64,000 bases of DNA from Bacteroidales bacterium (GTDB taxonomy: Bacteria > Bacteroidota > Bacteroidia > Bacteroidales > SM23-62): contig JADHVS010000002.1 in NCBI GenBank assembly GCA_016783865.1, forward strand, positions 1-64,000. The letters are read 5' to 3'. Numbering within the stretch: the stretch's first letter is position 1; each line of letters begins with the position of its first letter. The notes under the pieces were generated by a model. The model ran no database searches. It was given only the letters and a program-made list of their open reading frames with translations, and was not told where the DNA came from. Positions 1 through 64,000 of this stretch are shown one piece after another. The position numbers and the translations under genes were made by a program.

Positions 1-128
1 TGGGATTTGGTGCAGGGATGGGGCTCCCAAATATTAAAAATTATTCAGATGAGATGACTTTGAAAAGTAAGGTCAATGAAGGAACAAATTTGAATTTTGT
101 TATATATACTAAAAAAAATGAAGATTAG
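1..128 (+). CDS. RsbW-like HATPase/anti-sigma protein, C-terminal end (partial)
   Basis: The window opens inside this gene. The frame can be read from base 3 to the TAG at 126-128, about 41 residues. They contain GFGAGMGLPNIKNYSDEM and then EGTNLNFVIYTKK, which is the G2/G3 end of a GHKL ATPase fold as found in RsbW/SpoIIAB-type anti-sigma kinases. The next gene starts inside its last codons (overlap of 11 bases), so the two are translationally coupled. Small ATPase, DRTGG and PHP genes like these are known, from memory, beside hydrogenase operons in thermophilic Firmicutes and Thermotogae. The full domain structure cannot be judged because the start is missing. Confidence 0.7.
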   Translation, partial: GFGAGMGLPNIKNYSDEMTLKSKVNEGTNLNFVIYTKKNED

Positions 129-453
129 AGATATTGTAAAGATATTAGATTTAAAAGTTATATCAGGTGAAAAGTTTCTTGAAAGAGAAGTAACCGGAGG
201 ATATGCAGGGGATTTATTAAGTGATGCCCTTGCAAATTCAAAAAAGGGAAATATATGGGTTACTTTACAAATCCATCAAAACATCATAGCGGTTGCAAGT
301 TCAAAGGAACTTTCCTGTATAATAATCGTCACCGGAAGAAAGCCGGAGAAGGAAACGCTGAAAAAAGCACAAGAAGAAAAAATACCTGTAATGATCAGCA
401 AATTATTAACCTACGAAGTCGTGGGAAGATTATATGAAATTGGAATCAGATGA
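118..453 (+). CDS. DRTGG-domain protein
   Basis: This 111-residue protein is a stand-alone DRTGG domain. The signature region reads REVTGGYAGDLLSDALAN near residues 28-45 and is followed by alternating beta/alpha segments ending in a conserved-looking LLTYEVVGRLYEIGI helix. DRTGG domains occur in pyruvate-kinase-like, CBS and phosphotransacetylase proteins and are thought to bind a nucleotide or small ligand; no reaction is known for the free domain. I chose the ATG at 118 over an upstream TTG at 97 because the family starts MKIRDI-like and the ATG overlaps the previous stop, a usual operon arrangement. The following PHP gene overlaps its 3' end by 20 bases. It may help sense energy state for the hydrogenase genes downstream, but that is inference. 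Confidence 0.75.
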   Translation: MKIRDIVKILDLKVISGEKFLEREVTGGYAGDLLSDALANSKKGNIWVTLQIHQNIIAVASSKELSCIIIVTGRKPEKETLKKAQEEKIPVMISKLLTYEVVGRLYEIGIR

Positions 454-1177
454 TATAAAAAAATATAAAGCTGACCTGCATATCCATACCTGTCTTTCTC
501 CATGTGCAGATTTGGAAATGTCTCCAAGGAATATAGTAAAGGAGGCAAAAAAGAAAGAATTGGATATTATAGGAATATGCGACCATAACTCTGCAGAAAA
601 CTTTCCGGCAGTTGAAAAATCTGCTAATCTGGAAGGGATAAAGGTCATCGGAGGTATTGAAATTACTACAAGGGAAGAAGTCCATATTCTGGCCCTGTTC
701 GGAAACGAAAGAGATTTGTTTTTCATGCAGGAGGCTGTTTACTCAAATTTACATGGAGTTAATGATGAAGAACGATACGGTCTCCAGGTAGTTGTCAATG
801 AAAATGATGAGGTTCTCGGTTTTAATAACAAGCTACTTATAGGTGCTACAGAAATGTCAGTTGAGGAAGTGGTTGATTTAATACATAAATTTAATGGTAT
901 TGCCATTGCCTCTCATGTTGACAGAGAAGGTTTCAGTATCATAGCAAACCTCGGGTTCATCCCTGAAGGTCTTAAATTAGACGCTCTTGAGATAATAGAA
1001 CCTTCTATGAAAGAGAAAATTAACACAGGAAAGGACTTTGTATTTATCACTTCATCTGATGCACATTTGATTCATGATATTGGCAAACGATACACCTGTT
1101 TTCTGATGAAAGAGAGCACATTTGAAGAAATCCGGAAGTGTATCTATAAAGAAAATGGAAGAGAAGTTATGATATGA
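434..1177 (+). CDS. PHP-domain metal-dependent phosphoesterase
   Basis: A 247-residue PHP-domain protein. The N-terminus has the first metal motif, ADLHIHTCLSPCADLEMSP (about residues 12-30), then GICDHNSAENFPAV (second motif), GIEITTREEVHILALF, ASHVDREGF near 158 and a late SSDAH motif near 213. Together these give the His/Asp/Glu set of a trinuclear metal site. Family members hydrolyse phosphoesters such as histidinol phosphate, nucleotides or nucleic-acid ends; the substrate here cannot be deduced. It lies in the operon between the DRTGG protein and a small HATPase, overlapping the first by 20 bases and separated from the second by one base, so all are probably co-expressed with the Hdr/Mvh genes. 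Confidence 0.8.
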   Translation: MKLESDDIKKYKADLHIHTCLSPCADLEMSPRNIVKEAKKKELDIIGICDHNSAENFPAVEKSANLEGIKVIGGIEITTREEVHILALFGNERDLFFMQEAVYSNLHGVNDEERYGLQVVVNENDEVLGFNNKLLIGATEMSVEEVVDLIHKFNGIAIASHVDREGFSIIANLGFIPEGLKLDALEIIEPSMKEKINTGKDFVFITSSDAHLIHDIGKRYTCFLMKESTFEEIRKCIYKENGREVMI

Positions 1178-1178
1178 A

Positions 1179-1616
1179 ATGGAAGATATTTCCTTACATA
1201 TTCTTGATATCGCAGAAAATTCAATAAGAGCAGAAGCAAAAAATATCAGTGTAACGATAACAGAGGACATGAAGAACGACTTACTTACTCTTACGATAGA
1301 AGATGATGGTGAGGGTATGGATATCAAAACAAAAGAGCTTGCTTTAAATCCATTCTTTTCTACTAAAAAGGGTAAAAAAGTTGGTCTCGGCTTAGCTTTT
1401 CTATCTCACTCAGCAGAGGAGGCAGGTGGAGCTATGAAAATTGAAAGCGAACCGGGCAGAGGGACAAAAATAGCAGCTACATTCAGGCTGGGACATATAG
1501 ACAGAAAACCCCTTGGAAATTTGAATGAAACGATCAGATGTTTGAAAGTTACTCATCCGGAAATAAATATAACTTTTGATTATGTTAAAATAGACAATGG
1601 AGGGAGCATATGGTAA
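1179..1616 (+). CDS. Small GHKL ATP-binding protein
   Basis: The 145-residue product is a bare histidine-kinase-type ATPase domain. The N box is LDIAENSIRAEAKNI (residues 8-22), the G1 box is EDDGEGM (about 42-48), and the G2 box is KVGLGLAFLSHSAEEAGG (about 67-84). There is no dimerisation/H-box domain and no sensor, so it is not a complete sensor kinase. Its role may be that of an anti-sigma-type kinase or an ATP-dependent chaperone-like factor. It starts one base after the PHP stop and overlaps the HdrA fusion gene by 7 bases. A second such ATPase is the truncated gene at the start of the window, so the operon has two. Confidence 0.75.
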   Translation: MEDISLHILDIAENSIRAEAKNISVTITEDMKNDLLTLTIEDDGEGMDIKTKELALNPFFSTKKGKKVGLGLAFLSHSAEEAGGAMKIESEPGRGTKIAATFRLGHIDRKPLGNLNETIRCLKVTHPEINITFDYVKIDNGGSIW

Positions 1617-4600
1617 CTCTTATAATAAATAATCAGAAAATTGAGGTTGAAGAAGGGATAAATCTTTTGGCAGCAATTGAGAGCATTGGAATCAAAGTCC
1701 CGACTTTATGTTACCACAAAGCCCTTATTCCTTACGGTGCCTGCAGACTCTGTGTTGTGGAGGTTCAGCTTCCGGGAAGGGCTTCATCACTAGAGGCTTC
1801 CTGTTCTTATCCTGCTAGTAGTGGGATCACTGTATTCACGAATACTGAAAGGATAATCAGAGCGAGAAAAGTTGTTGCGGAACTGCTTCTTGCAAGATGT
1901 CCTGATTCAGAGGCGATAAAAAAGATTGCTGCTGAATATGGTGTTCAAGAACCGAGAATTAAGAAGAAAAATGAAGATTGTATCCTTTGCGGACTTTGTG
2001 TGCGTATGTGTGAACAGCGAATGGGTAGAAGCGCAATCGGGTTTACAGGCAGAGGTCCGAGAAAGAAACAGGAAACTCCTTTTGGTAAACATAATGAAAT
2101 GTGCTGGACATGCGGTGCCTGTAACTTTATTTGCCCTGTAGGTAAAAAAGTGCAATCCTTCACAAGCGACAGACTTCCAATACCTATTCCGGATTCTTTT
2201 AATATAGGATTGAGCGAAAGAGCATCTGTTTATGTTTTATATCCTCAGGCAATTCCTAATAAACCTGCTATTGATAATAACACTTGTCTCCGCTTAAATT
2301 ATGATGTATGCGGAATCTGTGAGGTAGTTTGTGAAGCAAAAGCAATTGATTATGAACAAAAAGAACAAACATCTGAATTGAATGTTGGGGCAATTATTCT
2401 TTCGCCAGGATATAATCAATTTAATACTGAGTTAAAACCAGATTATGGTTATGGAAAATTCAGAAATGTCATAACAGCACTTGAATTTGAAAGAATCCTT
2501 TCTGCTTCCGGGCCATTTCAGGGAAAGATTTTAAGACCTTTTGATAAGACAGCGCCAGAGAAAATTGCATGGATTCAGTGTGTTGGTTCACGCGACTTTG
2601 AAAGAGATTATTGCTCTGCTGTCTGTTGTATGTATGCAACAAAAGAGGCAATCATAGCTAAAGAGCATGAGGGTGAGAAATTAAAGTGTGATATATTCTA
2701 TATGGACATGCGGGCATTTAGCAAGGGTTTTGAAGAATATTATGTAAGGGCGCAAAAACTCGGAATAAAATACATAAGATGCCGGCCACTTTCCATCAAA
2801 GAAGTACCTGAAACCCATAATCTCATAATTGACTATCTGGCTGAAGATGACAGGAAATTATCCGGAGAATATGAATTGGTTATCCTGTCAGCCGGTTTGA
2901 CCGCTCCCAGCCATGCGAAGGAACTTGCCAAGGAGTTCAGCCTTACATTAAATAAGTATGACTTTTGTGAAACCAGTTCATTTGCTCCTGTTGATTCTCC
3001 AAAGGAAGGTATTTTTATAACCGGTGTATTTACTGGACCAAAAGATATTCCTGAAAGCGTTATGCAAGGGAGCGCTGCTGCTGCCAGGTCACTTTCGCTC
3101 CTTTCTACAGAAAAAGGTAAATTAGTGAAGGAAAAAGTATACCCGCCCGAAAAAGATGTAGTTGGAGAAGAGCCAAGAGTGGGAGTTTTTGTCTGCCATT
3201 GCGGGAAAAATATCGGGGGTGTGATAAATGTTCCAGAAGTTGTTGAGTATGCCCGGACCCTGCCTAATGTGGTTTATGCAGAGGATAATCTTTACACTTG
3301 CTCTACTGAGTCGGGAGAAAAAATTATGCAGGCAATAAAGGAATATAATCTTAATCGTGTGATTGTCGCTTCCTGCACACCGAGAACACACGAACCTTTA
3401 TTCCAGAGCACCATTCGTGAGGCGAGTCTTAATCCGTACCTCTTTGAGATGGCAAATATCAGGGACCAGTGTACATGGGTTCACATGCACGAACCTGAAT
3501 CTGCATTAAAGAAGGCTAAAGACTTAGTTGGGATGGCACTGGCAAAAGCCCGGCTTATTGAGCCACTTTACAGAAAAAAGTTAAAAATTAACAGGGATGC
3601 TCTTGTAATTGGCGGTGGTGTATCCGGTATGACAACAGCGCTAAATTTAGCAGAACAAGGTTTTGAGACGTATCTATTAGAAAAAAGTGATACGCTGGGT
3701 GGTAATCTGAAACGAGTGAAATTCTTGATAAACGGTGATGACCCTCAAAAAGGATTAAGTTCATTGATAGATAGATCACAACATCACCATAAGGTCCATA
3801 TTTATACTAATTCACAAATATCTAAAATCGAAGGTTCGGTTGGTAATTTCTCAACGGAATTTATGTCCAACGGTAGTGTTCACACTGTTAATCATGGGGT
3901 TGTTATTGTTGCCACAGGTGCCGAGGAATATACTCCGACTGAATATCTTTACGGCAAGGATAAAAGTGTTTTAACTCAAACGGAATTAGAAGAAAAACTG
4001 GCAAACGGAGAACTTTTATTTTCTAAACCCAGATCTCAAACAATAGTTATGATTCAGTGCGTTGGTTCACGCGATGAAACGCGACCATACTGTAGTCGGA
4101 TTTGCTGCCAACAGGCAATTAAAAATGCACTAAAGATTATTGAAAAAAGCCCTGGCACTAACGTATATATCCTTTACCGGGATATGCGAACTTACTCATT
4201 TAATGAAGGGTACTATACCAAAGCAAGGGAAATTGGTGTAAGATTCATCGTGTATGATGCTGATAAAAGACCAGAAGTAGAACGGATTAATGGACAATTG
4301 AAAGTATCAATGTATGCTCCACTTCTTGATGCTAAATTTTCTATAAAGACTGATCTTTTAGTCCTCTCCGCTGGAGTTGTTCCCAGAGACGATGTCAAAG
4401 ACATTGCCCAGAAACTCAAGGTCCCCTTAACAGGGGAGGGTTTCTTTTTAGAAGCTCATATGAAACTTCGTCCTGTTGATTTTGCTACAGAAGGTGTTTT
4501 CCTGTGCGGTCTCGCTCACTTTCCCAAAACAGTAGATGAAAGTATAGCCCAGGCTTTTGCTGCTGCTTCAAGGGCAAGCACAATAATTTCTAAAGAAGAA

Positions 4601-4870
4601 ATAGAACTTGAGGCAGCAATTTCTCATGTAGTAGATGAAAATTGCGACGGATGCGCATACTGTATTGACCCGTGTCCATATAAAGCACTAACATTGTTTG
4701 AATATATGAGAGAAGGCTCAATTAAGAAAACTGTTGAAGTAAATGAATCCTTATGTAAAGGTTGCGGAACTTGTATGGCAACCTGCCCAAAGAAAGGTAT
4801 TTATGTAAGAAATTTTAAACTGGAACAAATAGCTGCACAAGTTGTAGCAGCATTACAACCTGTAGAATAG
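1610..4870 (+). CDS. NuoG-like/HdrA tandem fusion, iron-sulfur flavoprotein of hydrogenase cluster 1
   Basis: This 1086-residue soluble electron hub joins three parts. Residues 1-78 are a NuoG/HydA-type [2Fe-2S] domain (Cys near 34, 45, 48 and 64). Two [4Fe-4S] motifs follow, CILCGLCVRMCEQ near 124 and CWTCGACNFICP near 165; the usual NuoG His-Cys3 cluster ligands are not seen. Residues about 200-510 match the C-terminal two thirds of HdrA (YPQAIPNKPAID, CVGSRD near 320, MDMRAF near 365, GPKDIPESV) but lack the Rossmann dinucleotide motif. Residues about 530-1086 are a complete HdrA: CHCGKNI, GGGVSG near 663, CVGSRD near 815, and two C-terminal ferredoxin clusters near 1012 and 1049. A good ribosome-binding site (GGAGGGA) precedes the ATG. 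The NuoG part suggests docking with a NuoEF-type NADH module. Confidence 0.85.
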   Translation: MVTLIINNQKIEVEEGINLLAAIESIGIKVPTLCYHKALIPYGACRLCVVEVQLPGRASSLEASCSYPASSGITVFTNTERIIRARKVVAELLLARCPDSEAIKKIAAEYGVQEPRIKKKNEDCILCGLCVRMCEQRMGRSAIGFTGRGPRKKQETPFGKHNEMCWTCGACNFICPVGKKVQSFTSDRLPIPIPDSFNIGLSERASVYVLYPQAIPNKPAIDNNTCLRLNYDVCGICEVVCEAKAIDYEQKEQTSELNVGAIILSPGYNQFNTELKPDYGYGKFRNVITALEFERILSASGPFQGKILRPFDKTAPEKIAWIQCVGSRDFERDYCSAVCCMYATKEAIIAKEHEGEKLKCDIFYMDMRAFSKGFEEYYVRAQKLGIKYIRCRPLSIKEVPETHNLIIDYLAEDDRKLSGEYELVILSAGLTAPSHAKELAKEFSLTLNKYDFCETSSFAPVDSPKEGIFITGVFTGPKDIPESVMQGSAAAARSLSLLSTEKGKLVKEKVYPPEKDVVGEEPRVGVFVCHCGKNIGGVINVPEVVEYARTLPNVVYAEDNLYTCSTESGEKIMQAIKEYNLNRVIVASCTPRTHEPLFQSTIREASLNPYLFEMANIRDQCTWVHMHEPESALKKAKDLVGMALAKARLIEPLYRKKLKINRDALVIGGGVSGMTTALNLAEQGFETYLLEKSDTLGGNLKRVKFLINGDDPQKGLSSLIDRSQHHHKVHIYTNSQISKIEGSVGNFSTEFMSNGSVHTVNHGVVIVATGAEEYTPTEYLYGKDKSVLTQTELEEKLANGELLFSKPRSQTIVMIQCVGSRDETRPYCSRICCQQAIKNALKIIEKSPGTNVYILYRDMRTYSFNEGYYTKAREIGVRFIVYDADKRPEVERINGQLKVSMYAPLLDAKFSIKTDLLVLSAGVVPRDDVKDIAQKLKVPLTGEGFFLEAHMKLRPVDFATEGVFLCGLAHFPKTVDESIAQAFAAASRASTIISKEEIELEAAISHVVDENCDGCAYCIDPCPYKALTLFEYMREGSIKKTVEVNESLCKGCGTCMATCPKKGIYVRNFKLEQIAAQVVAALQPVE

Positions 4871-4881
4871 GAGAATAATCT

Positions 4882-5295
4882 ATGATCAATAATTTTGACC
4901 CAATAATTCTATCATTCTGTTGTAACTGGTGTTCCTATGCAGGTGCTGACCTTGCAGGCATTTCAAGATTACAATACCCTACAAATGTTCGCATCATCCG
5001 TGTTATGTGCTCCGGTATGGTTCATCCTAACTTAGTAATTGATGCTTTAACAAAAGGTGCTGACGGTGTTATTATCTGCGGATGTCATATAGGGGATTGT
5101 CATTACCTCGAAGGAAATTTAACAGCACAAAGCAGAGCGGACGCCATTAAACTTATGTTACAGGATTTTGGTATTGAGGAGGAAAGATTCAGACTTGAAT
5201 GGGTATCAGCATCAGAAGGTCCAAGATTTGCCCAAGTAATGAAGGAATTTACAGAAGAGATAAAAAATTTAGGCCCTAGTCCATATAAGGTTTAG
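4882..5295 (+). CDS. mvhD: MvhD-type [2Fe-2S] subunit, cluster 1
   Basis: A 137-residue member of the F420-non-reducing hydrogenase delta subunit family. Cysteines lie in SFCCNWCSYAGADLAG (residues 10-25), VMCSGMVHP (near 42), and GCHIGDCHYLEGN (near 72-84), the pattern known to bind one [2Fe-2S] cluster that links the hydrogenase module to HdrA. It begins 11 bases after the HdrA fusion with a GGAG ribosome-binding site. Family members are soluble and carry electrons from the MvhG clusters to HdrA. The paralogue at 21428 has the same cysteine layout, supporting two parallel hydrogenase-Hdr assemblies. Confidence 0.9.
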   Translation: MINNFDPIILSFCCNWCSYAGADLAGISRLQYPTNVRIIRVMCSGMVHPNLVIDALTKGADGVIICGCHIGDCHYLEGNLTAQSRADAIKLMLQDFGIEEERFRLEWVSASEGPRFAQVMKEFTEEIKNLGPSPYKV

Positions 5296-5418
5296 CCACC
5301 ATTATGAAAATAAATAGAGTTCTTTGCAGAATATGTTATTAAAAAGGTGAAAAAATTAGATATAATGTTATAAAAGATTTATTTTTAACAAAAAAAAAAT
5401 ACGATATAAAACAGACAT

Positions 5419-5613
5419 ATGGATAATGTAAAATTTTTTGACGGAAAAAAGTTTATGTGGGATGGTAAAACTCATGAGAATGGAAATGATGTGCAAAAAA
5501 TGAAAGCTGAGTATGAGACGAACAATTTTGAAACCCAGATAATTCAGGAAGAAGAGAAATATTTTCTATTTACCCGAAGAGTAGTTAGTGAAGTTATTGT
5601 AGAAAAAAATTAA
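5419..5613 (+). CDS. Small conserved-looking protein between mvhD and mvhG
   Basis: This 64-residue ORF opens MDNVKFFDGKKFMWDGK and ends VVSEVIVEKN. It has no cysteine, signal peptide or membrane segment. It is acidic in the middle (NNFETQIIQEEEKYFLF) and looks like a small beta-rich protein. I recognise no family. Reasons to call it real are its place in the operon, its codon use like its neighbours, its end 19 bases before the mvhG start, and the gap of 123 bases to mvhD that it partly fills. The ribosome-binding site is weak. It could be an assembly or regulatory factor for the hydrogenase. Confidence 0.55.
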   Translation: MDNVKFFDGKKFMWDGKTHENGNDVQKMKAEYETNNFETQIIQEEEKYFLFTRRVVSEVIVEKN

Positions 5614-5632
5614 AAGAAAAGGAGGAAAAATT

Positions 5633-6577
5633 ATGGCAGCAAAAATTGCAGAAGAATGGTTAGCAGGTTGCGGTGGATGTGAGGTAACAATACTTGATAT
5701 TGGCGAGCCGCTGCTTGATTTATTACCAAAACTTGAGTTTGTCCATATGCCGGTTTTGGTAGACCATAAATATTTTGGACAGACAGGAGAAAAAGACAAA
5801 TTAGAAATTCCCGACGCTGATGTTGGAATAATCTCAGGTGCAGTGAGGAATGAAGAACATAAAGAGATTGTACATGAGATGAGAAATAAGTGTAAGGTAT
5901 TAATTGCCATTGGTTCTTGTGCTTGCTTCGGTGGAATACCGGCATTGGCAAATCAATTTCAGTTGCAGGAACTATATGACAAAGTTTACAGAGGATCTGT
6001 TTCAACAGACAGCGCCGACACACCAAATCAAGATATTCCACCACTGCTTGACAAAGTATATGCTGTTGACGAAGTTGTAAAGGTTGATGTTTATCTTCCG
6101 GGATGTCCTACAGCCCCGCAGATTGTTGCACAGGCGCTGATTTCACTTCTCGAAGGAAAACCATATGCACTGCCTGAAAGAAGTGTTTGTGATGACTGTC
6201 CTGTAACGCGTGAAAAGAAAGCAATTGTGACTTTAAAGAGACCACTTGAAAGTATGCTTGATTTAGAAAAAGAAGAATTGGTTGGTTCCAGATGCTTTAT
6301 GGAAAAAGGATTTCTGTGTTTAGGCCCGGTCACAAAAACAGGTTGCTATATGACAAGTGGTGATGAACAGCCTCATATTCCGAGATGTGTTAAAGGTCTT
6401 ATGCCCTGCAGAGGTTGCTTTGGACCCATAAGAAAAGATGCAAATCCAATGGTTGATATGATGGGCGCAATCTCATCAATCGGACTAAATGCACGGGAGA
6501 TTCCTGACAGAGCCGCAACATTCAACAGATATGTTGGTGCACAAGGAAGATTAAGACCAATACCAAAGAAAAATTAA
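5633..6577 (+). CDS. mvhG: [NiFe] hydrogenase small subunit MvhG, cluster 1
   Basis: A 314-residue [NiFe] hydrogenase small subunit of the group 3 (Mvh/Vhc-like) type. It has no Tat signal, as expected for a cytoplasmic enzyme. Cluster ligands are visible: AGCGGCEVTILD near residue 11 and GSCACFGGIP near 99 (proximal cluster), PGCPTAP near 158, and Cys-rich C-terminal stretches (CFMEKGFLCLGPVTKTGC, then CVKGLMPCRGCFGP) for the medial and distal clusters. A strong ribosome-binding site (AAAGGAGG) lies 8 bases before the ATG at 5633. It passes electrons from the MvhA active site to MvhD. The large subunit follows after 16 bases. Confidence 0.93.
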   Translation: MAAKIAEEWLAGCGGCEVTILDIGEPLLDLLPKLEFVHMPVLVDHKYFGQTGEKDKLEIPDADVGIISGAVRNEEHKEIVHEMRNKCKVLIAIGSCACFGGIPALANQFQLQELYDKVYRGSVSTDSADTPNQDIPPLLDKVYAVDEVVKVDVYLPGCPTAPQIVAQALISLLEGKPYALPERSVCDDCPVTREKKAIVTLKRPLESMLDLEKEELVGSRCFMEKGFLCLGPVTKTGCYMTSGDEQPHIPRCVKGLMPCRGCFGPIRKDANPMVDMMGAISSIGLNAREIPDRAATFNRYVGAQGRLRPIPKKN

Positions 6578-6593
6578 AAAAGGGGGATATAAT

Positions 6594-8036
6594 ATGAAAA
6601 AAATAGTTATACATCCGGTAACAAGACTTGAAGGGCATGCAAAAATAACAATATTACTCAATGATGAAGGTAATGTTGAAGATGTGAAATTTCAGCAACT
6701 TGACCTGCGTGGTTTTGAAAAATTCTGTATTGGAAAACCGGTTGAAGAATTGCCAAGGATTGTCACAAGTATCTGCGGTGTATGTCCCTGGTCACATCAT
6801 CTGGCATCCGCAAAAGCAAATGATGCAGTATTTGGGGTTCAAATACCTCCTGCTGCAAAAAAACTCAGAGAACTATGCAATAGCATTGCATATTGTGAAG
6901 AGCATATATTGCATTTTTATTTCCTGGCAGGTGCAGATTTCGTGATGGGACCCGATGCTGATCCATCTGTTAGAAATGTTATTGGAATAGCAGGAAAAGT
7001 CCCTGATATTGCAAAGAAAGTTGTCCGTTCAAGATGGCTCGGTGCGGAAATGCTGGAAATCGTGTCAGGAAAAGCAATACACCCGGTAACTGCTGTACCA
7101 GGCGGTTTCAGTAAACCATTGACTGAAAAAGAAAGAGATACTGCATTGCCTTTGGCAGAAGAGGTTTTGGAATTTGCAAAATTCTCCATTGATTTTGCAA
7201 AGAATAATATTTTCCCGGATTATCTTGATGTGGTTACATCACTTGGTGTAATAAAAACAGGTTTTTTAGGAACAGTCACTGATGATGGAACACTTGAACT
7301 GTATGATGGAAAATTCAGGATGATGGATGCAGAGGGTAAATATGAAGATTTTAAATGTGAGGATTATACTGAATATATTGGGGAACATGTTGAACCCTGG
7401 ACATATATGAAATTTCCATATATGAAGAAAGTTGGCAAACTTTCTATGGATCTGGATAACCCGGTTGGCGTATACAGGACAAATTCACTTGCAAGACTAA
7501 ATGTTTGTGACAAAATCGGAACACCGCTTGCACAGAAAGAATTTACAGAATTCAGAGAGAAATTTGGAAGACCGGTTCAGTTGACTCTTCTTTATCACTG
7601 GGCACGGCTTATTGAATTGCTCTACAATGCAGAATATGCAGTTCAGTTGTTGAAAGACCCGGCGATTCTTTCAAAAGATATAAGAGTGCCGGTAAAACCA
7701 AGAGCAGCAAGAGGAATTGGCAGTGTAGAAGCGCCGAGAGGAACTTTAATCCATGATTATGAAACCGATGCACAGGGATTAGTAACAAATGTAAATATCA
7801 TAGTCGGCACAACTCATAACAATGCACCTATAAATATGTCAGTTAAAAGAGCGGCTGTTGACCTGATAAAAAACGGGAAGTATGACCAGGGGATGATCAA
7901 TAAAATTGAAATGTGTTACAGAGCGTACGATCCTTGTCTTTCCTGTGCAACTCATGATCTTGACGGACGACTTGCGGTTAAGATTGATATTGTAGATAAC
8001 AAAGGCGAATTGCTTGATACACTGAAGAATTTTTAG
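6594..8036 (+). CDS. mvhA: [NiFe] hydrogenase large subunit MvhA, cluster 1
   Basis: The 480-residue catalytic subunit, which splits or forms H2 at a Ni-Fe(CN)2CO site. The four Ni cysteines are present: the L1 motif ICGVCPWSHH near residues 60-69 and the L2 motif DPCLSCATH near 445-453. After the L2 histidine there is a tail of about 27 residues, the usual target of a maturation endopeptidase, and such a protease gene follows at 8113. The ribosome-binding site is AAGGGGG before ATG 6594. Sequence layout fits group 3c (MvhA). A strong hairpin with a T run follows the stop codon. Confidence 0.93.
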   Translation: MKKIVIHPVTRLEGHAKITILLNDEGNVEDVKFQQLDLRGFEKFCIGKPVEELPRIVTSICGVCPWSHHLASAKANDAVFGVQIPPAAKKLRELCNSIAYCEEHILHFYFLAGADFVMGPDADPSVRNVIGIAGKVPDIAKKVVRSRWLGAEMLEIVSGKAIHPVTAVPGGFSKPLTEKERDTALPLAEEVLEFAKFSIDFAKNNIFPDYLDVVTSLGVIKTGFLGTVTDDGTLELYDGKFRMMDAEGKYEDFKCEDYTEYIGEHVEPWTYMKFPYMKKVGKLSMDLDNPVGVYRTNSLARLNVCDKIGTPLAQKEFTEFREKFGRPVQLTLLYHWARLIELLYNAEYAVQLLKDPAILSKDIRVPVKPRAARGIGSVEAPRGTLIHDYETDAQGLVTNVNIIVGTTHNNAPINMSVKRAAVDLIKNGKYDQGMINKIEMCYRAYDPCLSCATHDLDGRLAVKIDIVDNKGELLDTLKNF

Positions 8037-8060
8037 GGAAAATTATGAATTGAAAATTAG

Positions 8061-8111
8061 AAGCACAGTGTTTAAGTGAAATAATACATTTAACACTGTG
8101 CTTATTTTTTT
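8061..8111 (+). terminator. Intrinsic terminator/attenuator after mvhA
   Basis: A 12-base-pair stem is formed by AAGCACAGTGTT (8061-8072) and AACACTGTGCTT (8092-8103), followed by A and eight T. This is a textbook Rho-independent terminator. It is odd because the T run sits directly in front of the protease start codon (ATG 8113), so any read-through message has the hairpin immediately before its start. It may set a low dose of the protease relative to the structural subunits. Confidence 0.85.
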
Positions 8112-8112
8112 T

Positions 8113-8619
8113 ATGGAGAATATACCTTCTTATTGTAATTGCAAAATTCTTATTTTAGGATGCGGTAATATTTTAATTGGTGATGATGGGTTTGGGCCTT
8201 ACGTCGCTGAAGAACTCCAAAAAAAACATACACTTCCTGAAAATGTAAGTGTCATAAATGCAGGGAGCCAAGTAAGAAATATCCTGTTTGATATTTCTCT
8301 CAGTGAAAAAAAACCAGAAAAAATTATCATCGTTGATGCTATAGATGCCGGAAAAACACCCGGTGAAATAGTTGAACTTCCCATAGATGAAATTCCTGAA
8401 AAGAAGATTGATGATTTCTCTATGCATCAACTTCCAACTTCAAATCTGTTAAAAGAATTGAAAGATTTTTGTAACGTTGATATTGTCATTATTGCTTGTC
8501 AGGTAGAACATATTCCGGAAGAGGTTACTACTTCTATCTCAAAGAAATTAATGGATGCAATACCGGAAGCTTGTAGAAGAATAAATGAGATTATAAATAA
8601 ACAAACTTCAAATGAATAA
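8113..8619 (+). CDS. [NiFe] hydrogenase maturation endopeptidase, cluster 1
   Basis: About 168 residues, HycI/HybD/FrxA superfamily. The N-terminus reads ILILGCGNILIGDDGFGPYV, where Asp/Glu positions of this motif bind the Ni of the immature large subunit; a second acidic ligand site lies in IIIVDAIDAG near residue 77 and a His in SMHQLPTSN near 105. It should remove the C-terminal tail of the MvhA encoded just upstream. I chose ATG 8113 rather than the GTG at 8098, which lies inside the terminator hairpin. It overlaps the next gene by 8 bases. A second, only distantly similar protease (24308) serves cluster 2, so each hydrogenase appears to have its own. Confidence 0.88.
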   Translation: MENIPSYCNCKILILGCGNILIGDDGFGPYVAEELQKKHTLPENVSVINAGSQVRNILFDISLSEKKPEKIIIVDAIDAGKTPGEIVELPIDEIPEKKIDDFSMHQLPTSNLLKELKDFCNVDIVIIACQVEHIPEEVTTSISKKLMDAIPEACRRINEIINKQTSNE

Positions 8620-9022
8620 TAAGATAAAAATAATTGAAACTATTTTTCGGGTACTGCTTTGGTTGGTTGCACTTCATTCGTTTATCATCGGCCTTTTACT
8701 GATCTTTATGCCTGCTGAGTTTATGCCATTCTTCGGTTATCAGGTTTGGGATGCAAATTTTTTCAGGGCGCAGGGAGGCGTTTTCCATATTATCATGAGC
8801 GTTGTTTACCTATGGGCAGCCTATAGTTTTACAAGATCATCCTCAATGGTCATTATGACGGTAACAGCTAAAATGATCGCTACGATATTCTTGTTCCTGT
8901 ATTTTTTTATTGTTCAGAAAATATGGACCATTATTGCATCAGGTGCAGTCGATTTTTTAATGGGTTTGGTCGTATTCATACTTTATTATTATTATAAAAA
9001 TGTAAGATATAAATCCACATAA
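8612..9022 (+). CDS. Four-helix membrane protein of unknown function
   Basis: The 136-residue product has four hydrophobic segments: about 10-34 (VLLWLVALHSFIIGLLLIF), 52-72, 80-102 and 106-127. It has no recognisable cofactor ligands except one histidine in each of the first two helices. Its start overlaps the 3' end of the protease gene, so it is the last gene of the cluster 1 operon. Similar small DoxX-like or DUF-type membrane proteins are often seen, but I cannot assign a family. It might anchor the otherwise soluble complex, which is speculation. Confidence 0.7.
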   Translation: MNNKIKIIETIFRVLLWLVALHSFIIGLLLIFMPAEFMPFFGYQVWDANFFRAQGGVFHIIMSVVYLWAAYSFTRSSSMVIMTVTAKMIATIFLFLYFFIVQKIWTIIASGAVDFLMGLVVFILYYYYKNVRYKST

Positions 9023-9081
9023 AATATTTATCCATCACTAAGAATGACCTCTGATCATCAATAGTTCGTTGATTTTTTACA

Positions 9082-9089
9082 TACCTTTG
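9082..9089 (+). promoter_or_regulatory. Candidate Bacteroidetes -7 element for the SDR gene
   Basis: TACCTTTG fits the Bacteroidetes sigma-ABfr -7 consensus TAnnTTTG and lies 41 bases before the ATG at 9131. No TTTG is found at the expected -33 distance, so the match is incomplete. Confidence 0.4.
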
Positions 9090-9130
9090 TTAATACACGC
9101 GATTTTTTATCGAGTTATTGATAATAAAAA

Positions 9131-10834
9131 ATGCCAAATAATGCCGAAATGGCAGAAAAAAACGACAGGCTCCCATCTATTTTAGTAACCGGTGCTTCCG
9201 GTTTTATCGGGAAACACTTTATTTCTGCTGTTGTCAATGATTTTCGTTTGTTTTGCATTGCCCGGCGTTCGCAACAAGAAGCCGGTGTCCCCTTGCATAA
9301 GAATATTTTTTGGACACAGGCAGACATAGCCAACAGCAATTATGTAAAAGAAATTACCGAAAGTATCCAAAAACTTGGTGGAGCCGATTTTGTAATTCAC
9401 CTTGCCGGATTTTACGACTTTACATTAAAAGACGGGCCGGAATATGAAGACACCAACGTAAATGGAACACTCAATATTCTGAACCTTGCCAAATTACTAA
9501 GCGTTAAAAGATTCATTTTTGCCAGTTCGCTTGCAGCATGCAGATTTTCAGATGACTTTAACACAGTCGTTGATGAAAACTCACCTGTTGATGCCGATTT
9601 TCCTTATGCGCACAGCAAAAGGAAAGGCGAGGAAATGGTAATGGAGTTCTCCGGTTCATTTCCATGCAGCATCATACGTTTTGCGGCCATTTTCAGCGAT
9701 TGGTGCGAATATCCTCCCTTATATAAATTTCTCGATACCTGGCTTTCGAAAAAATGGAATTCGAGGATCATTGGCGGTAAAGGCGAAACATCAATAACCT
9801 ATTTACACATCAGCGATCTGATAAAACTCCTTCTCAGAATAATAGAGATTACCGATAAGTTACCCTCAAGCGGCATATACGTGGCCAGTCCGGGCGGGAC
9901 CGTCTCGCACAATGATCTCTTCAGTTCGGCAACACGTTACTTTTATGGCAAAGGCATGCGCTCTTTTAACATGCCGAAATATCTTGCCGTTCCCGGCGTC
10001 ATGGCACGGACCATTATCGGTAAGATGATCAGAAAAGAACCTTTTGAATGTCTTTGGATGATGAAATATATTGATAAAAAATTGATTGTAGAGAATGGGG
10101 AAACGTCCAAAGCGCTGAACTGGGAACCCATCCGAAGGCTCGATGTGCTTCGGCGGCTGCTTTTTATGATTGAGCATAAGAGGAACAACCCGGTAGAATG
10201 GAGTTACAGAAACGAAGCCATGTTGACCAAGATTGCTTATCGTCCTAACATCATCATGTATGATGACCTTATCGAATTGCGCACTACCCTGATAGATAAA
10301 ATGGTGGTTTATCTTATCCTTTCGCCCGACAGTAGGCTCCGTTTCCCCAATTTCAGGAAAACAGATGTAAAAGAGCTGAAATGGATCGTGACACTTTTTT
10401 ACCAATTAATGGCTATGACGATCAAAAGTAAAGACAGGCAATTGATTAAGAACTATACCCAGATATTTACTTACCGCTGGTACCGGAATCATTATGACAT
10501 CATAGAAATAACGGATTTTTTACAAACACTGGTTAGTATAATCAAAGACATGGTGATTTCAAAGAATTATCAAAAAAAAGCAAAGCTGGAGATTTACGAT
10601 TATATAAATATTGTCCTTCAACTTACCATTGACGAAGCCGAAGATTACTTCGAACTTCTGAAATCCGTAGATGCGGTTGCGGGCGAACCAACTGATAAAC
10701 TGACTGATGTGCCTGTTGACGAGATACAACTTTTCCTGAAACAGGTGGAAGAAACGTTTTATACGGCAAACCAAAATTTTCCCGACCTCCATATTTCTTT
10801 GCAAAAGAACTTCAGGATGATTTTAAATGATTAA
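9131..10834 (+). CDS. Extended SDR (NAD-dependent epimerase/dehydratase) with unknown C-terminal domain
   Basis: The 567-residue product has an N-terminal extended short-chain dehydrogenase fold: the nucleotide motif VTGASGFIG near residues 19-27, an acidic DIANSNYV segment, FASSLAAC with the Ser, and the catalytic YAHSK near 158-162. This part ends around residue 340 in a typical substrate-domain helix (ALNWEPIRRLDVLRRLL). The remaining 225 residues are helical and charged, with no membrane segment or motif I know. Usual SDR epimerases are 300-350 residues, so this is a fusion. The two-component genes just downstream suggest a signalling link. Substrate unknown; the dehydrogenase call is sure, the role is not. 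Confidence 0.8.
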   Translation: MPNNAEMAEKNDRLPSILVTGASGFIGKHFISAVVNDFRLFCIARRSQQEAGVPLHKNIFWTQADIANSNYVKEITESIQKLGGADFVIHLAGFYDFTLKDGPEYEDTNVNGTLNILNLAKLLSVKRFIFASSLAACRFSDDFNTVVDENSPVDADFPYAHSKRKGEEMVMEFSGSFPCSIIRFAAIFSDWCEYPPLYKFLDTWLSKKWNSRIIGGKGETSITYLHISDLIKLLLRIIEITDKLPSSGIYVASPGGTVSHNDLFSSATRYFYGKGMRSFNMPKYLAVPGVMARTIIGKMIRKEPFECLWMMKYIDKKLIVENGETSKALNWEPIRRLDVLRRLLFMIEHKRNNPVEWSYRNEAMLTKIAYRPNIIMYDDLIELRTTLIDKMVVYLILSPDSRLRFPNFRKTDVKELKWIVTLFYQLMAMTIKSKDRQLIKNYTQIFTYRWYRNHYDIIEITDFLQTLVSIIKDMVISKNYQKKAKLEIYDYINIVLQLTIDEAEDYFELLKSVDAVAGEPTDKLTDVPVDEIQLFLKQVEETFYTANQNFPDLHISLQKNFRMILND

Positions 10835-10854
10835 TTTGCAAATAAAATCAGCGT

Positions 10855-12270
10855 ATGAAATCTAACTATTTAAAGACTGTTATTTTCATTCTGATCTTTA
10901 TCATTATTGAACTTGCTGCTGTTTTATATCTGCATTACAGTACCGCAGGAAAATCCGTACAGTATCTTGAAAAGAAAACCCGGGAAGTTCAGATAGCCTA
11001 TTCTGCTATTATCAGCGGTTACAGCTCAATATCTCAAACCATATTCTCCGAAATAATAAATAAACCCGCAGTGATTGATGTTTTTAAGAAAACCGCCGGC
11101 GCCGACAGTTTGGAAAAAGCAATAGCTAGAAAAGAGTTGTTCGATAAACTCTACCCGACATTTAAGAATCTGCACGAAACCAACAACATTAACCTTCATT
11201 TTCAATTGCCCGATTGTTTAAGCTTTTTAAGGTTCTATGATCCCGATAAATTCGGCGATAACCTTGCATGCTCAAGGCTTTCAATAAAAAAAGCAAATAC
11301 GGAAAAAACTCCTGTACAGGGTTATGAGATAGGGAGCTTTTATCATGGTTACAGGTACATTTATCCTTTATTTTCAGATGCAACACATATCGGCAGTGTT
11401 GAGATCGGCATTTCATCCCAGTCGATCATTGCTGAAATGGAAAAAATATTCGGACAATGCTTCACCATTATTTTAAATAAAAGAATTATTGATAAAACGG
11501 TGTTCCCTGAAGAAAAATTAAAATTTTCTGTCAGTAATTTAGACACTGTATATTTAACGGATGACAACTTGTTGCCGACAAACGGGCAAATGAGTTTATT
11601 TGATCTGTCAGCAAGAGAAATTTTAAAAATTGACAGCAATCTAAGTCAAAAATTTTTAAAAAGAATCCATCCGGATAAACCTTTTGCTTTGCCGGTCACT
11701 ATTCAGGGCAAGCATTTGATCGTAACATTCATGCCTGTTTTGAACTATGAAGGCAAACAAGCAGCTTACCTGCTGGGGTACATGAATGATCCGACGATAA
11801 GCGATTATCACAGGGATTTTGTTGAAAAATTGCTTCTTGTAACTATTCTTCTGGTTCTTGTATTTTCTTTACTTTATTACATAAGCCGGAGCATCAGGGC
11901 GATTAAAAATAGCAGGGATCAGTTACAGAGCGTTACCGACACTATGAACGAAGGCCTTATCATGTTGGACATCCGCAGGCGCATACTTCATATCAATCCC
12001 GCTGCTGAAAAGATACTCGGCCAATACTGCCATACAGTCATCGGCAGGGACCTGACCAAACTAATTTATTTCAGGGACGAAAACGGAAAAGTGCTTGAAC
12101 CTGAGAGTTGGCCCGATTTTGACATTGTCAACTTTGGTTTGGTTTATAAATCGAAAAAAGGGTTCTATATTCTAAGGAACCAAGTCGCCATACCCATTGA
12201 ATTGTCCGCATCCCCCAGGTACATGAAAGCTGAAAAGGTGGGATTTCTTATTGTCTTCAGGGAAATTTGA
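10855..12270 (+). CDS. Membrane sensor protein with Cache-like and PAS domains, no kinase core
   Basis: The 471-residue product has a membrane anchor at about 5-28, an extracytoplasmic region of about 290 residues with a double-Cache-like layout (GSFYHGYRYIYPLF and PVTIQGKHLIVTFMPV segments), a second membrane helix near 324-346, and a PAS domain (about 360-471; TMNEGLIMLDIRRRILHINPAAEKIL is split by the usual PAS turns). It stops right after the PAS end motif VFREI, so it lacks phospho-acceptor and ATPase domains. The next gene begins 13 bases later with another PAS domain and a full kinase core. The two probably act as one receptor-kinase pair. Confidence 0.75.
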   Translation: MKSNYLKTVIFILIFIIIELAAVLYLHYSTAGKSVQYLEKKTREVQIAYSAIISGYSSISQTIFSEIINKPAVIDVFKKTAGADSLEKAIARKELFDKLYPTFKNLHETNNINLHFQLPDCLSFLRFYDPDKFGDNLACSRLSIKKANTEKTPVQGYEIGSFYHGYRYIYPLFSDATHIGSVEIGISSQSIIAEMEKIFGQCFTIILNKRIIDKTVFPEEKLKFSVSNLDTVYLTDDNLLPTNGQMSLFDLSAREILKIDSNLSQKFLKRIHPDKPFALPVTIQGKHLIVTFMPVLNYEGKQAAYLLGYMNDPTISDYHRDFVEKLLLVTILLVLVFSLLYYISRSIRAIKNSRDQLQSVTDTMNEGLIMLDIRRRILHINPAAEKILGQYCHTVIGRDLTKLIYFRDENGKVLEPESWPDFDIVNFGLVYKSKKGFYILRNQVAIPIELSASPRYMKAEKVGFLIVFREI

Positions 12271-12283
12271 GTTAAGGTTGTGA

Positions 12284-13300
12284 ATGACTGATAAAAATTC
12301 AGCTGAACTTAAATTCAAATCGCTGTTCGAGAACAGCAGCGACGAAATATATGTAATAGATTTTGAAGAAAACTTCCTTGAAGTGAACAAGGTGATTTGC
12401 GATGCACTCGGATATTCAAGGGAAGAACTGCTCAAGATGCAGGTGAAAGATATAAAACCCGACAAATACGGTGATATAGTTGAATCGCTGCTCGAAACCC
12501 TCAAAAAAGAAGGTTCGCTGGTATTTGAATCCGAACATGTAAGCAAAGAAGGAAAAAGAATTCCCGTGGAGATCAAAAGCAGGATCATTGATTACGGCAA
12601 GAGAAAAGCAATTCTCAGTATCGCACGCGACATCACCGAGCGCAAGCAAATGGAAAGAAAAATCCTGAATGCAATTCTTGAAGCTGAAGAAAAAGAAAAA
12701 GAAAGATTTGCCAAAGACCTGCATGATGGCATCGGGCCGCTTTTAACGAGCATTGAAATTTACATCAACATTATTCAATCGGGCAAGGTCAGCAATGCTG
12801 AAAAGCAAAAACTTCTGAATTATATCAAGGGTCTGGCAAGCGAAGCATCCTTGAGCGTAAAAGAAATATCGAACAACCTGCGGCCAAGTGTTATCAGCCG
12901 TTTTGGCCTTATTGCTGCCATAAACTCTATGTGCGAAAAATTGAATAGTACAGGAGTGATCAAGGTTTCATTGGTTTCAGGGAATTTTTCGGATCAGGGA
13001 ATAAGCAAAGACATTGAAGTGACCATTTACCGGATCGTGAACGAATTAATCAACAATACCCTGAAACATGCTTCGGCAAAAAAAATATCCATATACTTCA
13101 CAAGGGACAATGAATGCCTTTTGCTAAACTATTCCGACGACGGCATCGGGTTCAATTTCCAGGAAACCTACAAAAGCGATACGCACAAAGGCATGGGTTT
13201 ATCCAATATCATCAGCCGTGTAAATGCAATCAACGGAACCTGCCGTTTTAACAGCACACAGGAATCGGGTACCGAAGTATGGATAAAAGTAAAATTGTAG
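12284..13300 (+). CDS. PAS-domain sensor histidine kinase, NarX/HisKA_3 type
   Basis: A 338-residue cytoplasmic kinase. Residues 8-120 form a PAS domain ending ARDITERKQMERK; the phospho-acceptor helix has the HisKA_3 box KDLHDGIGPLL (His near 147); residues about 235-335 form the ATPase with NELINNTLKHA (N box), YSDDGIGF (G1) and GMGLSNIISRV (G2). It has no membrane span; signal input likely comes from the membrane sensor just upstream. It is in a different frame from that gene, with a stop directly before its ATG (TGAATG). The LuxR-type regulator 86 bases downstream is its obvious partner. Confidence 0.88.
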   Translation: MTDKNSAELKFKSLFENSSDEIYVIDFEENFLEVNKVICDALGYSREELLKMQVKDIKPDKYGDIVESLLETLKKEGSLVFESEHVSKEGKRIPVEIKSRIIDYGKRKAILSIARDITERKQMERKILNAILEAEEKEKERFAKDLHDGIGPLLTSIEIYINIIQSGKVSNAEKQKLLNYIKGLASEASLSVKEISNNLRPSVISRFGLIAAINSMCEKLNSTGVIKVSLVSGNFSDQGISKDIEVTIYRIVNELINNTLKHASAKKISIYFTRDNECLLLNYSDDGIGFNFQETYKSDTHKGMGLSNIISRVNAINGTCRFNSTQESGTEVWIKVKL

Positions 13301-13328
13301 TTTTTTTATTTTACATATCGAAAAAAAT

Positions 13329-13336
13329 TAAATTTG
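13329..13336 (+). promoter_or_regulatory. Candidate -7 element before the LuxR-type regulator
   Basis: TAAATTTG followed by C matches the TAnnTTTG(C) element and lies 51 bases before the regulator's ATG. No clear -33 TTTG is seen, so this is a weak call. Confidence 0.3.
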
Positions 13337-13386
13337 CTGATTAATCGTAACTGGACCTGATTTATTTGGCCAGGAGTTAACGAAAA

Positions 13387-14067
13387 ATGGAAAATTATAA
13401 AATAATAGTTGTCGACGATCATGAAATATTCCGGATGGGCCTGAAGTTATTGCTGGGCATGATACCTAACGTAGAGATCGTTGGTGAAGCTTCGAATGGC
13501 AAAGAATTTCTTGGAATACTTGAAACTACCCATCCTGATATTATTTTCATGGACATCAATATGCCTGTTCTCGATGGCGTGGAAGCGACAAAGAATGCCC
13601 TTCAGAAATACCCCGACCTCAGAATTATCGCATTAACCACATTTGGCGAACTCGAGTATTTCGATAAAATGATCTTCGCCGGCGTTGAAGGTTTTATGCT
13701 GAAAAATTCCGGTTTCAACGATTTTAAAACGGCCATAGAAAAAGTTACCAAAGGCGGGAATTATTTTTCGCAGGAGTTGCTGGTTAACTTTACAAGGGAT
13801 ATTATCAGGGAACGCCATAAAGAAAAAAACGAAATACCACACTTTTCTCAGCGTGAACTCGAAGTACTCGACCTGATTTGTAAAGGATACCCGAACCATA
13901 AAATCGGCGAAAAACTTTTTATCAGCAGCCGAACCGTTGAGCGGCATAAATCCAATCTTATCAGCAAAACCAATATGGACAATACTATCAATCTGATACT
14001 TTATTCCATCCGGCATAAACTGGTAAAGATTGAAAACAACAATAAGCCTCCCGGTAACTTATTATGA
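13387..14067 (+). CDS. NarL/LuxR-type response regulator
   Basis: The 226-residue product has a receiver domain (VVDDHE at residues 8-13, phospho-acceptor Asp in IIFMDINMP near 55, Thr in ALTTF near 83, Lys in MLKNSG near 105) and a C-terminal LuxR helix-turn-helix (SQRELEVLDLICKGYPNHKI, then SSRTVERHKSN) at about 152-215. The key phosphorylation residues are intact. It follows the HisKA_3 kinase, the usual partner class, so the pair should form a complete phosphorelay. Targets are unknown; the nearest candidate is the neighbouring hydrogenase cluster, which is only inference from position. Confidence 0.9.
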   Translation: MENYKIIVVDDHEIFRMGLKLLLGMIPNVEIVGEASNGKEFLGILETTHPDIIFMDINMPVLDGVEATKNALQKYPDLRIIALTTFGELEYFDKMIFAGVEGFMLKNSGFNDFKTAIEKVTKGGNYFSQELLVNFTRDIIRERHKEKNEIPHFSQRELEVLDLICKGYPNHKIGEKLFISSRTVERHKSNLISKTNMDNTINLILYSIRHKLVKIENNNKPPGNLL

Positions 14068-14096
14068 GGGTATCAGCTAAGAATTATCTCAAAACC

Positions 14097-15467
14097 CTAT
14101 TTAAACAAACTTGTCTTTTTATCAACGCCTTTATATTTTTCGGGTAATACCACCGTGAACTTGCTTCCTTTGCCTTCCGAACTATCAACTTTAATATTTC
14201 CGCCCCAATGCTGTGCAATATATTTTACTATTGCAAGTCCCAAACCGGTCCCGTCTTTAACAAATTTCCTGGCATTGCTCGCGCGGTAAAACTCACTGAA
14301 GATGTTGGGTAATTCTTCTTTAGGAATACCGATCCCCGAATCGCAAATTTCAAAAACAATATTTCTTTCTTCTTTCTTTATTATCAATTCTACCAAGCCG
14401 TTTTCAGGAGTATACCTGATGGCATTGCCCAGCAAATTGACAAGCAATTCTTCAATTGAAGTCGGATTACTTATCATTTCATTCACCTCATCATCAACAT
14501 GATACCTGAAATGTACTGATTTAGAATCTGCACTACTCACTATGGTTGGCAAAATGCTTTCAACCAGCTTTCTCAACGAAAAAGTCTCCGTTTCCAACTT
14601 ATCATTAAGGCGCATTTGGGTTAATTTCAGAAGGTCGTCAACAAATTGAGTCAACTTCTGTGTCCTTGCTTGGGTAGAACATACAAAATCGGTCTTAATC
14701 TCTTCAGAAGCCTTTATAGAATTATCCGCCATTATAGAAAGATTCATTTGTATGGCGGCAAGATGCCCTTTGATATTATGCGTCACACGTAAAATATATT
14801 CATCTTTTATTTTATCCTGTTGCTGAAGTGCAAGATTTGCTTCATGATAGGCCTTTTCCTGCTTGCGCAAAAGGCCGACTATGTAACTTGCCATATAAAC
14901 GAGCAGATAGGAGGTCAAAGTAAAAATAGTAAGTGTTTCAATGAGAAAAGATTTATCCAGATACAATTTATTTCCGGCAGTCCTTTCAAACCAAAGTTTG
15001 TAATGATTAAAAGTCCCGGAGTATTCAAGATATGCTAAAAGCCACAGCAAAATAAGGGCAAAGGTGGTTTGTATGTAACTATTACGTCGCGAAAGCAAAA
15101 CACTGGAAATGACAATATAGAACGTAAAGAAAAAGAAGATGGGATTTTCAATACCTCCCGAGTAATGCAACAAAATTGTCAGCGCAAGAAAATCAAAAGA
15201 AATCTGAAAGTTAATGAGCCATCCGGCAATTTTCGATAGTTTCTCATTTTTTCTTTTTTTAAAAAAATACATGATAAATAAAGAAACCAGGTTCTCTAAG
15301 GCAAGCGCTCCACAAACGGAATAAAATACCTCATACTGAACCGGTAAACCAAAAAAATGACCGGCTGAAAATGAAGCCAGAACTACCCAGCCGATAGCTA
15401 ACCACCTTAGCTTGATTAGCCAGTAAACCCCGTTAACAAAACGGATATTTTTTAGAAAAAAAACCAA
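14097..15467 (-). CDS. Membrane sensor histidine kinase
   Basis: A 456-residue kinase. The first 200 residues hold about six hydrophobic helices (for example LAIGWVVLASFSAGHFFGL and LTIFTLTSYLLVYMASYIVGLL), a membrane-embedded sensor without a large outer domain. A coiled linker leads to the H box RVTHNIKGHLAAIQ (His near 230). The ATPase follows with LLVNLLGNAIRYTPENG, CDSGIGIPKEE and GTGLGLAIVKY. It is co-transcribed with the receiver gene that ends one base upstream (15468). The downstream end is convergent with the LuxR-type regulator gene, about 30 bases away. Confidence 0.88.
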   Translation of the reverse strand: MVFFLKNIRFVNGVYWLIKLRWLAIGWVVLASFSAGHFFGLPVQYEVFYSVCGALALENLVSLFIMYFFKKRKNEKLSKIAGWLINFQISFDFLALTILLHYSGGIENPIFFFFTFYIVISSVLLSRRNSYIQTTFALILLWLLAYLEYSGTFNHYKLWFERTAGNKLYLDKSFLIETLTIFTLTSYLLVYMASYIVGLLRKQEKAYHEANLALQQQDKIKDEYILRVTHNIKGHLAAIQMNLSIMADNSIKASEEIKTDFVCSTQARTQKLTQFVDDLLKLTQMRLNDKLETETFSLRKLVESILPTIVSSADSKSVHFRYHVDDEVNEMISNPTSIEELLVNLLGNAIRYTPENGLVELIIKKEERNIVFEICDSGIGIPKEELPNIFSEFYRASNARKFVKDGTGLGLAIVKYIAQHWGGNIKVDSSEGKGSKFTVVLPEKYKGVDKKTSLFK

Positions 15468-15857
15468 TTAGGTTTTCTTTGGAATAAGTTTATCAATCTC
15501 CGCCAACAATTCATGCGGAGCAACCGGTTTTTCGAGATAAGCATCTACAGGCAACATTTCAGTATTGCCAAACGCAGATCTGAAATTCACTCCGGTCACG
15601 CTGTCAATGCAGGTGAGCATGATTATAGGAGTTTTCTTAAACTCAGAAAGCTTACGCAGTTCTTTGGCAAGGTCAAACCCATCGGACATAGCCTCCATCA
15701 TCACATCAAGTATCATGAGATCGGGAATTTCTCTTTTTGCCTTTTCCATTCCTTCATTTTTATTATACGCTGCAATCACCGTGTACTGCTGATTCTCAAG
15801 GATCACCCTAAGCGCGTTGATGATATCCGGATCATCATCTACAACTAAAATTTTCAT
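15468..15857 (-). CDS. Single-domain response regulator (receiver only)
   Basis: The 129-residue product is a bare receiver domain with VVDDDPDI at residues 5-12, phospho-acceptor Asp in MILDVMMEAMSDGFD near 52, Thr in IIMLTCIDS near 81, and Lys in YLEKPVAP near 110. It has no output domain and ends FIPKKT-like. It is followed directly by the membrane kinase gene on the same strand, so the two form an operon. Such receivers act by protein contact or as phosphate shuttles. Its start faces the long leader of the CRP-like gene. Confidence 0.87.
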   Translation of the reverse strand: MKILVVDDDPDIINALRVILENQQYTVIAAYNKNEGMEKAKREIPDLMILDVMMEAMSDGFDLAKELRKLSEFKKTPIIMLTCIDSVTGVNFRSAFGNTEMLPVDAYLEKPVAPHELLAEIDKLIPKKT

Positions 15858-16058
15858 ATATTATTTTTTTAATTAAAATAAATTTAATTGTTATTTTGTT
15901 CCATCAGAAGAATGTACTTTCATTCTTATCTGATTTGTCATTTCAAAAGTACAATTTTTTTACCTGAATGCCATAAAAAAAATTTACAATTCATGGATTT
16001 CTCCCTTTATTATATGTGTTTGAAAAACAGGCAAAAGGGAGATAAATATCCAGTCAAA

Positions 16059-16131
16059 ATGGGTAAAAACCGACAGTAAAATTGTGGGTTCTTACCCATA
16101 AGTATTTCAAATTATAAGAGCAATTTTACTG
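16059..16131 (+). promoter_or_regulatory. Two interlocked inverted repeats (pseudoknot-like leader) before the CRP-like gene
   Basis: Stem 1 pairs ATGGGTAAAAACC (16059-16071) with GGGTTCTTACCCAT (16086-16099), 12 of 14 positions. The loop of stem 1 holds CAGTAAAATTG (16074-16084), which is an exact inverted repeat of CAATTTTACTG (16121-16131). As RNA this is H-type pseudoknot geometry, or two competing hairpins. The last arm ends 7 bases before the ATG at 16139, so it could cover the ribosome site. As DNA the arms could instead be operator half-sites. A further inverted repeat (CTCCCTTT near 16003 with AAAAGGGAG near 16033) lies upstream. The rest of 15858-16138 is AT-rich and holds no convincing gene. 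Confidence 0.55.
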
Positions 16132-16138
16132 CCGAAAA

Positions 16139-16633
16139 ATGAATAATATGCCGGAGACACGTACAAGAAAATCAGGTGACATAGATTTCAGGTTATCATT
16201 TTTTTTAAACAGAGAGGGCACTGATATGAATGTTCTTTTTACCTCCTGCAAAAAAGTACGCACGAGTAAATACGCTACCAACGATGTCCTGTACTACGAA
16301 GATACAGATCCTTCGGGGCTTTATTTCTTAAGGGAAGGAATAGTGAAACTTATCAAAAAGGGTGAGGCTGGAAATGAGACGACCCACAGTGTGGTCACTG
16401 CCGACTGCTATCTTGGCTTATGTTCCATGATAAGAAACAAGAAGCACACAGCCACCGCTGTAGCGCTGGAAGATGCGCTGATTGATTATATCCCCAAAAA
16501 TGAATTTTTCAGGTTGATGGCCCGGTACCCTTCTACCTCTCACAAGATATTGGTAGTGCTTTGCAGATTACTTGATGATGCCGAAGATGAAATTATCGCA
16601 CTCACAGATAAATCGATAAAAGTACGACAGTAG
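16139..16633 (+). CDS. CRP/FNR-like cyclic-nucleotide-binding-fold protein without DNA-binding domain
   Basis: The 164-residue product has the sensor barrel of the CRP/FNR family: ATNDVLYYEDTDPSGLYFLR near 43-62, GIVKLIKKG, DCYLGLCSM near 88, and the dimerisation helix ending DEIIALTDKSIKVRQ. It stops exactly where family members continue into the helix-turn-helix (normally about 60-70 more residues). The 30 bases to the next gene cannot encode it in any frame. No FNR-type N-terminal cysteine cluster is present (only isolated Cys). It heads the hdrA-qmoC-mvh cluster and so may be a ligand-binding partner rather than a repressor. Confidence 0.8.
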   Translation: MNNMPETRTRKSGDIDFRLSFFLNREGTDMNVLFTSCKKVRTSKYATNDVLYYEDTDPSGLYFLREGIVKLIKKGEAGNETTHSVVTADCYLGLCSMIRNKKHTATAVALEDALIDYIPKNEFFRLMARYPSTSHKILVVLCRLLDDAEDEIIALTDKSIKVRQ

Positions 16634-16663
16634 ACATCATTCAATGCAACCTGAAAGAATTCA

Positions 16664-18490
16664 GTGAAAAAAATAATAACTACTCTTATGTTTGAAAATA
16701 AAAAAACAGCTATTTATTTCCACTGGCCTGAAAACCGGAATGGAAATGGTCTGGATTATTCAGACATATCTGCCTATGCCGGAAAGATGCAGGGAGTGTC
16801 AGTCATTTGGAATTCTTCGGATATTCCGTTAAATGACATTCAGGGCTTCTCAGAGAAAATCCGTGCAAAGGAGATCAAGCGCCTCATCCTGGCGGGCGAT
16901 CAACCTGGCCTTTACAAGAATTTCTTCACAAAGGCCATGGTGATGGCCAGTAATGATCCCGCTGATGTCAAACTATGCAGCTTCAACGAGATCAATGCCA
17001 CAAAACGTGAAGACACGGAACTCGCCAAGGCTTTGCTTGCCGCAGTTGCCCATGATATCGATTTCGAAAAGGCCCTACCCGCGCCTGAATACTCCGTTAA
17101 CCCCGATACCCTTGTGATCGGCGGCGGGATTGCAGGTATACAGGCATCGCTCGAGATCGCCGACAGTGGCAACAAGGTGTTCCTTCTCGAGAAGACCGGC
17201 ACCATCGGAGGCCACATGGCGACCTTCGACAAGACCTTCCCCACCTTGGATTGTGCGGCTTGTATCCTCACCCCTAAGATGGTGGAAATAGGCCAGCATG
17301 ACGATATAAATCTGCTTACATACTGCGAGGTACTCTCTGTATCTGGGGTTCCCGGGGACTACCACGTGAAGATACTTAAAAAAGCCCGCCGCGTGGACCT
17401 GGCGACATGTATCGGTTGCGGCAACTGCACCGCAAAGTGCCCCTCCGTAATTGAAAGCGAATTCGATTACGGCACCACAACCCGCAAAGCCATATACATA
17501 CCATTCCCACAGGCGGTCCCCAACAAGTATCTCATCGATGCAGAACATTGCAGATGGGTGCAGGAAAAGAAATGCGGTGTTTGCGTCAAAGCATGCCCCG
17601 TTGTCAATTGCATCAACCTCGATGAAAAGGACACTGAAATAGAGATTAAAGTTGGAAATATCATCGTCGCTGCCGGTTTCCGGGCCTTTGATGCCAAGAA
17701 GATCGAAGTCTTCGGTTACGGTAAGTATCCCAATGTGCTTACCAGCCTTGAGTTTGAAAGGCTCGTCAATGCTTCTGGCCCAACCGGCGGCAAGATCAAG
17801 TTACGCAGCCAGGATAAAAAAGGTAGGTGGGGTTTTTCACCCGACAGCGAAGAACCAAAGAGCATTGCACTCATCCATTGTATAGGCAGCCGTGATATTC
17901 ATTACAACAAATACTGCTCACGCGTTTGCTGCATGTATTCCTTAAAACTCGCGCATCTGGTGCATGAAAAACTGCCCAACGCTTCTGTTTACGAGTACTA
18001 TATCGATATGCGGGCCTTCGGCAAAGGTTATGAAGAGTTCTACAAGCGCATTCAGCACGAAGGGGTTCAGATTATACGCGGAAGGACCGCAAAGATCGAA
18101 GAGAAGAACGGCAAACTGCTGCTTCGCACTGAAGATATCTTACGCGACGACCTCATCGAACAGGAAGTCGACATGGCGATCTTAGCCGTCGGAATGGAAG
18201 CCCACGAAGATACCAAAAAACTCAGCGAAATGCTCGGTTTGAAAGTGTCGGACGAAGGCTGGCTGGTGGAGAGAAACAGCAACAGCGACCCGGTGGGTAC
18301 ATTTACCGCCGGTATTTGCATCGCGGGTGCCTGTCAGGGGCCAAAAGATATCCCTGACACCGTGGCACAGGCTTCTGCCGCTGCCGCGAAGGTGATCCAA
18401 AGCATTATAAAGGGCAAAATCAGCGCTTTCGACAAAAAGGTCAATATTGCTCAGGTAGAAGCAAATATCAAAGAACTTTCAACTTTATAA
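16664..18490 (+). CDS. HdrA-like flavoprotein 1 (QmoA-like), cluster 2
   Basis: A 608-residue HdrA homologue. The N-terminal 140 residues resemble the usual N-terminal domain but lack its CxCG cysteines. The FAD Rossmann motif VIGGGIAGIQASLEIAD lies near 148; a central ferredoxin insert follows, CIGCGNCTAKCP near 248 and CGVCVKACP near 303; then CIGSRD near 406, CSRVCC, the HdrA marker YIDMRAFGKGYEEFY, and GPKDIPDTVAQA. It has no C-terminal ferredoxin domain. The start is GTG 16664; ATG 16688 is an alternative in the same frame, as no clear ribosome-binding site decides. It begins the QmoC-like/HdrA/Mvh operon and likely holds FAD at a branch point between Mvh and the membrane subunit. Confidence 0.87.
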   Translation: MKKIITTLMFENKKTAIYFHWPENRNGNGLDYSDISAYAGKMQGVSVIWNSSDIPLNDIQGFSEKIRAKEIKRLILAGDQPGLYKNFFTKAMVMASNDPADVKLCSFNEINATKREDTELAKALLAAVAHDIDFEKALPAPEYSVNPDTLVIGGGIAGIQASLEIADSGNKVFLLEKTGTIGGHMATFDKTFPTLDCAACILTPKMVEIGQHDDINLLTYCEVLSVSGVPGDYHVKILKKARRVDLATCIGCGNCTAKCPSVIESEFDYGTTTRKAIYIPFPQAVPNKYLIDAEHCRWVQEKKCGVCVKACPVVNCINLDEKDTEIEIKVGNIIVAAGFRAFDAKKIEVFGYGKYPNVLTSLEFERLVNASGPTGGKIKLRSQDKKGRWGFSPDSEEPKSIALIHCIGSRDIHYNKYCSRVCCMYSLKLAHLVHEKLPNASVYEYYIDMRAFGKGYEEFYKRIQHEGVQIIRGRTAKIEEKNGKLLLRTEDILRDDLIEQEVDMAILAVGMEAHEDTKKLSEMLGLKVSDEGWLVERNSNSDPVGTFTAGICIAGACQGPKDIPDTVAQASAAAAKVIQSIIKGKISAFDKKVNIAQVEANIKELSTL

Positions 18491-18493
18491 TTT

Positions 18494-18498
18494 GGAGG
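18494..18498 (+). promoter_or_regulatory. Ribosome-binding site fixing the QmoC-like start
   Basis: GGAGG lies 8 bases before ATG 18507. It shows that the upstream in-frame TTG at 18492, which overlaps this site, is not the start. Confidence 0.7.
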
Positions 18499-18506
18499 AT
18501 AATCAA

Positions 18507-19658
18507 ATGAAAGAACGTATAGAACCCGGTTTAATCAATGACCTGAAAACTTACGGAGTGGATGTAGGGAACTGGAACGACTGCTTCCATTGCGGCAATT
18601 GCACCGCCCTCTGTCCGCTCACCGAAAAAGGGGTGTTGTTTCCCCGTAAACAAATAAGGCTGTTGCAAATCGGCCTGGAAAAGGACCTTACTTCCTCCAT
18701 TGAACCGTGGATGTGCTATTACTGCGGCGACTGCAGCAAGAGCTGCCCGAGGGATGCGAACCCCGGCGAACTCATGATGTCGCTCAGAAGGTGGCTCACT
18801 ACCGTTTACGACTGGACAGGGATAAGCAAACTGATCTATAAATCAAAAGCCCTCGAAATTGCCGCTATCATTGGAATTGCCATTGTAGTCGGTATTTTAT
18901 ATATCAGGTTCACGGCAAATCCTTTTATTAATACCCAGCAATACGTTGTAGACGGAAAAGTGATGATCAACGATCTTGCGCCGGCTTGGAAAATCCACAT
19001 CGGCGACTGGATTATGGCGGGTATGCTCGCATTCCTGCTGATCACCAATTTATTCAATATGTGGTACAAGGTCATTCTAAGAAACAAAGAACTAAAAGTG
19101 CCATTTTTCTTGTATTTCACAAGCGCTTTTTCCCTGGCATGGCATTTCATGACGCAAAGCCGGTTCAAGAAATGCGATAGTGATTCCCGCTTCTATTGGT
19201 TCATCCACCTCTTCCTTATGCTGAGTTATGTCATGCTCTTTACCATGATCGTATTTTTCCTTGAATGGTTCCAGACAAATGAAGTTCATGATTGGTGGCA
19301 TCCGCAACGTTTACTCGGTTATATCGCAACCATCGGGTTGTTCACCGGGATTATTTACTTCACCATAAAGCGCAGGAAAAAATCAAGGGAAGGCAGCAAA
19401 TATTCACATTATACCGACTGGACATTTCTTGTTTTACTTTTCTTGACAACGATAACAGGAATTCTTCTTCACTTCTTCAGAGTGACCGGAATGCCGGTGG
19501 CCACCTGGTTTACATACCTCATACACCTTATGGTATTAGTACCCATGCTTACCATCGAAGTGCCATTCTCAAAGTGGTCACATCTGGCTTACAGGCCTTT
19601 CGCTGTCTATTTTGCAAATGTCATTAAAGCGGCCAAAAAACGCCGTAGTAAAGTGTAA
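18507..19658 (+). CDS. QmoC-like HdrC/cytochrome b fusion, membrane subunit of cluster 2
   Basis: A 383-residue fusion of an HdrC-type iron-sulfur domain and a membrane domain. Two [4Fe-4S] motifs, CFHCGNCTALCP near residue 26 and CYYCGDCSKSCP near 70, are followed by about six or seven membrane helices (near 115-134, 168-187, 200-215, 228-252, 269-288, 305-324 and 333-350). Histidines inside helices (FIHLFL, GILLHFF, YLIHLM) are candidate haem b ligands. QmoC and HdrE/DsrM-type subunits have this plan and exchange electrons with menaquinone. The gene sits between two hdrA genes. No HdrB-type CCG domain is present, so a quinone rather than a disulfide is the likely partner. Confidence 0.88.
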   Translation: MKERIEPGLINDLKTYGVDVGNWNDCFHCGNCTALCPLTEKGVLFPRKQIRLLQIGLEKDLTSSIEPWMCYYCGDCSKSCPRDANPGELMMSLRRWLTTVYDWTGISKLIYKSKALEIAAIIGIAIVVGILYIRFTANPFINTQQYVVDGKVMINDLAPAWKIHIGDWIMAGMLAFLLITNLFNMWYKVILRNKELKVPFFLYFTSAFSLAWHFMTQSRFKKCDSDSRFYWFIHLFLMLSYVMLFTMIVFFLEWFQTNEVHDWWHPQRLLGYIATIGLFTGIIYFTIKRRKKSREGSKYSHYTDWTFLVLLFLTTITGILLHFFRVTGMPVATWFTYLIHLMVLVPMLTIEVPFSKWSHLAYRPFAVYFANVIKAAKKRRSKV

Positions 19659-19678
19659 ATTTTAATACATTCAACATT

Positions 19679-21424
19679 ATGGAAGAGAAAAGAATCGGAG
19701 TATATATTTGCTGGTGTGGCACCAACATCGCCCTCATGGTTGATGTGGAAGCCGTTGCCAAAGAGATATCCAAGTTACCTGATGTGGTTGTAGCAACAGA
19801 TTATAAATATATGTGTTCGGATCCCGGCCAGAACCTGATCATAAAAGATATCAAAGAAAACAATCTCAACCGCATCGTAGTCGCTGCATGCTCGCCGAGA
19901 ATGCATGAGCTTACCTTCAGGAAAGCCTTGCAGAAAGCGGGGATCAATCCATATTACTTTGAAATGTCAAATATCCGTGAACAGGATTCATGGGTGCATG
20001 TTGACAGGAAAGAAGCTACAAAAAAAGCCAAATCACTGGTCGCTGCCGCTGTCAACAGGGTAAGGTTGCATGAAGCGCTTGATTCCCGTTCGGTTGATGT
20101 CAACCCTGCGACGCTGGTTATTGGCGGAGGTATTTCGGGACTTACTGCTGCGTTCGAAATCGCCGATGCCGGCAAGAAAGTGTTCCTCGTTGAAAGAACA
20201 GCAAGAACGGGAGGCCATACGGCAGACATTGACCTGACCTTCCCATACATGAACAGTGCTTCACAGATGCTCGACCCCATCATAGACAGGGTTATGAAAA
20301 ATCCGCATATCGAGGTATTTCTCAATTCCGGGATAAAGGAAGTTTTCGGTTATATCGGGAACTTTGAGGCAATCGTTTATTCAAAAGACAGTAAAGAGAC
20401 GGCTATTAAATTCGGTAACATAATCATGGCAACAGGACTGAAAGCTTTCGATCCATCAGGCATGACAAATTACGGATACGGAAAATTACCGAATGTAATT
20501 ACTTCTTCGGAATTTGAAAAAATGTTAAAAAGCGGTAAGATCATTACCCGTGAAGGCGAAGAGCCCCAGCATGTAGCCATCATTCATTGTGTCGGCAGCA
20601 GAAACAAGAACCAGCATGAATACTGTTCGAGAATTTGCTGTATGACCGCATTAAAATATGCAAACCAGGTCCGGTCGGAATTGCCCAAAGCCAATATATT
20701 CGAGCTGTACGCCGATATGAGGGCATTCGCAAAAGGATGCGAGGAATTTTATACAATATCATCAAGAAGGAACATCAAATTCCTTATGTTCGACCAGGAA
20801 AACGATCTGCCAAAGATCGCAAAAGCCGGCAAGGATGATAAATGTGATATGCTGATCGAAATAAATGAAAAATTGTCGGGAAGGACATTTGATGTTCCTG
20901 CCGACCTCGTTATTTTGATGACGGCGATGGAAGCCCATGAGAATGTGAAGGACATGGCCCATGCGGTCGGGATAAGCATATGCGGCAACCAGTTCTTTAT
21001 CGAAAAGCATCCCAAGCTCGACCCGGTTGCCACCACTACAAATGGAGTTTACATTGTCGGCGGTTGCCAGGCTCCCAAGGATATTCCCGATTCCGTAGTT
21101 CAGGCTAAAGCAGCTGCAGCGAGAATACTCGCCACCATCGCCAAAGGCTCCGTCCAGATGGAAGTTATAACAGCACATGTGAATGAAGAGATTTGCTGCG
21201 GTTGCCAGACATGCCTCAATGTATGCCCTTACACTGCCATCAGTTACGATGCAGAAAAGAAAATATCGGTCGTTAATGAAATCCTCTGCAAGGGTTGCGG
21301 AACCTGCGGGGCAAGCTGTCCCACAGGCGCGATCAGGTGCAGGCATTTTACCGACGAACAGATACTCTCTCAGATTGAAGGTCTGATGCAAATGTCATTA
21401 ATGTTAGAAAAAGAGGAGGTTTAA
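19679..21424 (+). CDS. HdrA-like flavoprotein 2 (QmoB-like), cluster 2
   Basis: A 581-residue HdrA homologue with cofactor content complementary to the first. The N-terminus has the intact CWCGTNI motif (residues 11-17) and ACSPRMHE; the Rossmann motif VIGGGISGLTAAFEIAD lies near 143; CVGSRNK near 305, CSRICC and YADMRAFAKGCEEFY follow. The central ferredoxin insert is missing. The C-terminus has two [4Fe-4S] motifs, CCGCQTCLNVCP near 506 and CKGCGTCGASCP near 538. Known QmoB proteins end in a fused MvhD domain; here MvhD is a separate gene 3 bases downstream. It probably receives electrons from MvhD. Confidence 0.88.
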   Translation: MEEKRIGVYICWCGTNIALMVDVEAVAKEISKLPDVVVATDYKYMCSDPGQNLIIKDIKENNLNRIVVAACSPRMHELTFRKALQKAGINPYYFEMSNIREQDSWVHVDRKEATKKAKSLVAAAVNRVRLHEALDSRSVDVNPATLVIGGGISGLTAAFEIADAGKKVFLVERTARTGGHTADIDLTFPYMNSASQMLDPIIDRVMKNPHIEVFLNSGIKEVFGYIGNFEAIVYSKDSKETAIKFGNIIMATGLKAFDPSGMTNYGYGKLPNVITSSEFEKMLKSGKIITREGEEPQHVAIIHCVGSRNKNQHEYCSRICCMTALKYANQVRSELPKANIFELYADMRAFAKGCEEFYTISSRRNIKFLMFDQENDLPKIAKAGKDDKCDMLIEINEKLSGRTFDVPADLVILMTAMEAHENVKDMAHAVGISICGNQFFIEKHPKLDPVATTTNGVYIVGGCQAPKDIPDSVVQAKAAAARILATIAKGSVQMEVITAHVNEEICCGCQTCLNVCPYTAISYDAEKKISVVNEILCKGCGTCGASCPTGAIRCRHFTDEQILSQIEGLMQMSLMLEKEEV

Positions 21425-21427
21425 ATT

Positions 21428-21856
21428 ATGAGCTACAATCCAACAATTGTTGCGTTTTTATGCAATTGGTGTTCTTACACCGGTGCTGATCTTGCCGGAA
21501 CATCGAGAATGAAATATGCTCAGAATATCCGGGTGGTGAGGGTGATGTGCTCAGGACGAATTGAGCCCACCTTTGTACTTAAATCCTTCAGGGAAGGCGC
21601 CGATGCCGTATTGATCTGCGGTTGCCATCCGGGCGATTGCCACTACCACGAAGGTAATTATAAATGCATGCGCAGATATCATTTATTGCAGAAGTACATC
21701 CAACAAATGGGTATCGAAAAAGACCGGCTGCGCCTGGAATGGGTAAGCGCCAGTGAGGGCAAACAGTTTGCTGAACTGGTCGACTCGATGACTGCCAGGA
21801 TCATCGAACTCGGTCCCAGTAAAATCAAAGAGGTAGTAGAAACATTAGCAATATAA
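21428..21856 (+). CDS. mvhD: MvhD-type [2Fe-2S] subunit, cluster 2
   Basis: A 142-residue paralogue of the 4882 gene. Cysteines are at [15 protein letters not shown] (near 11-25), VMCSGRIEP (near 42) and [15 protein letters not shown] (near 70-84). A strong GAGGAGG ribosome-binding site overlaps the end of the upstream hdrA. It links the MvhG clusters to HdrA in the known MvhAGD-HdrABC complexes. Here the partner is likely the second HdrA, whose stop codon is only 3 bases away. Confidence 0.92.
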
Positions 21857-21862
21857 AAGACC

Positions 21863-22846
21863 ATGAAAGAAGAGACTTCGACCAAACCGAAACTAAAGTT
21901 AGCCATTTACTGGGGAGCTGCCTGCGGCGGATGCTGTGTTTCGGTGCTGGATGTCCATGAAAAACTCCTGGATGTCATTGCAGTAGCTGATCTCGTTTTC
22001 TGGCCCATTGCCCTGGATACGAAGTACAAAGATGTCGAGGCGTGGCCGGATAAGTACATAGATGTCACCCTGTTTAACGGGGCTGTGAGAAACAGTGAAA
22101 ATGAACATCTTGCGAAACTCCTGAGAAAAAAATCAAAAGTACTCGTCGCCTATGGCTCCTGCGCACACATGGGAGGGATCCCGGGACTGGCAAACTTTAC
22201 GACCAAAGAGGCCATTTTTAAACGGATTTATGAAGACAGTGAATCCACGGTGAACCCGGAAAAGATCCACCCGCAGCCTCACTATGAAGTGAAAGAGGGA
22301 ATCCTGGAAATCCCGGTCTTTTACAACGACGTCAGAAGTCTCGGGCAGGTAGTGGATGTCGACTATTTTCTGCCGGGTTGCCCGCCACAGACAGAACGGT
22401 TGCTGGAGGTATTTATGGCCATTGTATCCGGCGCCCAGTTACCTCCGAAAGGATCGGTGGTCGGCGCTTCGGAAAAAACGCAGTGTGATGAGTGCAAACG
22501 CACGAAAACCGAAAACAAAAAGGTCAAGCGGTTTTTCCGTCCGATTGATATCGTTGACGATGGGGAGACCTGCTTTCTGGAGCAGGGTGTCATCTGCATG
22601 GGACCCGCTACACGGGCCGGGTGTGGTGTCAGGTGTATCGTCGGGAATGCTCCATGCCGGGGTTGCTACGGCCCTCCTGAAGGAGTTTCCGATCCCGGCG
22701 CCAAGATGCTCTCGGCAATAGCCACGATGATCGACTCCAATAATGACGACGAGATCGAAAAAGTGGTCGAGAATATCGATGACCCTGCCGGTACATTCTA
22801 CCGTTTTAGTTTACCTGCATCAATATTAAGGAGGACAATCGTATGA
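21863..22846 (+). CDS. mvhG: [NiFe] hydrogenase small subunit MvhG, cluster 2
   Basis: The 327-residue small subunit. Cluster ligands are AACGGCCVSVLD near residue 20, GSCAHMGGIPG near 96, PGCPPQTERLL near 173, and the C-terminal CFLEQGVICMGPATRAGC and NAPCRGCYGPP. There is no Tat signal. The stop overlaps the large-subunit start by 4 bases (ATGA). It is clearly diverged from the cluster 1 small subunit and is richer in G+C at third positions, so the clusters are old paralogues or have separate origins rather than a recent duplication. Confidence 0.93.
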   Translation: MKEETSTKPKLKLAIYWGAACGGCCVSVLDVHEKLLDVIAVADLVFWPIALDTKYKDVEAWPDKYIDVTLFNGAVRNSENEHLAKLLRKKSKVLVAYGSCAHMGGIPGLANFTTKEAIFKRIYEDSESTVNPEKIHPQPHYEVKEGILEIPVFYNDVRSLGQVVDVDYFLPGCPPQTERLLEVFMAIVSGAQLPPKGSVVGASEKTQCDECKRTKTENKKVKRFFRPIDIVDDGETCFLEQGVICMGPATRAGCGVRCIVGNAPCRGCYGPPEGVSDPGAKMLSAIATMIDSNNDDEIEKVVENIDDPAGTFYRFSLPASILRRTIV

Positions 22847-24306
22847 GACGTATTACAATTGACCCGATAACCAGACTCGAAGGCCATGGGAAGATTGAGA
22901 TCTTTCTGAATGATGACGGAGGGGTGGAGAATGTTTACTTCCAGGTCCCCGAATTACGGGGTTTCGAACAGTTCTGCGTAGGACGCCCGGTGGAGGAGTT
23001 ATCCCAGATCGTCACCAAGATCTGTGGTGTATGCCCCGGCTGTCACCATATGGCCAGCGGAAAAGCGGCAGATGCAGTATATGGGGTTGAACCGCCCCCA
23101 ACAGCCAGAAAACTCCGGGAGCTTTTTTATATGGCTCATTTCATGCATAGCCATATTGCCCACTTTTATGCCCTGGCTGCACCCGACTTCGTAGTTGGTC
23201 CCACTGCCGATCCATCCGTGAGGAACATCATCGGCGTGATTGAAAAGGTTGGAATCCCAATTGGAAGTGAGGTGATTAAGCAACGCCGTATCGCCCAGGA
23301 GATCCAGGCTCTGATTGGTGGACATCAGACCCATGTAGTGATGAATCTGCCCGGAGGCGTTAGAAAAGGAATTACATGTGAACAACGTGACGACATAGTT
23401 AATAAGGCTGAAGGGTTTGTCGATTTCGCCAAGTTCAGCATGAACCTCTTCAAAGATGTTGTCCTTGGAAATAAAACATATGTGGATATTATCCTGAACG
23501 GCCCGTATGCACTGAAGATCCACTCGATGGGACTAGTTGACAAACAAAACCATGTCAATTTTTACGATGGAAAGGTGCGGGTAGTAGATACCAATGGAAA
23601 AGAGCTCTTCAAATACGGACCCAATGAATACCTGAACTATGTGGCAGAACATGTCGAACCCTGGAGTTATCTCAAATTTCCGTACCTCAAAACCATTGGC
23701 TGGAAAGGATTCGTGGAGGGGCAGGAGTCAGGCGTCTACCACGCTACTCCGCTTTCGCGCCTCAACGCAGCGGACGGGATGGCCACTCCGATCGCCCAGG
23801 AAGAGTACGAATTCATGTACAAGACCTTGGGGGGCAAACCGGTCCATAACACGCTGGCGATGCACTGGGCCCGGCTGGTTGAATTGATCTACTCTGCCGA
23901 ACACTGCCTGGAACTGGCTCAGGATCCTGAGATTGTCGGAACGAAACTGCGAGCCCCGCTCGACAAAGTCCCGTCGGAAGGAGTCGGCATCGTGGAAGCT
24001 CAACGGGGAACGCTAACTCACCATTACTGGACCGACGAGAAGGGGATCGTAACCAAGGTCAACATCATCGTCGGAACCACCAACAATAACGCCCCTATCT
24101 GCATGTCGATCAAAAAAGCAGCGGAAGGACTGATAACCAAGGATGCCGAGATAACGGAAGGGACCCTGAACATGATCGAGATGGCGTTCCGGGCTTATGA
24201 TCCCTGCTTCTCCTGTGCTACCCATTCCCTGCCCGGACAGATGAGGATGGAACTGGTGATTAAAGATACTGATGGAAAAACAATCCGAACGGTCAAAAGA
24301 TCCTAG
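22843..24306 (+). CDS. mvhA: [NiFe] hydrogenase large subunit MvhA, cluster 2
   Basis: The 487-residue catalytic subunit. Ni ligands are ICGVCPGCHH near residue 60 and DPCFSCATH near 452, with a tail of about 27 residues after the histidine for maturation cleavage. The ribosome-binding site is AAGGAGG before the ATG, overlapping the small-subunit stop. Group 3c features match the cluster 1 subunit (for example the HVEPWSYLKFPYLK region corresponds to HVEPWTYMKFPYMK). The protease gene follows after one base. Confidence 0.93.
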   Translation: MRRITIDPITRLEGHGKIEIFLNDDGGVENVYFQVPELRGFEQFCVGRPVEELSQIVTKICGVCPGCHHMASGKAADAVYGVEPPPTARKLRELFYMAHFMHSHIAHFYALAAPDFVVGPTADPSVRNIIGVIEKVGIPIGSEVIKQRRIAQEIQALIGGHQTHVVMNLPGGVRKGITCEQRDDIVNKAEGFVDFAKFSMNLFKDVVLGNKTYVDIILNGPYALKIHSMGLVDKQNHVNFYDGKVRVVDTNGKELFKYGPNEYLNYVAEHVEPWSYLKFPYLKTIGWKGFVEGQESGVYHATPLSRLNAADGMATPIAQEEYEFMYKTLGGKPVHNTLAMHWARLVELIYSAEHCLELAQDPEIVGTKLRAPLDKVPSEGVGIVEAQRGTLTHHYWTDEKGIVTKVNIIVGTTNNNAPICMSIKKAAEGLITKDAEITEGTLNMIEMAFRAYDPCFSCATHSLPGQMRMELVIKDTDGKTIRTVKRS

Positions 24307-24307
24307 G

Positions 24308-24796
24308 ATGCCGTTGAACAAAACTGTTTTGGTCCTGGGTATAGGCAACGACATTCTTACAGATGATGGGATCGGACCACGGATTGTTCGGCAATTAGAG
24401 AAGGACACTCCTCCTTCTCTTTTTGCTTTTCAAACAGCCACAGTGGGAGGATTGGAGATCCTGGAGATGATCACAGGGTACCGGGAGGTGCTCTTCATCG
24501 ATGCCATCAAGACGCGGGATGGCATACCGGGCACCATTTATTACCTTACTCCTGAGAGTTTCAAAGAGACCCTTCACCTGACCAACCTCCACGATATCAA
24601 CTTCCTCAATGCCCTGAAACTGGGTGAAAAGCTACACATGGAGATGCCTGAGCAAATCCGGATCATCGCGATCGAGATCGTCGAAGATCTGGAGTTTAGT
24701 GAACACTTCAGTCCGCAGATCCGGGAGAAATACCCGGAGATCCTGGCCGAGGTCAGGGGCTACCTCCAACGCCTCATAAAGGGAGCTTGTTGCTAG
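24308..24796 (+). CDS. [NiFe] hydrogenase maturation endopeptidase, cluster 2
   Basis: About 162 residues, HycI/HyaD superfamily. The metal-sensing motif is VLGIGNDILTDDGIGPRIV (N-terminal), followed by LFIDAIKTRDG with the second acidic ligand near residue 60, and HLTNLHDINFL with candidate His ligands near 93-97. I chose ATG 24308, one base after the mvhA stop; the longer reading from 24272 would overlap the large subunit. It should process the MvhA of cluster 2. It ends at the start of a short-repeat region and closes the operon. Confidence 0.88.
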   Translation: MPLNKTVLVLGIGNDILTDDGIGPRIVRQLEKDTPPSLFAFQTATVGGLEILEMITGYREVLFIDAIKTRDGIPGTIYYLTPESFKETLHLTNLHDINFLNALKLGEKLHMEMPEQIRIIAIEIVEDLEFSEHFSPQIREKYPEILAEVRGYLQRLIKGACC

Positions 24797-24834
24797 TTGC
24801 TTGTTGGTAGTTGCTGGTTGCTGGTTGCTGGTTA
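24787..24834. repeat. Short tandem GTTGCTG-type repeat after the protease gene
   Basis: Imperfect heptamer copies (GTTGCTA, GTTGCTT, then GTTGCTG three times) start inside the last codons of the protease gene. The rest of 24840-25010 has a pyrimidine-rich run (TCCTCATCCCTCATTTCTCA-like, about 24868-24930) and no gene. Similar short arrays follow other genes in this window. Confidence 0.7.
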
Positions 24835-25032
24835 TATGGTGATAGAGTACCGTGGTGCCATGGTATTATTCCTCATCCCTCATTTCTCATTCCTCATTTT
24901 CTTCTTCCCTCTTCCTTCTCCCCCCTTCCCTATTACTTGTACTGTTAATTTTTTCACATTTAAACTAAACATGCCTGTTAATACAACATAAAACCAGATT
25001 AACTATATAATATTTACTATTTTTGCGTTCCA

Positions 25033-25068
25033 TTTGTTATTTTATTAACAAAACAAATCATAATTTTG
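25033..25068 (+). promoter_or_regulatory. Candidate promoter of the hydCBA operon
   Basis: TAATTTTG (25061-25068) fits the -7 element TAnnTTTG and a TTTG lies at 25033-25036. The 24-base gap is a few bases longer than at the rplS promoter (18). A second -7-like box, TATTTTTG, is at 25018-25025. The Rex-type palindrome lies between the two elements and overlaps the TTTG, a repressing position. Confidence 0.5.
25034..25051. promoter_or_regulatory. Rex-type operator before hydCBA
   Basis: TTGTTATTTTATTAACAA is an 18-base near-perfect palindrome (one mismatch) with the Rex plan TTGTnnn-N4-nnnACAA. Rex is a repressor released by NADH, and a rex gene is at 32539 in this window. The site lies 67 bases before the hydC start. 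A related box is found at 32453-32470. Confidence 0.7.
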
Positions 25069-25117
25069 CGCAAAAATTCAAGATCCCCTGATTCTACCTA
25101 CCATAAATCACGTAAAT

Positions 25118-25585
25118 ATGACAGCAAACGAACATCTGATCAGGGATTTAGTGGATAAATACGGCAGAAGCCGGACGGCGTTGATACCGATTCTGCAAGG
25201 GGTTGTTGAGGTAAAAAACTTCATTTCAGACTCCGATATGACCGAGATTGCCAAAGAGCTGGATCTTTCAGCTGCCCAGGTATATGGAACGGCTACATTT
25301 TACTCGTTCCTTTCTACCAAACCACTAGGCAAGTATGTGATTCGTGTCTGCAAAACCATCACCTGCGACATGCATGGTAAAAAACAGATCGTACAAACGA
25401 TCGAAGAGATGTTAAAGGTGAAGGCCGGAGAGACCACCCCCAATAAAAAGTTTTCCCTGCTGGAGACCAACTGTCTCGGCTGGTGCCATGAAGGTCCGGC
25501 TATGCTGATCAACGAGAAACCTTATACAGGTCTCACCCCGGAGCGGGTTCACGACATCATCAGCGAGTACATCAATCAGTCATAA
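25118..25585 (+). CDS. hydC: HydC/NuoE-like [2Fe-2S] subunit of trimeric [FeFe] hydrogenase
   Basis: A 155-residue thioredoxin-like [2Fe-2S] protein of the NuoE family. Ligands are CKTITC near residues 78-83 and CLGWC near 118-122; the N-terminal helical domain has the usual LIPILQGVVEVKNFIS. It is the first gene of an operon with a NuoF-like and an [FeFe] hydrogenase gene, the HydABC/Hnd arrangement. In known enzymes it mediates electron flow within the NADH module. The start ATG lacks a Shine-Dalgarno sequence, as is common in Bacteroidetes, whereas the next gene has one. Confidence 0.92.
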   Translation: MTANEHLIRDLVDKYGRSRTALIPILQGVVEVKNFISDSDMTEIAKELDLSAAQVYGTATFYSFLSTKPLGKYVIRVCKTITCDMHGKKQIVQTIEEMLKVKAGETTPNKKFSLLETNCLGWCHEGPAMLINEKPYTGLTPERVHDIISEYINQS

Positions 25586-25607
25586 CACGAATAAAGGAGA
25601 TAATCCT

Positions 25608-26774
25608 ATGTCAGAATCAAAACTGAAAAGAGTGGACCTCATTTTCGGCGAATATTCAAGCGCAAAATACAAAGTCCTGGCCGACGCCCTGAAACGGTCG
25701 AACGAGGAGATCCTGGAAGACCTGATGGAGTCGGGTCTCAAGGGGCGTGGAGGAGCTGGCTTCCCTACCGGCATGAAGTGGAAGCTCGCTGCAGAAGCGC
25801 CCGGAAAAGAAAAATATGTGATCTGCAACGCCGATGAAGGCGAACCGGGTACCTTCAAAGATCGTGAGATCCTTACCCGCATCCCCCGGAAGGTCTTATC
25901 AGGAATGGCTATTTGCGGGAAGGTGATCGGCGCACAAAAAGGGTATATCTATTTGCGCGGAGAGTACAAATTCCTCGTGCCAGAACTGATACGTGAGCTG
26001 GAACTATACAATGAATACCTCAGCAAACTGGGATTTGAGTTCCCCATTGAGATCAAACTCGGTAGTGGCGCCTATATCTGTGGGGAAGAGAGCGCACTCT
26101 TTGAATCAATGGAGGGATACCGCGGAGAGCCACGCAACAAACCCCCCTACCCCACCAGCCATGGTTTTATGGGAAAACCAACGGTGATCAACAACGTGGA
26201 GACTTTCGTCAACGTGGTGATGATCATGCGACTCGGACCGGTTCAGTTCAAGCTGCTGGGCACATCGGATTCACGCGGATCCAAGGTTTTCTCGGTTTCC
26301 GGCGATACACCCATCCCAGGGATCTATGAACTGGAATTGGGGATGCCACTGGATAAATTTGTGGAAGAGTTTGGCGACGGGGATACAAAAGCTGTTCAGG
26401 TAGGAGGTGCGTCAGGTTTCTGCGTTCCCAGGAAAAAATTCAAGGACACTGTGATCGGTTTTGAAGGCGTTCCGACCGGAGGCTCCATGATGCTCTTTAA
26501 CAGTTCCCGTTCCATGTACAATGTGCTCCACAACTACCTCGATTTCTTTGAAGAGGAGTCGTGTGGTCAATGTACGCCTTGCCGCGTCGGTTGCCAGCAG
26601 TTACGCAAAGGGATTGTAGCCGTGAAAAAAGAGGAAAAGCCAGCACGTTATCTCGAACAGCTGATGAAACTTTCAGAAAGCATGAAAATCACTGCCAAAT
26701 GTGGCCTCGGACGATCGGTAGCGAACTCATTCTATTCCATTGTCCACAACTTCAAAGAGGAGATGATTTACTAG
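25608..26774 (+). CDS. hydB: HydB/NuoF-like NADH- and FMN-binding subunit
   Basis: The 388-residue product has the NADH/FMN site GLKGRGGAGFPTGMKW near residues 43-58 and the NADEGEPGTFKDRE segment, an SLBB-type middle part, and one [4Fe-4S] motif ESCGQCTPCRVGCQQL near 317 with a later Cys in KCGLGRS near 364. It is shorter than typical HydB/HndC, which add an N-terminal [2Fe-2S] and a C-terminal double ferredoxin domain, and so resembles NuoF of complex I. It starts 22 bases after hydC with an AAAGGAG ribosome-binding site. It is the NAD(H) side of the complex. Confidence 0.92.
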   Translation: MSESKLKRVDLIFGEYSSAKYKVLADALKRSNEEILEDLMESGLKGRGGAGFPTGMKWKLAAEAPGKEKYVICNADEGEPGTFKDREILTRIPRKVLSGMAICGKVIGAQKGYIYLRGEYKFLVPELIRELELYNEYLSKLGFEFPIEIKLGSGAYICGEESALFESMEGYRGEPRNKPPYPTSHGFMGKPTVINNVETFVNVVMIMRLGPVQFKLLGTSDSRGSKVFSVSGDTPIPGIYELELGMPLDKFVEEFGDGDTKAVQVGGASGFCVPRKKFKDTVIGFEGVPTGGSMMLFNSSRSMYNVLHNYLDFFEEESCGQCTPCRVGCQQLRKGIVAVKKEEKPARYLEQLMKLSESMKITAKCGLGRSVANSFYSIVHNFKEEMIY

Positions 26775-26807
26775 TCAGGTATGAACCTGAAAATACTGAA
26801 ATCAGAT

Positions 26808-28601
26808 ATGTCTAAGAAAGTAAATTTAACCATCGACGGAATCCAGGTATCGGTTGACGAAGGCACCACCATCCTGGATGCTGCCAGGAAGCTGAACATT
26901 CATATTCCCACCCTCTGCTACCACGAAGACCTCTGCGTGGCAGGAAACTGCCGGGTGTGTGTAGTGGAAGAGGAGCATTCCAGAATCCTGCCGGCTTCCT
27001 GTGCGCTGCCCGTCGCGGAAGGGATGGTGATCCACACCAATAGTGGAAAAGTTCGTGTTGCCCGCAAACACATTGTGGAACTTCTGTTGTCAGAGCACAA
27101 TGCCGACTGTACAAAATGTTATAAAAACGGGAGTTGCGAATTGCAGTCGCTCGCCTCTCAAATGCTTACAGGAGATCACATGTTTCTCGACCTGGTGCCT
27201 GAAAAGAGGTACAGCATCGACATGTTCAACTCAGCGCTTATCAAGGATGACAGCCGTTGTATCCGTTGTCAGCGTTGCGTCAGGACATGTGAGGAACTGC
27301 AGAGCGTGAGCGCCCTGGGTGTTGCCTATCGCGGTAACAAGATGAAGATTTCTACCTTTTACGAGCACCCACTCTTTGAGGTGGTTTGTACCAACTGCGG
27401 ACAGTGCGTGAACCGTTGTCCGACCGGTGCCCTGATTGAACGGAATTATGTGGATCAGGTGTGGGATGCCATTTACGATCCCACCAAACACGTGGCTGTA
27501 CAAACCGCACCGGCGGTACGTGTCGCGCTGGGTGAAGCCCTTGGAATGCCTCCCGGCAAAATCGTCACCGGAAAGATGGTGACCGCTCTCAAACGGTTAG
27601 GCTTTAACTCTGTCCTCGATACAGACTTTTCGGCAGACCTCACGATCATTGAAGAGGGTCATGAACTCCTGGAAAGACTGAAGCGTGCGCTCGTGGACAA
27701 GGACCCGAAGGTAGCGCTTCCCATGGCCACCTCCTGCTCCCCGGGATGGATCAAATTCCTGGAACACACATTCCCGGAGCTGCTTCCCAACCTCTCAACC
27801 TGCAAATCCCCTCAGCAGATGTTCGGGGCCCTGGTGAAGACCTACTATGCCCAGAAGCGGAAGCTGGATCCGAAGAATATCGTTTCCGTCTCCATCATGC
27901 CCTGCACGGCGAAAAAATTTGAAGCCGATCGCCCGGAGATGCGTTCCAGTGGGTACAAAGATGTGGATTATGTACTCACTACCCGCGAACTGGCTATCAT
28001 GATCACCCAGGCCGGGCTGGAGTTTGATAAGCTGCCGGATGATCATTTCGATAGCATCATGGGAGCTTCTACCGGTGCAGGTGTCATCTTTGGATCGACC
28101 GGTGGTGTGATGGAAGCCGCTTTGCGTACCGTTTATGAAGTGGTAACCGGACGGGAAGTTCCATTTGAGGATCTCAATATCATACCGGTTCGCGGAACCG
28201 AAGGAGATGTCCGTGAAGCCTCCCTTCTGATCACCAAAACCAAACCGGAGTTTAGATTCCTGGAAGGTGTGGAACTGAAATGCGTGGTTGCCAATGGACT
28301 GGCGTATGCCAAGCAGGTGATGCAAAACGTCAAGGAGGGAAAAGCCAACTATCACTTTATCGAGATCATGGCCTGTCCGGGCGGATGTTTGGGCGGTGGT
28401 GGGCAGCCTATTCCCACGAACAAAGAGATCCGCTCCAAACGAAGAGAAGCTATCTACAAAGAAGATATGGGCATGCCCCTTAGAAAATCTCATGAGAATC
28501 CAGATGTTCAGGAGATCTACAAGGAGTTCCTGGTGAAACCACTCGGGCATAAATCCCATGAACTTCTCCACACACACTACACTCCACGCAAGCGATACTA
28601 A
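26808..28601 (+). CDS. hydA: [FeFe] hydrogenase catalytic subunit HydA/HndD
   Basis: About 597 residues. It has a [2Fe-2S] domain (CYHEDLCVAGNCRVC near 37-51), a His-Cys3 [4Fe-4S] domain (HNADCTKCYKNGSC near 94), a double ferredoxin (CIRCQRCVRTC near 148 and CTNCGQCVNRCP near 196), and the H-cluster motifs TSCSPGW near 308, MPCTAKKFE near 364 and MACPGGCLGGGGQP near 521. The C-terminal small-subunit-like tail is present. The first motif has Ser where many enzymes have a second Cys; a Cys appears in LSTCKSPQQMFG instead. I chose ATG 26808 (MSKKVNLTIDG); ATG 26781 is 9 codons upstream. H-cluster maturases (hydEFG) are not in the window. Confidence 0.92.
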   Translation: MSKKVNLTIDGIQVSVDEGTTILDAARKLNIHIPTLCYHEDLCVAGNCRVCVVEEEHSRILPASCALPVAEGMVIHTNSGKVRVARKHIVELLLSEHNADCTKCYKNGSCELQSLASQMLTGDHMFLDLVPEKRYSIDMFNSALIKDDSRCIRCQRCVRTCEELQSVSALGVAYRGNKMKISTFYEHPLFEVVCTNCGQCVNRCPTGALIERNYVDQVWDAIYDPTKHVAVQTAPAVRVALGEALGMPPGKIVTGKMVTALKRLGFNSVLDTDFSADLTIIEEGHELLERLKRALVDKDPKVALPMATSCSPGWIKFLEHTFPELLPNLSTCKSPQQMFGALVKTYYAQKRKLDPKNIVSVSIMPCTAKKFEADRPEMRSSGYKDVDYVLTTRELAIMITQAGLEFDKLPDDHFDSIMGASTGAGVIFGSTGGVMEAALRTVYEVVTGREVPFEDLNIIPVRGTEGDVREASLLITKTKPEFRFLEGVELKCVVANGLAYAKQVMQNVKEGKANYHFIEIMACPGGCLGGGGQPIPTNKEIRSKRREAIYKEDMGMPLRKSHENPDVQEIYKEFLVKPLGHKSHELLHTHYTPRKRY

Positions 28602-28664
28602 CTTTTATAGGGCGTTATATGAAGTTACCTCCCGGGGTTTTGGAAGCGTTCCGGGAATCAGAAA

Positions 28665-29309
28665 TTACTCTGGCTCCTCTTCCCTGTCAACTTGTTTCTC
28701 AATGAAGACCTCTTTTTTAATCCTTGGGGGAGGCGGAGGGGCCGGTATGTCACCGTGCCAGATGATGATATCCTCCTCGTCGTGACCAATGAAAGCATCA
28801 TCAGAGACATCGATGATAATCCGTTTGCCGTTTTTGGTCTCCTTGATCTTGTAACTTTTAACAGCACTCATTGGGATATCTCCCAGCACATCGTTAAGGC
28901 TCTCCCCCTTTTTTCGGGCATGGATCCGAACCGGTTCATAACAGCCTTCTGGCCTGCCAAAGAAATACCTGTTTCCGGGTCTATGGAGATATTCCAGCCG
29001 ATGAGGATTCCTGTGGCCCCTGTAAAAATTCATCTCCTGCAGGTATTTCCCCACATCCTTCATCTGAACTTTGTATTCCTTCATAGCTTCCTCGAACTCC
29101 TCCATATTAAACTCTTCCTCCATGATGTATGATGTATCAATGGTGAACGATTCCCCTTCTTCATCCAGGTCGACTTTGACCTTCACAACTTTACGAGGTT
29201 TTTCGACCACGGTATCCTGTGCGAGGAGGCTACCAGAAAATAACATAGTCAAACCAAAAACCAGAATGGGGATCATGATCGGTTTTACAAATAACAATGA
29301 TTTTTTCAT
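28665..29309 (-). CDS. Exported protein of unknown function
   Basis: The 214-residue product begins with a signal peptide (MKKSLLFVKPIMIPILVFG followed by LAQ near 31). The mature part is highly charged: an acidic helix MEEEFNMEEFEEAMKEYKVQ near 63-82, two repeats of a KEYKIKETKNGKRI-like beta type, and a proline run (PAPPPPPR) before an acidic C-terminus. I know no family. It diverges from the decayed kinase gene at 29471 and converges on hydA, 63 bases away. It may be a periplasmic accessory of the neighbouring signalling genes. Confidence 0.7.
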   Translation of the reverse strand: MKKSLLFVKPIMIPILVFGLTMLFSGSLLAQDTVVEKPRKVVKVKVDLDEEGESFTIDTSYIMEEEFNMEEFEEAMKEYKVQMKDVGKYLQEMNFYRGHRNPHRLEYLHRPGNRYFFGRPEGCYEPVRIHARKKGESLNDVLGDIPMSAVKSYKIKETKNGKRIIIDVSDDAFIGHDEEDIIIWHGDIPAPPPPPRIKKEVFIEKQVDREEEPE

Positions 29310-29458
29310 AATTCTAATTATTAAGGATTTACAAAACTACTGAATTATCATTTTGTGATGGCACAAAACTATCCCGGATAAAGACATTTAACTGTTAAGG
29401 AGTCGTTAAAGTTGGTTAATGAAAAGTTAATTATCTAATTGTGACCCATTTGATTTAT

Positions 29459-29466
29459 TAATTTTG
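29459..29466 (+). promoter_or_regulatory. Candidate -7 element just before the decayed kinase
   Basis: TAATTTTG lies 4 bases before the ATG at 29471. If used, the transcript would be nearly leaderless. A TTTG at 29449-29452 is too close to be the -33 element. Confidence 0.3.
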
Positions 29467-29470
29467 GTGC

Positions 29471-30438
29471 ATGAATAAAAAATGGCTCTCCCTGATCATT
29501 CTCTTCATCTGTCTTTCATTGATGGGTATCATTGTGGTTCAATACCTCTGGATCAGAAATGCTATGAGGATCCGGGAAGCCCAATTCAATCAGCGTGTCA
29601 ACGATGCCCTCGGAAACGCTGTTACCCGGCTGGAAACCAACGAGAACATGTTGCTTCTCAGTTCCCGCCTGATTTCTGACAGCATCAGGGCTCTCATCCA
29701 GAGTCTTGCCAGCGACAGCTCATCTCTGGCCCAGAGTCAGATCGACTCCAACCTGCTGCACGACGCCTTGCAGGGCTTCACCTTCCGTTGGGAAGAAGAG
29801 AGGATTCCCCGGGCCAGTCCTAAAGTCAGACTCCGGGCTACGGATCGTGCTCTCCAGCAGTATGAACAGTTTCTGTCTGAGCACGAGGTAAACCAACGCT
29901 ATCAGGTTGCCATCGACTCCATGATGGATCAACTCCAGGCCAATATCCACATGGAAAACGATTGGGTGAATATCCAATTTGAATGGGAAGCTCGCCAACT
30001 TGAGAAACTTGACTCCGTTTGGGTGATCCAGGAGCAATTTATCCAGCGGTTCAGCAATGATGATCAAAATCTGGCGAAAAACATATGCGAAATGTGTTGA
30101 TGAACCTGCTCGATAATGCCAATAAATATTCGCTCTCCCATCCCGAAATTGTGATCACTACCGGAAACCGGTCCGGGCTTTTTTACTTCCGGGTTGAAGA
30201 CAATGGGATGGGTATGAGCCAGGATATCCAGAAACGGGTGTTTGATAAATTTTTCAGAGTAACAACAGGGAATGTGCATAATATCAAAGGATTCGGCCTT
30301 GGATTGAGCTATGTAAAAGCCATCGTGCTGGCTCATCATGGAGAAATCCAGCTCTTCAGCGAACCGGGGAAAGGGAGTCGGTTTGAGATCTCGTTGCCGG
30401 TGGTGACGAAAGACGAAGGATGCCCCCCAACCCCCTAA
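29471..30438 (+). pseudogene. Sensor histidine kinase with the H-box domain deleted and frameshifted
   Basis: The first frame (29471-30100, 209 residues) encodes a membrane anchor (residues 5-27, WLSLIILFICLSLMGIIVV) and a long periplasmic helical sensor, then ends IQRFSNDDQNLAKNICEMC. The second frame (30085-30438) encodes only the ATPase: NVLMNLLDNANKYS (N box), VEDNGMGM (G1), GFGLGLSYVKAIV (G2), GKGSRFEISLP. The reading EKHMRNV just upstream fits the usual lead-in to the N box. The phospho-acceptor domain and second membrane helix between the halves are missing, and the frame changes near 30065-30085. An internal deletion of several hundred bases is the simple explanation. A functional kinase is not possible. 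Confidence 0.75.
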
Positions 30439-30474
30439 AGGGGGAGTAAGTCCCCTTCAGGGAATTTAGGGGCA
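30421..30474. repeat. C/G-run inverted-repeat element
   Basis: Two nested palindromic units, CCCCCTAAAGGGGG (about 30428-30442) and CCCCTTCAGGGAATTTAGGG (about 30453-30472), fill the gap between the decayed kinase and the regulator. The kinase reading frame runs into it. Such C-run/G-run pairs recur in Bacteroidetes genomes as extragenic palindromes (from memory). Confidence 0.55.
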
Positions 30475-30497
30475 AATAATAACAAAATGACCAACAT

Positions 30498-31067
30498 ATG
30501 AGCATCAATATTAAAGTATTACTGGTTGAGGATGATCCCAATTTTGGGTCGATCATGAAATCGTACCTGGAATTGAATGAATACGTGGTTGAATTAAAGA
30601 AGGATGGCAAACAGGGACTGGATGCTGTTCAGAAGGATTCTTTTGATATCTGTATCCTCGATGTGATGATGCCGGAGATGGATGGATTTACCCTTGCCAA
30701 AGAGGTTAAAAAGCTTCATCCCGATTTAAAACGTCATGCTCAGTTAACAGAAGATGAAAGCAAGCTGCTTGATTTTCAGGTGGGAAAATTTACCTTTACT
30801 TTTACCCTCCGTACCCTGACCCTCGACGACCATGTTCAATCTCTTTCACCGAAAGAGGCCAAATTGCTCCGGATGCTTTGCGAGTCGAGAGATGGGATCC
30901 TTCTCAGGAAAGAGGCCCTTGTAAAGATATGGGGCGACGATAACTACTTCAATGGAAGGAGTATGGATGTCTTCCTGGCCCGCCTCCGAAAATACCTCAA
31001 ACCCGATCCTGCTGTTGAGATCGCCAATATCCATGGGAACGGATTCCGGTTAAACATCGGGGAATAA
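30498..31067 (+). CDS. OmpR-type response regulator with truncated receiver domain
   Basis: A 189-residue regulator. The receiver starts normally (LLVEDDPNFG at 8-17; phospho-acceptor Asp in ICILDVMMPEMDG near 53) but jumps from VKKLHPDL (about 76) straight to KRHAQLTEDESKLLDFQVGK, a linker. The Thr and Lys strands and last helix (about 45-50 residues) are absent, while the frame stays open. The winged-helix output is intact (SLSPKEAKLLRMLCESRDGI, NGRSMDVFLARLRKYL, GNGFRLNIG). Normal length is about 230-240. It may bind DNA without phosphorylation control, or be a decaying partner of the broken kinase upstream. Confidence 0.75.
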   Translation: MSINIKVLLVEDDPNFGSIMKSYLELNEYVVELKKDGKQGLDAVQKDSFDICILDVMMPEMDGFTLAKEVKKLHPDLKRHAQLTEDESKLLDFQVGKFTFTFTLRTLTLDDHVQSLSPKEAKLLRMLCESRDGILLRKEALVKIWGDDNYFNGRSMDVFLARLRKYLKPDPAVEIANIHGNGFRLNIGE

Positions 31068-31073
31068 ATCCAT

Positions 31074-32420
31074 TTACTCAAATAAATAGATATTCATAGA
31101 CCAGTAGGTGGCGGCTCCGGCAATATAGCCAATCAGCGCCCATACCGATACTTTCCGAAGGTACCAGATAAAATCGATCTTCTCCATGCCCATCACGGCA
31201 ACGCCTGCTGCAGAACCAATGATCAGGATACTTCCTCCGGTCCCTGCACAGTAGGCGAGCATCTCCCAGAAGTAGTGGTCGACCACAAAAACCGATTCAT
31301 ACATACCCATGGCACCTGCCACAAGAGGAACATTGTCGACAATAGCAGACAGCAGACCGATTACCACATTGATCAGGTAGAGGTTCCCAAGATGCTGATC
31401 CAGAACTGTTGCCAGCAAACGCAGATGACCAGCACTCTGTAACGCTGCAACGGCCAGCAGGATACCAAGAAAGAACAGGACGCTGGGAGTATCGACGCGC
31501 CGGAGAATCCCAACTACGGTTACCATAGGTTTGTGTTCTTCGTTCTTTGATTTATGTAATATCTCAGTGGTGATCCAGAGAATTCCCAAACCCCATAACA
31601 TGCCCAGGTATGGCGGCAGATGAGTCACAGTCTTGAAAACCGGCACCATCAGCAGGGAGCCCACTCCCATGATGAAGATAAAGTTTCGCTCGAAAGCGGA
31701 GGTGGGATTTATCTTTCTCTCCCGTTCCGACTGTGCCGGCCTACGGATACTCCCTTTCATCAGGAAAGAGAGAATGATTAGCGGGACAACCATGGAGATG
31801 AGGCTGGGGACAATGATCTTTGCAATGATATTCAACGTGGTGACGTGTCCTCCGATCCAGAGCATGATGGTAGTTACATCACCGATCGGGCTCCAGGCTC
31901 CTCCGCTGTTGGCAGCAACGATCACCATCCCGGCAAAAAACCACCGGTCCTTTTTATCGGCTATCAGCTTCCTCAAAAGAGCAACCATAACAATGGAGGT
32001 GGTCAGGTTGTCAAGGGCTGCCGACATAAAAAATGTGAGGATGCTGAGAATCCAGAGCAACTTGACTTTACGGGTAGTTGTGATCCGGTCGGTGATGATG
32101 CGGAATCCTTCATGCGAGTCAATCAACTCCACAATCGTCATGGCCCCCAGGAGGAAGAAAAGGATCTCTGAGATCTCTCCCAGGTGCTGCAGAAGCTCAT
32201 GATGAGAAACCCATCCAGAAAAACTGCCATGAGTGAACTCTTCCAGGTACCTGTGAAAACCATCCGCATTGACCAGGATCTGTTCCCCTCCAAAAATGAA
32301 CAGCACCCACATGAGTACGGCCAGCACCAGCGCAGTCGCAGATTTATTGACCTTCAAGGGATGCTCCAGGGCAATGGTAGCATAGCCAATGATGAAGACC
32401 ACTATCATTAAATAAAACAT
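31074..32420 (-). CDS. nhaD: NhaD-type Na+/H+ antiporter
   Basis: About 448 residues with roughly 11-12 hydrophobic helices. Family marks are DNLTTSIVMVALLRKL and NSGGAWSPIGDVTTIMLW in the middle, and DNVPLVAGAMGMYE and GTGGSILIIGSAAG in the C-terminal half, typical of the ion transporter fold of NhaD and ArsB relatives. It exchanges Na+ for H+ at the inner membrane. I chose the ATG at 32420 (MFYLMIVVF), because a -7 box (TAGCTTTG) overlaps the upstream ATG at 32438. It diverges from rex and shares a Rex-type box with it, which suggests control by the NADH state. Confidence 0.87.
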   Translation of the reverse strand: MFYLMIVVFIIGYATIALEHPLKVNKSATALVLAVLMWVLFIFGGEQILVNADGFHRYLEEFTHGSFSGWVSHHELLQHLGEISEILFFLLGAMTIVELIDSHEGFRIITDRITTTRKVKLLWILSILTFFMSAALDNLTTSIVMVALLRKLIADKKDRWFFAGMVIVAANSGGAWSPIGDVTTIMLWIGGHVTTLNIIAKIIVPSLISMVVPLIILSFLMKGSIRRPAQSERERKINPTSAFERNFIFIMGVGSLLMVPVFKTVTHLPPYLGMLWGLGILWITTEILHKSKNEEHKPMVTVVGILRRVDTPSVLFFLGILLAVAALQSAGHLRLLATVLDQHLGNLYLINVVIGLLSAIVDNVPLVAGAMGMYESVFVVDHYFWEMLAYCAGTGGSILIIGSAAGVAVMGMEKIDFIWYLRKVSVWALIGYIAGAATYWSMNIYLFE

Positions 32421-32425
32421 GGGTG

Positions 32426-32433
32426 CAAAGCTA
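32426..32433 (-). promoter_or_regulatory. -7 element of nhaD
   Basis: On the minus strand TAGCTTTGCACCC leads straight into the ATG at 32420. The same TAnnTTTGCACCC form precedes the tRNA-Met gene. It predicts a transcript with almost no leader. Confidence 0.5.
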
Positions 32434-32452
32434 TACATTAACGAAAAGTATA

Positions 32453-32470
32453 CTGTTAATTTTTCAACAG
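32453..32470. promoter_or_regulatory. Rex-type box between nhaD and rex
   Basis: CTGTTAATTTTTCAACAG is an 18-base palindrome with one mismatched pair, with the TGTT-N10-AACA plan of the box at 25034. It lies 69 bases before rex and overlaps the -33 region expected for nhaD. It could give autoregulation of rex and repression of nhaD. Confidence 0.6.
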
Positions 32471-32538
32471 GATTTCAACAATTTATAATCGGAATGTAAT
32501 TTTTTTCTACTTTTATCTACGAATCTAATCATATCCAC

Positions 32539-33180
32539 ATGTATTTAAAAAACCTTCCACACAAAACAGTTGAACGTCTGAGTCAATACAGAAGAGCGCT
32601 ACTGTTGACTTTATCGAAGGAAAAGACACATGTTTTTTCACATGAGATTGCCCTGATGCTCCATATCACCCCGGTACAGGTTCGCCGGGACCTGATGCTG
32701 ATTGGCTATTCGGGGAACCTTCGGAAGGGATATGACATCAAAGAGTTGATCGAATTGATCGGTCGTATAGTGGATACCGAAAAGGGGCAACGGGTTGCCG
32801 TGATTGGTCTGGGGAACCTGGGGAAGGCAATCATCAGCTACTTCAAAGGAAAACGAACTAAACTCACCATCATCGCAGCTTTCGACGTCAATCCTGAAAA
32901 GATCAACCGGGGCTATGACGGAGTATCTGTATACCATATTAACACGCTGGCGGAGATTATCCAAAAACACAACATCTCCATCGGGATCATCACGGTGCCT
33001 GCCGATCAGGCTCCTGAGGTTGCTGAAGCACTTGTGGAAGCGGGTGTGAAAGGAATTCTGAATTATTCTCCCAAGCCTCTCAATGTCCCCCCATACGTAT
33101 ATCTTGAAGAGTATGACATGATCACCTCGCTGGAGAAGGTTGCTTTCTTCGCCAAGAAAAACAGTGAACGGTTCAAGTAA
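32539..33180 (+). CDS. rex: Redox-sensing transcriptional repressor Rex
   Basis: A 213-residue Rex. The N-terminal winged helix contains SQYRRALLLTLSKEKTHVFS and TPVQVRRDLMLIGYSG; the NAD(H)-binding Rossmann motif is VAVIGLGNLGKAI near 86-98, with FDVNPEKI as the next strand and the domain-swap helix YDMITSLEKVAFFAKK at the C-terminus. Rex binds operators when NADH/NAD+ is low and lets go when NADH rises, so fermentation and hydrogenase genes are turned on. Two matching boxes occur in the window, one before hydCBA and one just upstream of this gene. This ties the regulator to the hydrogenase directly in sequence. Confidence 0.93.
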   Translation: MYLKNLPHKTVERLSQYRRALLLTLSKEKTHVFSHEIALMLHITPVQVRRDLMLIGYSGNLRKGYDIKELIELIGRIVDTEKGQRVAVIGLGNLGKAIISYFKGKRTKLTIIAAFDVNPEKINRGYDGVSVYHINTLAEIIQKHNISIGIITVPADQAPEVAEALVEAGVKGILNYSPKPLNVPPYVYLEEYDMITSLEKVAFFAKKNSERFK

Positions 33181-33191
33181 GAGGGAAAAGA

Positions 33192-34052
33192 TTGAAGATC
33201 TATTACGACTTCGAACATCTGGAAGAGATCCGGAATGCGGTGGTTACCACCGGTTCATTTGACGGCGTCCATTCCGGCCACAAAGCGATCCTGGAGCGGT
33301 TAAAAAAGCTTGCGTTTGAGATCGGGGGGGAGACTGTGTTGATCACTTTCCAGCCCCATCCCCGGAAGGTTCTCTATCCCGATACTTACGGCAAAGACCT
33401 CAGGCTGATCACCTCCCCGCGCGAAAAAATCGAACTTCTCTCACGGGCCGGCCTGGATCATCTCATCCTTATCAACTTCACCAAAGAATTCTCAAAAATA
33501 TCCTCCGTCAGCTTCGTCAGGGATATACTTCTGAAGAAACTCCATGCACGGAAAATCATTACAGGCTATAACCATCATTTCGGACACAACCGTGAAGGTG
33601 ACACGGAACTGATGCGACAACTTGCGAAACAATTCGGTTTTGACGTGGAGGAGATTCCTGAGCAGGAGGTGCAGCAGGAGTCAGTCAGCTCTGTCACCAT
33701 CCGTAAAGCTTTGCTGGAAGGGGACATTCAGCGGGCCAACAAATATTTAGATCACAACTACATCATTACCGGCAAATGCACCAGCCTGAAGCCTCCATCT
33801 CCTGCATCCCAACATCCCCGCTATTCGATCCAGCTGGAGGAGGAGACCAAACTGCTGCCTCCCGATGGAACCTATCCTGTAATCATCATTGATGAAGAAG
33901 ATAAGTATCCGGGGTGTTGCTTCATTCGCAATACCCCGGAGTCCCCTATTCAAGCATCCATCTCCTTTGAGACATTTGAACCGGTCCACAGTCTGACCGG
34001 GATCACCACCCTCCTCTTTCAGGATAAAGCACCAGAACCCTATGCACATTGA
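33192..34052 (+). CDS. ribF: RibF-like FAD synthetase with degenerate riboflavin kinase domain
   Basis: A 286-residue protein. The FMN adenylyltransferase part is normal: [16 protein letters not shown] near 17-32, [26 protein letters not shown] near 127, and [21 protein letters not shown] near 173. The kinase part (about 190-286) is short and lacks the GxxxGFPTAN-type phosphate-binding motif; only [13 protein letters not shown] recalls the family. Normal RibF is about 310 residues. It may make FAD from FMN but not FMN from riboflavin. The start is TTG 33192 after GAGGG. It overlaps trmD by 11 bases. Confidence 0.8.
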
Positions 34053-34722
34053 TATCCTAACCATCTTCCCCGAGATGTTTGACGGCCCATTCCGCCAATC
34101 CATTCTCAAAAGAGCCCAGGAAAAAGAGCTGGTTACCATCATCCTGCACGATTTCCGTGAATATGCCACTAACAAACATCACCGTGTTGATGACTACCCT
34201 TACGGAGGAGGCGCCGGCATGGTGATGATGGCGGAACCCATTGTGAACTGTATAGAAGCGCTGACCAGCCAGAGAGAATACGACGATGTTATTTACTTAA
34301 GCCCTGACGGTGACCTGCTGACGCAGAAAACAGCCAACCTGCTATCGGTCAAACAAGACCTGATTCTTCTTTGCGGTCATTACAAAGGAATTGATGAACG
34401 GATCCGGGAGCTGGTTATCACCAGGGAGATCTCCATCGGGGATTATGTCCTCTCCGGAGGTGAATTGGCGGCGGCAGTTCTGGTAGACACGGTGGTGAGA
34501 CTGATTCCTGGTGTGCTGGGTGATGAAACATCTGCCCTTTCCGATTCTTTCCAGGACAACCTGCTCTCCCCGCCGGTCTATACCCGTCCTTATAATTTCC
34601 GGGGGGAAACCGTGCCGGATATCCTCCTTTCGGGCAACGACAAAGAGATTGCCAGATGGAGGCATGAACAATCACTGGAACGAACCCGGAAACGACGTCC
34701 GGGACTACTCGACGGCATGTGA
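34042..34722 (+). CDS. trmD: tRNA (guanine-N1)-methyltransferase TrmD
   Basis: The 226-residue SPOUT enzyme that methylates G37 of tRNAs reading CNN codons. Visible signatures are [16 protein letters not shown] at the start, [13 protein letters not shown] near 53, [13 protein letters not shown] near 112, [16 protein letters not shown] near 129 (knot with bound SAM) and [16 protein letters not shown]. Length and motif order are standard. It lies between ribF and rplS, a common neighbourhood (rimM-trmD-rplS in many bacteria); rimM is not here. Sequence supports a full-length functional gene. Confidence 0.95.
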
Positions 34723-34767
34723 TCCCCATCCTGGAATAGATTTTCGGAAAATTATCAGATCCACCTC

Positions 34768-34797
34768 TTTGCGATAAAGAAAAAATCTCTATATTTG
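34768..34797 (+). promoter_or_regulatory. rplS promoter
   Basis: TTTG (34768-34771), 18 bases, TATATTTG (34790-34797), then CAC: a good match to the Bacteroidetes vegetative promoter. It lies 40 bases upstream of the rplS ATG. Confidence 0.7.
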
Positions 34798-34837
34798 CAC
34801 TCCCTTTTCAAACAACCATTTTTAACGGAGAAAACTG

Positions 34838-35194
34838 ATGAGCAGAGCTGAGATCATGAAATACGTCGAGGAGAATTTCGTGGAGAAGAAAGAATTTCCC
34901 GTATTCAAAGCCGGTGATACCATTACCGTTCATTATAAGATCAAGGAAGGCAACAAGGAGCGCATCCAGAATTTTCAGGGGGTGGTACTCCAGCGTACCG
35001 GTAAAGGTGCCACCGAAACATTCACCGTGAGAAAGATCTCAGGAAACATCGGTGTTGAAAGAATTTTCCCCATATCTTCCCCATTCATTGAAAAGATAGA
35101 TGTAAACAAACGGGGTGTGGTCAGAAGAGCAAGGATCTTCTACCTGAGGAAACTGCAGGGCAAGAAGGCGAGGATCAAGGAACAGAGGATGTAA
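34838..35194 (+). CDS. rplS: Ribosomal protein L19
   Basis: A 118-residue L19 with [20 protein letters not shown] near 22-41, [20 protein letters not shown] near 42-61, [17 protein letters not shown] and the basic C-terminal [18 protein letters not shown]. It sits at the 30S/50S interface. It has its own promoter and a strong terminator directly after the stop. The ribosome-binding site is weak (CGGAG). A standard length and sequence leave little doubt. Confidence 0.97.
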
Positions 35195-35200
35195 AAAGCG

Positions 35201-35232
35201 AAAGGGCGGCCGGATGGCTGCCCTTTCTTTTT
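35201..35232. terminator. Bidirectional terminator after rplS
   Basis: AAAGGGCGGCC (35201-35211) pairs with GGCTGCCCTTT (35216-35226) through one G-T pair, followed by CTTTTT. A-rich sequence on the other side lets it also serve the small minus-strand gene ending at 35231. Confidence 0.85.
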
Positions 35233-35422
35233 AGTTCATCACCAGGTAGATGGTACCAGTTTGATGAGTCTCACAAGTAGACAAGGACTTCGAGTAGTTG
35301 AGTATGTTCCTGATCACATATTCCCTGGGAGAAACACTCTTGTTGTTTTTCTGAGCCTCATTGGGGCTTGATCTCCCTTCTGAAACAGAGGTTCCAAATA
35401 AAAATGTAGAGATTCGCTTCAT
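35231..35422 (-). CDS. Small Bacteroidetes protein downstream of the ECF sigma gene
   Basis: About 63 residues from MKRISTFLFGTSVSEGRSSP, with a middle SPREYVIRNILNYSKSLS and an end GTIYLVMN. The plan (charged start, Ser-rich linker, an amphipathic NILNYSKSL-type helix, short hydrophobic end with Asn last) recalls a family of tiny proteins I have seen in Bacteroidetes, but I cannot name it. I chose the ATG at 35422 over 35428. It is downstream of the sigma gene on the same strand but 170 bases away, and it ends in the shared terminator. It could be a sigma-linked regulator; function unknown. Confidence 0.5.
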   Translation of the reverse strand: MKRISTFLFGTSVSEGRSSPNEAQKNNKSVSPREYVIRNILNYSKSLSTCETHQTGTIYLVMN

Positions 35423-35504
35423 AGGCATGATTGATGGTTTGACGATTGTTCATACCATTGAAACGGAGTTATTATTCAGATATTTTAATCGTTTAGAAAA
35501 AAAA

Positions 35505-35580
35505 AGACAGGTGAGCTGGTGAACAGGTGAGCTGGTGAACTGGTGAGTGTGGACTGTAGACTGCGGACTGAGGACTGAGA
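35505..35580. repeat. Short direct repeats near the ECF sigma gene 3' end
   Basis: Copies of GTGAGCTGGTGAAC (starting about 35511, 35527) give way to repeats of the form GACTG(T/A/C)(A/G) near 35551-35580. They end just before the stop codon of the sigma gene at 35591. Nothing else is recognisable between 35423 and 35590. Confidence 0.6.
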
Positions 35581-35590
35581 GCTTTGAGCC

Positions 35591-36175
35591 TTATACCGAT
35601 AGGATCACCTCTTTCTCCTTGACGAGTTTCCTCAGGTTGATCAGCGCATAGCGCATACGGCCCAGGGCGGTGTTGATGCTGACGTTAGTGACTTCGGCAA
35701 TGTCCTTGAAACTCATATCGCCGTAATGGCGCATCACCAGAACCTCCTTTTGCTCTTTGGGGAGGTATTCGATCAGTCGTTTGACATCCTGATGAATCTG
35801 CTGGGTGATCATCATCTCTTCGACTGATTCAACAGGGTGGCGAACTTTATCAAAGATGTTATATTCGTCCCGGTTTTCAATCACAGGAATCCGCTTGGCT
35901 TTCCGGAAATAGTCAATAATGAGGTTATGGGCAATGCGCATCACCCACTGAATGAATTTTCCCTCCTCTTTATATTGACCAGAACGGATGGTGTTGATCA
36001 CTTTGATGAACGTATCCTGAAACAGATCTTCTGCCAGTTCTTTATCCTTGACAATCATCAAGATATAGGCGAAGACACGATTTTTATGACGTCGGACAAG
36101 TTTTTCGAGGGCGGATTCGTGACCAGCTAAATACCTGCCAATCAGTTCCTTATCACTGATTGTTTGGGTTTGCAT
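35591..36175 (-). CDS. ECF-type RNA polymerase sigma factor
   Basis: A 194-residue sigma-70 family protein with region 2 (AEDLFQDTFIKVINTIRSGQ near 48-67 and WVMRIAHNLIIDYFRKAKR near 77-95) and region 4 (LPKEQKEVLVMRHYGDMSFK, then TNVSINTALGRMRYALINLR near 158-177). No anti-sigma gene is adjacent. It has a strong minus-strand ribosome-binding site (AGGAGG), unusual for this genome, immediately preceded by a perfect palindrome. The size and sequence fit the widely conserved Bacteroidetes ECF factor that lies near uvrA or rplS in several genomes (memory). Confidence 0.92.
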   Translation of the reverse strand: MQTQTISDKELIGRYLAGHESALEKLVRRHKNRVFAYILMIVKDKELAEDLFQDTFIKVINTIRSGQYKEEGKFIQWVMRIAHNLIIDYFRKAKRIPVIENRDEYNIFDKVRHPVESVEEMMITQQIHQDVKRLIEYLPKEQKEVLVMRHYGDMSFKDIAEVTNVSINTALGRMRYALINLRKLVKEKEVILSV

Positions 36176-36183
36176 GAGACCTC

Positions 36184-36200
36184 CTTTTTAGTCTAAAAAG
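36184..36200. promoter_or_regulatory. Perfect palindrome at the sigma gene ribosome-binding site
   Basis: CTTTTTAGTCTAAAAAG is an exact 17-base inverted repeat with a one-base centre. It abuts the AGGAGG site (minus strand, 36179-36184) of the sigma gene. It may be an operator, or an mRNA feature near the ribosome site. Confidence 0.45.
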
Positions 36201-36365
36201 AGTAGAAGTCTAGCCGATATTGTCCCTCCTATGTGTTAAGCGCGGATGCGCAGTTGTATTTAATTTAATACGCCTTTTTGATCGAAAGGTTGCAGCAAAA
36301 ATAGTGAAAAAAAAAAGAAAAGCAAATTTTCTTACTATTTTCGCAGTTTCTGCGGGATCGACACA

Positions 36366-39185
36366 ATGAGACGGAATGACAGATCAGACCCGAAAGAGCA
36401 CATCATCATCAAAGGCGCCCGGGTCAATAATCTTAAGAACATCAGCCTGGCAATCCCCCGGCATAAGTTTGTGGTGATCACAGGCCTCTCCGGTTCCGGA
36501 AAATCGTCGCTGGCATTTGATACACTTTATGCCGACGGCCAGCGCCGGTATGTGGAGAGCCTGAGCGCATATGCCAGGCAGTTCCTTGGCAGAATGAGCA
36601 AGCCTGAGGTGGATTCCATCCAGGGAATTGCGCCAGCCATTGCCATCGAACAGAAGGTCAACACCATGAATCCAAGGTCCACGGTTGGTACCTCCACCGA
36701 GATTTATGAATACATCAAATTACTCTTCGCCCGGATCGGTAAAACCTACAGCCCGGTATCAGGCAAACTGGTGAAACGCGACAGCGTATCCAACGTGGTG
36801 GACTTTCTGCTCTCCGCCGGAACCGGTTCCAAAGCTACCATATTTGCTCCACTGAACGGTTTGCCCGAGAATGGTGACCTGAAGGCCAAATGCAAGGTGT
36901 TACTCCAGCAAGGATTTAACCGGGTGATGGTGGACGGGGAGATCATCCGCATTGAGGAGGCGCTCGAAAAAGATGATTGCAACTACAAGGAGCTCCTCCT
37001 GGTAGTGGACCGGGTGACCATTCAGCCTGATGACGAGGACCTGGCCAACCGGTTGGCAGATTCAGTACAAACGGCCTTCTTTGAAAGTCACGGCTACTGT
37101 ATGGCTGAGACTACCGGAGAGCAAACGGAACGGCATCAGTTCTCCAGCAAATTCGAAGCTGACGGGATTACATTTGAAGAGCCTTCTGAGAATTTCTTCA
37201 GCTTCAATAATCCCTTTGGAGCCTGCAAGCATTGTGAGGGCTTTGGCAGTGTCATTGGAATTGATGAAGACCTGGTGATTCCCAATAAAAGCCTCTCCAT
37301 CTATGAAGATGCTGTTGCCTGCTGGCGTGGGGAGAAGATGAGCGAGTGGAAGAACGAGCTCATCATGCATGCGTATAAATTTGATTTCCCCATTCATAAA
37401 CCGTTTTACGAGCTAACTGCCGAGCAACGTGCCCTTCTCTGGAAAGGGAACCGGTACTTCAAAGGACTCACCAGGTTTTTTGAATTTGTGGAGAGCCAGA
37501 ACTACAAGGTCCAGTACCGGGTAATGATGTCGCGTTACCGTGGGAAGACCGTTTGCCCGGAGTGTCACGGCACCCGGCTGAGAAAAGATACATCCTATGT
37601 CAAAATCGGAGGCAACTCGATCAGTGACCTGGCGCTGATGCCGATTGATGAATTGCGTAGTTTTTTCAGCAAGCTGAAATTATCAAAATTCGAAGAGAAT
37701 GTTGGCCGGCGGCTTCTTACTGAAATCAATAACCGGCTGGAAGCCCTGACCGACGTCGGGTTGGGATACCTCACCCTCAACAGGCTCTCCTCTACCCTTT
37801 CGGGTGGTGAATCCCAGCGGATCAACCTCTCTACCGCCCTGGGAAGCAGCCTGGTTGGCTCCATGTACATCCTTGACGAACCCAGTATCGGTTTGCACCC
37901 AAGGGATACCCAGCGCCTGATCAAGGTCCTGATCCGTTTGCGCGACCTGGGGAACACGGTCATTGTAGTGGAGCACGACGAAGAGATCATCCGGGCAGCT
38001 GATGAGATCGTCGACATCGGACCGATGGCAGGACAGCACGGAGGAGAGGTAGTCTTTCAGGGAGAGGTCAGCGATATGATCTCCTGCGACAGGAGTCTGA
38101 CAGGTCAGTATCTCGGAAAAAAACGATCCATTGATCTTCCCGCCAAACGCAGAAGCTGGAAGGAGTTTATCCGTATCAAAGGGGCCCGGGAGAACAACCT
38201 CAAAATGATCGACATCGAGATCCCGCTCCACATTTTCACCGTAGTCACCGGCGTGAGTGGATCGGGCAAGACCTCCCTGGTCAAGCGAATCCTCTTCCCG
38301 GCACTGAAGAAGATCCATGGAGGCTGGGCAGAAAAGACCGGAAAGTTTGATCATCTGGAGGGAGACTATAACCGGATCGGATCGGTGGAACTGGTTGACC
38401 AGAATCCCATCGGTCGCTCCTCCCGGTCCAATCCTGCAACCTACATTAAAGCGTTCGATGAGATACGGCATCTCTTTTCCGACCAGAAACTTGCTGTTAT
38501 ACGGGGCTATAAACCAGGATATTTCTCCTTTAATATCGCCGGCGGCCGATGTGAAGAGTGTGAAGGAGAGGGAGTGCAGAAAATCGAGATGCAATTCATG
38601 GCCAATATCTACTTAACATGTGATGCCTGTAATGGGAAACGGTTTAAAGAGGAGGTGCTGGATGTTAAATACCGGGAGAAGACCATCGTAGATATCCTGA
38701 ATATGACTGTCGACGAGGCGATTAGCTTCTTTGCCCACGACAGCAAATCCTCTACTACGGAGAAACGGATTCTGGCACGGCTGCAATCACTCCAGGAGGT
38801 AGGGCTTGGCTACCTGAAACTCGGGCAGTCATCATCTACACTCTCGGGCGGTGAGGCGCAACGGATCAAACTGGCTTTCTTCCTCTCGAAAGGAAACACA
38901 GAGAAGTCAACCCTCTTCATCTTTGACGAACCCACCACCGGGCTTCACTTCCACGATATCCATAAACTGCTTATCGCATTTGATTCGCTCATCCAGCTCG
39001 GACATTCGGTTCTGGTGATCGAGCACAACCCGGAGGTAGTGAAATCGGCCGATTGGGTCATTGACCTGGGGAAAGAGGGTGGCGAGGAGGGAGGAAACCT
39101 CGTTTTTGCCGGCACACCGGAGGAACTTGTGAGGTGCAAAGAGTCCTATACGGGGTATTATCTGAGGGATAAAGTGAAGGGATGA
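36366..39185 (+). CDS. uvrA: Excinuclease ABC subunit A
   Basis: The 939-residue damage-recognition ATPase of nucleotide excision repair. It has two ABC ATPase modules: Walker [10 protein letters not shown] near 40 and GVSGSGKTS near 631; signatures [11 protein letters not shown] and [11 protein letters not shown]; Walker B ILDEPS and FIFDEPTT. Zinc-binding pairs [25 protein letters not shown] and CDACNGK are intact. The marker [16 protein letters not shown] is present. Length is normal. It diverges from the sigma gene; the start ATG at 36366 follows GGGATCG. An octamer array begins two bases after the stop. Confidence 0.97.
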
Positions 39186-39186
39186 A

Positions 39187-39309
39187 GGGATGAAGGAATG
39201 TAGGAATGTAGGAATGTAGGAATGTAGGAATGTAGGAATGTAGGAATGTAGGAATGTAGGAATGTAGGAATGTAGGAATGTAGGAATGTAGGAATGTAGG
39301 AATGTAGGA
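39187..39309. repeat. Octamer tandem array (GGAATGTA) after uvrA
   Basis: About 14 copies of GGAATGTA run from 39195 to 39308 with almost no change, preceded by two GGGATGAA-like units. As 8 is not a multiple of 3, every frame reads a 24-base period; on the minus strand this gives a false SYIPTFLH peptide repeat. No spacers, so it is not a CRISPR array. Confidence 0.9.
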
Positions 39310-39406
39310 AGAGTGGATGAAGGGGTAAAGGGGATTGTGTTTTGGTGCATTGGTGTTTTGGTGGCAAAAAAAATTGCGAAATAGCGAAAAGCGAAAATTC
39401 GAAAAT

Positions 39407-40765
39407 ATGAAAAGTATTAATCCTGCAACCAACGAGATCATTAAGGAGTACCGGGAGCATACACCCGAAGAGGTGGTAGCGATCATCGGTAAAACGCATG
39501 CCGCCTGGGTACTATGGAAACAGAGTTCTTTTACTTCCCGCCGGGAGTGCATGCTCAAAGCGGCCACTGTGCTGCGGTCACGCCGGGAGGAGCTGGCGCG
39601 GCTGATGACCCTGGAGATGGGGAAGATCATCCGGGAGTCGGAGGCCGAGGTGGAGAAGTGTGCCTGGGTATGTGAATATTACGCTGAGAATGCGGAGCGT
39701 TTTCTTCAGGATGAAGAGATTCCCTCAGACGCTTCCCGCAGTTTTGTAGCTTTCCAGCCCCTGGGGATCGTCCTGGCTGTGATGCCCTGGAACTTTCCTT
39801 TATGGCAGGTATTCCGGTTTGCTGCACCCGCCCTGATGGCAGGCAACGGGGGCCTTTTGAAACACGCCTCCAACGTGCCCGGATGTGCGCTGGCCATTGA
39901 GGGTATCTTTCGCGAAGCAGGCTTCCCGGAGGATCTCTTTCGCACGCTGATGATTCCCTCTGGTATGGTGGAAACGGTGATCGACCACCCCTCCGTAGTT
40001 GCTGTTACACTAACAGGCAGTGAATACGCCGGCAGCCAGGTTGCAGCCGCTGCAGGTCAACGAATCAAAAAATCACTCCTTGAGTTAGGCGGATCGGACC
40101 CCTTTATCGTACTGGATGATTGCAACATGGAACTGGCAGTTCAACATGCCATCAACGCCCGCATGATCAACCAGGGACAAAGTTGCATAGCAGCCAAACG
40201 ATTTATTGTTCATAAGGCCGTATTGGAAGAGTTTACCAACCGGATTCATCATGCCTTCACTGAGCTGAAAGCAGGAGATCCGATGGATCCCGAAACGCAT
40301 ATCGGTCCTCTGGCCCGGCCGGACCTGGTGGATGATATCGACCGGCAGGTCCGGGAGTCGATCCGAATGGGTGCAATCCTGGTAACCGGAGGGGCAAGGT
40401 ATGATCGTGAGGGATGTTATTATCAACCCACGATCCTGACAAATGTAAAACCTGGCATGCCGGCTTACTCAGAAGAGACGTTCGGGCCATTGCTTGCCAT
40501 CATCCCCGTGGCAACCGAAACAGAAGCTGTCAGTGTGGCAAACGATTCAGTATTCGGACTTGGAGGTAGTGTGTGGACGAAAGATATCGCAAGGGGTGAA
40601 CAAATCGCCCGCCAGGTGGAGAGTGGAGCGGTATTTGTCAATGGCATGACAAAATCCGACCCGAGACTTCCTTTCGGAGGGATCAAAAAGTCGGGATACG
40701 GAAGAGAGCTTGGGAGCTACGGCATCCGGGAGTTTGTGAATGTGAAGACGATCTGGATAAAGTAG
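39407..40765 (+). CDS. Aldehyde dehydrogenase family (succinate-semialdehyde dehydrogenase-like)
   Basis: About 452 residues. The catalytic Cys is in NQGQSCIAAKRF near 255 and the general base Glu in LLELGGSDPF near 223; VMPWNFPLWQVFRFAAPALM near 124 and LTGSEYAGSQVAAAA near 200 form the NAD(P) site; EETFGPLLAIIP and LPFGGIKKSGYGRE are the C-terminal marks. It resembles GabD/Sad-type enzymes that oxidise succinate semialdehyde to succinate, but substrate cannot be proven. I chose ATG 39407 (MKSINPATNE); the open frame upstream to 39335 runs out of the repeat region. Confidence 0.87.
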   Translation: MKSINPATNEIIKEYREHTPEEVVAIIGKTHAAWVLWKQSSFTSRRECMLKAATVLRSRREELARLMTLEMGKIIRESEAEVEKCAWVCEYYAENAERFLQDEEIPSDASRSFVAFQPLGIVLAVMPWNFPLWQVFRFAAPALMAGNGGLLKHASNVPGCALAIEGIFREAGFPEDLFRTLMIPSGMVETVIDHPSVVAVTLTGSEYAGSQVAAAAGQRIKKSLLELGGSDPFIVLDDCNMELAVQHAINARMINQGQSCIAAKRFIVHKAVLEEFTNRIHHAFTELKAGDPMDPETHIGPLARPDLVDDIDRQVRESIRMGAILVTGGARYDREGCYYQPTILTNVKPGMPAYSEETFGPLLAIIPVATETEAVSVANDSVFGLGGSVWTKDIARGEQIARQVESGAVFVNGMTKSDPRLPFGGIKKSGYGRELGSYGIREFVNVKTIWIK

Positions 40766-40767
40766 AG

Positions 40768-40837
40768 GGACGAAGGACGAAGGACGAAGGACGAAGGACG
40801 AAGGACGAGGGACGAAGGACGAAGGACGAGGGACGAG
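40768..40837. repeat. Heptamer tandem array (GGACGAA) after the aldehyde dehydrogenase
   Basis: About ten copies of GGACGAA, some GGACGAG, start 3 bases after the stop codon. Confidence 0.9.
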
Positions 40838-40866
40838 AGATGTAATATGTGAAACGCAAGACATAG

Positions 40867-40902
40867 TACTTGAGACTTGAGACTTGAGACTTGAGACTTG
40901 AG
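40867..40902. repeat. Heptamer tandem array (ACTTGAG)
   Basis: Five copies of ACTTGAG follow 30 bases after the first array. They end just before the tRNA-Met promoter. Nothing else is seen between 40838 and 40920. Confidence 0.9.
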
Positions 40903-40924
40903 ATCTGAAACTGACGATTTTTGC

Positions 40925-40955
40925 TTTGAACTTTTATCTGAAACCGCTACCTTTG
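40925..40955 (+). promoter_or_regulatory. tRNA-Met promoter
   Basis: TTTG (40925-40928), 19 bases, TACCTTTG (40948-40955) followed by CACCC, 13 bases before the mature tRNA 5' end. It is the best promoter match in the window. Confidence 0.7.
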
Positions 40956-40968
40956 CACCCACATTTCA

Positions 40969-41042
40969 GGCGTGGTAGCTCAGCTGGTTAGAGCGTCGGA
41001 TTCATAACCCGGAGGTCACGAGTTCAACTCTCGTCCACGCTA
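40969..41042 (+). tRNA. tRNA-Met (anticodon CAT)
   Basis: A full cloverleaf: acceptor GGCGTGG with CCACGCT (first pair G-T), D arm GCTC...GAGC, anticodon loop TTCATAA, T arm ACGAG-TTCAACT-CTCGT, discriminator A. No CCA is encoded. The anticodon stem has one A-C mismatch at its loop end. CAT could also be read by tRNA-Ile2, but the body fits elongator Met. Confidence 0.93.
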
Positions 41043-41043
41043 C

Positions 41044-41072
41044 TAAAAAAGAGGCTTTTGGCCTCTTTTTTA
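41044..41072 (+). terminator. Terminator of tRNA-Met
   Basis: AAAAAAGAGGC, TTTT loop region, GCCTCTTTTTT form a 10-11 pair stem with a T run, directly after the tRNA. A short GGCAGTTGGCA-type repeat (41076-41100) follows. Confidence 0.85.
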
Positions 41073-41105
41073 GTGGGCAGTTGGCAATTGGCAGTTGGCT
41101 GACTC

Positions 41106-43010
41106 CTACCTGATCACAATCTTTTTTACAATTAAACCAAGATTTGTTTCCATTTTCAGGAAATAAATACCAGCTGGAAATTGAAAAAGATTTAATAGAG
41201 TTGGGAAACTTGAAGAGTTTGCACCTATCATTTTCTTTTTACTGATCTGATTGCCGAATATATCAAACAGTATCAGATTTTCAATCGTTGTATTACCCTG
41301 AGAAGAAAGATAAAAGAAGCCATTGTTTGGATTCGGGTAGATTATCACACCATGTTTCTGTTTGTTTTCTTCTATTCCGGAACAATTAATAAAAGTCACA
41401 TTTATAGTATCTCTGTTTTTACAGGAATTCATACTTGTCACTTCCACCCAGCATATTTTCGTTCCAATGCCAATGTCGGAGGAGTCAACAACAACAGAAG
41501 ATGAATTTGGCCCTGAAGTACCGTCAAACCACTCATAATAAGTAAAAACACCCACAGCAGTTAGCATTATGCTAAGGTTGTCACAAATGGTGGTATCTGC
41601 TCCAAGGTTTATATAAGGTAATGTTTTAACAGTTATATAGTTTGTTTTTGTTATCGAATCAGACGATACTCCATCCGACACCCTTAATGACACGTCATAA
41701 GTTCCAGGCATGTGATAATTGACCGTTGGATTTTGTAATGTTGAAATGGATGGAGTCCCTCCGGGGAAATACCAATTCCATGAAATAATATTCCCTGTGG
41801 AATTGTCTAAAAAAGATACGGATTCTCCGGCACATATACTTCCTGTACTACAACTGAAATCGGATGTAATTGCCGGAACAGGGTTCATTTCAAAAATGGC
41901 CTTTTGATCCCAAGTAAAATTAAATGTGCCCGGGTTAAGGTTTGAGAGTGTATAATAACCATCATAATCTCCTTCCCATCCCCAGTTAAAGTGAAATTCG
42001 TGCAAATTCTGATAGCCGTCACAAACAAAAAAATGACCTCCGTAAGAAGGGTCTTGCCCAAAATATATCAATGGAAAGTTATTATCCAGTTCATCTCTTA
42101 CCCAGTACTCCCAGTCTGGATTAGTTTTCGATTTCCAATGAGCTGTTAAGGGATAATTGAAATAATTTTCCAGAGCAGATTCCACTGCGGTGTTGTAGCA
42201 ACTAGAATAATTTGGCCCATAATCCATACTCACTGCCACACCACAATGAAACATTGTCAATGCAATATCAGGACAATAGGAAGTGAGTGAGTCGGGCATA
42301 TTGGACCAGTTATATGTGGTAGCGCCAAAATTTGCAAATAATGTTCCATATATTCCACAATTATAACTTTTTGAACCATTACCCTGTGAAGGGTAATTAT
42401 AATATTTCATAACCTGCGACATGGCCACTGCACCACACCCGGTTAAAACATGACCATTGGGACCTAAAGGATCTTCCGGGCAAGAATCATTGTAGTACAT
42501 GCCTTGTCCCCATTTGGTAGTTAATAATGGAGGAACGTCATTAAACTCAAAGCTACGTTCCTGAAAATCATTCGAACTATACTTTTTCCAAGTTTCATCA
42601 ATTTTAGCTGTCTTGGGTAGACCTTGTTTCTTAATATACAAAATCTGATCAATATAATTATTAATGAACATTTTACATCCTGGTGGCATATTAGGATCCA
42701 TATGTTTATAATTTCCACTGAAACTATATGCAAGGATTGGGTATGACCGGTTGTCAGCAGCAATCAAAACAAATCCCTTTGAATCCGGTAAATTAAACAC
42801 GTGAAAAACAGGAAGTGATTCCTGGCAAACCGTGTAACTATCAAAAAATTCAATATTATGAAAGGCAAATTCATGAATCAAATTTACACGTTCATAAAAA
42901 ACATTTTTCGCAATTATTCTGGTTTTATTTCTTGGTACATCTTCAGCAAATGATAGTTGTATCAAAAAAGCAGAAGTTAACAGCAATAAAAGATTTTTTT
43001 TTGTTTTCAT
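41106..43010 (-). CDS. Secreted C10-family (streptopain-like) cysteine peptidase with PKD domain and T9SS signal
   Basis: A 634-residue exported protein. Signal peptide at 1-22 (LLLLLTSAFLIQLSFA); propeptide to about 165; catalytic Cys in LTGCGAVAMSQVM near 192 and His in GGHFFVCDGY near 325, with FHFNWGWEGDYDGYY completing the papain-like site of the streptopain family. A PKD domain follows (FSCSTGSICAGESVSFLDNS; NWYFPGGTPS; GTYDVSLRVSD, about 383-465), then an Ig-like part, and a C-terminal type IX sorting domain (YPNPNNGFFYL; PAGIYFLKMET; KKIVIR). It would be exported through the outer membrane and digest proteins. Cysteine-containing PKD is unusual but not unique. Confidence 0.88.
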   Translation of the reverse strand: MKTKKNLLLLLTSAFLIQLSFAEDVPRNKTRIIAKNVFYERVNLIHEFAFHNIEFFDSYTVCQESLPVFHVFNLPDSKGFVLIAADNRSYPILAYSFSGNYKHMDPNMPPGCKMFINNYIDQILYIKKQGLPKTAKIDETWKKYSSNDFQERSFEFNDVPPLLTTKWGQGMYYNDSCPEDPLGPNGHVLTGCGAVAMSQVMKYYNYPSQGNGSKSYNCGIYGTLFANFGATTYNWSNMPDSLTSYCPDIALTMFHCGVAVSMDYGPNYSSCYNTAVESALENYFNYPLTAHWKSKTNPDWEYWVRDELDNNFPLIYFGQDPSYGGHFFVCDGYQNLHEFHFNWGWEGDYDGYYTLSNLNPGTFNFTWDQKAIFEMNPVPAITSDFSCSTGSICAGESVSFLDNSTGNIISWNWYFPGGTPSISTLQNPTVNYHMPGTYDVSLRVSDGVSSDSITKTNYITVKTLPYINLGADTTICDNLSIMLTAVGVFTYYEWFDGTSGPNSSSVVVDSSDIGIGTKICWVEVTSMNSCKNRDTINVTFINCSGIEENKQKHGVIIYPNPNNGFFYLSSQGNTTIENLILFDIFGNQISKKKMIGANSSSFPTLLNLFQFPAGIYFLKMETNLGLIVKKIVIR

Positions 43011-43369
43011 ATGCTACAAATTATTTTATACCCAGCTATAAAATTAAGAATAATTATCATACCCATGTTAACTTATTTACGCCAGACACACAACAAGTTA
43101 CCAAGAGGAATAGGAATACCTTTTTCATAGCATATAAATGATAAAAAGAAAGGGTATTCCATCTGCAAAATCCTTAGACTTCCAACATATGTACTTCCAT
43201 CACCCTTTTCATCTCTTCAAGACTGTAATAAATCCCGGCCAGTGTTGAGGAAAATCTTCAGGCTGTGTAAATGAAAAAGATTGGCTCCCATGAGGCAAAC
43301 ATAGAATCAGGGGGAGGGAAAATAAAGGACAAAGAATTAACAAAAAAAGATATGACGATCCAGAAAAGT
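43011..43369. other. Intergenic region with one short gene fragment
   Basis: No complete gene is seen. On the minus strand a frame from about 43255 to the TAA at 43174-43176 reads TLAGIYYSLEEMKRVMEVHM, which looks like the end of a lost protein. The other two frames have stops or odd composition. The right part contains one copy of a direct repeat (43289-43334). Confidence 0.4.
43289..43334. repeat. Direct repeat copy 1 (with 44780-44825)
   Basis: The 46 bases starting CATGAGGCAAACATAGAATC are repeated at 44780 with about five differences. The two copies flank the unknown gene at 43370 and the decayed fragments. Confidence 0.75.
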
Positions 43370-44098
43370 TCAATCAAAAAGGCATTTATTGGAATGAACA
43401 AAATTCCCCCATATCAATTTAACAGTTTTATTAAAATTATAAAACTGAATGAAGGTTGAATCATGCCTTAGAAAATTATTTATAGAAGACTCAATATATG
43501 ATAGTTGTGCCATAGAATTTTTCCAGTATGGTTTCGCACTATCACACTGTAAATAATATTGATTTCTTAATCCCAAGCGAAATAACCCATATAAATCTTT
43601 TGCCCAAATATTTTGTAATTCGTAAGAGGACATTAGTTTGTTAGTTGCTTTCCTAATCCGCTCTTCACCCAATTTAATTGGCGACTGAGGCTGAGGATTA
43701 TCATCATTAAAATAGAGATCAAGCTTATCCCATATACTCTCACATAAATTACGAAGATCTTCTTTATCAACCTGCAACTTAAGTTTTTGATTCTCTTCTA
43801 TCAACGAAAAATGTTTTGCGGTCCTTGTACTATCAAAATGAGCAATTTTTTGATTTAGTTTATATTGATCCTCATTTAACGCTATCTGTTTTTTAACTAA
43901 ATCCAATTGAAGTCCAACAAGTATACTATCTCGTTTATATTTTTTGTCAGCTAAGCTCGAATTTTGATCAAGCTGAAGTTTTACCGAGTTAGACGTACTA
44001 CAAATTGCGTAGATTGCAATTGCAGCTACTAATATTTGAGGAATGGAATTTACTAATCCTACTTGTACAATTGCCTTGTTATACCAATGATTGCTCAT
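43370..44098 (-). CDS. Membrane-anchored coiled-coil protein of unknown function
   Basis: The 242-residue product has one N-terminal membrane helix (residues 19-36, SIPQILVAAIAIYAICST), then a long charged helix region likely to form a coiled coil (about 40-110: RDSILVGLQLDLVKKQIALN and onward), and a globular C-terminal half without known motifs. It is AT-rich. It stands between two copies of a direct repeat, and near a decayed mobile-element-like gene, so it may be cargo of an integrated element. I recognise no family. Confidence 0.65.
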   Translation of the reverse strand: MSNHWYNKAIVQVGLVNSIPQILVAAIAIYAICSTSNSVKLQLDQNSSLADKKYKRDSILVGLQLDLVKKQIALNEDQYKLNQKIAHFDSTRTAKHFSLIEENQKLKLQVDKEDLRNLCESIWDKLDLYFNDDNPQPQSPIKLGEERIRKATNKLMSSYELQNIWAKDLYGLFRLGLRNQYYLQCDSAKPYWKNSMAQLSYIESSINNFLRHDSTFIQFYNFNKTVKLIWGNFVHSNKCLFD

Positions 44099-44220
44099 AT
44101 TATATACTTATATACGAGATAAGATGATTGTTAACAAACAAATATAAGAAAACATAGAGTTGTTATGTAATCAAAGAACTAGTACGAACAAAAAAAAGGA
44201 GCCCCGGATCTTTCCGGGAC

Positions 44221-44433
44221 TCAAAAAAGCCAAAACTTGATTTTGTTTTCTAATTCCGGGATGCTTACATCAAAGAAACTTTTAAGAAAGTCGATGACCT
44301 TTTTGATGCTAGGCGTGAAACTGGTGGAGAAGTGTTCCCGTCGGAATCCCTCAGGTTCATCGAACAGTTGAAGTCGTTGGATGAGATCTGAAACTTCTCC
44401 AGCTCGATGCGGGTTTGCAAAAGCCATTGCCAT
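44221..44433 (-). pseudogene. Gene fragment, unknown
   Basis: A 70-codon frame ends FTPSIKKVIDFLKSFFDVSIPELENKIKFWLF and contains VSDLIQRLQLFDEPEGFRRE, which reads like protein. Its start has no family match and another open frame (44265-44462) overlaps it. It may be the end of a gene whose front is lost. The stretch 44099-44220 holds only a C/G-rich hairpin-like GGAGCCCCGGATCTTTCCGG segment. Confidence 0.35.
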
Positions 44434-44498
44434 TTGTTAATCATTAGCTGAAGGTTTTCCACCTTATGGATCCGCTTACCTTTTTGCCTGCCATAGTA

Positions 44499-44743
44499 TC
44501 AATTGAGAATTCTTTGTTTGCTTTCGAAATACATGATCAACGACTGCAGTATACCCGGGGCAGGTTTATCTCTTGGTCCCGGTAAAAGAGCTTGTCGTCT
44601 GCATGGGACACATCATCCCCTTTAGCAGCCGGCAGAAGAATCGCTCTGTAAACAATCTGGATCCCGTCGCTTGTCTGGCTATCGCGGTTATAAGTAGCGT
44701 ATATCAAAGAAAATGACTGGCCCTGTTGGATCAGCTTACGCAT
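44499..44743 (-). pseudogene. Frameshifted small mobile-element-type gene
   Basis: The first frame (from 44743) reads MRKLIQQGQSFSLIYATYN, DGIQIVYRAILLPAAKGDD, HADDKLFYRDQEINLPRV and then stops. Shifting by one base near 44555 gives QSLIMYFESKQRILN and a stop at 44499-44501, which is the kind of end this family should have (PRxxxQxLIxYF). A one-base indel is the likely cause. Small proteins beginning KLIQQG-FSL are, from memory, encoded in Bacteroidetes integrative elements; function unknown. Confidence 0.5.
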
Positions 44744-44779
44744 CTGACGAATTGCCTAGTACAAATCGAGCGTTTCGAC

Positions 44780-44825
44780 CATGAGGCAAACATAGAATCA
44801 GGGGAATGGAAAATAAAGAACAAGG
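44780..44825. repeat. Direct repeat copy 2
   Basis: The second copy of the 46-base repeat at 43289, immediately downstream (minus strand) of the receiver gene at 44830. Confidence 0.75.
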
Positions 44826-44829
44826 GAAA

Positions 44830-45216
44830 TCAGGATTTGCTCCCGGGCAAATAGTGATCAACTAGTTTTAATAATTTTTCCTTGCTGATCGGTTTATCGT
44901 ATGCCTCCACGCAACCGCTCTCCAATGCTTCCTCCAGGGACTCCTCCCAGGTAGCTGTCAAAGCTACAATTGGCAGATCCGGGCGAAACTCAAGGATTTT
45001 TTTTGTTGCGGTGAAGCCATCCATAACCGGCATACATAAATCCATAAGGACCAGCTTAATAGTTGGGATTCTCCGGCAAATCTCAATAGCTTCAAGTCCG
45101 TTTGATGCGTGGAGTATCTCGTAATCGTACTTGATAAATACAATCCGAACATATTCAAAATTGATTACCTCATCGTCAACAACAAGAATAGCAATTCTAT
45201 CAGGGATGGATTCCAT
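44830..45216 (-). CDS. Single-domain response regulator (receiver only)
   Basis: The 128-residue product is a bare receiver: ILVVDDEVINFEYV near 9-22, phospho-acceptor Asp in LVLMDLCMPVMDGFTATKKI near 59, Thr in IVALTATW near 87, Lys in EAYDKPISKEKL near 109. The layout of MDLCMPVMDG resembles receivers that end hybrid kinases, so it may be the detached end of one or a shuttle protein. No kinase is adjacent. It lies between a decayed element gene and HigBA. Confidence 0.82.
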   Translation of the reverse strand: MESIPDRIAILVVDDEVINFEYVRIVFIKYDYEILHASNGLEAIEICRRIPTIKLVLMDLCMPVMDGFTATKKILEFRPDLPIVALTATWEESLEEALESGCVEAYDKPISKEKLLKLVDHYLPGSKS

Positions 45217-45278
45217 AGTTCTTTTTACTGTTATTTTCGCCTTTAAGTTACGGCCGATTTGTCAGAGAACAGATATGC

Positions 45279-45348
45279 AAGGGCGCTGGCCAACGCCTTT
45301 CTTTTTTGCAACTTCTTTCTTTTGCATGATTGGAAAGAAAAAAGTTGC
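45279..45348. terminator. Hairpin pair downstream of higA
   Basis: AAGGGCG and CGCCTTT (45279-45300) form a stem with a following T run (plus strand). Next to it GCAACTTCTTTC (45308-45319) pairs with the end of GAAAGAAAAAAGTTGC (45333-45348). The second resembles the T/A-rich hairpins of the ssb modules at 50.6, 57.1 and 59.9 kb. Confidence 0.5.
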
Positions 45349-45362
45349 CCGGGAATTTAACT

Positions 45363-45818
45363 TTAATGCGTCAATTCGACTTCTTTGGGCGTATTCATAA
45401 CGCTTGCATTCCTTAAATGAGAATTTGCGGGGTTTATTAATTTGTAAGGCCGGTTAAATGCCTCCTGTGAGACTTTGAAATATCCGGAAAGGATCCGGAT
45501 TATCTCCTTGGACAACCCTTTTTTATAATTTAAAATATCTGAAACCAATCCTTTGCTCACCCCTAATATTCCGACCAGGTCTTTTGCTTTTAAATTATGG
45601 TCATGCATCAGAGAGTGGAGCAATTCAATGGGATTGACATCATTGAGGGTAGAATGTTCAGCATCCCATTTCTCAATTAACAACGTGAGCATTTCAATCT
45701 CATCCCTGGTATCCTTGCTGTTGGCATTGTCTTCCAGCAAATCCTTCAGCGCTTTGCAGTACATGTTGTACTGGGTTGAAGATTTGATCACAGTGTATTT
45801 TAAAGTTTTCATTTCCAA
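45363..45818 (-). CDS. higA: HigA-type antitoxin
   Basis: A 151-residue helix-turn-helix protein. The N-terminal half (KSSTQYNMYCKALKDLLEDN) is the conserved HigA lead region; the XRE-type DNA-binding part is LLHSLMHDHNLKAKDLVGIL, then SKGLVSDILNYKKGLSKEII near 103-122. It follows the toxin gene after 5 bases, toxin first as in Hig systems. It would bind HigB and repress the operon at the palindrome 46182-46198. Intact. Confidence 0.9.
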   Translation of the reverse strand: MEMKTLKYTVIKSSTQYNMYCKALKDLLEDNANSKDTRDEIEMLTLLIEKWDAEHSTLNDVNPIELLHSLMHDHNLKAKDLVGILGVSKGLVSDILNYKKGLSKEIIRILSGYFKVSQEAFNRPYKLINPANSHLRNASVMNTPKEVELTH

Positions 45819-45823
45819 AAGGG

Positions 45824-46156
45824 TTAATATACATTGACAGTATATTGTTCTCCATGAACACAGAGTTCATCGTATTCTGTATGTGTGCCGATCCAACAAA
45901 CAAACAGGTGAACCTGAGTGAGACCAAAATGATATTTACAAATCATACGGTAAGTATTACCTGCAATGTCAAACACAACCCTGTTACTTCCGCTACCTAA
46001 GAGATCTGCTGAGCCAAACGTTTGTTTCATATCTTGAGGTATGTCCCAATCTGCATATTGAATGGCAGTCAACCAATTCTCAAACGAACTTTTTCCAGGG
46101 GCATGACCATCCACATAATCCTGAATCGTCTGCTTCTTTATTAAATGAACTCTCAT
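45824..46156 (-). CDS. higB: HigB-type toxin
   Basis: About 110 residues of the HigB/RelE-like family that starts MRVHLIKKQTI. Marks are SFENWLTAIQYADWDIPQDM near 27-46, LGSGSNRVVFDIAGNTYRMI near 57-76 and VHLFVCWIGTHTEYDELC near 85-102. Relatives cleave mRNA on the ribosome. The ATG at 46156 gives the usual family start; the longer reading from 46168 would overlap the -7 box TATCTTTG. With higA it forms a complete module next to a restriction-modification gene. Confidence 0.9.
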   Translation of the reverse strand: MRVHLIKKQTIQDYVDGHAPGKSSFENWLTAIQYADWDIPQDMKQTFGSADLLGSGSNRVVFDIAGNTYRMICKYHFGLTQVHLFVCWIGTHTEYDELCVHGEQYTVNVY

Positions 46157-46157
46157 G

Positions 46158-46198
46158 CAAAGATACATTATTTTTTCAAATGTTCACCTTTTGTAAAC
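46158..46198 (-). promoter_or_regulatory. higBA promoter and candidate operator
   Basis: On the minus strand TATCTTTG (46158-46165) fits the -7 element and touches the start codon, so the transcript would be leaderless. The imperfect palindrome GTTCAC-N5-GTAAAC (46182-46198) lies about 20 bases upstream and is a candidate HigA site. Confidence 0.45.
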
Positions 46199-46246
46199 AA
46201 ATTTATTTCTGTAGCGCCTTATAGTATCTTAAAAAAGCCTCACTGT

Positions 46247-49200
46247 TCATCCATTCTCCACAATCTTAATCTCCTCTTCCGTCAATCCGTATAAGTCATA
46301 AACCAGGTGGTCAATCTCTTTGTCAGTAGTATCAGTCCTGGCTTTTATTTTCTGAGCGTTTTGAGATTCCTGTAAAAAGTAACCTTCCCATTCCGCTTCT
46401 TCGGACAGTGATATTTTTGTCTTCTTTTTTGCAAGCTCTCTGATGAACTCTCCATAAGAAAGTAAATACCAATCTTGGAGTTTGTTGGACAAATCTTGTA
46501 ACTCAAATTTTCGCTGAAGAGTTCTTTGGAATTTTTGCGAAATCTCCTGTAATTCTTTATTTAGAGAAATCATCAAGACTGCTTTTTCTATCAACAGCTG
46601 TTGATCTGCATCAACTAATTTATCTGGTAAAGGGAAAGATAACAAATTATTTACGTTTAGTTTAGGGAACGCTGTTCGATCAAGATTAACATTGGTTGAT
46701 CTGAAAAAGGAAGCACATAATTTGATGCCTAAGATTGCTAATAGAACATGAAGATTAATGTCTGAATCCTTTTGCAATAGAAAATTGAACACATCTGTAT
46801 TGTTAATTAGTGTCTCTTCCGTGTAAACAGCGTCGATCTTTTCTTTTGATAGAATTCTGTTAATCAAAATTCTTGGACGAGTAAATATTTCAAACTTACG
46901 CGGTGCAGCTAAATTTTTCCCATATTTGATATATTCCTTTGTTGGACGTATAAGATATCTTTGAACATGTCCTGCTCCAATTAGTGGATAGTAAGAATCA
47001 TCTATTTTTGTATCAGAATGATAGATCTTACCATTCATCATTTCTCTTGTTTGTGTTGGTATTCCTTTCCCCTTTTCATAAGGTTTCATACCCATGTAAC
47101 CCTCAAGCAAATCTCCAGCCGTTTGCTTGCCATTCAGTTTAATTCTTTTTTGAAAAGAAACCTGAATTATTTGATTAATATCGTTTATTCCTATTTTCTC
47201 ACAGTACTCCCAATTTCCCAGGTTCAAGGCTATTAATCTTTCTCCAATTGTTTTAATTTGGTTGCTAATGGTTTTAATATCTGATTCTTTTGGGAATACA
47301 GGATTTGTCGTTTTCATCCCTGTAATCAGTAAAGTATCTACATTGGCATCTTCAAAAACTTGATAAAGATTAATGATTTCTAAGACTTCGTTTCTATTAA
47401 AAACGATATTTCGTAAAATTGCATCATATTTTGTGGAAAGCCAATAATTCGGAATTATCAGGCCATATAAAGAGTTATCCTTAAGTAAATCAAAGGTTTT
47501 CTCTATGAAAACACCATATGTATTTATCTGATATTCTGCGCTTTTATACTTTTTATAAATAGCTTGTTTTGTAGATTCATTTAATGCTGTTGATTGGACG
47601 TATGGGGGATTCCCAATCACTACATCAAATCCGCCCTTTTCAAATACTTGTGAAAATGCTTCGTGCCAGTTAAATGCTTTATCTCGGGCAACTGCCGGGT
47701 CATCAATCAGTGAGTTTCCGCATTTGATATTGTTGCTAAGGTCATTCAGTTTACGGTTGGGTTGGGCTGTTCTTAACCACAAAGAGAGTTTAGCTATTTC
47801 AACACTCTCTTCATTTAAATCTACTCCAAACAAATTATTCTCCAGGATACTCTTATTCAAATCACTGAATACCAGTGCATCGCCAAACAGTTTAGCCTGT
47901 AATTCATCTATGTATCTATGCTCATTGATCAAAAAATCCAGAGCCTGGTTTAGAAAAGCCCCGGAGCCGCAAGCAGGATCGCAAACTGTCAATTGTAATA
48001 ACCAGGTTCTGTATCCCGTTAGCTTGTCAACGAAAACCTGTTTGGTTTTAATCTGCCTTCTCTTATCAGTTGTATAGTCTTCATCCTTAATCTGAAGTTC
48101 GGCTTTTTTCTCATCACAAAGTCTCCCCAAAGTACTTTCAACAATGTACTTTGTAATGTACTTTGGAGTATAAAATACACCGTCTTTTTTTCGTTTTGTT
48201 TTGGACTTGTCAATTTCCAGACCTTCAAGTTGAGCCTTTATTTCGTCCAACTCATTCAATGAATTTTCAAAAATATGCCCTAAAATATTGACATCGATCT
48301 CACTTGCAAAATCATACTCAGAGAGGTTTTTCGTGTGTTCAAAAAGCAATTCATCATCAATGTTAATGGTATCTAGGATCTTATCCGGTTTAAACAAGCC
48401 GCCATTGTATGCATAAACATCGTATCGTTTACCTTTATAGCCTGTATTCAGGTATTCAAAATACTTTTTAAACCGGTCGTACAAAGGAATTTCCACATCT
48501 CTTTCTTGCAAGTCTCTCCAATCATTTAATACCAGCCTCACAGAATTAGGTGGTAATAAAAGCCGGTCTTCAGCAAAAAACAAGAATAAAAACCGGTCCA
48601 ATAACTTTTGCGATTTTTTAAAGAGTGTTAAAGCATCATACTGAGGATTAAGCCTAACTAAATTCTGATGCAACTCTCTTTTAAACAAGGAGTAATCTTT
48701 ATAAAGAATTTTTGTAATCTCATCCTCTTGACTGATGGATTCATCCTTTATTCTTTGGGGGATATTTTGCTGAACATTGCAATACGCCAGACAAAGCCAA
48801 AGCAATTCAAATTCCGTATCTGTCAGTGTAAATAAGTTAAACTCAAGATACTCAATGGCATTATCGATATAAAAACGAATCTTCTCGAAATTTGAGGTAA
48901 TGACATATACGCATTCTTGTTGGTTATTTTTATACCCGAATGCCTGGTTTTCGATCTTGCTCAGATCCGTGGTGTCGGTACCTTTTAATTCGATGACACC
49001 TTTCACAGCTCCATCAATAATGATAGCTCCATCAGCCTTTTTACTGTCCTTAATGTTCTTGTACTCGGTAGTAAGATTATGAGCTGGCTCCGGATAAAGG
49101 GTATATCTAAGTATGTTCACAAACAACTCTCGCAGAAAGCCTTCTTGAAACTGTTCTTCCTTCGCCTCCCTGATATTCTGCTGCCGATCAGGATTATGAA

Positions 49201-49294
49201 AATACTCCTTGAACTTTATGTATAAGGCATCTACTGCCTGTTTATCTATGGCCGCAAGATATTTGTTGATTACAGAATTTTGAAAGAAGGACAT
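46247..49294 (-). CDS. Type IIG restriction-modification enzyme (Eco57I-like)
   Basis: A 1015-residue fusion of nuclease and adenine methyltransferase. N-terminal PD-(D/E)XK region: DGAIIIDGAVKGVIELKG near 85-104. Methyltransferase SAM motif LTVCDPACGSGAFLNQALDF near 436-455 and catalytic FDVVIGNPPYVQ near 554-565 (NPPY type, N6-adenine). The C-terminal third (KPYEKGKGIPTQTREM; YYPLIGAGHVQRYL; RPRILINRIL) is a TaqI/Eco57I-type specificity part. One protein both cuts and protects. Length is usual. It lies next to HigBA, forming a small defence cluster. Recognition site unknown. Confidence 0.88.
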   Translation of the reverse strand: MSFFQNSVINKYLAAIDKQAVDALYIKFKEYFHNPDRQQNIREAKEEQFQEGFLRELFVNILRYTLYPEPAHNLTTEYKNIKDSKKADGAIIIDGAVKGVIELKGTDTTDLSKIENQAFGYKNNQQECVYVITSNFEKIRFYIDNAIEYLEFNLFTLTDTEFELLWLCLAYCNVQQNIPQRIKDESISQEDEITKILYKDYSLFKRELHQNLVRLNPQYDALTLFKKSQKLLDRFLFLFFAEDRLLLPPNSVRLVLNDWRDLQERDVEIPLYDRFKKYFEYLNTGYKGKRYDVYAYNGGLFKPDKILDTINIDDELLFEHTKNLSEYDFASEIDVNILGHIFENSLNELDEIKAQLEGLEIDKSKTKRKKDGVFYTPKYITKYIVESTLGRLCDEKKAELQIKDEDYTTDKRRQIKTKQVFVDKLTGYRTWLLQLTVCDPACGSGAFLNQALDFLINEHRYIDELQAKLFGDALVFSDLNKSILENNLFGVDLNEESVEIAKLSLWLRTAQPNRKLNDLSNNIKCGNSLIDDPAVARDKAFNWHEAFSQVFEKGGFDVVIGNPPYVQSTALNESTKQAIYKKYKSAEYQINTYGVFIEKTFDLLKDNSLYGLIIPNYWLSTKYDAILRNIVFNRNEVLEIINLYQVFEDANVDTLLITGMKTTNPVFPKESDIKTISNQIKTIGERLIALNLGNWEYCEKIGINDINQIIQVSFQKRIKLNGKQTAGDLLEGYMGMKPYEKGKGIPTQTREMMNGKIYHSDTKIDDSYYPLIGAGHVQRYLIRPTKEYIKYGKNLAAPRKFEIFTRPRILINRILSKEKIDAVYTEETLINNTDVFNFLLQKDSDINLHVLLAILGIKLCASFFRSTNVNLDRTAFPKLNVNNLLSFPLPDKLVDADQQLLIEKAVLMISLNKELQEISQKFQRTLQRKFELQDLSNKLQDWYLLSYGEFIRELAKKKTKISLSEEAEWEGYFLQESQNAQKIKARTDTTDKEIDHLVYDLYGLTEEEIKIVENG

Positions 49295-49352
49295 ATGTGC
49301 TGATAATTATATTTAGCTAATCAACTTATGATTGGTAATATATTTATTCTCT

Positions 49353-49865
49353 TTACTTTATTTGTCTACTAGCACTATCAGCGACAGTATCATGCAGAAT
49401 AGTAGTCGAACTCTCATAGACTTCTTTATGGACTGCTCTTCTTTCACAGGTCGAAAGATATCCAATTAAAATTGATCCAGGTACTGTAATCAATAGCAAA
49501 GTCAGTAATTTTTGAGTAAAATTCATTTTATGGAAGATTGTATCTTTCTTTGAGTAGGAAATTATAAATTTATCTAAAACATTGAGTTTTATAAATGTAT
49601 CCTGTGCTAGATATGAATTTAGATGTTGCGATTGAATCTGATAATTTGCTTTAGTTTTAATTTCATTTCTATCATATCTTGAGAGTTTACATAAATCAAA
49701 GCTGTCATTAAATTTATAGGTTTCGAATTTAGGTTGGTTGCCCGTTAACATAAAGTTTAACAGGTGAAAGCCATGAAATTCTCTAATCTTCCCATTATCA
49801 ATAACAATATAAAAAGTTATTGGGCCAAGACTTATATTCTGTCTAAAGTAGAGTTTCTTCTTCAT
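49353..49865 (-). CDS. Membrane-associated protein of unknown function
   Basis: The 170-residue product opens with a beta-rich soluble region (LYFRQNISLGPITFYIVIDN) and has one likely membrane helix near 121-140 (KLLTLLLITVPGSILIGYLS), followed by a short outside tail with a Cys. AT-rich. It lies upstream of the type IIG gene on the same strand (58 bases). I know no relative. It could be co-inherited with the restriction enzyme. Confidence 0.6.
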   Translation of the reverse strand: MKKKLYFRQNISLGPITFYIVIDNGKIREFHGFHLLNFMLTGNQPKFETYKFNDSFDLCKLSRYDRNEIKTKANYQIQSQHLNSYLAQDTFIKLNVLDKFIISYSKKDTIFHKMNFTQKLLTLLLITVPGSILIGYLSTCERRAVHKEVYESSTTILHDTVADSASRQIK

Positions 49866-50004
49866 ATTGGTAAATCTCTATGTACAAAATTTCAATTTTT
49901 ATTTTTTGATTAATATAACTACTCCCATTTTCTTTCTTCATGTATCAAAACTAATAAATATTATGATCAGCCATATCTCAAAAATGATTGAACTTGAAAA
50001 CCCA

Positions 50005-50040
50005 TGCCCTTAGGATTTGCTGAGGCATCTGGCACGCCTA
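50005..50040. repeat. Module A spacer remnant
   Basis: GGATTTGCTGAGGCATCTGGCACGCC (about 50012-50038 region) resembles the spacer that separates radC and ssb at 56207-56240 and precedes ssb at 59472-59509. No ssb follows here. The flank 49866-50004 holds nothing recognisable. Confidence 0.45.
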
Positions 50041-50048
50041 TTACTTAT

Positions 50049-50459
50049 TTAGAGACATCCTTCATCCGAGAAGGAATAAAACCGGTCATCCCCTACGATG
50101 ATATGATCCAGGACAGCCACATCGAGCAACAATCCGCAATCTTTGATCTTCCTGGTAATCTTAGTATCGGCATCACTAGGTATTGTGTTGCCACTAGGGT
50201 GGTTGTGACAAAGGATGATGCCGGAGGCATGAGCCAGAAGAGCCGTCTGAAAGACGATCTTGGGATCCACAACTGTACCGGATGTGCCTCCCTTGGAGAC
50301 CCACTTGAACCCGAGGCACTTGTTTGCCCGGTTCAATAGAAGCACCCCGAAGGATTCCACGTGATCCGTACCATCCTGCCACAGTAGCCGGAAGATCTCA
50401 TAGGCATCCTGTGACCGGCGGATCGTCTTGCGTTCTGATGCAGGGATACGGTTAACATC
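50049..50459 (-). pseudogene. N-terminally truncated radC (JAB domain), module A
   Basis: The frame reads VNRIPASERKTIRRSQDAYE, GVLLLNRANKCLGFKWVSKG, TSGTVVDPKIVFQTALLA and the JAMM motif CHNHPSGNTIPSDAD, ending FYSFSDEGCL. It matches the intact copy at 56257 from residue about 18 on. The first 15-17 residues are missing: the frame runs without an ATG into leader-like sequence with a GA-rich run near 50460-50520, where a deletion has joined the leader to the gene. It may still be translated from a later GTG (50360). Confidence 0.7.
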
Positions 50460-50474
50460 CGGCCGCCAACGGCA

Positions 50475-50645
50475 TTTGCCATCGGATCCATATAGGTAAA
50501 TTGAAACAGAGAGAGAAAGAGAAAAGGTGAAGGATTTTTACTCCTTCTCCCCAAAAAGTTGCTCAACCCGGAGGATCAAAAATCCGAAGGGATGCTTCTT
50601 TTTGCTTCTTTTTCCCAGCAGGAGATTAGAGAGAAAAAGAAGAGA
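50475..50645. repeat. Module A distal leader element
   Basis: CATATAGGTAA, GAGAGAGAAA, AAAAAGTTGC and CTTCTTTTTCCC (50605-50616) with GAGAAAAAGAAG (50631-50642) occur in the same order as in modules B and C. The final pair is a hairpin with one mismatch. This is the remainder of a longer leader; the 77-base core is missing. Confidence 0.6.
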
Positions 50646-50719
50646 TTTATATTTCTATTTAATGCAAATTTTTGATTTTCAGAATGAAATAGCTTTCTTA
50701 ATCCTAAAAATCAAACTGG

Positions 50720-53700
50720 TTACTCAAGAACCGTCAGTTTTTTAGTATCTGAGATCTCACTATCTACAATCAACGCGTATAAATATAATCCCGGTTTTAA
50801 ACGAGAATTTGTATAGGCAAAATGCTGTGTCCCCTTCGGAATAACTCCTAAATCAACAACATCTAATTTTCTGCCAAATAAATCATAAATGGTAATACAT
50901 ACATGAGCACTTTTCTCAAGTATATACCATATCTCGGTAGATGTTGTAAATGGATTTGGAACATTTTGGATTAATTCTCCATAGGATAATGCTCTAATAT
51001 TCTCAAGCAATTCCTTACTCTTGCGGTCGCCTGGTATTAGGGTCAACAATGAATCTCTATAGTTATAAAACACAGATTCACTTTTCGGAATGTATTGTTT
51101 AAGACTTCCTTCGTATAATGATTTTGTTCCAGAGTTCTCCATTAACAGATAAGTATATCCCAAGTCAATTATGGCAAATACGCTATCATTAAGATTCTCA
51201 GGATTCATGATTATATTTTCATACCAGGTTATAGCTTCAGGCCAATTTTCGAGAACAATATTGCACTTATTGGCAAAAAAGCCTGCAACACGTGTTAATG
51301 TAGAATCACCGTTGATAGAATCGTTTGATAGGTAATACTGTTTGAGCGCTTGATAATCATTTCCGGCAAAATGTTCTACTCTGAATAATTCCTTTATAGA
51401 TTCCTTCGCAAAAGATGAGCTGGGATATTGTTCAATAACAGACTGAAATGTTGATTTTGCAGTGGAATAATTTCCAGCCTCGAATTCCGCTTCGCCCTGG
51501 TAAAATAGACTCTCTGCTGGATCAGGGTCAGGAGGAGGTGGAGGAGTTCCTCCTGGACACCACACGTCATCATAACCAGCATAATTTTGATATGGGTATA
51601 GATCCTGTTGATAGTAAAATCCATTCCCCCAGCAATTATATCTAACATCCATTATTGGACCTACTTCGCGATCCCAGTAAACCAGATACTCTGAATTGGG
51701 AGCATTGTCATCATCTTTAATAATATTATAGTGAAATGAGTAGGGAAAGCTATATCTGGAAGCATATACTTCGTAAAAGTCATTGTCTTTAATATTCTGT
51801 GTATTGTAGTAAATAGTTGCCTCTGGATTCCCATCTAAAAGTGTATAGCTTTCATTGAGTAATCTTAGCCCATCCTCATTATTATAAATGTGGTTATTTA
51901 AGATTCTGCCTGATGAATTATAGAGGATCATCCCAGTATTTGCGCAATCTGTGATATGGTTATTCGCCAAGACTTGATAGTTTGGATATGCATGACCACC
52001 ACCTGTATAGTATAATTCGATCCCATTGAGATAATACTGTATGTCATTAGCATATACGTAATATTTATCATAATCAAGCAGATGAATGGCTGCATATGTT
52101 TGATTTGATGTGAATAAACATTCCTCAACTTTTGCCATTAAATCCGAATTGTTGGTTTGTTCTTGAAGAAACAATCCTGAATAAGTGAAGGTAGAATTTT
52201 CAAAAGTAATGTTCCCAGTATTTGAATAAATATATCCACAGTGTGTAAAATCTGAACTAGTGATATTTACCGTGGGACTAGTGAAATTTATATTTGAATA
52301 ATTGAATACACAGTTGCTAATATTCAATGTATTACATGTAGAATTAAAATTAGTATAGTTTAATTCTACATCATCCATTGAAGTTACTATAGCAGTACTT
52401 TTTAGGTCAATACCACCAAAATAATTTGCTCCTTCGTCTCTATTAAAAATAGTGCCTGTAGTGGTAAAGTTAAAAGTTAATGCTCCTTCCACTTCAATTA
52501 CATTATTGTTGCTTCCAAAAACTTGAACATCATCTCCAAAAATCATTTGTGCGCCATTTTCAACAACAAGGTGAGCATCATTAATTAAATATACTTTTGC
52601 ATCATATAATACAAGCTGAACATTGGGTTCGATATTTACATTTTTAGATATTCCGATTATACCCGTAAGATAATTTGTCCCTGCATCTGTAATATCTTCC
52701 CATAAAAGAATTGGATATTTAAAAGAAGTCCTTGCGGCTATCTCCTCCGGGTCACTATTGACAGGAGTCTCGGGACCCAAACCTGAATATGAATTCGAAT
52801 CCATCGAGCCATTTAAATCTAACCAATTAAATGCCTCTGAGAAAGAAATTATATTGTCCTGATTACCACCATACAATGTTGGATCATCTCCATATAGAAA
52901 AAATTGTTTATCAGGATCAGGCGGTCTTGGATCTGCCGGAAGGTAGCTATACCAATTCCGTTCCTGAATAGATTGATCAGGGGGACTCTCCCCATTACAA
53001 ACCGAATACATATGAAAGAAAAATTCACTATGATGATATTCTTCGTACAAATAAAACTCATTCTCAGCAATATCCTCGTTGGTTTTTTCATTATGATGTG
53101 GGAATGGAGGTGGAGTTTCCACGAATGGGTCAAGACATAATCCATCTGCCCTATGCCCTTTTTGGGAAGAGTCTGAGCAAGAAGTAAATAATATTTTCGA
53201 ACTTTCATCAGAAATTACCTCAAGCTCTTCAGCAAATCCACCAGAACCACAGGATACCATCCATACGACTATCTTCCCAGCATTAATACCATCCAACCAA
53301 TCAGCCAGATCAATATCTGATACAGAGCCATCTCGCAACCAGAAAACAGATTGTCCATTACTATCAAATCCCCCATGACTGAAAATAAAAATAAATAGAA
53401 AATCACTCTCATTAAGACCATTCAGTGAGTTCATCACTGAAATAAAATACGGAATTGTTGCTTCATATTCGACTAATCCAAGTTGTACATAATTTGGATT
53501 ATAGTCTGGCCCAGCAAAATCTTCTCCTTCGTCATACAAAACAAAAATATTCTCTGATAAGAATCCGTTTTTTTCTAGTAATTTATTCATCAGAAAAGTA
53601 TCATGCCAAAACTCATTTGTAGGATAATCAGGTTGTGGCCATATATGGCCAGGTGGCACTATATCATCTCCTTCAGGAGTTGGATCACCTGTTAATATTA

Positions 53701-53782
53701 TTGCATACTTTCCTTGAGGAAAGCCAAGAAGAGCGAAAAGCAATAAGAACAGATTTAATAGAATTGTGACTTTTGTTTTCAT
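50720..53782 (-). CDS. Secreted caspase-like (clan CD) peptidase with beta-helix, TPR and T9SS domains
   Basis: A 1020-residue exported protein. Signal peptide 1-21. Residues about 25-270 form a clan CD (legumain/caspase-like) peptidase: the catalytic His is in FIFIFSHGGFDS near 137 and Cys in VVWMVSCGSGGFAEEL near 178. Residues about 380-740 are right-handed beta-helix repeats (VFNYSNINFTS, NNHITDCANTGMILYN, GRILNNHIYNNEDGLRL). A proline run follows, then TPR-like helices near 770-900 (LFYQGEAEFEAGNYSTAKST) and a C-terminal type IX sorting domain (PNPFTTSTEIWYIL; LKPGLYLYALIV). The order is unusual. AT-rich. Confidence 0.8.
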   Translation of the reverse strand: MKTKVTILLNLFLLLFALLGFPQGKYAIILTGDPTPEGDDIVPPGHIWPQPDYPTNEFWHDTFLMNKLLEKNGFLSENIFVLYDEGEDFAGPDYNPNYVQLGLVEYEATIPYFISVMNSLNGLNESDFLFIFIFSHGGFDSNGQSVFWLRDGSVSDIDLADWLDGINAGKIVVWMVSCGSGGFAEELEVISDESSKILFTSCSDSSQKGHRADGLCLDPFVETPPPFPHHNEKTNEDIAENEFYLYEEYHHSEFFFHMYSVCNGESPPDQSIQERNWYSYLPADPRPPDPDKQFFLYGDDPTLYGGNQDNIISFSEAFNWLDLNGSMDSNSYSGLGPETPVNSDPEEIAARTSFKYPILLWEDITDAGTNYLTGIIGISKNVNIEPNVQLVLYDAKVYLINDAHLVVENGAQMIFGDDVQVFGSNNNVIEVEGALTFNFTTTGTIFNRDEGANYFGGIDLKSTAIVTSMDDVELNYTNFNSTCNTLNISNCVFNYSNINFTSPTVNITSSDFTHCGYIYSNTGNITFENSTFTYSGLFLQEQTNNSDLMAKVEECLFTSNQTYAAIHLLDYDKYYVYANDIQYYLNGIELYYTGGGHAYPNYQVLANNHITDCANTGMILYNSSGRILNNHIYNNEDGLRLLNESYTLLDGNPEATIYYNTQNIKDNDFYEVYASRYSFPYSFHYNIIKDDDNAPNSEYLVYWDREVGPIMDVRYNCWGNGFYYQQDLYPYQNYAGYDDVWCPGGTPPPPPDPDPAESLFYQGEAEFEAGNYSTAKSTFQSVIEQYPSSSFAKESIKELFRVEHFAGNDYQALKQYYLSNDSINGDSTLTRVAGFFANKCNIVLENWPEAITWYENIIMNPENLNDSVFAIIDLGYTYLLMENSGTKSLYEGSLKQYIPKSESVFYNYRDSLLTLIPGDRKSKELLENIRALSYGELIQNVPNPFTTSTEIWYILEKSAHVCITIYDLFGRKLDVVDLGVIPKGTQHFAYTNSRLKPGLYLYALIVDSEISDTKKLTVLE

Positions 53783-53833
53783 ATTAAACGTTTTTAAATG
53801 AATAAACTGTTAATTTAGACACTTATCACCTGA

Positions 53834-55282
53834 TTATTTGATGACTATTTTTTTTATAACTGAGATTTCTTTTTTTTGGGAATAGAACCATAAGAAATAT
53901 GGCCCATTGGAAAGTATGTTGCCATTAAATTCATTAATATTAATGTAATACCTATTTGATCCAAGTAAAGGATTTTGTATTATTTCTGAAAATACAATAT
54001 TCCCAAATAGATCCATAATCCTTACATGTATTTGAGTTTTTTCAAATAGATTAAATTCAATAGTTACTTGATCAGAAACGGGATTTGGATAAATTTTTAT
54101 ATTGTCATTGAAATCAATCTTCTCGTGTTCTGTCACAAGATCTTTCCGACGAAAAAGCACGGAGTTATCTGGATATCGATTAGTATTCAATACATTTCTT
54201 CTAGTATATATCAAATACAAGGATGAATCACATGCATGTAAAATATTATCAGAGATAAAAAGACCAGAACTTTCCAGTATGGTTCTTTCCCAGATCTGGT
54301 CTATCTTTGTATAATAAACTAATTGATACACAAAATTTTCAGGCCTCTCGATATCAACTATATGGTATTTATTATTAGAGTCAATTGTAAAAGTTGAGAA
54401 ATTCGCACTATCAGCAATACATTCTGGAGGGGACCAGCTTCCGTTGTTCAAATAGGAGATGAAAACTCCATTAGCTCCAGGTCCTGTCCCACCTGTCTTT
54501 TGTACCCATACACTAACAGGTTGATCAGAAGTTGTCAAATCAATTTCCAATCCCCAATATGGTGCTTCAGTACTAACCTCGGTGAAACCACTCCACGTAT
54601 TGTTAGCGTATGTAAAGTATATAACCCTTTTATTATCAGATGTTTGACCCTGATAATAATGGTACCCCACACAATGTAAAATATTAAAAGAATCAGCAAC
54701 TCCCATATGAAAGTAGTAATAGTCGCTTGACCCGGAGAATATCTGAAAAATTGAACTCCAGGTATTATTTTCCAATAATCTGTAACAGATTGTCCCTCCA
54801 TTACTTGGATGATACCAAAAACAATAAATTTTGTTTTCGTTGTCAATAACCAGTCGGCTGCCCCATGAACCGGGATATCCCTCAGAAATTACGACCGGTG
54901 ATCCCCAAGCTGTGCCATCAAAAATCTGAAGATAGATCATCGTCGACGGTATCGATGCTACATTATAGGAATAAGAAACATAGAGAAAATTATTTGAGTC
55001 AGATACTATTTCAGGTTCATCAAGTCGAAGACTGTCGTTCAAAGCGATGTCTATAGGTGTTGACCATGTCAATCCTTCATCTTCAGATTTGGAGTAGTAT
55101 ATTTTATGAAAGTCCGTTTCAATCTCATGTGACCAAACACAATGAATGATCCCATTTCTATCAATAGTATAGCTAGGATTAAAATTTACTCCTTCACCAT
55201 AGATGACAACCGGTTCTGTCCAGTCTTGGGAAATAGAATACAACGGGCCTAATATCAACAAAGTAATTATAAAATATCTCAT
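53834..55282 (-). CDS. Secreted beta-propeller (sialidase-like fold) protein with T9SS domain
   Basis: About 482 residues. Signal peptide at the chosen start MRYFIITLLILGPLYSISQD (ATG 55282; the upstream ATG at 55339 would spoil it). The body has repeated blades of the Asp-box type, SEDEGLTWSTPID near 70 and related DSFNILHCVGYHY, DNENKIYCFWYHP motifs, as in sialidases and BNR-repeat proteins. The catalytic Arg triad of sialidases is not evident, so binding is more likely than cleavage. The C-terminus is a type IX sorting domain (KIYPNPVSDQVTIEFNLFEK; KKIVIK). It is in the same orientation as the caspase-like gene, 52 bases upstream of it. Confidence 0.75.
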   Translation of the reverse strand: MRYFIITLLILGPLYSISQDWTEPVVIYGEGVNFNPSYTIDRNGIIHCVWSHEIETDFHKIYYSKSEDEGLTWSTPIDIALNDSLRLDEPEIVSDSNNFLYVSYSYNVASIPSTMIYLQIFDGTAWGSPVVISEGYPGSWGSRLVIDNENKIYCFWYHPSNGGTICYRLLENNTWSSIFQIFSGSSDYYYFHMGVADSFNILHCVGYHYYQGQTSDNKRVIYFTYANNTWSGFTEVSTEAPYWGLEIDLTTSDQPVSVWVQKTGGTGPGANGVFISYLNNGSWSPPECIADSANFSTFTIDSNNKYHIVDIERPENFVYQLVYYTKIDQIWERTILESSGLFISDNILHACDSSLYLIYTRRNVLNTNRYPDNSVLFRRKDLVTEHEKIDFNDNIKIYPNPVSDQVTIEFNLFEKTQIHVRIMDLFGNIVFSEIIQNPLLGSNRYYININEFNGNILSNGPYFLWFYSQKKEISVIKKIVIK

Positions 55283-55641
55283 GGATGAATTGATTTCATT
55301 CTTTAGGATAAAATTATAGAATCCAAAAAACTCAATCAAGAAAAGTTAGTGATGATGATAAATTATAGGCTTACTTATGAAAATTTTGTATTATTCGTGA
55401 TAATCAGTTTTTTAAATATTGATCTATCAACGCACAAATATAATAAAACAGATTACGAATGTCAAGTTAATTATATTATAAACATATTTATTTATTTTTA
55501 GCTATATAATCATTGTTATGTAAATTCCATAACAAATTATATAGAAGATTGACTTAACTCTCAAAGGAAAAACCAGAGATGTTGAGCGATCCATAATACC
55601 GACCATTAATATATAACTGCACAAATCTATGAGCAAAAAAA

Positions 55642-55789
55642 GAGGCTGTCTCAAAAGCAACAAAAAACTTTCACGCCAAGTCGCAAAGAATTTCGCTAAG
55701 TGCGCAAAGTATTTATAAACAACATGGTTTTTGCGATCTTCGCGAAATTCTTTGCGTTTTTGCGAGAAACATACTTTTGAGACAGCCTC
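55642..55789. repeat. Nested inverted-repeat element (MITE-like)
   Basis: Perfect 16-base outer arms GAGGCTGTCTCAAAAG (55642-55657) and CTTTTGAGACAGCCTC (55774-55789) enclose perfect 15-base inner arms CGCAAAGAATTTCGC (55682-55696) and GCGAAATTCTTTGCG (55742-55756). It is noncoding and 148 bases long. The rest of 55340-55800 is AT-rich with nothing recognisable. Such GCTGTCTCAAAA-type ends occur in Bacteroidetes intergenic repeats (memory). Confidence 0.85.
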
Positions 55790-55864
55790 CTCTCATGATT
55801 AACAATCCCTTAGAATGGCCCTTCCTCTTCTGAGGCACCCACCTCCTTTCGCGGAGTCTGTTCT

Positions 55865-56191
55865 TTACCGGCTGTTCTCGGCTGCAGGAGCCCTGTCTAG
55901 CATGCTGAACTTCTCGGCAACGATTTTCGTTACGGATTGTTTCTGCCCGTCTTTCTCAAAGGATCGGTACGAGATCTTGCCCGTGACGGCCACATGAGAG
56001 CTTTTCTTGAGGTACTCTGTAGCAATTTTGGCCAGGCCGTTCCAGGTGACCACGTTATGCCATGTGGTCAGAGAGTTTTCCCTCCGGTGTTCGGGAGTGG
56101 CCATGGAGAAGGTTGTTTTGTTCTTTCCGCCTTCGAAAGAGAAAGATTTCGGGTCGTGACCCCCAAAGCCAATCAAAATAACTTGATTCAT
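55865..56191 (-). CDS. ssb: Single-stranded DNA-binding protein, frameshifted at the C-terminus (module B)
   Basis: A 108-residue OB-fold SSB: MNQVILIGFGGHDPKSFSFE, NKTTFSMATPEHRRENSLTT, WHNVVTWNGLAKIATEYLKK, SHVAVTGKISYRSFEKDG. It stops after APAAENSR. One base later in another frame the sequence continues EQTPRKEVGASEEEGPF with a stop at 55810-55812, the acidic tip normally at the SSB end. A one-base indel near 55865-55870 has therefore removed the tip that recruits partner proteins. I chose ATG 56191 (MNQVIL); the longer open frame from 56236 reads through the spacer. Confidence 0.85.
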   Translation of the reverse strand: MNQVILIGFGGHDPKSFSFEGGKNKTTFSMATPEHRRENSLTTWHNVVTWNGLAKIATEYLKKSSHVAVTGKISYRSFEKDGQKQSVTKIVAEKFSMLDRAPAAENSR

Positions 56192-56206
56192 GATTAAGTG
56201 CCTCTG

Positions 56207-56240
56207 CCTTGCGGACTTGTTAAAGGCATCTAGCACGCCC
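56207..56240. repeat. Module B spacer between radC and ssb
   Basis: CTGCCTTGCGGACTTGTTAA followed by AGGCATCTAGCACGCCC; nearly the same text precedes the module C ssb (59472-59509). On the minus strand TGCCTT and AAGGCA can form a small hairpin ahead of the ssb start. Confidence 0.6.
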
Positions 56241-56256
56241 AGGAAAATAATTATGA

Positions 56257-56712
56257 CTAAATCATCCCTTCATCAGAGAAGGAAAAGAAAGATTCAGAGG
56301 TTATGATCAAGTGATCAAGGACTGAGATTTCCAGGATCTTGCCGCCCTCAACGATCTTCCCGGTGATGCGGATATCACTTTCAGAGGGCTTTGTGTTCCC
56401 GGAGGGATGGTTATGAGCCAGGATCAAGCCGGTGGCATTTGCCAGCAAAGCGGTTTGGAAAATGATCTTGGGATCTACTACCGTACCGGAACAACCACCT
56501 TTTGAAATCAACTTGGAGCCAAGAACTTTATTGGCTCGGTTCAAAAGCAGGAGATAGAAACTTTCGCAATGATCAACATCATCTTCCCAAATCAATTTGA
56601 GAAGATCAAACGCAGTCTGTGATTTGTTGATCAACTGGCGCTGCGAATCCGGAACTGGATTAACGTACCGGAGTTGTACTTCGGCAACTGCGGAATTCAA
56701 TAGATTTTTCAT
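56257..56712 (-). CDS. RadC-family JAB-domain protein (module B)
   Basis: A 151-residue JAB/MPN-type protein. The metal motif HNHPSGNTKPSESD lies near 116-129, with an upstream Glu in the DDVDHCESFYLLLLNRANKV region near 47-62 and HCxS changes from the radC consensus. It lacks the N-terminal HhH domain of chromosomal RadC, as is typical for copies in mobile elements. Function is debated; plasmid and phage copies may act in DNA processing. It is upstream of ssb (65 bases). The truncated twin is at 50049, and module C has none. Confidence 0.85.
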   Translation of the reverse strand: MKNLLNSAVAEVQLRYVNPVPDSQRQLINKSQTAFDLLKLIWEDDVDHCESFYLLLLNRANKVLGSKLISKGGCSGTVVDPKIIFQTALLANATGLILAHNHPSGNTKPSESDIRITGKIVEGGKILEISVLDHLIITSESFFSFSDEGMI

Positions 56713-57130
56713 AAGCGTAGGGTATTGCGAAGCTGAAAAAGCTTCAGTTAGTGTCCGGGAGGACTTTCCTCTCGATTCGAGGATGGAACCGGGAAGGGGA
56801 TACGCTGGGATCTCCTTCCCGACCGGATGGATTGGATAAGGTCAAGGGGATAGGTCATTTTGACTTCAAAATGAATATCCATGTGAAATGAGCCAGGGAA
56901 GCGAATGGAACCCTTTACAGTTCCAAGTTGGCAGGATCTGGCAGCCGTTTTTCGGCTTTCCTGCCAACAATTCCATGTAGGTAACTTGAAGGAAATTCGA
57001 GAGAGAAAAGTGCGAGGGCTTTTTGCTACTTTTTATCAAAAAGTTGCCAAACCTGAGAAACCTGGTCGAAGGAAGCTTCTTTTTGCTTCTTTTTCTCAGC
57101 CGGCGTTTTGGAGAAAAAGAAGATAACGGC
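56713..57130. repeat. Module B leader with 77-base conserved core
   Basis: The core 56821-56897 (starting GACCGGATGGATTGG) is identical over 77 bases to 59597-59673. It includes the perfect hairpin TCATTTTGA-CT-TCAAAATGA. A second hairpin follows: GGCAGGA...GCCG-TTTTT-CGGC..TCCTGCC (56930-56965). The distal end has CTTCTTTTTCTC (57086-57097) paired with GAGAAAAAGAAG (57111-57122). A short open frame on the minus strand (56866-57132) is likely chance. 57131-57274 shows nothing. Confidence 0.75.
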
Positions 57131-57274
57131 AACCGGTCGAGTATAGCATTAATAAGGGATTGCGGGCTTCGTCTTTATCCACCTGCATAAAAGTCGTAGG
57201 GGGTAGAATACTCGAATTACCTCCTAAATCATTATTAGGGCTACACTTTGTTATGGGCTGGGCTTCTTCGTCTG

Positions 57275-57889
57275 CTAAGGTTCAATGCCTAAAATAAGTA
57301 AAGGAACAGGTGGACTATTTCGTCCTTGTCGCATTACATTATAAACTTCTCCTTCGTAATATGCAACGCCACTACTCATTTGGGCTTGCATCTTCTTAAT
57401 CGGAAGAATTTCAATACCAAGATTGATTTTACCACCGGAATAAAAAAGCATATGTTTTACGAATAAGTCAAAAGCAACAAAAGCATATTTACCGAATTGA
57501 ACTTCTACTGCAATTTTATCTTTTACAAAATCTGTTTGGTTGTAACTATAAATTGGTTCTTTTTCACCTTTTTCAATTAGGAAATTTTTTTGTTCTTTCG
57601 CTGACATTAATACGCTTTTATCCATTAACTCACGGTTAAGAGTGATATAATAATTATATCTGCTTTCTTCCCATTTTCGTTTATAAAAAGCTTCATTAAA
57701 GGCTTTATTTAGGTCAATAGGAGATAACAAAGAAATACCAATTTTCCGTTTCTCTTTACTAATCTTTGTTCTAAAAGTATCTGCATCAATACTTTCAATG
57801 ACTTCCTTTATTTCTTTATAAAGTTTGTTGTGGTGAACGATAAGATATTCTTCTCCGTTCAAATGTGAATATTTTTGTGCTATTCTCAT
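57275..57889 (-). CDS. BglII/BstYI-family type II restriction endonuclease
   Basis: A 204-residue restriction enzyme. The active site KDKIAVEVQFGKYAF near 121-135 has the Asp, Glu and Gln spacing of the BglII family, followed by FDLFVKHMLFYSGGKINLGI, which fits its conserved core. The enzyme would cut at AGATCT- or RGATCY-like sites, by family only. Its start overlaps the stop of the methyltransferase gene by 4 bases, the standard restriction-modification coupling. Length matches BglII/BstYI (about 200-225). Confidence 0.87.
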   Translation of the reverse strand: MRIAQKYSHLNGEEYLIVHHNKLYKEIKEVIESIDADTFRTKISKEKRKIGISLLSPIDLNKAFNEAFYKRKWEESRYNYYITLNRELMDKSVLMSAKEQKNFLIEKGEKEPIYSYNQTDFVKDKIAVEVQFGKYAFVAFDLFVKHMLFYSGGKINLGIEILPIKKMQAQMSSGVAYYEGEVYNVMRQGRNSPPVPLLILGIEP

Positions 57890-58854
57890 AAATGTCCGTT
57901 TTCTCTGTTACCGTTCACGATTTCAAGTTGTAACCACTCTTTTGGAACTTGTGATACTTTGTCGTTACCTGACGGCCTATGGATTGGTTTGTTAATTGGT
58001 CTAACTCTTAATTTACCTTCTTTAAAATCTTCGATTCTCTGTTTTGCAATTTTGCAATACTCCGCTTCCTTTTCAATTCCCATCGCATTTCGATGGTTCT
58101 TTATTGCTCCGATAACAGTGGAACCAACACCTGAAAATGGGTCAAGAACCCAACTATTTTCTTCTGTCAAAGCAAGAACGCAACGCTCAACTAATTCGAT
58201 TGGGAATTGGCAAGGGTGTTCTGTTTTTTCTGGGTGATTAGATTTTACATTTGGAATGTTCCATATTGCTGTATCCCAGTCTTGCTTAATAATTTCCCAT
58301 ATGTCGCTTGGGTTTTTGCCTAAAGGATTTCCTGAAGGTTGTCCTTTCTTTGGTCCTTTGAAATGTAATTTACCAGGATATTTTGAAGGAACACGAACAT
58401 TGTCAAGTTTAAAAATGTAGTCATCAGTCTTACTAAACCATAAGATGGTTTCGTATCTTCCGCTAAAACGGTTGCTTGCGTGCAGTCCGTGTCCGAAATG
58501 CCAAACAATTCTGTTACGAAGTTTAAGTCCGTGTTTTTTGAAAATTTGATAGTAAAAAATGTCAAGAGGGAAAACTTCGCCTTTATCAACGTAGTTACCA
58601 ACTTGCCAGCAAAGGTTTCCTTTGTCAGAAAGTGTTCTTACAAGTTCGTTTATGATTTCTTCTTGAGTTTCAAGATATTTTTCAATGCTCGTCTTTGTTT
58701 CATAAGATTTTCCAATGTTGTAAGGTGGGGAAGTCAATATGAGGTCAAATTTATCGTCTTCAATTCTTTTGAGAATGGTTAAGCAGTCCCCGTTTTTTAT
58801 TTGAAAGTCGATGTCTGGGCTTATGTAGTCGAATAATGGCTCTTTTACCTTCAT
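57886..58854 (-). CDS. DNA methyltransferase paired with the BglII-like enzyme
   Basis: A 322-residue beta-class methyltransferase: the catalytic TSPPYN motif is near 41-46 and the SAM motif DPFSGVGSTVIG near 238-249, in that order. TSPPY is found in N4-cytosine and some N6-adenine enzymes; for a BglII-type partner N4-cytosine is likely. Middle part (HFGHGLHASNRFSGRYETIL, HPCQFPIELVERCVLALTEE) is typical. It precedes the nuclease gene with a 4-base overlap, so protection is made first. The cassette lies between modules B and C. Confidence 0.9.
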   Translation of the reverse strand: MKVKEPLFDYISPDIDFQIKNGDCLTILKRIEDDKFDLILTSPPYNIGKSYETKTSIEKYLETQEEIINELVRTLSDKGNLCWQVGNYVDKGEVFPLDIFYYQIFKKHGLKLRNRIVWHFGHGLHASNRFSGRYETILWFSKTDDYIFKLDNVRVPSKYPGKLHFKGPKKGQPSGNPLGKNPSDIWEIIKQDWDTAIWNIPNVKSNHPEKTEHPCQFPIELVERCVLALTEENSWVLDPFSGVGSTVIGAIKNHRNAMGIEKEAEYCKIAKQRIEDFKEGKLRVRPINKPIHRPSGNDKVSQVPKEWLQLEIVNGNRENGHL

Positions 58855-59042
58855 TTTTTCTGTCCTAAGTTATTTAGCAAATTTAGTCAATGTGTTTAAA
58901 AAAAAGGTTTAAACTGTCCCGAAGTTATTAACGGTTTCTCTGTCGGGTTTCTGTTTTTTAGCCTTGCCCATAACTGGGAGGTATATCCAGAGGGTTTCTT
59001 ACAATAAAATACCGACCTTCTTTCCTGGTGAGTGCAACGAGC

Positions 59043-59069
59043 AAAAAAAAGGCAGCCGGTAGGCTGCCC
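59043..59069 (-). terminator. Terminator of the module C ssb
   Basis: On the minus strand GGCAGCC, TACC, GGCTGCC is a perfect 7-pair stem followed by eight T. It is 26 bases after the ssb stop. The stretch 58855-59042 holds the methyltransferase leader and no gene. Confidence 0.88.
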
Positions 59070-59094
59070 GATTTTCTGAACCGATAAACGGAGT

Positions 59095-59469
59095 TTAGAA
59101 GGGAATGTCATCTGTTGGTGCGGCGGTTTCTTCAACCGTTGCTTCCGGGGATCCTTCATCTTTGGAAGTCCGATCCAGCATCTGCATCCGATCCGCCAGG
59201 ATCTCCGTGGCGTAGTGTTTCACTCCGTCTTTATCGTAATTACGATAGGAGATCCGACCGGTGATTGCAACATGGGATCCTTTCTTTAGGAAATCAGTTG
59301 CAACCCTGGCAAGTCCATTCCAGCAAACGACATTGTGCCAGGAGGTGACAGAACTCTCACCACGGCGTTCTGAGGTAGCCAGGGAAAAAGTTGTTTTGTT
59401 TTTGCCTGAGTCAAAGGTGGTTGAAACAGGATCTTTTCCGATGAAACCAATCAAAATAACTTGATTCAT
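59095..59469 (-). CDS. ssb: Single-stranded DNA-binding protein (module C)
   Basis: A 124-residue intact SSB. OB fold marks are MNQVILIGFIGKDPVSTTFD, KNKTTFSLATSERRGESSVT, WHNVVCWNGLARVATDFLKK and HVAITGRISYRNYDKDGVKH. The C-terminus has a linker and the acidic tip PTDDIPF used to bind partner proteins. It is about 60% similar to the module B copy over the fold. It has its own terminator. The size and lack of a long linker fit SSB of mobile elements rather than a chromosomal SSB (about 150-180). Confidence 0.92.
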   Translation of the reverse strand: MNQVILIGFIGKDPVSTTFDSGKNKTTFSLATSERRGESSVTSWHNVVCWNGLARVATDFLKKGSHVAITGRISYRNYDKDGVKHYATEILADRMQMLDRTSKDEGSPEATVEETAAPTDDIPF

Positions 59470-59905
59470 AGTGTATTGCCGCTGCCTTGCGGACTTATAA
59501 AGGGCATCAGGCTCGCCCGGATGAATAAGATAGCGTTTCTATCTCGAATTTTGAGAATCGGAACCGGGAGGGAGATCAGCCATGGATCTCCCGACCGACC
59601 GGATGGATTGGATAAGGTCAAGGGGATAGGTCATTTTGACTTCAAAATGAATATCCATGTGAAATGAGCCAGGCAGGTGAATGAAACCCTTTACCGTTCC
59701 AAACTGGCAGGATCCGGCAGCCGTTTACCGGCTTTCCTGCAAGCAATTCCATGTAGGTAACTTTTCAGCGATTCGAGTAGATAGTGCGTTGGCTTTTTGC
59801 ACCTTTTTCCTTTAAAAAGTTGCCAATACCTTCGATCCACCGAGAAGGCTGCTTCTTTTTGCTTCTTTTTCTCAGCTAGCCATCAGGAGAAAAAGAAGTC
59901 ACCGG
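59470..59905. repeat. Module C leader (no radC)
   Basis: Same elements as module B in the same order: ssb spacer (59472-59509), 77-base core (59597-59673), GGCAGGA...CCTGC hairpin (59708-59740), CATGTAGGTAACTT, AAAAAGTTGCC, and CTTCTTTTTCTC (59862-59873) with GAGAAAAAGAAG (59887-59898). radC is absent between spacer and core. No convincing gene. Confidence 0.75.
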
Positions 59906-60353
59906 CTCTTGAGGTGACTGGCCAGGGAACATGGAGTTGTCACAATCTCAACCTGGTCAGCCGAATAGCTTTCTTTTTGCTTCTTTTTCTTTGCAGGAAA
60001 GAAACAGAAGTTCGGCTTGCTTAGAACCCTGGCGCTTTTTTTGATTCTTTTTTTGGCGCTCCAAAAAAAGAACCGATCTTTTCGCCATTTCCAGCGAAAA
60101 AGAGGGTATCCCGGTCTGCGTGAATATTTTAAGGCTCTTTAAACCTGCAAATATTCCAGCAGACAAGACGAAGTCCCCGCCACGCCCTGTCGAGAAATAC
60201 AATTGCACCTTTTCCTTTTCCTATGGATATATGAAACGAACATATATAAATACATTTTGGGAATTTTACGCCGGGATCTCAGGGGTTGGATTGCTCCCCT
60301 ATCACATCATTGCAGATGATACCATATAAGGGAGGCTGCTCCCCCACCCTGCT
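59906..60353. other. Noncoding region with hairpins before the terminase gene end
   Basis: Two strong hairpins: CTTCTTTTTCTTTGCAGGAAAG...CAGAAG (59977-60010), a relative of the module hairpins, and the perfect TTCTTTTTTTGG-CGCT-CCAAAAAAAGAA (60045-60072). Small open frames here look random. The 3' end of the terminase gene follows at 60354. Confidence 0.6.
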
Positions 60354-61844
60354 CTAGCGCAGGATGATCATATCATTGGAAGGGGCCATCTCTCCGACCA
60401 TGGGAGAGAGGATCCAATAGTAGAGGTTATCCACGGCATCAGACAGGTCCGTGGCCTTCCACCTTGGCTGGTCTTTCTTCTTCTCTGATGACTTATCCTT
60501 CCTGAACTCCTGAGGGGAAACGGGAGCATTGTTCATGCTCACAAAGGTTTCCATGGCATTGTTCATATTGATCTTAAAGGCAGGAACATTGGGAAAGTCA
60601 CCTGAGAGGATCTTATTCCAGAAGATGAATTTATCCGAATGAGGGATCTCATACAGCTCTGCTCTCAGGTGAACATCCCATCCAGCCTGGGAGAGTTGGT
60701 TTCTCACATCATCAAAGTATGTGTTACGGCTGGCCGCATCGTTCTTTCGGTTGCCGTCCGATCCCCCATAGACGAACACACTCTTGTGAGGATGCGGCTC
60801 GTAGTAGTCAATGAACTTATTGATCAGAACTTTAAGGGTTTCATTCTCAACATAGAAATTCTTAATGATGGGAAACTCATTAATAGCTTTATTCCATTGT
60901 GAAACCACCAGGCAGTTCTGGGTGGAGCCAAAGTCAAAGGAGATGTACAGATGGTCGGTCTTGATGCAGTCCTTCTCGAAACGGCAATCGATGGAGAGAT
61001 CGGAATCCGGGGTGTCGATCTGATCCCCATAGGAGTAATCGTAGGAATTGGAATAGGTATGGCGCTCGGAACATAATAGTGGATAGAATCCATCCACATT
61101 CCGACGGCGCCGTTTATTCTCCACCTCCAGGTCATATACAATTGCAGGGAGAACCCGTTTGAGATCCCGGAAATACTTCTCTCCCAGGATGGCGATATTC
61201 TCCCTGGCCGATGCTTCCATGAACAGGTATTCATCCGGATACTCTTCCATCAGCTTTTCATAGTCGAATACCCAATCGCCGTCCGGAGTCAAAGGTTGAG
61301 ATCCAAGGAACAACGTTCCATGATGAAAACGCAAGTGGCCGAACCGGTCCTTGTTTCCCCGGTTGGCCGGAAGCACATCGCTGTCGATGGCGGCCTTCTT
61401 AAGCTTGGTGGTTTCATCGAAGATCATCCCGTCATACGAACCGGAACGGGCCATCTCCGGCCGGTCAAAGGAGTTGAACTCAACCACGAATCCATTCATG
61501 AAATGGATGCAGTTCGTGTAATCCAAAGGGGGCTGATAGGGTTCATCCCACCGAAACTTCTTCGGGGCCTTATGACCGATGAAATAATGGATCCCCCGGT
61601 ACAATCCCCGGCGTTCCAGGTGGTCAATGATCGGCGGCAGGGATTTTGTCCTGATATGGAAATAGGTAAGGCCGTTCAGGGAGATCTTTCCCCGGTTCAT
61701 GTGTGCCATGTACCGGATCATTTCGTCGGAGATGATCGTGGTCTTGCCTACTCCCCTGCCTCCGATAAACATTTTATGCGGTTTGGAGGAAAGTTTGATG
61801 ACCATCTGGGGATGGTTGTAGTAGGGTGCCTTAGTTATTTCCAT
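60354..61844 (-). CDS. Phage-type terminase large subunit
   Basis: A 496-residue packaging motor. The ATPase has Walker A FIGGRGVGKTTIISD near 26-40 and Walker B YDGMIFDETTKLKKA near 136-150. The RNase H-like nuclease begins with LYISFDFGSTQNCLVV near 299, whose Asp is catalytic, and later FVYGGSDGNRKNDAASRN near 348. The N-terminal YYNHPQMVIKLS box fits phage terminases of the Bacteroidetes type. It overlaps the next upstream gene by 14 bases. No portal or capsid gene follows downstream; ssb modules lie there instead. Confidence 0.85.
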   Translation of the reverse strand: MEITKAPYYNHPQMVIKLSSKPHKMFIGGRGVGKTTIISDEMIRYMAHMNRGKISLNGLTYFHIRTKSLPPIIDHLERRGLYRGIHYFIGHKAPKKFRWDEPYQPPLDYTNCIHFMNGFVVEFNSFDRPEMARSGSYDGMIFDETTKLKKAAIDSDVLPANRGNKDRFGHLRFHHGTLFLGSQPLTPDGDWVFDYEKLMEEYPDEYLFMEASARENIAILGEKYFRDLKRVLPAIVYDLEVENKRRRRNVDGFYPLLCSERHTYSNSYDYSYGDQIDTPDSDLSIDCRFEKDCIKTDHLYISFDFGSTQNCLVVSQWNKAINEFPIIKNFYVENETLKVLINKFIDYYEPHPHKSVFVYGGSDGNRKNDAASRNTYFDDVRNQLSQAGWDVHLRAELYEIPHSDKFIFWNKILSGDFPNVPAFKINMNNAMETFVSMNNAPVSPQEFRKDKSSEKKKDQPRWKATDLSDAVDNLYYWILSPMVGEMAPSNDMIILR

Positions 61845-62466
61845 CTGCAGGTAATGAAGGAGGGATCTCTGACAATTGATACAGGTCCAGGTAATCTTTC
61901 ACGGTGGACTTGTCAATGATCTGTTGAACCTTATCCACAACACGAAGAATCTCATCCTGGGCTTTTTGATCGATCAGGTGGAAATACTGGCTTTTGACGA
62001 AGTTGAACGACAGTTGGAGAAGCTGGATAGGCGGTTGAACTTTGCTGGGATCCGGAATGTCCTGATCTTCTTTATCCAGGTTGTTGGCTTTGGTGATTCG
62101 TTCCAGAGCTTTCTCCATGCCTCTGAAATCCTTCTTGGATTGTGCCATTCGATACAATTCAATGGCCCATTGCGTAACCATATAACGAAGGGCCTCTTTC
62201 TCCGCTCTGCGGACATCACCGAACAGTCGTTTGGCATTGGAGATATCCACATAGGCCTGGGACTCGGAGATCCTGAATTGTTTTATCATCGCGTTGGCAC
62301 AATCCCGGTCGCTCCCCTTAAGGTCAAGAAGGATTGAAAAGGCTGCAGACCAGCGGATGCGTACTTTATCATCCGCGGGGTTGAGAGCAGCATCGGAAAT
62401 GTAGAACCTTCTGATACGTTGAAAAAGTGTATCATCCGGAAGCGAATATTTAGGGGTAAGTTTCAT
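61831..62466 (-). CDS. Phage-associated helical protein, possibly packaging-related
   Basis: The 211-residue product is mostly helical and charged (SILLDLKGSDRDCANAMIKQ, AERKEALRY-like stretches, long coiled region near 100-200). It overlaps the terminase gene by 14 bases and the 93-residue gene by 4, so it belongs to the same packaging operon. By position it could be a terminase small subunit or an adaptor. I see no motif that proves this. Confidence 0.6.
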   Translation of the reverse strand: MKLTPKYSLPDDTLFQRIRRFYISDAALNPADDKVRIRWSAAFSILLDLKGSDRDCANAMIKQFRISESQAYVDISNAKRLFGDVRRAEKEALRYMVTQWAIELYRMAQSKKDFRGMEKALERITKANNLDKEDQDIPDPSKVQPPIQLLQLSFNFVKSQYFHLIDQKAQDEILRVVDKVQQIIDKSTVKDYLDLYQLSEIPPSLPADGNN

Positions 62467-62744
62467 ACATCATCCATTTTAGCGTTTTCAATCAATTTGA
62501 GCGCCGACAACTGTGCCGGCGAGGATCCATTTTTAGCCAGGGTGAAAATGGAGTTCCGAACCTCTGCTTCCCGTTGAAGCCTTCCCTTGCGAAACGCTTT
62601 ATAAGCATCAGAACCAGGATCATGAACCGCCTGCCGGAGTTCATTGATATCCGTTTCAATGATCAACGAGATCTCTTCCAAAGAGAACATCAGGGAAGCG
62701 AACTCTTCCAGGTCTTTCAACAGGTCAGGCGATAGTCTTCTCAA
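62463..62744 (-). CDS. Small helix-turn-helix-like phage protein
   Basis: A 93-residue protein, overlapping both neighbours (4 and 20 bases). It has LEEFASLMFSLEEISLIIET near 12-31, which resembles the helix-turn-helix of terminase small subunits, and a C-terminal NSIFTLAKNGSSPAQLSALK near 64-83, a pattern often found in such subunits (LAKxGSSPAQ). This makes it the better candidate for the small subunit of the terminase. Confidence 0.6.
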   Translation of the reverse strand: MRRLSPDLLKDLEEFASLMFSLEEISLIIETDINELRQAVHDPGSDAYKAFRKGRLQREAEVRNSIFTLAKNGSSPAQLSALKLIENAKMDDV

Positions 62745-63321
62745 AATCGGAGATGTTATTTAGTTCATTGAGGATCCAGGTGCGATGAAAGGCAGCAATT
62801 TCTCTGTCAGCACAAATGACACCGGCTTCGATCCGTGGGTTCCTGGTATAGTTAGCGCTTTCAACGATAGCGATCCCCCAGGTATCGTTTTCGATCACGG
62901 TCACCTTGGCGTGGCATTTGGCCGCTTTGATCTCTGTTGTGATATTGCGAAGGAATTCCAGCTCGGCGGTCTTATGGATTCCGTTGCGGTAGTCAAAAAT
63001 CCCGCGGAGTTCCAGGATAAGTCCTGATTCGATTAACAGGTAGAGCTGACGGATCGCAAATTCCGAGATCGCCCAGGTGGTGAAATAGACCCTGGCCGCT
63101 CCGGTTATCCGCAGGAGATAGAATAAAAGGTCATGGGTAGACCAATCGCCAAGCGATGCGTAGTGAGTGGTCTGACCCTGTTCAATATCCCCAATGATGT
63201 CGGAGATCTTCTGATTGGACTTGCCAATAAAAGAACGATTGATCCCCATGTTAACAATAGCGACACTTTGAGGTTTTAGAATGACCTTATCTTCGGCCTT
63301 GTCAAGTTTGAACAGACTCAT
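62725..63321 (-). CDS. Single-HKD phospholipase D-like nuclease
   Basis: A 198-residue protein with one PLD-type motif: CHAKVTVIENDTWGIAIVES followed by ANYTRNPRIEAG near 138-168. The His and Lys (HxK) are present and the Asn comes at ANYT; the usual GS is replaced by ES. Single-HKD proteins act as dimers, mostly as nucleases. It overlaps both neighbours and so is part of the phage-type operon. An N-terminal beta-rich part (AIVNMGINRSFIGKSNQKIS) precedes the domain. Confidence 0.7.
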   Translation of the reverse strand: MSLFKLDKAEDKVILKPQSVAIVNMGINRSFIGKSNQKISDIIGDIEQGQTTHYASLGDWSTHDLLFYLLRITGAARVYFTTWAISEFAIRQLYLLIESGLILELRGIFDYRNGIHKTAELEFLRNITTEIKAAKCHAKVTVIENDTWGIAIVESANYTRNPRIEAGVICADREIAAFHRTWILNELNNISDFEKTIA

Positions 63322-63979
63322 TGATCAGGCGGTTTATCTCATCGAGTTCAATTTGGTATTTTACCAGGTTCTCCCTGTTCTTGGCAATTGTTTTCAGGGA
63401 TTTAGAAGTCTTGATAAGACGTTCATACCTGGAAACGTAGGTTCGAAGCGTCTTTTGCCTTTGAAACAACTGAAATGGAGTTAGTTCACCGGTACTGCCC
63501 GGAACAATATTATCCTTTTCTGCAGGAAGGATGCCATGCGTATTGAAATGATCCAGCCGAGTGTATCCTTCATCGATCTGATCTGACAGGACAAGGATCT
63601 GCAGGGCAGCCTGGCAACGCTCCTGTTCTGATCTGACAAGTGAAAGAGAAGCGTGTAAATGATCCCGGATCTTCAGCTTTGAGACAACATCGTGTCTGCA
63701 TTGATCAGCTTCCGGAGAGTTCTCCAGTCGGATCTGAACATCGACTTTCTGTACCAACGGAGGCGGTGAAGGTTTCTTGCTGGCAGGAATTGATTTTACC
63801 GGAGGCAAAGCCGCAAGTTTGCTTAACTCATAAGCTAAAGTTTCAGAATTGGACGGGGTATCGCCACCGACACGGAGCAATCTCTTGAGACTTTGGCTGT
63901 GTCCGTACCGTTCATAGAGGGAAACACCGGTAAAATAGTCAGTAGGACTATCAAGGTAGTTTCTGATATCTTCAATCAT
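63302..63979 (-). CDS. Phage-block hypothetical protein
   Basis: The 225-residue product starts MIEDIRNYLDSPTDYFTGVS and has a proline-rich linker near 62-75 (SIPASKKPSPPPLVQ) and a long helical C-terminal half with heptad-like Leu and basic residues. No known motif. It overlaps the PLD-like gene by 20 bases. It is the first gene visible of the minus-strand operon, although earlier genes may lie beyond the window edge, 21 bases away. Confidence 0.6.
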   Translation of the reverse strand: MIEDIRNYLDSPTDYFTGVSLYERYGHSQSLKRLLRVGGDTPSNSETLAYELSKLAALPPVKSIPASKKPSPPPLVQKVDVQIRLENSPEADQCRHDVVSKLKIRDHLHASLSLVRSEQERCQAALQILVLSDQIDEGYTRLDHFNTHGILPAEKDNIVPGSTGELTPFQLFQRQKTLRTYVSRYERLIKTSKSLKTIAKNRENLVKYQIELDEINRLINESVQT

Positions 63980-64000
63980 TATGTGTCAACTTTGTGATCA

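Follow-up and report, generated by a model that had tools for sequence, protein, structure and literature searches.

Two Mvh-type hydrogenase clusters with HdrA-type flavoproteins and no HdrB in a 64-kb stretch of a Bacteroidales contig

Introduction

Group 3c [NiFe] hydrogenases are labeled heterodisulfide reductase-linked in HydDB (PMC5037454). What, then, might receive the electrons in a Bacteroidales locus that resembles the HdrABC-MvhADG system of methanogens in joining MvhADG to HdrA, but has neither HdrB nor a separate HdrC? The question is raised by the first 64,000 nucleotides of contig JADHVS010000002.1 (hereafter the window), 27 kb of which hold two group 3c [NiFe] hydrogenases, each an MvhDGA set with its own maturation protease, and one [FeFe] hydrogenase unit, NuoE-NuoF-HydA (Table 1). 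The original prediction held that no CCG-domain HdrB is encoded here, that one [NiFe] cluster has been rewired to the quinone pool and the other to a NuoEF-type module, and that no such combination had been described in Bacteroidetes.

Results

The hydrogenase complement of the window

The predicted inventory of two mvhD-mvhG-mvhA sets with proteases and HdrA-type flavoproteins, plus hydCBA, is borne out by the open reading frames and their families. In a profile search of the window ORFs, the matches of both MvhDs to FlpD, of both MvhAs to NiFeSe_Hases and of HydA to Fe_hyd_lg_C are far beyond chance (E-values in Table 1). Both MvhAs retain the L1 (ICGxCxxxH) and L2 (AYDPCxxCATH) motifs given for group 3c MvhA (PMC6085437), both MvhGs share 12 cysteines with their canonical counterpart, and in each cluster MvhG and MvhD lie in the same operon as MvhA.

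Table 1. Features of the window, with positions counted from its first nucleotide
Feature	Coordinates	Strand	Evidence
CBS/HATPase regulatory gene, 3' end, cut by window start	3..128	+	translation matches C-terminus of G163 CBS/HATPase protein (PF00571, PF13581)
DRTGG-domain protein, cluster 1 operon	97..453	+	PF07085 E 1e-7; 80% identity in G163
PHP-domain protein, cluster 1 operon	434..1177	+	PF02811 E 5e-11; 89% in G163
HATPase protein, cluster 1 operon	1179..1616	+	PF02518 E 8e-16; 83% in G163
HdrA1, 1086 aa	1610..4870	+	three-part domain content
MvhD1	4882..5295	+	PF02662 (FlpD) E 2e-55
MvhG1, small hydrogenase subunit	5633..6577	+	VhuG NF045875 E 2e-65, under curated cut-off; 12 Cys in common with canonical MvhG
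MvhA1, [NiFe] large subunit	6594..8036	+	VhuA NF041785 E 3e-141, under curated cut-off; PF00374 (NiFeSe_Hases) E 1e-32; L1/L2 motifs
Cluster 1 maturation protease	8098..8619	+	TIGR00072 E 7e-39
CRP-like regulator, sensor domain only	16139..16633	+	PF00027 E 5e-17
QmoA-like HdrA	16664..18490	+	FAD Rossmann, Cys197-type motif, inserted ferredoxin; no N-terminal cluster domain or C-terminal ferredoxin
QmoC-like membrane subunit	18492..19658	+	HdrC-type dicluster domain, NarI-like helices
QmoB-like HdrA	19679..21424	+	N-terminal cluster domain, FAD Rossmann, C-terminal ferredoxins; no Cys197-type motif
MvhD2	21428..21856	+	PF02662 (FlpD) E 3e-54
MvhG2	21863..22846	+	PF01058 E 2e-24; 12 Cys in common with canonical MvhG
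MvhA2	22843..24306	+	PF00374 (NiFeSe_Hases) E 5e-35; L1/L2 motifs
Cluster 2 maturation protease	24272..24796	+	PF01750 E 5e-9
NuoE/HydC	25118..25585	+	PF01257 E 2e-46
NuoF/HydB, 388 aa	25608..26774	+	no N-terminal 2Fe-2S or C-terminal ferredoxin part
HydA, [FeFe] hydrogenase	26781..28601	+	PF02906 (Fe_hyd_lg_C) E 7e-96; TSCSPGW, MPCTAK, EIMACPGGC

The three HydA motifs, which we take to be the H-cluster motifs of group A, are intact. When compared with a 622-aa NuoF that bears N-terminal 2Fe-2S and C-terminal Fer4 domains, the adjacent NuoF shows significant alignment to residues 134-522 alone, and so has none of the extra clusters found outside the 51K core in BfuB of the bifurcating Bfu family (PMC9304861). 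By its domain content the NuoE-NuoF pair beside HydA is a non-bifurcating form, and in that respect resembles the Syntrophomonas wolfei-type NADH-dependent HydABC (PMC9304861). This 388-aa NuoF belongs to neither Mvh cluster: gaps of 22 and 6 bases join NuoE, NuoF and HydA, and 321 bases separate them from cluster 2. We considered assigning the pair to cluster 1 and rejected this as unnecessary, since it is of the short form and forms a tight unit with HydA, and cluster 1 has its own long NuoF in two relatives (G163 and L007, see below). With relatives standing in for the present genome, PF02906 was found in two of six (G145, G001) and not in G163, G303, G176 or G004; the three-hydrogenase combination is thus not seen in G163, the closest relative that we found.

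Cluster 2 joins a Qmo-like module to MvhDGA

Cluster 2 (16.1-24.8 kb) encodes QmoA-, QmoC- and QmoB-like proteins together with MvhDGA, so that MvhAGD, two HdrAs and a QmoC with an HdrC domain occur in a single cluster. Both the cluster ligands and the putative haem ligands of QmoC are conserved. Against solved structures, a sequence search with QmoC gave no full-length match, only HdrC and general ferredoxin domains, and Foldseek returned nothing at an E-value of 0.001 or better. Between the CRP-like regulator and QmoA, none of the three forward frames stays open to encode an HTH part for the regulator. Thermodesulfovibrio has aprAB beside its qmo genes (PMC5165239); here no AprAB adjoins, the scanned neighbors being the CRP-like regulator, the Mvh genes, the protease and NuoE. 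From this gene and domain content cluster 2 is best read as an H2:menaquinone oxidoreductase, which probably also bifurcates to ferredoxin.

The cluster 2 type is carried by 13 of the 17 Bacteroidota MvhA loci that we read. Nine further matches of about 40% to MvhA in the class survey were rejected as Mvh clusters; eight of them are neighbored by NuoF, a HydA-N-like part and a small subunit and resemble HydABCSL/3d types, and the ninth (G092) has no NuoF match. Two genomes of the same order have a canonical HdrCBA-MvhDGA, and since their hydrogenase nests in the same clade as the cluster 2 type, the outlet appears to have been exchanged.

An earlier proposal for the Mvh/Qmo cluster of Archaeoglobi is said to have been made by Buessecker in 2023. 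The same gene set (MvhAGD, two HdrAs, one of them QmoB-like, and QmoC with HdrC) is described for the methanogenic Archaeoglobi Ca. Methanoglobus hypatiae and Ca. M. nevadensis, with the same idea of splitting H2 electrons to menaquinone and ferredoxin, which is a proposal there too (PMC10945360); the carriers there are archaeal methanogens, whereas here they are Bacteroidota and Acidobacteriota. Ca. Symbiobacter mobilis, in a genome lacking HdrB and HdrC, has a group 3c Mvh with an HdrA bearing an NADH-type domain, but in a single cluster and, in the accessible part of that account, with no mention of QmoC (PMC4053972). Desulfobacterium autotrophicum likewise clusters MvhADG with HdrA, but is a sulfate reducer with selenocysteine proteins, and the accessible text names no QmoC in its MvhA2DG-HdrA1 cluster (PMC2702500). 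The claim of novelty is weakened accordingly, as cluster 2 occurs in most of the Bacteroidota loci read, the same order also holds the canonical HdrCBA-MvhDGA, and both Archaeoglobi and Symbiobacter offer published precedents.

Cluster 1 resembles a Bam electron hub carrying a hydrogenase

Cluster 1 spans 1.6-8.6 kb. The window starts inside its operon and is colinear at this edge with G163, in which a CBS/HATPase gene lies between two DRTGG genes downstream of NuoF. HdrA1 has a NuoG/BamI-like N-terminus (residues 1-180), an HdrA part without the FAD Rossmann (186-510) and a second HdrA (520-1080) that keeps the FAD Rossmann at residue 668 but has no inserted ferredoxin; it thus joins homologues of BamE and BamI in one chain. 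In G163 and L007, the two relatives in which cluster 1 bears a hydrogenase and its 5' side is visible, QmoC, a FAD-domain/NuoE fusion and a bifurcating-type long NuoF lie upstream, so that BfuB and BfuC are encoded with the cluster, and one HdrA is split across two genes with its FAD part fused to NuoE. The corresponding region of the present genome lies off the window; from these two relatives we infer that it too would carry QmoC, the FAD-NuoE fusion and NuoF. The rewiring of cluster 1 to a NuoEF-type module thereby gains support from both the NuoG-like N-terminus of HdrA1 and the NuoE and NuoF of the relatives, and that of cluster 2 to the quinone pool from the conserved ligands of its QmoC. 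The division of one cluster to quinone and one to NuoEF is nonetheless too clean, for QmoC also accompanies cluster 1 in both relatives and the NuoEF of the window is encoded beside the [FeFe] hydrogenase.

Cluster 1 looks like the electron hub of the Bam benzoyl-CoA reductase in which a hydrogenase replaces the tungsten enzyme. The class II Bam complex (PMC9304861) comprises a double-HdrA BamE, an MvhD-like BamF and NuoE/F/G-like BamG/H/I, all with homologues in cluster 1 and its relatives: the BamE-, BamF- and BamI-like parts in the window, the BamG- and BamH-like ones only in relatives. In contrast to Bam, cluster 1 has MvhGA instead of the tungsten-type BamB, BamC and the CCG protein BamD; further, in clusters of this type the BamI-like part is fused to BamE, BamE is split with its FAD part on NuoE, and QmoC is added. 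BamB and BamC were matched neither among the scanned window ORFs (up to 55.3 kb) nor along cluster 1 of G163, L007 and G539. The literature that we searched held no description of a Bam-type hub with a hydrogenase.

Under strict thresholds, full-length HdrA1 was recovered in one of 395 genomes of the class of G163 (two candidates scored per genome), one of seven in its order, one of nine in the phylum of G004 and three of 247 in the phylum of G003 (three candidates per genome). We do not claim it as a rare protein, given relatives of about 1,085 aa with 62-89% identity among the best 120 of 7518 protein matches, under names from Bacteroidota, Thermodesulfobacteriota, Aminicenantes, Gemmatimonadota, Terriglobia and Fidelibacterota. 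As a separate observation, and a lead only, among eight hand-picked genomes whose completeness is not established, RnfC scored over the cut-off in five (G001, G145, G176, G303, G467) and not in G163, G004 and G539, the three with a hydrogenase-bearing cluster 1.

Discussion

Our preferred model, which we hold to be reasonably probable, is that both Mvh clusters work on HdrA without an HdrB outlet, as a Qmo-Mvh in cluster 2 and a Bam-type hub in cluster 1. In each, a soluble group 3c hydrogenase would dock via MvhD on HdrA-type flavoproteins for which HdrB no longer serves as the high-potential outlet. In cluster 2, H2 electrons would enter through MvhA, MvhG and MvhD to the C-terminal ferredoxins of QmoB and be split at the paired QmoA/QmoB flavins, the high-potential branch passing via QmoC to menaquinone and the low-potential one probably to ferredoxin. 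In cluster 1, a hub of HdrA1 (its BamI- and BamE-like parts fused), MvhD and the hydrogenase, with the FAD-domain/NuoE fusion, bifurcating-type NuoF and QmoC encoded upstream as partners, would pass electrons between H2, ferredoxin and NAD, and probably menaquinone as well. For both clusters we infer complex formation, direction and bifurcation from the genes.

A first alternative is that another locus of the genome provides HdrB in trans, one or both clusters then being ordinary HdrABC-MvhADG bifurcating disulfide reductases. HdrABC often lies apart from Mvh, as in Methanothermobacter (PMC6085437), and the two same-order genomes with HdrCBA-MvhDGA also speak for this. For the window alone, the original prediction stands: a six-frame scan of its whole length for the CCG motif matched nothing but the ferredoxin at the C-terminus of the QmoB-like protein; tblastn with 15 proteins (eight HdrB/BamD, and seven taken as the longest ORF covering a PF02754 match in a relative) yielded two hits with E<0.01, which both fall at 18.5-18.8 kb in the HdrC-like domain of QmoC; and an HMM built from the same 15 found none there, recovering at E 2e-103 a control that is itself one of its training sequences. 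CCG proteins occur in all five relative genomes tested, which says little because PF02754 also matches in 12 of 14 control genomes. The CCG protein of G163 is located in a Bam-like operon, and the best PF02754 matches of both G163 and G303 sit in such operons, which also encode an HdrA of their own and an enzyme of the aldehyde-oxidoreductase type (other matches are not all identified). In addition, none of the 13 Bacteroidota QmoC loci has HdrB beside MvhA, and the place of HdrC is taken by the HdrC-like domain of QmoC. We therefore regard HdrB in trans as quite improbable, and hardly less so a purely NAD-linked cluster 1, an Mvh version of HydABC in which the HdrA part just conducts electrons to NuoF. 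The latter finds a parallel in ten loci from the phylum of G003 with NuoF beside Mvh, which carry a ~590-aa HdrA-like protein whose N-terminus is NuoG-like and whose HdrA position lacks a FAD Rossmann; the FAD motif is wholly absent in nine (a GAGAAG near the C-terminus in L119 is not counted), NuoE is unfused to a FAD Rossmann domain in all nine where it is visible, and one (L126) has a separate HdrA as well. HdrA1, however, retains an HdrA with its FAD Rossmann, and the relatives add both a FAD domain on NuoE and QmoC.

A more open choice concerns cluster 2, which could be a plain H2:menaquinone oxidoreductase, or its reverse (menaquinol and ferredoxin to H2), with no net bifurcation from H2 to ferredoxin. 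Confurcation by Qmo in sulfate reducers is itself a proposal (PMC10553843), and RnfC, an alternative ferredoxin route, scored over the cut-off in all four Bacteroidota QmoC-type genomes tested; yet QmoA keeps its inserted ferredoxin and QmoB its C-terminal ferredoxins, the FAD Rossmann motif of each is intact, and we think this reading possible but doubtful. Returning to the Bam-type hub in cluster 1, we offer as speculation of similar standing that it is an undescribed H2 transformer on a Bam chassis, with one hydrogenase, two bifurcating sites (the BfuBC FMN and the HdrA flavins) and one HdrA whose parts lie on two polypeptides; it would trade electrons among H2, ferredoxin, NAD and menaquinone and take the place of Rnf.

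Taken together, these arrangements suggest one hydrogen engine pluggable into interchangeable outlets. If so, the outlet of group 3c would be a plug, with HdrB, quinone (Qmo) and NAD (NuoEF) ends alternating on related hydrogenases, and in these bacteria the label 'group 3c' could therefore not be taken to mean 'heterodisulfide reductase-linked'. Cluster 1 would then give a naturally occurring case of the poorly understood Bam hub driving a reaction of H2, which is simple and can be assayed, rather than benzoyl-CoA reduction.

Hydrogenases of the window

Three hydrogenases of two classes, as the original prediction had it, were confirmed within 1610-28601: a NuoE-NuoF-HydA set, and two MvhD-MvhG-MvhA sets that each come with HdrA-type proteins and their own maturation protease. 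The group 3c L1 and L2 motifs are present in both MvhA1 and MvhA2, and 12 cysteines are common to MvhG1, MvhG2 and the MvhG of a canonical cluster. HydA carries all three HydA motifs and, judged on motif, is an ordinary [FeFe] enzyme. The NuoF beside it is short (388 aa), and its significant alignment with the 622-aa type is confined to residues 134-522 of the latter; as the available text of PMC9304861 states that enzymes with a BfuB without extra clusters do not bifurcate, HydA and its partners probably make up a plain hydrogenase linked to NADH. The named near relatives are mostly Bacteroidota or Bacteroidales MAGs, with one named only 'bacterium', and the matches listed for QmoC include an Ignavibacteriales MAG at 69%. 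A Por secretion tail occurs in 2 of 10 ORFs scanned downstream in the window. Together these features make Bacteroidota the most likely origin of the window.

Coordinates of features in the window
Feature	Position	Remark
CBS/HATPase protein, C-terminus	3-128	
Cluster 1	1.6-8.6 kb	HdrA1-MvhD1-MvhG1-MvhA1-protease
MvhD1-MvhG1 gap	5296-5632	337 bases; about 1.4 kb in G163, the closest relative found
DUF4345 membrane protein and SDR-type protein	8612-10834	3' of cluster 1
CRP-like protein	16139-16633	164 aa; 5' of cluster 2
Cluster 2	16.1-24.8 kb	QmoA/QmoC/QmoB-like, MvhD2-MvhG2-MvhA2-protease
NuoE-NuoF-HydA	25118-28601	
Eco57I-type restriction-modification methylase	46247-49294	

The predicted lack of HdrB in the window likewise stood up to a six-frame CCG motif scan, tblastn and HMM searches. 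The scan pointed to one place only, where the QmoB-like protein has its C-terminal ferredoxin, and no HdrB came up. Fifteen queries (8 HdrB/BamD, and 7 that are each the longest ORF spanning a PF02754 match in a relative) gave two tblastn matches in the window at E < 0.01, both at 18.5-18.8 kb in the HdrC-like domain of QmoC; an HMM built from them matched nothing in the window and recovered its control, a protein from the training set itself, at E 2e-103. PF02754 matches occur in all 5 tested relatives and also in 12 of 14 control genomes. The best in G163 and G303 are BamD-like proteins and the remainder are only partly assigned, so the absence of HdrB is a statement on the window alone.

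Outlets of related Mvh loci

MvhA matches were found in 11 of 395 genomes in the class of G001 (at 1e-60; 4 MvhA2-like, and G163 MvhA1-like), 13 of 198 in its order (1e-130) and 30 of 247 in the phylum of the Holophagae MAG G003 (1e-160). The 17 Bacteroidota loci read, which leave out two order matches (G760 and G667), comprise 13 with QmoC as the putative electron outlet (11 genomes), two with HdrCB, one of the cluster 1 type and one cut by a contig end. The HdrB ORFs of the HdrCB genomes, G724 and G665, are 295-303 aa long, that of G724 matching PF02754 twice. Thirty of 31 matches were read in the phylum of G003 (G423 left out): HdrB 9, NuoF 8, QmoC 7, HdrB plus NuoF 1 and untyped 5, counts which do not stand for general frequencies, since the loci were picked by MvhA2 likeness. 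Eight Mvh loci there (L113, L119, L120, L129, L130, L133, L134 and L135) combine NuoE-NuoF with an HdrA-like protein about 590 aa long, with a NuoG-like N-terminus and without the FAD Rossmann at the HdrA position; it is possibly a flavin-free HdrA.

On the MvhA tree (52 rows; L139 and L141 on long branches), eight labels require 12 changes against a shuffled mean of 28.3; Q requires 4, H 6 and N 2. The HdrCBA loci of G724 and G665 group with the QmoC locus of G786 (starred, 99/97), nested in a starred 17-row clade containing the window MvhA2, and the window MvhA1, G163 and locus L007 form a separate starred clade. This tree indicates that outlets are exchanged among related Mvh hydrogenases.

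The CRP-like protein before cluster 2 has no open continuation for the HTH part and would be either a truncated or a sensor-only form; of the seven CRP ORFs that precede the cluster 2 operon elsewhere in Bacteroidota, six measure 234-246 aa between stops and one measures 380. RnfC shares a contig with the Qmo-Mvh operon in G176 (C28) and G303 (C62). Locus L108 (G673) holds two tandem Qmo-Mvh sets of differing gene order, one cut where the read stretch ends.

Cluster 1 and its likeness to Bam

HdrA1, MvhD, MvhG and MvhA share 83-92% identity with G163, whose operon, all on one strand, runs QmoC (436 aa), a fusion of an HdrA FAD part and NuoE (291 aa), NuoF (622 aa, with N-terminal 2Fe-2S and C-terminal Fer4 domains), DRTGG, CBS/HATPase, then DRTGG-PHP-HATPase-HdrA1-MvhD-MvhG-MvhA-protease. 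The CBS/HATPase protein, whose C-terminus opens the window, has its G163 homologue between two DRTGG genes, downstream of NuoF. Read against this gene order, cluster 1 begins outside the window, upstream of its start. L007 has the same operon without the DRTGG/CBS/PHP/HATPase regulators; in locus L145 (G539) the contig stops inside NuoF, so that the end of that gene is seen together with regulators and the same 3' genes. An outlet exchange is seen here as well: G467 and G520 have HdrCB directly in place of QmoC before the same fusion-NuoF-HdrA1-MvhD genes, without MvhGA, and G467 an additional HdrA ahead of these. In L034, L102, L109 and L110 the Qmo-Mvh operon is flanked by homologues of the DUF4345/SDR pair.

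HdrA1 residues 1-180 match NuoG-type proteins, 186-411 the middle of one HdrA, and 520-754 plus 913-1079 another. Operons resembling that of the class II benzoyl-CoA reductase complex (Bam, BamB-I) lie on G163 C27, G303 C70 and G303 C122 (L080, L081 and L082), in two Bacteroidota genomes, and include an enzyme of the aldehyde-ferredoxin-oxidoreductase type (by Pfam for the G163 one only). That of G163 encodes an aldehyde-ferredoxin-oxidoreductase-family enzyme (BamB-like), a Fer4 protein (BamC-like), a Fer4 plus double CCG protein (BamD-like), a double HdrA (BamE-like), an MvhD-like protein, NuoE, NuoF and a NuoG-like protein, the Bam names being ours after the description in the available text of PMC9304861. 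Fusion residues 1-121 cover its BamE 10-130 (58%) and HdrA1 163-1083 covers 117-1023 (45%), so that the two genes jointly tile BamE. The NuoE part of the fusion matches BamG (40%), the cluster 1 NuoF BamH (58%) and HdrA1 2-192 BamI (36%). In all four cases that show the start of the NuoE gene (G163, L007, G467, G520), this gene encodes both a Rossmann and a DCxxC motif, and the HdrA1 partner there has a single FAD Rossmann near residue 670-690, counting GGGRPG in the NuoG part of G467 as chance. By these alignments, HdrA1 is a Bam-type protein with one HdrA split over two genes.

Known systems and proposed electron flow

The gene set of cluster 2 is one already described in Archaeoglobi, where, in the part of PMC10945360 available, MvhAGD, a QmoC-HdrC fusion and two HdrA are highly expressed and are proposed to divide the electrons of H2 between menaquinone and ferredoxin; for a QmoC/HdrA/Mvh complex, the available text of PMC12008871 refers to Buessecker 2023. 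In excerpts of other papers, Ca. S. mobilis has Mvh and HdrA and no HdrBC (PMC4053972), D. autotrophicum has Mvh in a cluster with HdrA (PMC2702500), and Hdr adjoins group 3c in bacteria such as Caldithrix, given as of unknown function (PMC5317091). No group 3c Mvh-HdrA member is listed in the available text of PMC9304861. Our literature search, which covered partial texts outside subscription papers and preprints, found neither cluster described for Bacteroidota, and cluster 1 in no organism.

Cluster 2 would most likely pass H2 electrons to menaquinone, and the same turnover would probably reduce ferredoxin too; a serious rival to this coupled reading is plain reduction of quinone, or operation in reverse. 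For cluster 1, H2 would most likely be coupled to ferredoxin and NAD via a Bam-like double hub, quinone being the high-potential outlet. The available text of PMC9304861 proposes for Bam that HdrA is fed by a BfuABC module and that the quinone pool takes the high-potential electron, and the QmoC adjoining the hydrogenase version in cluster 1 relatives fits this proposal.
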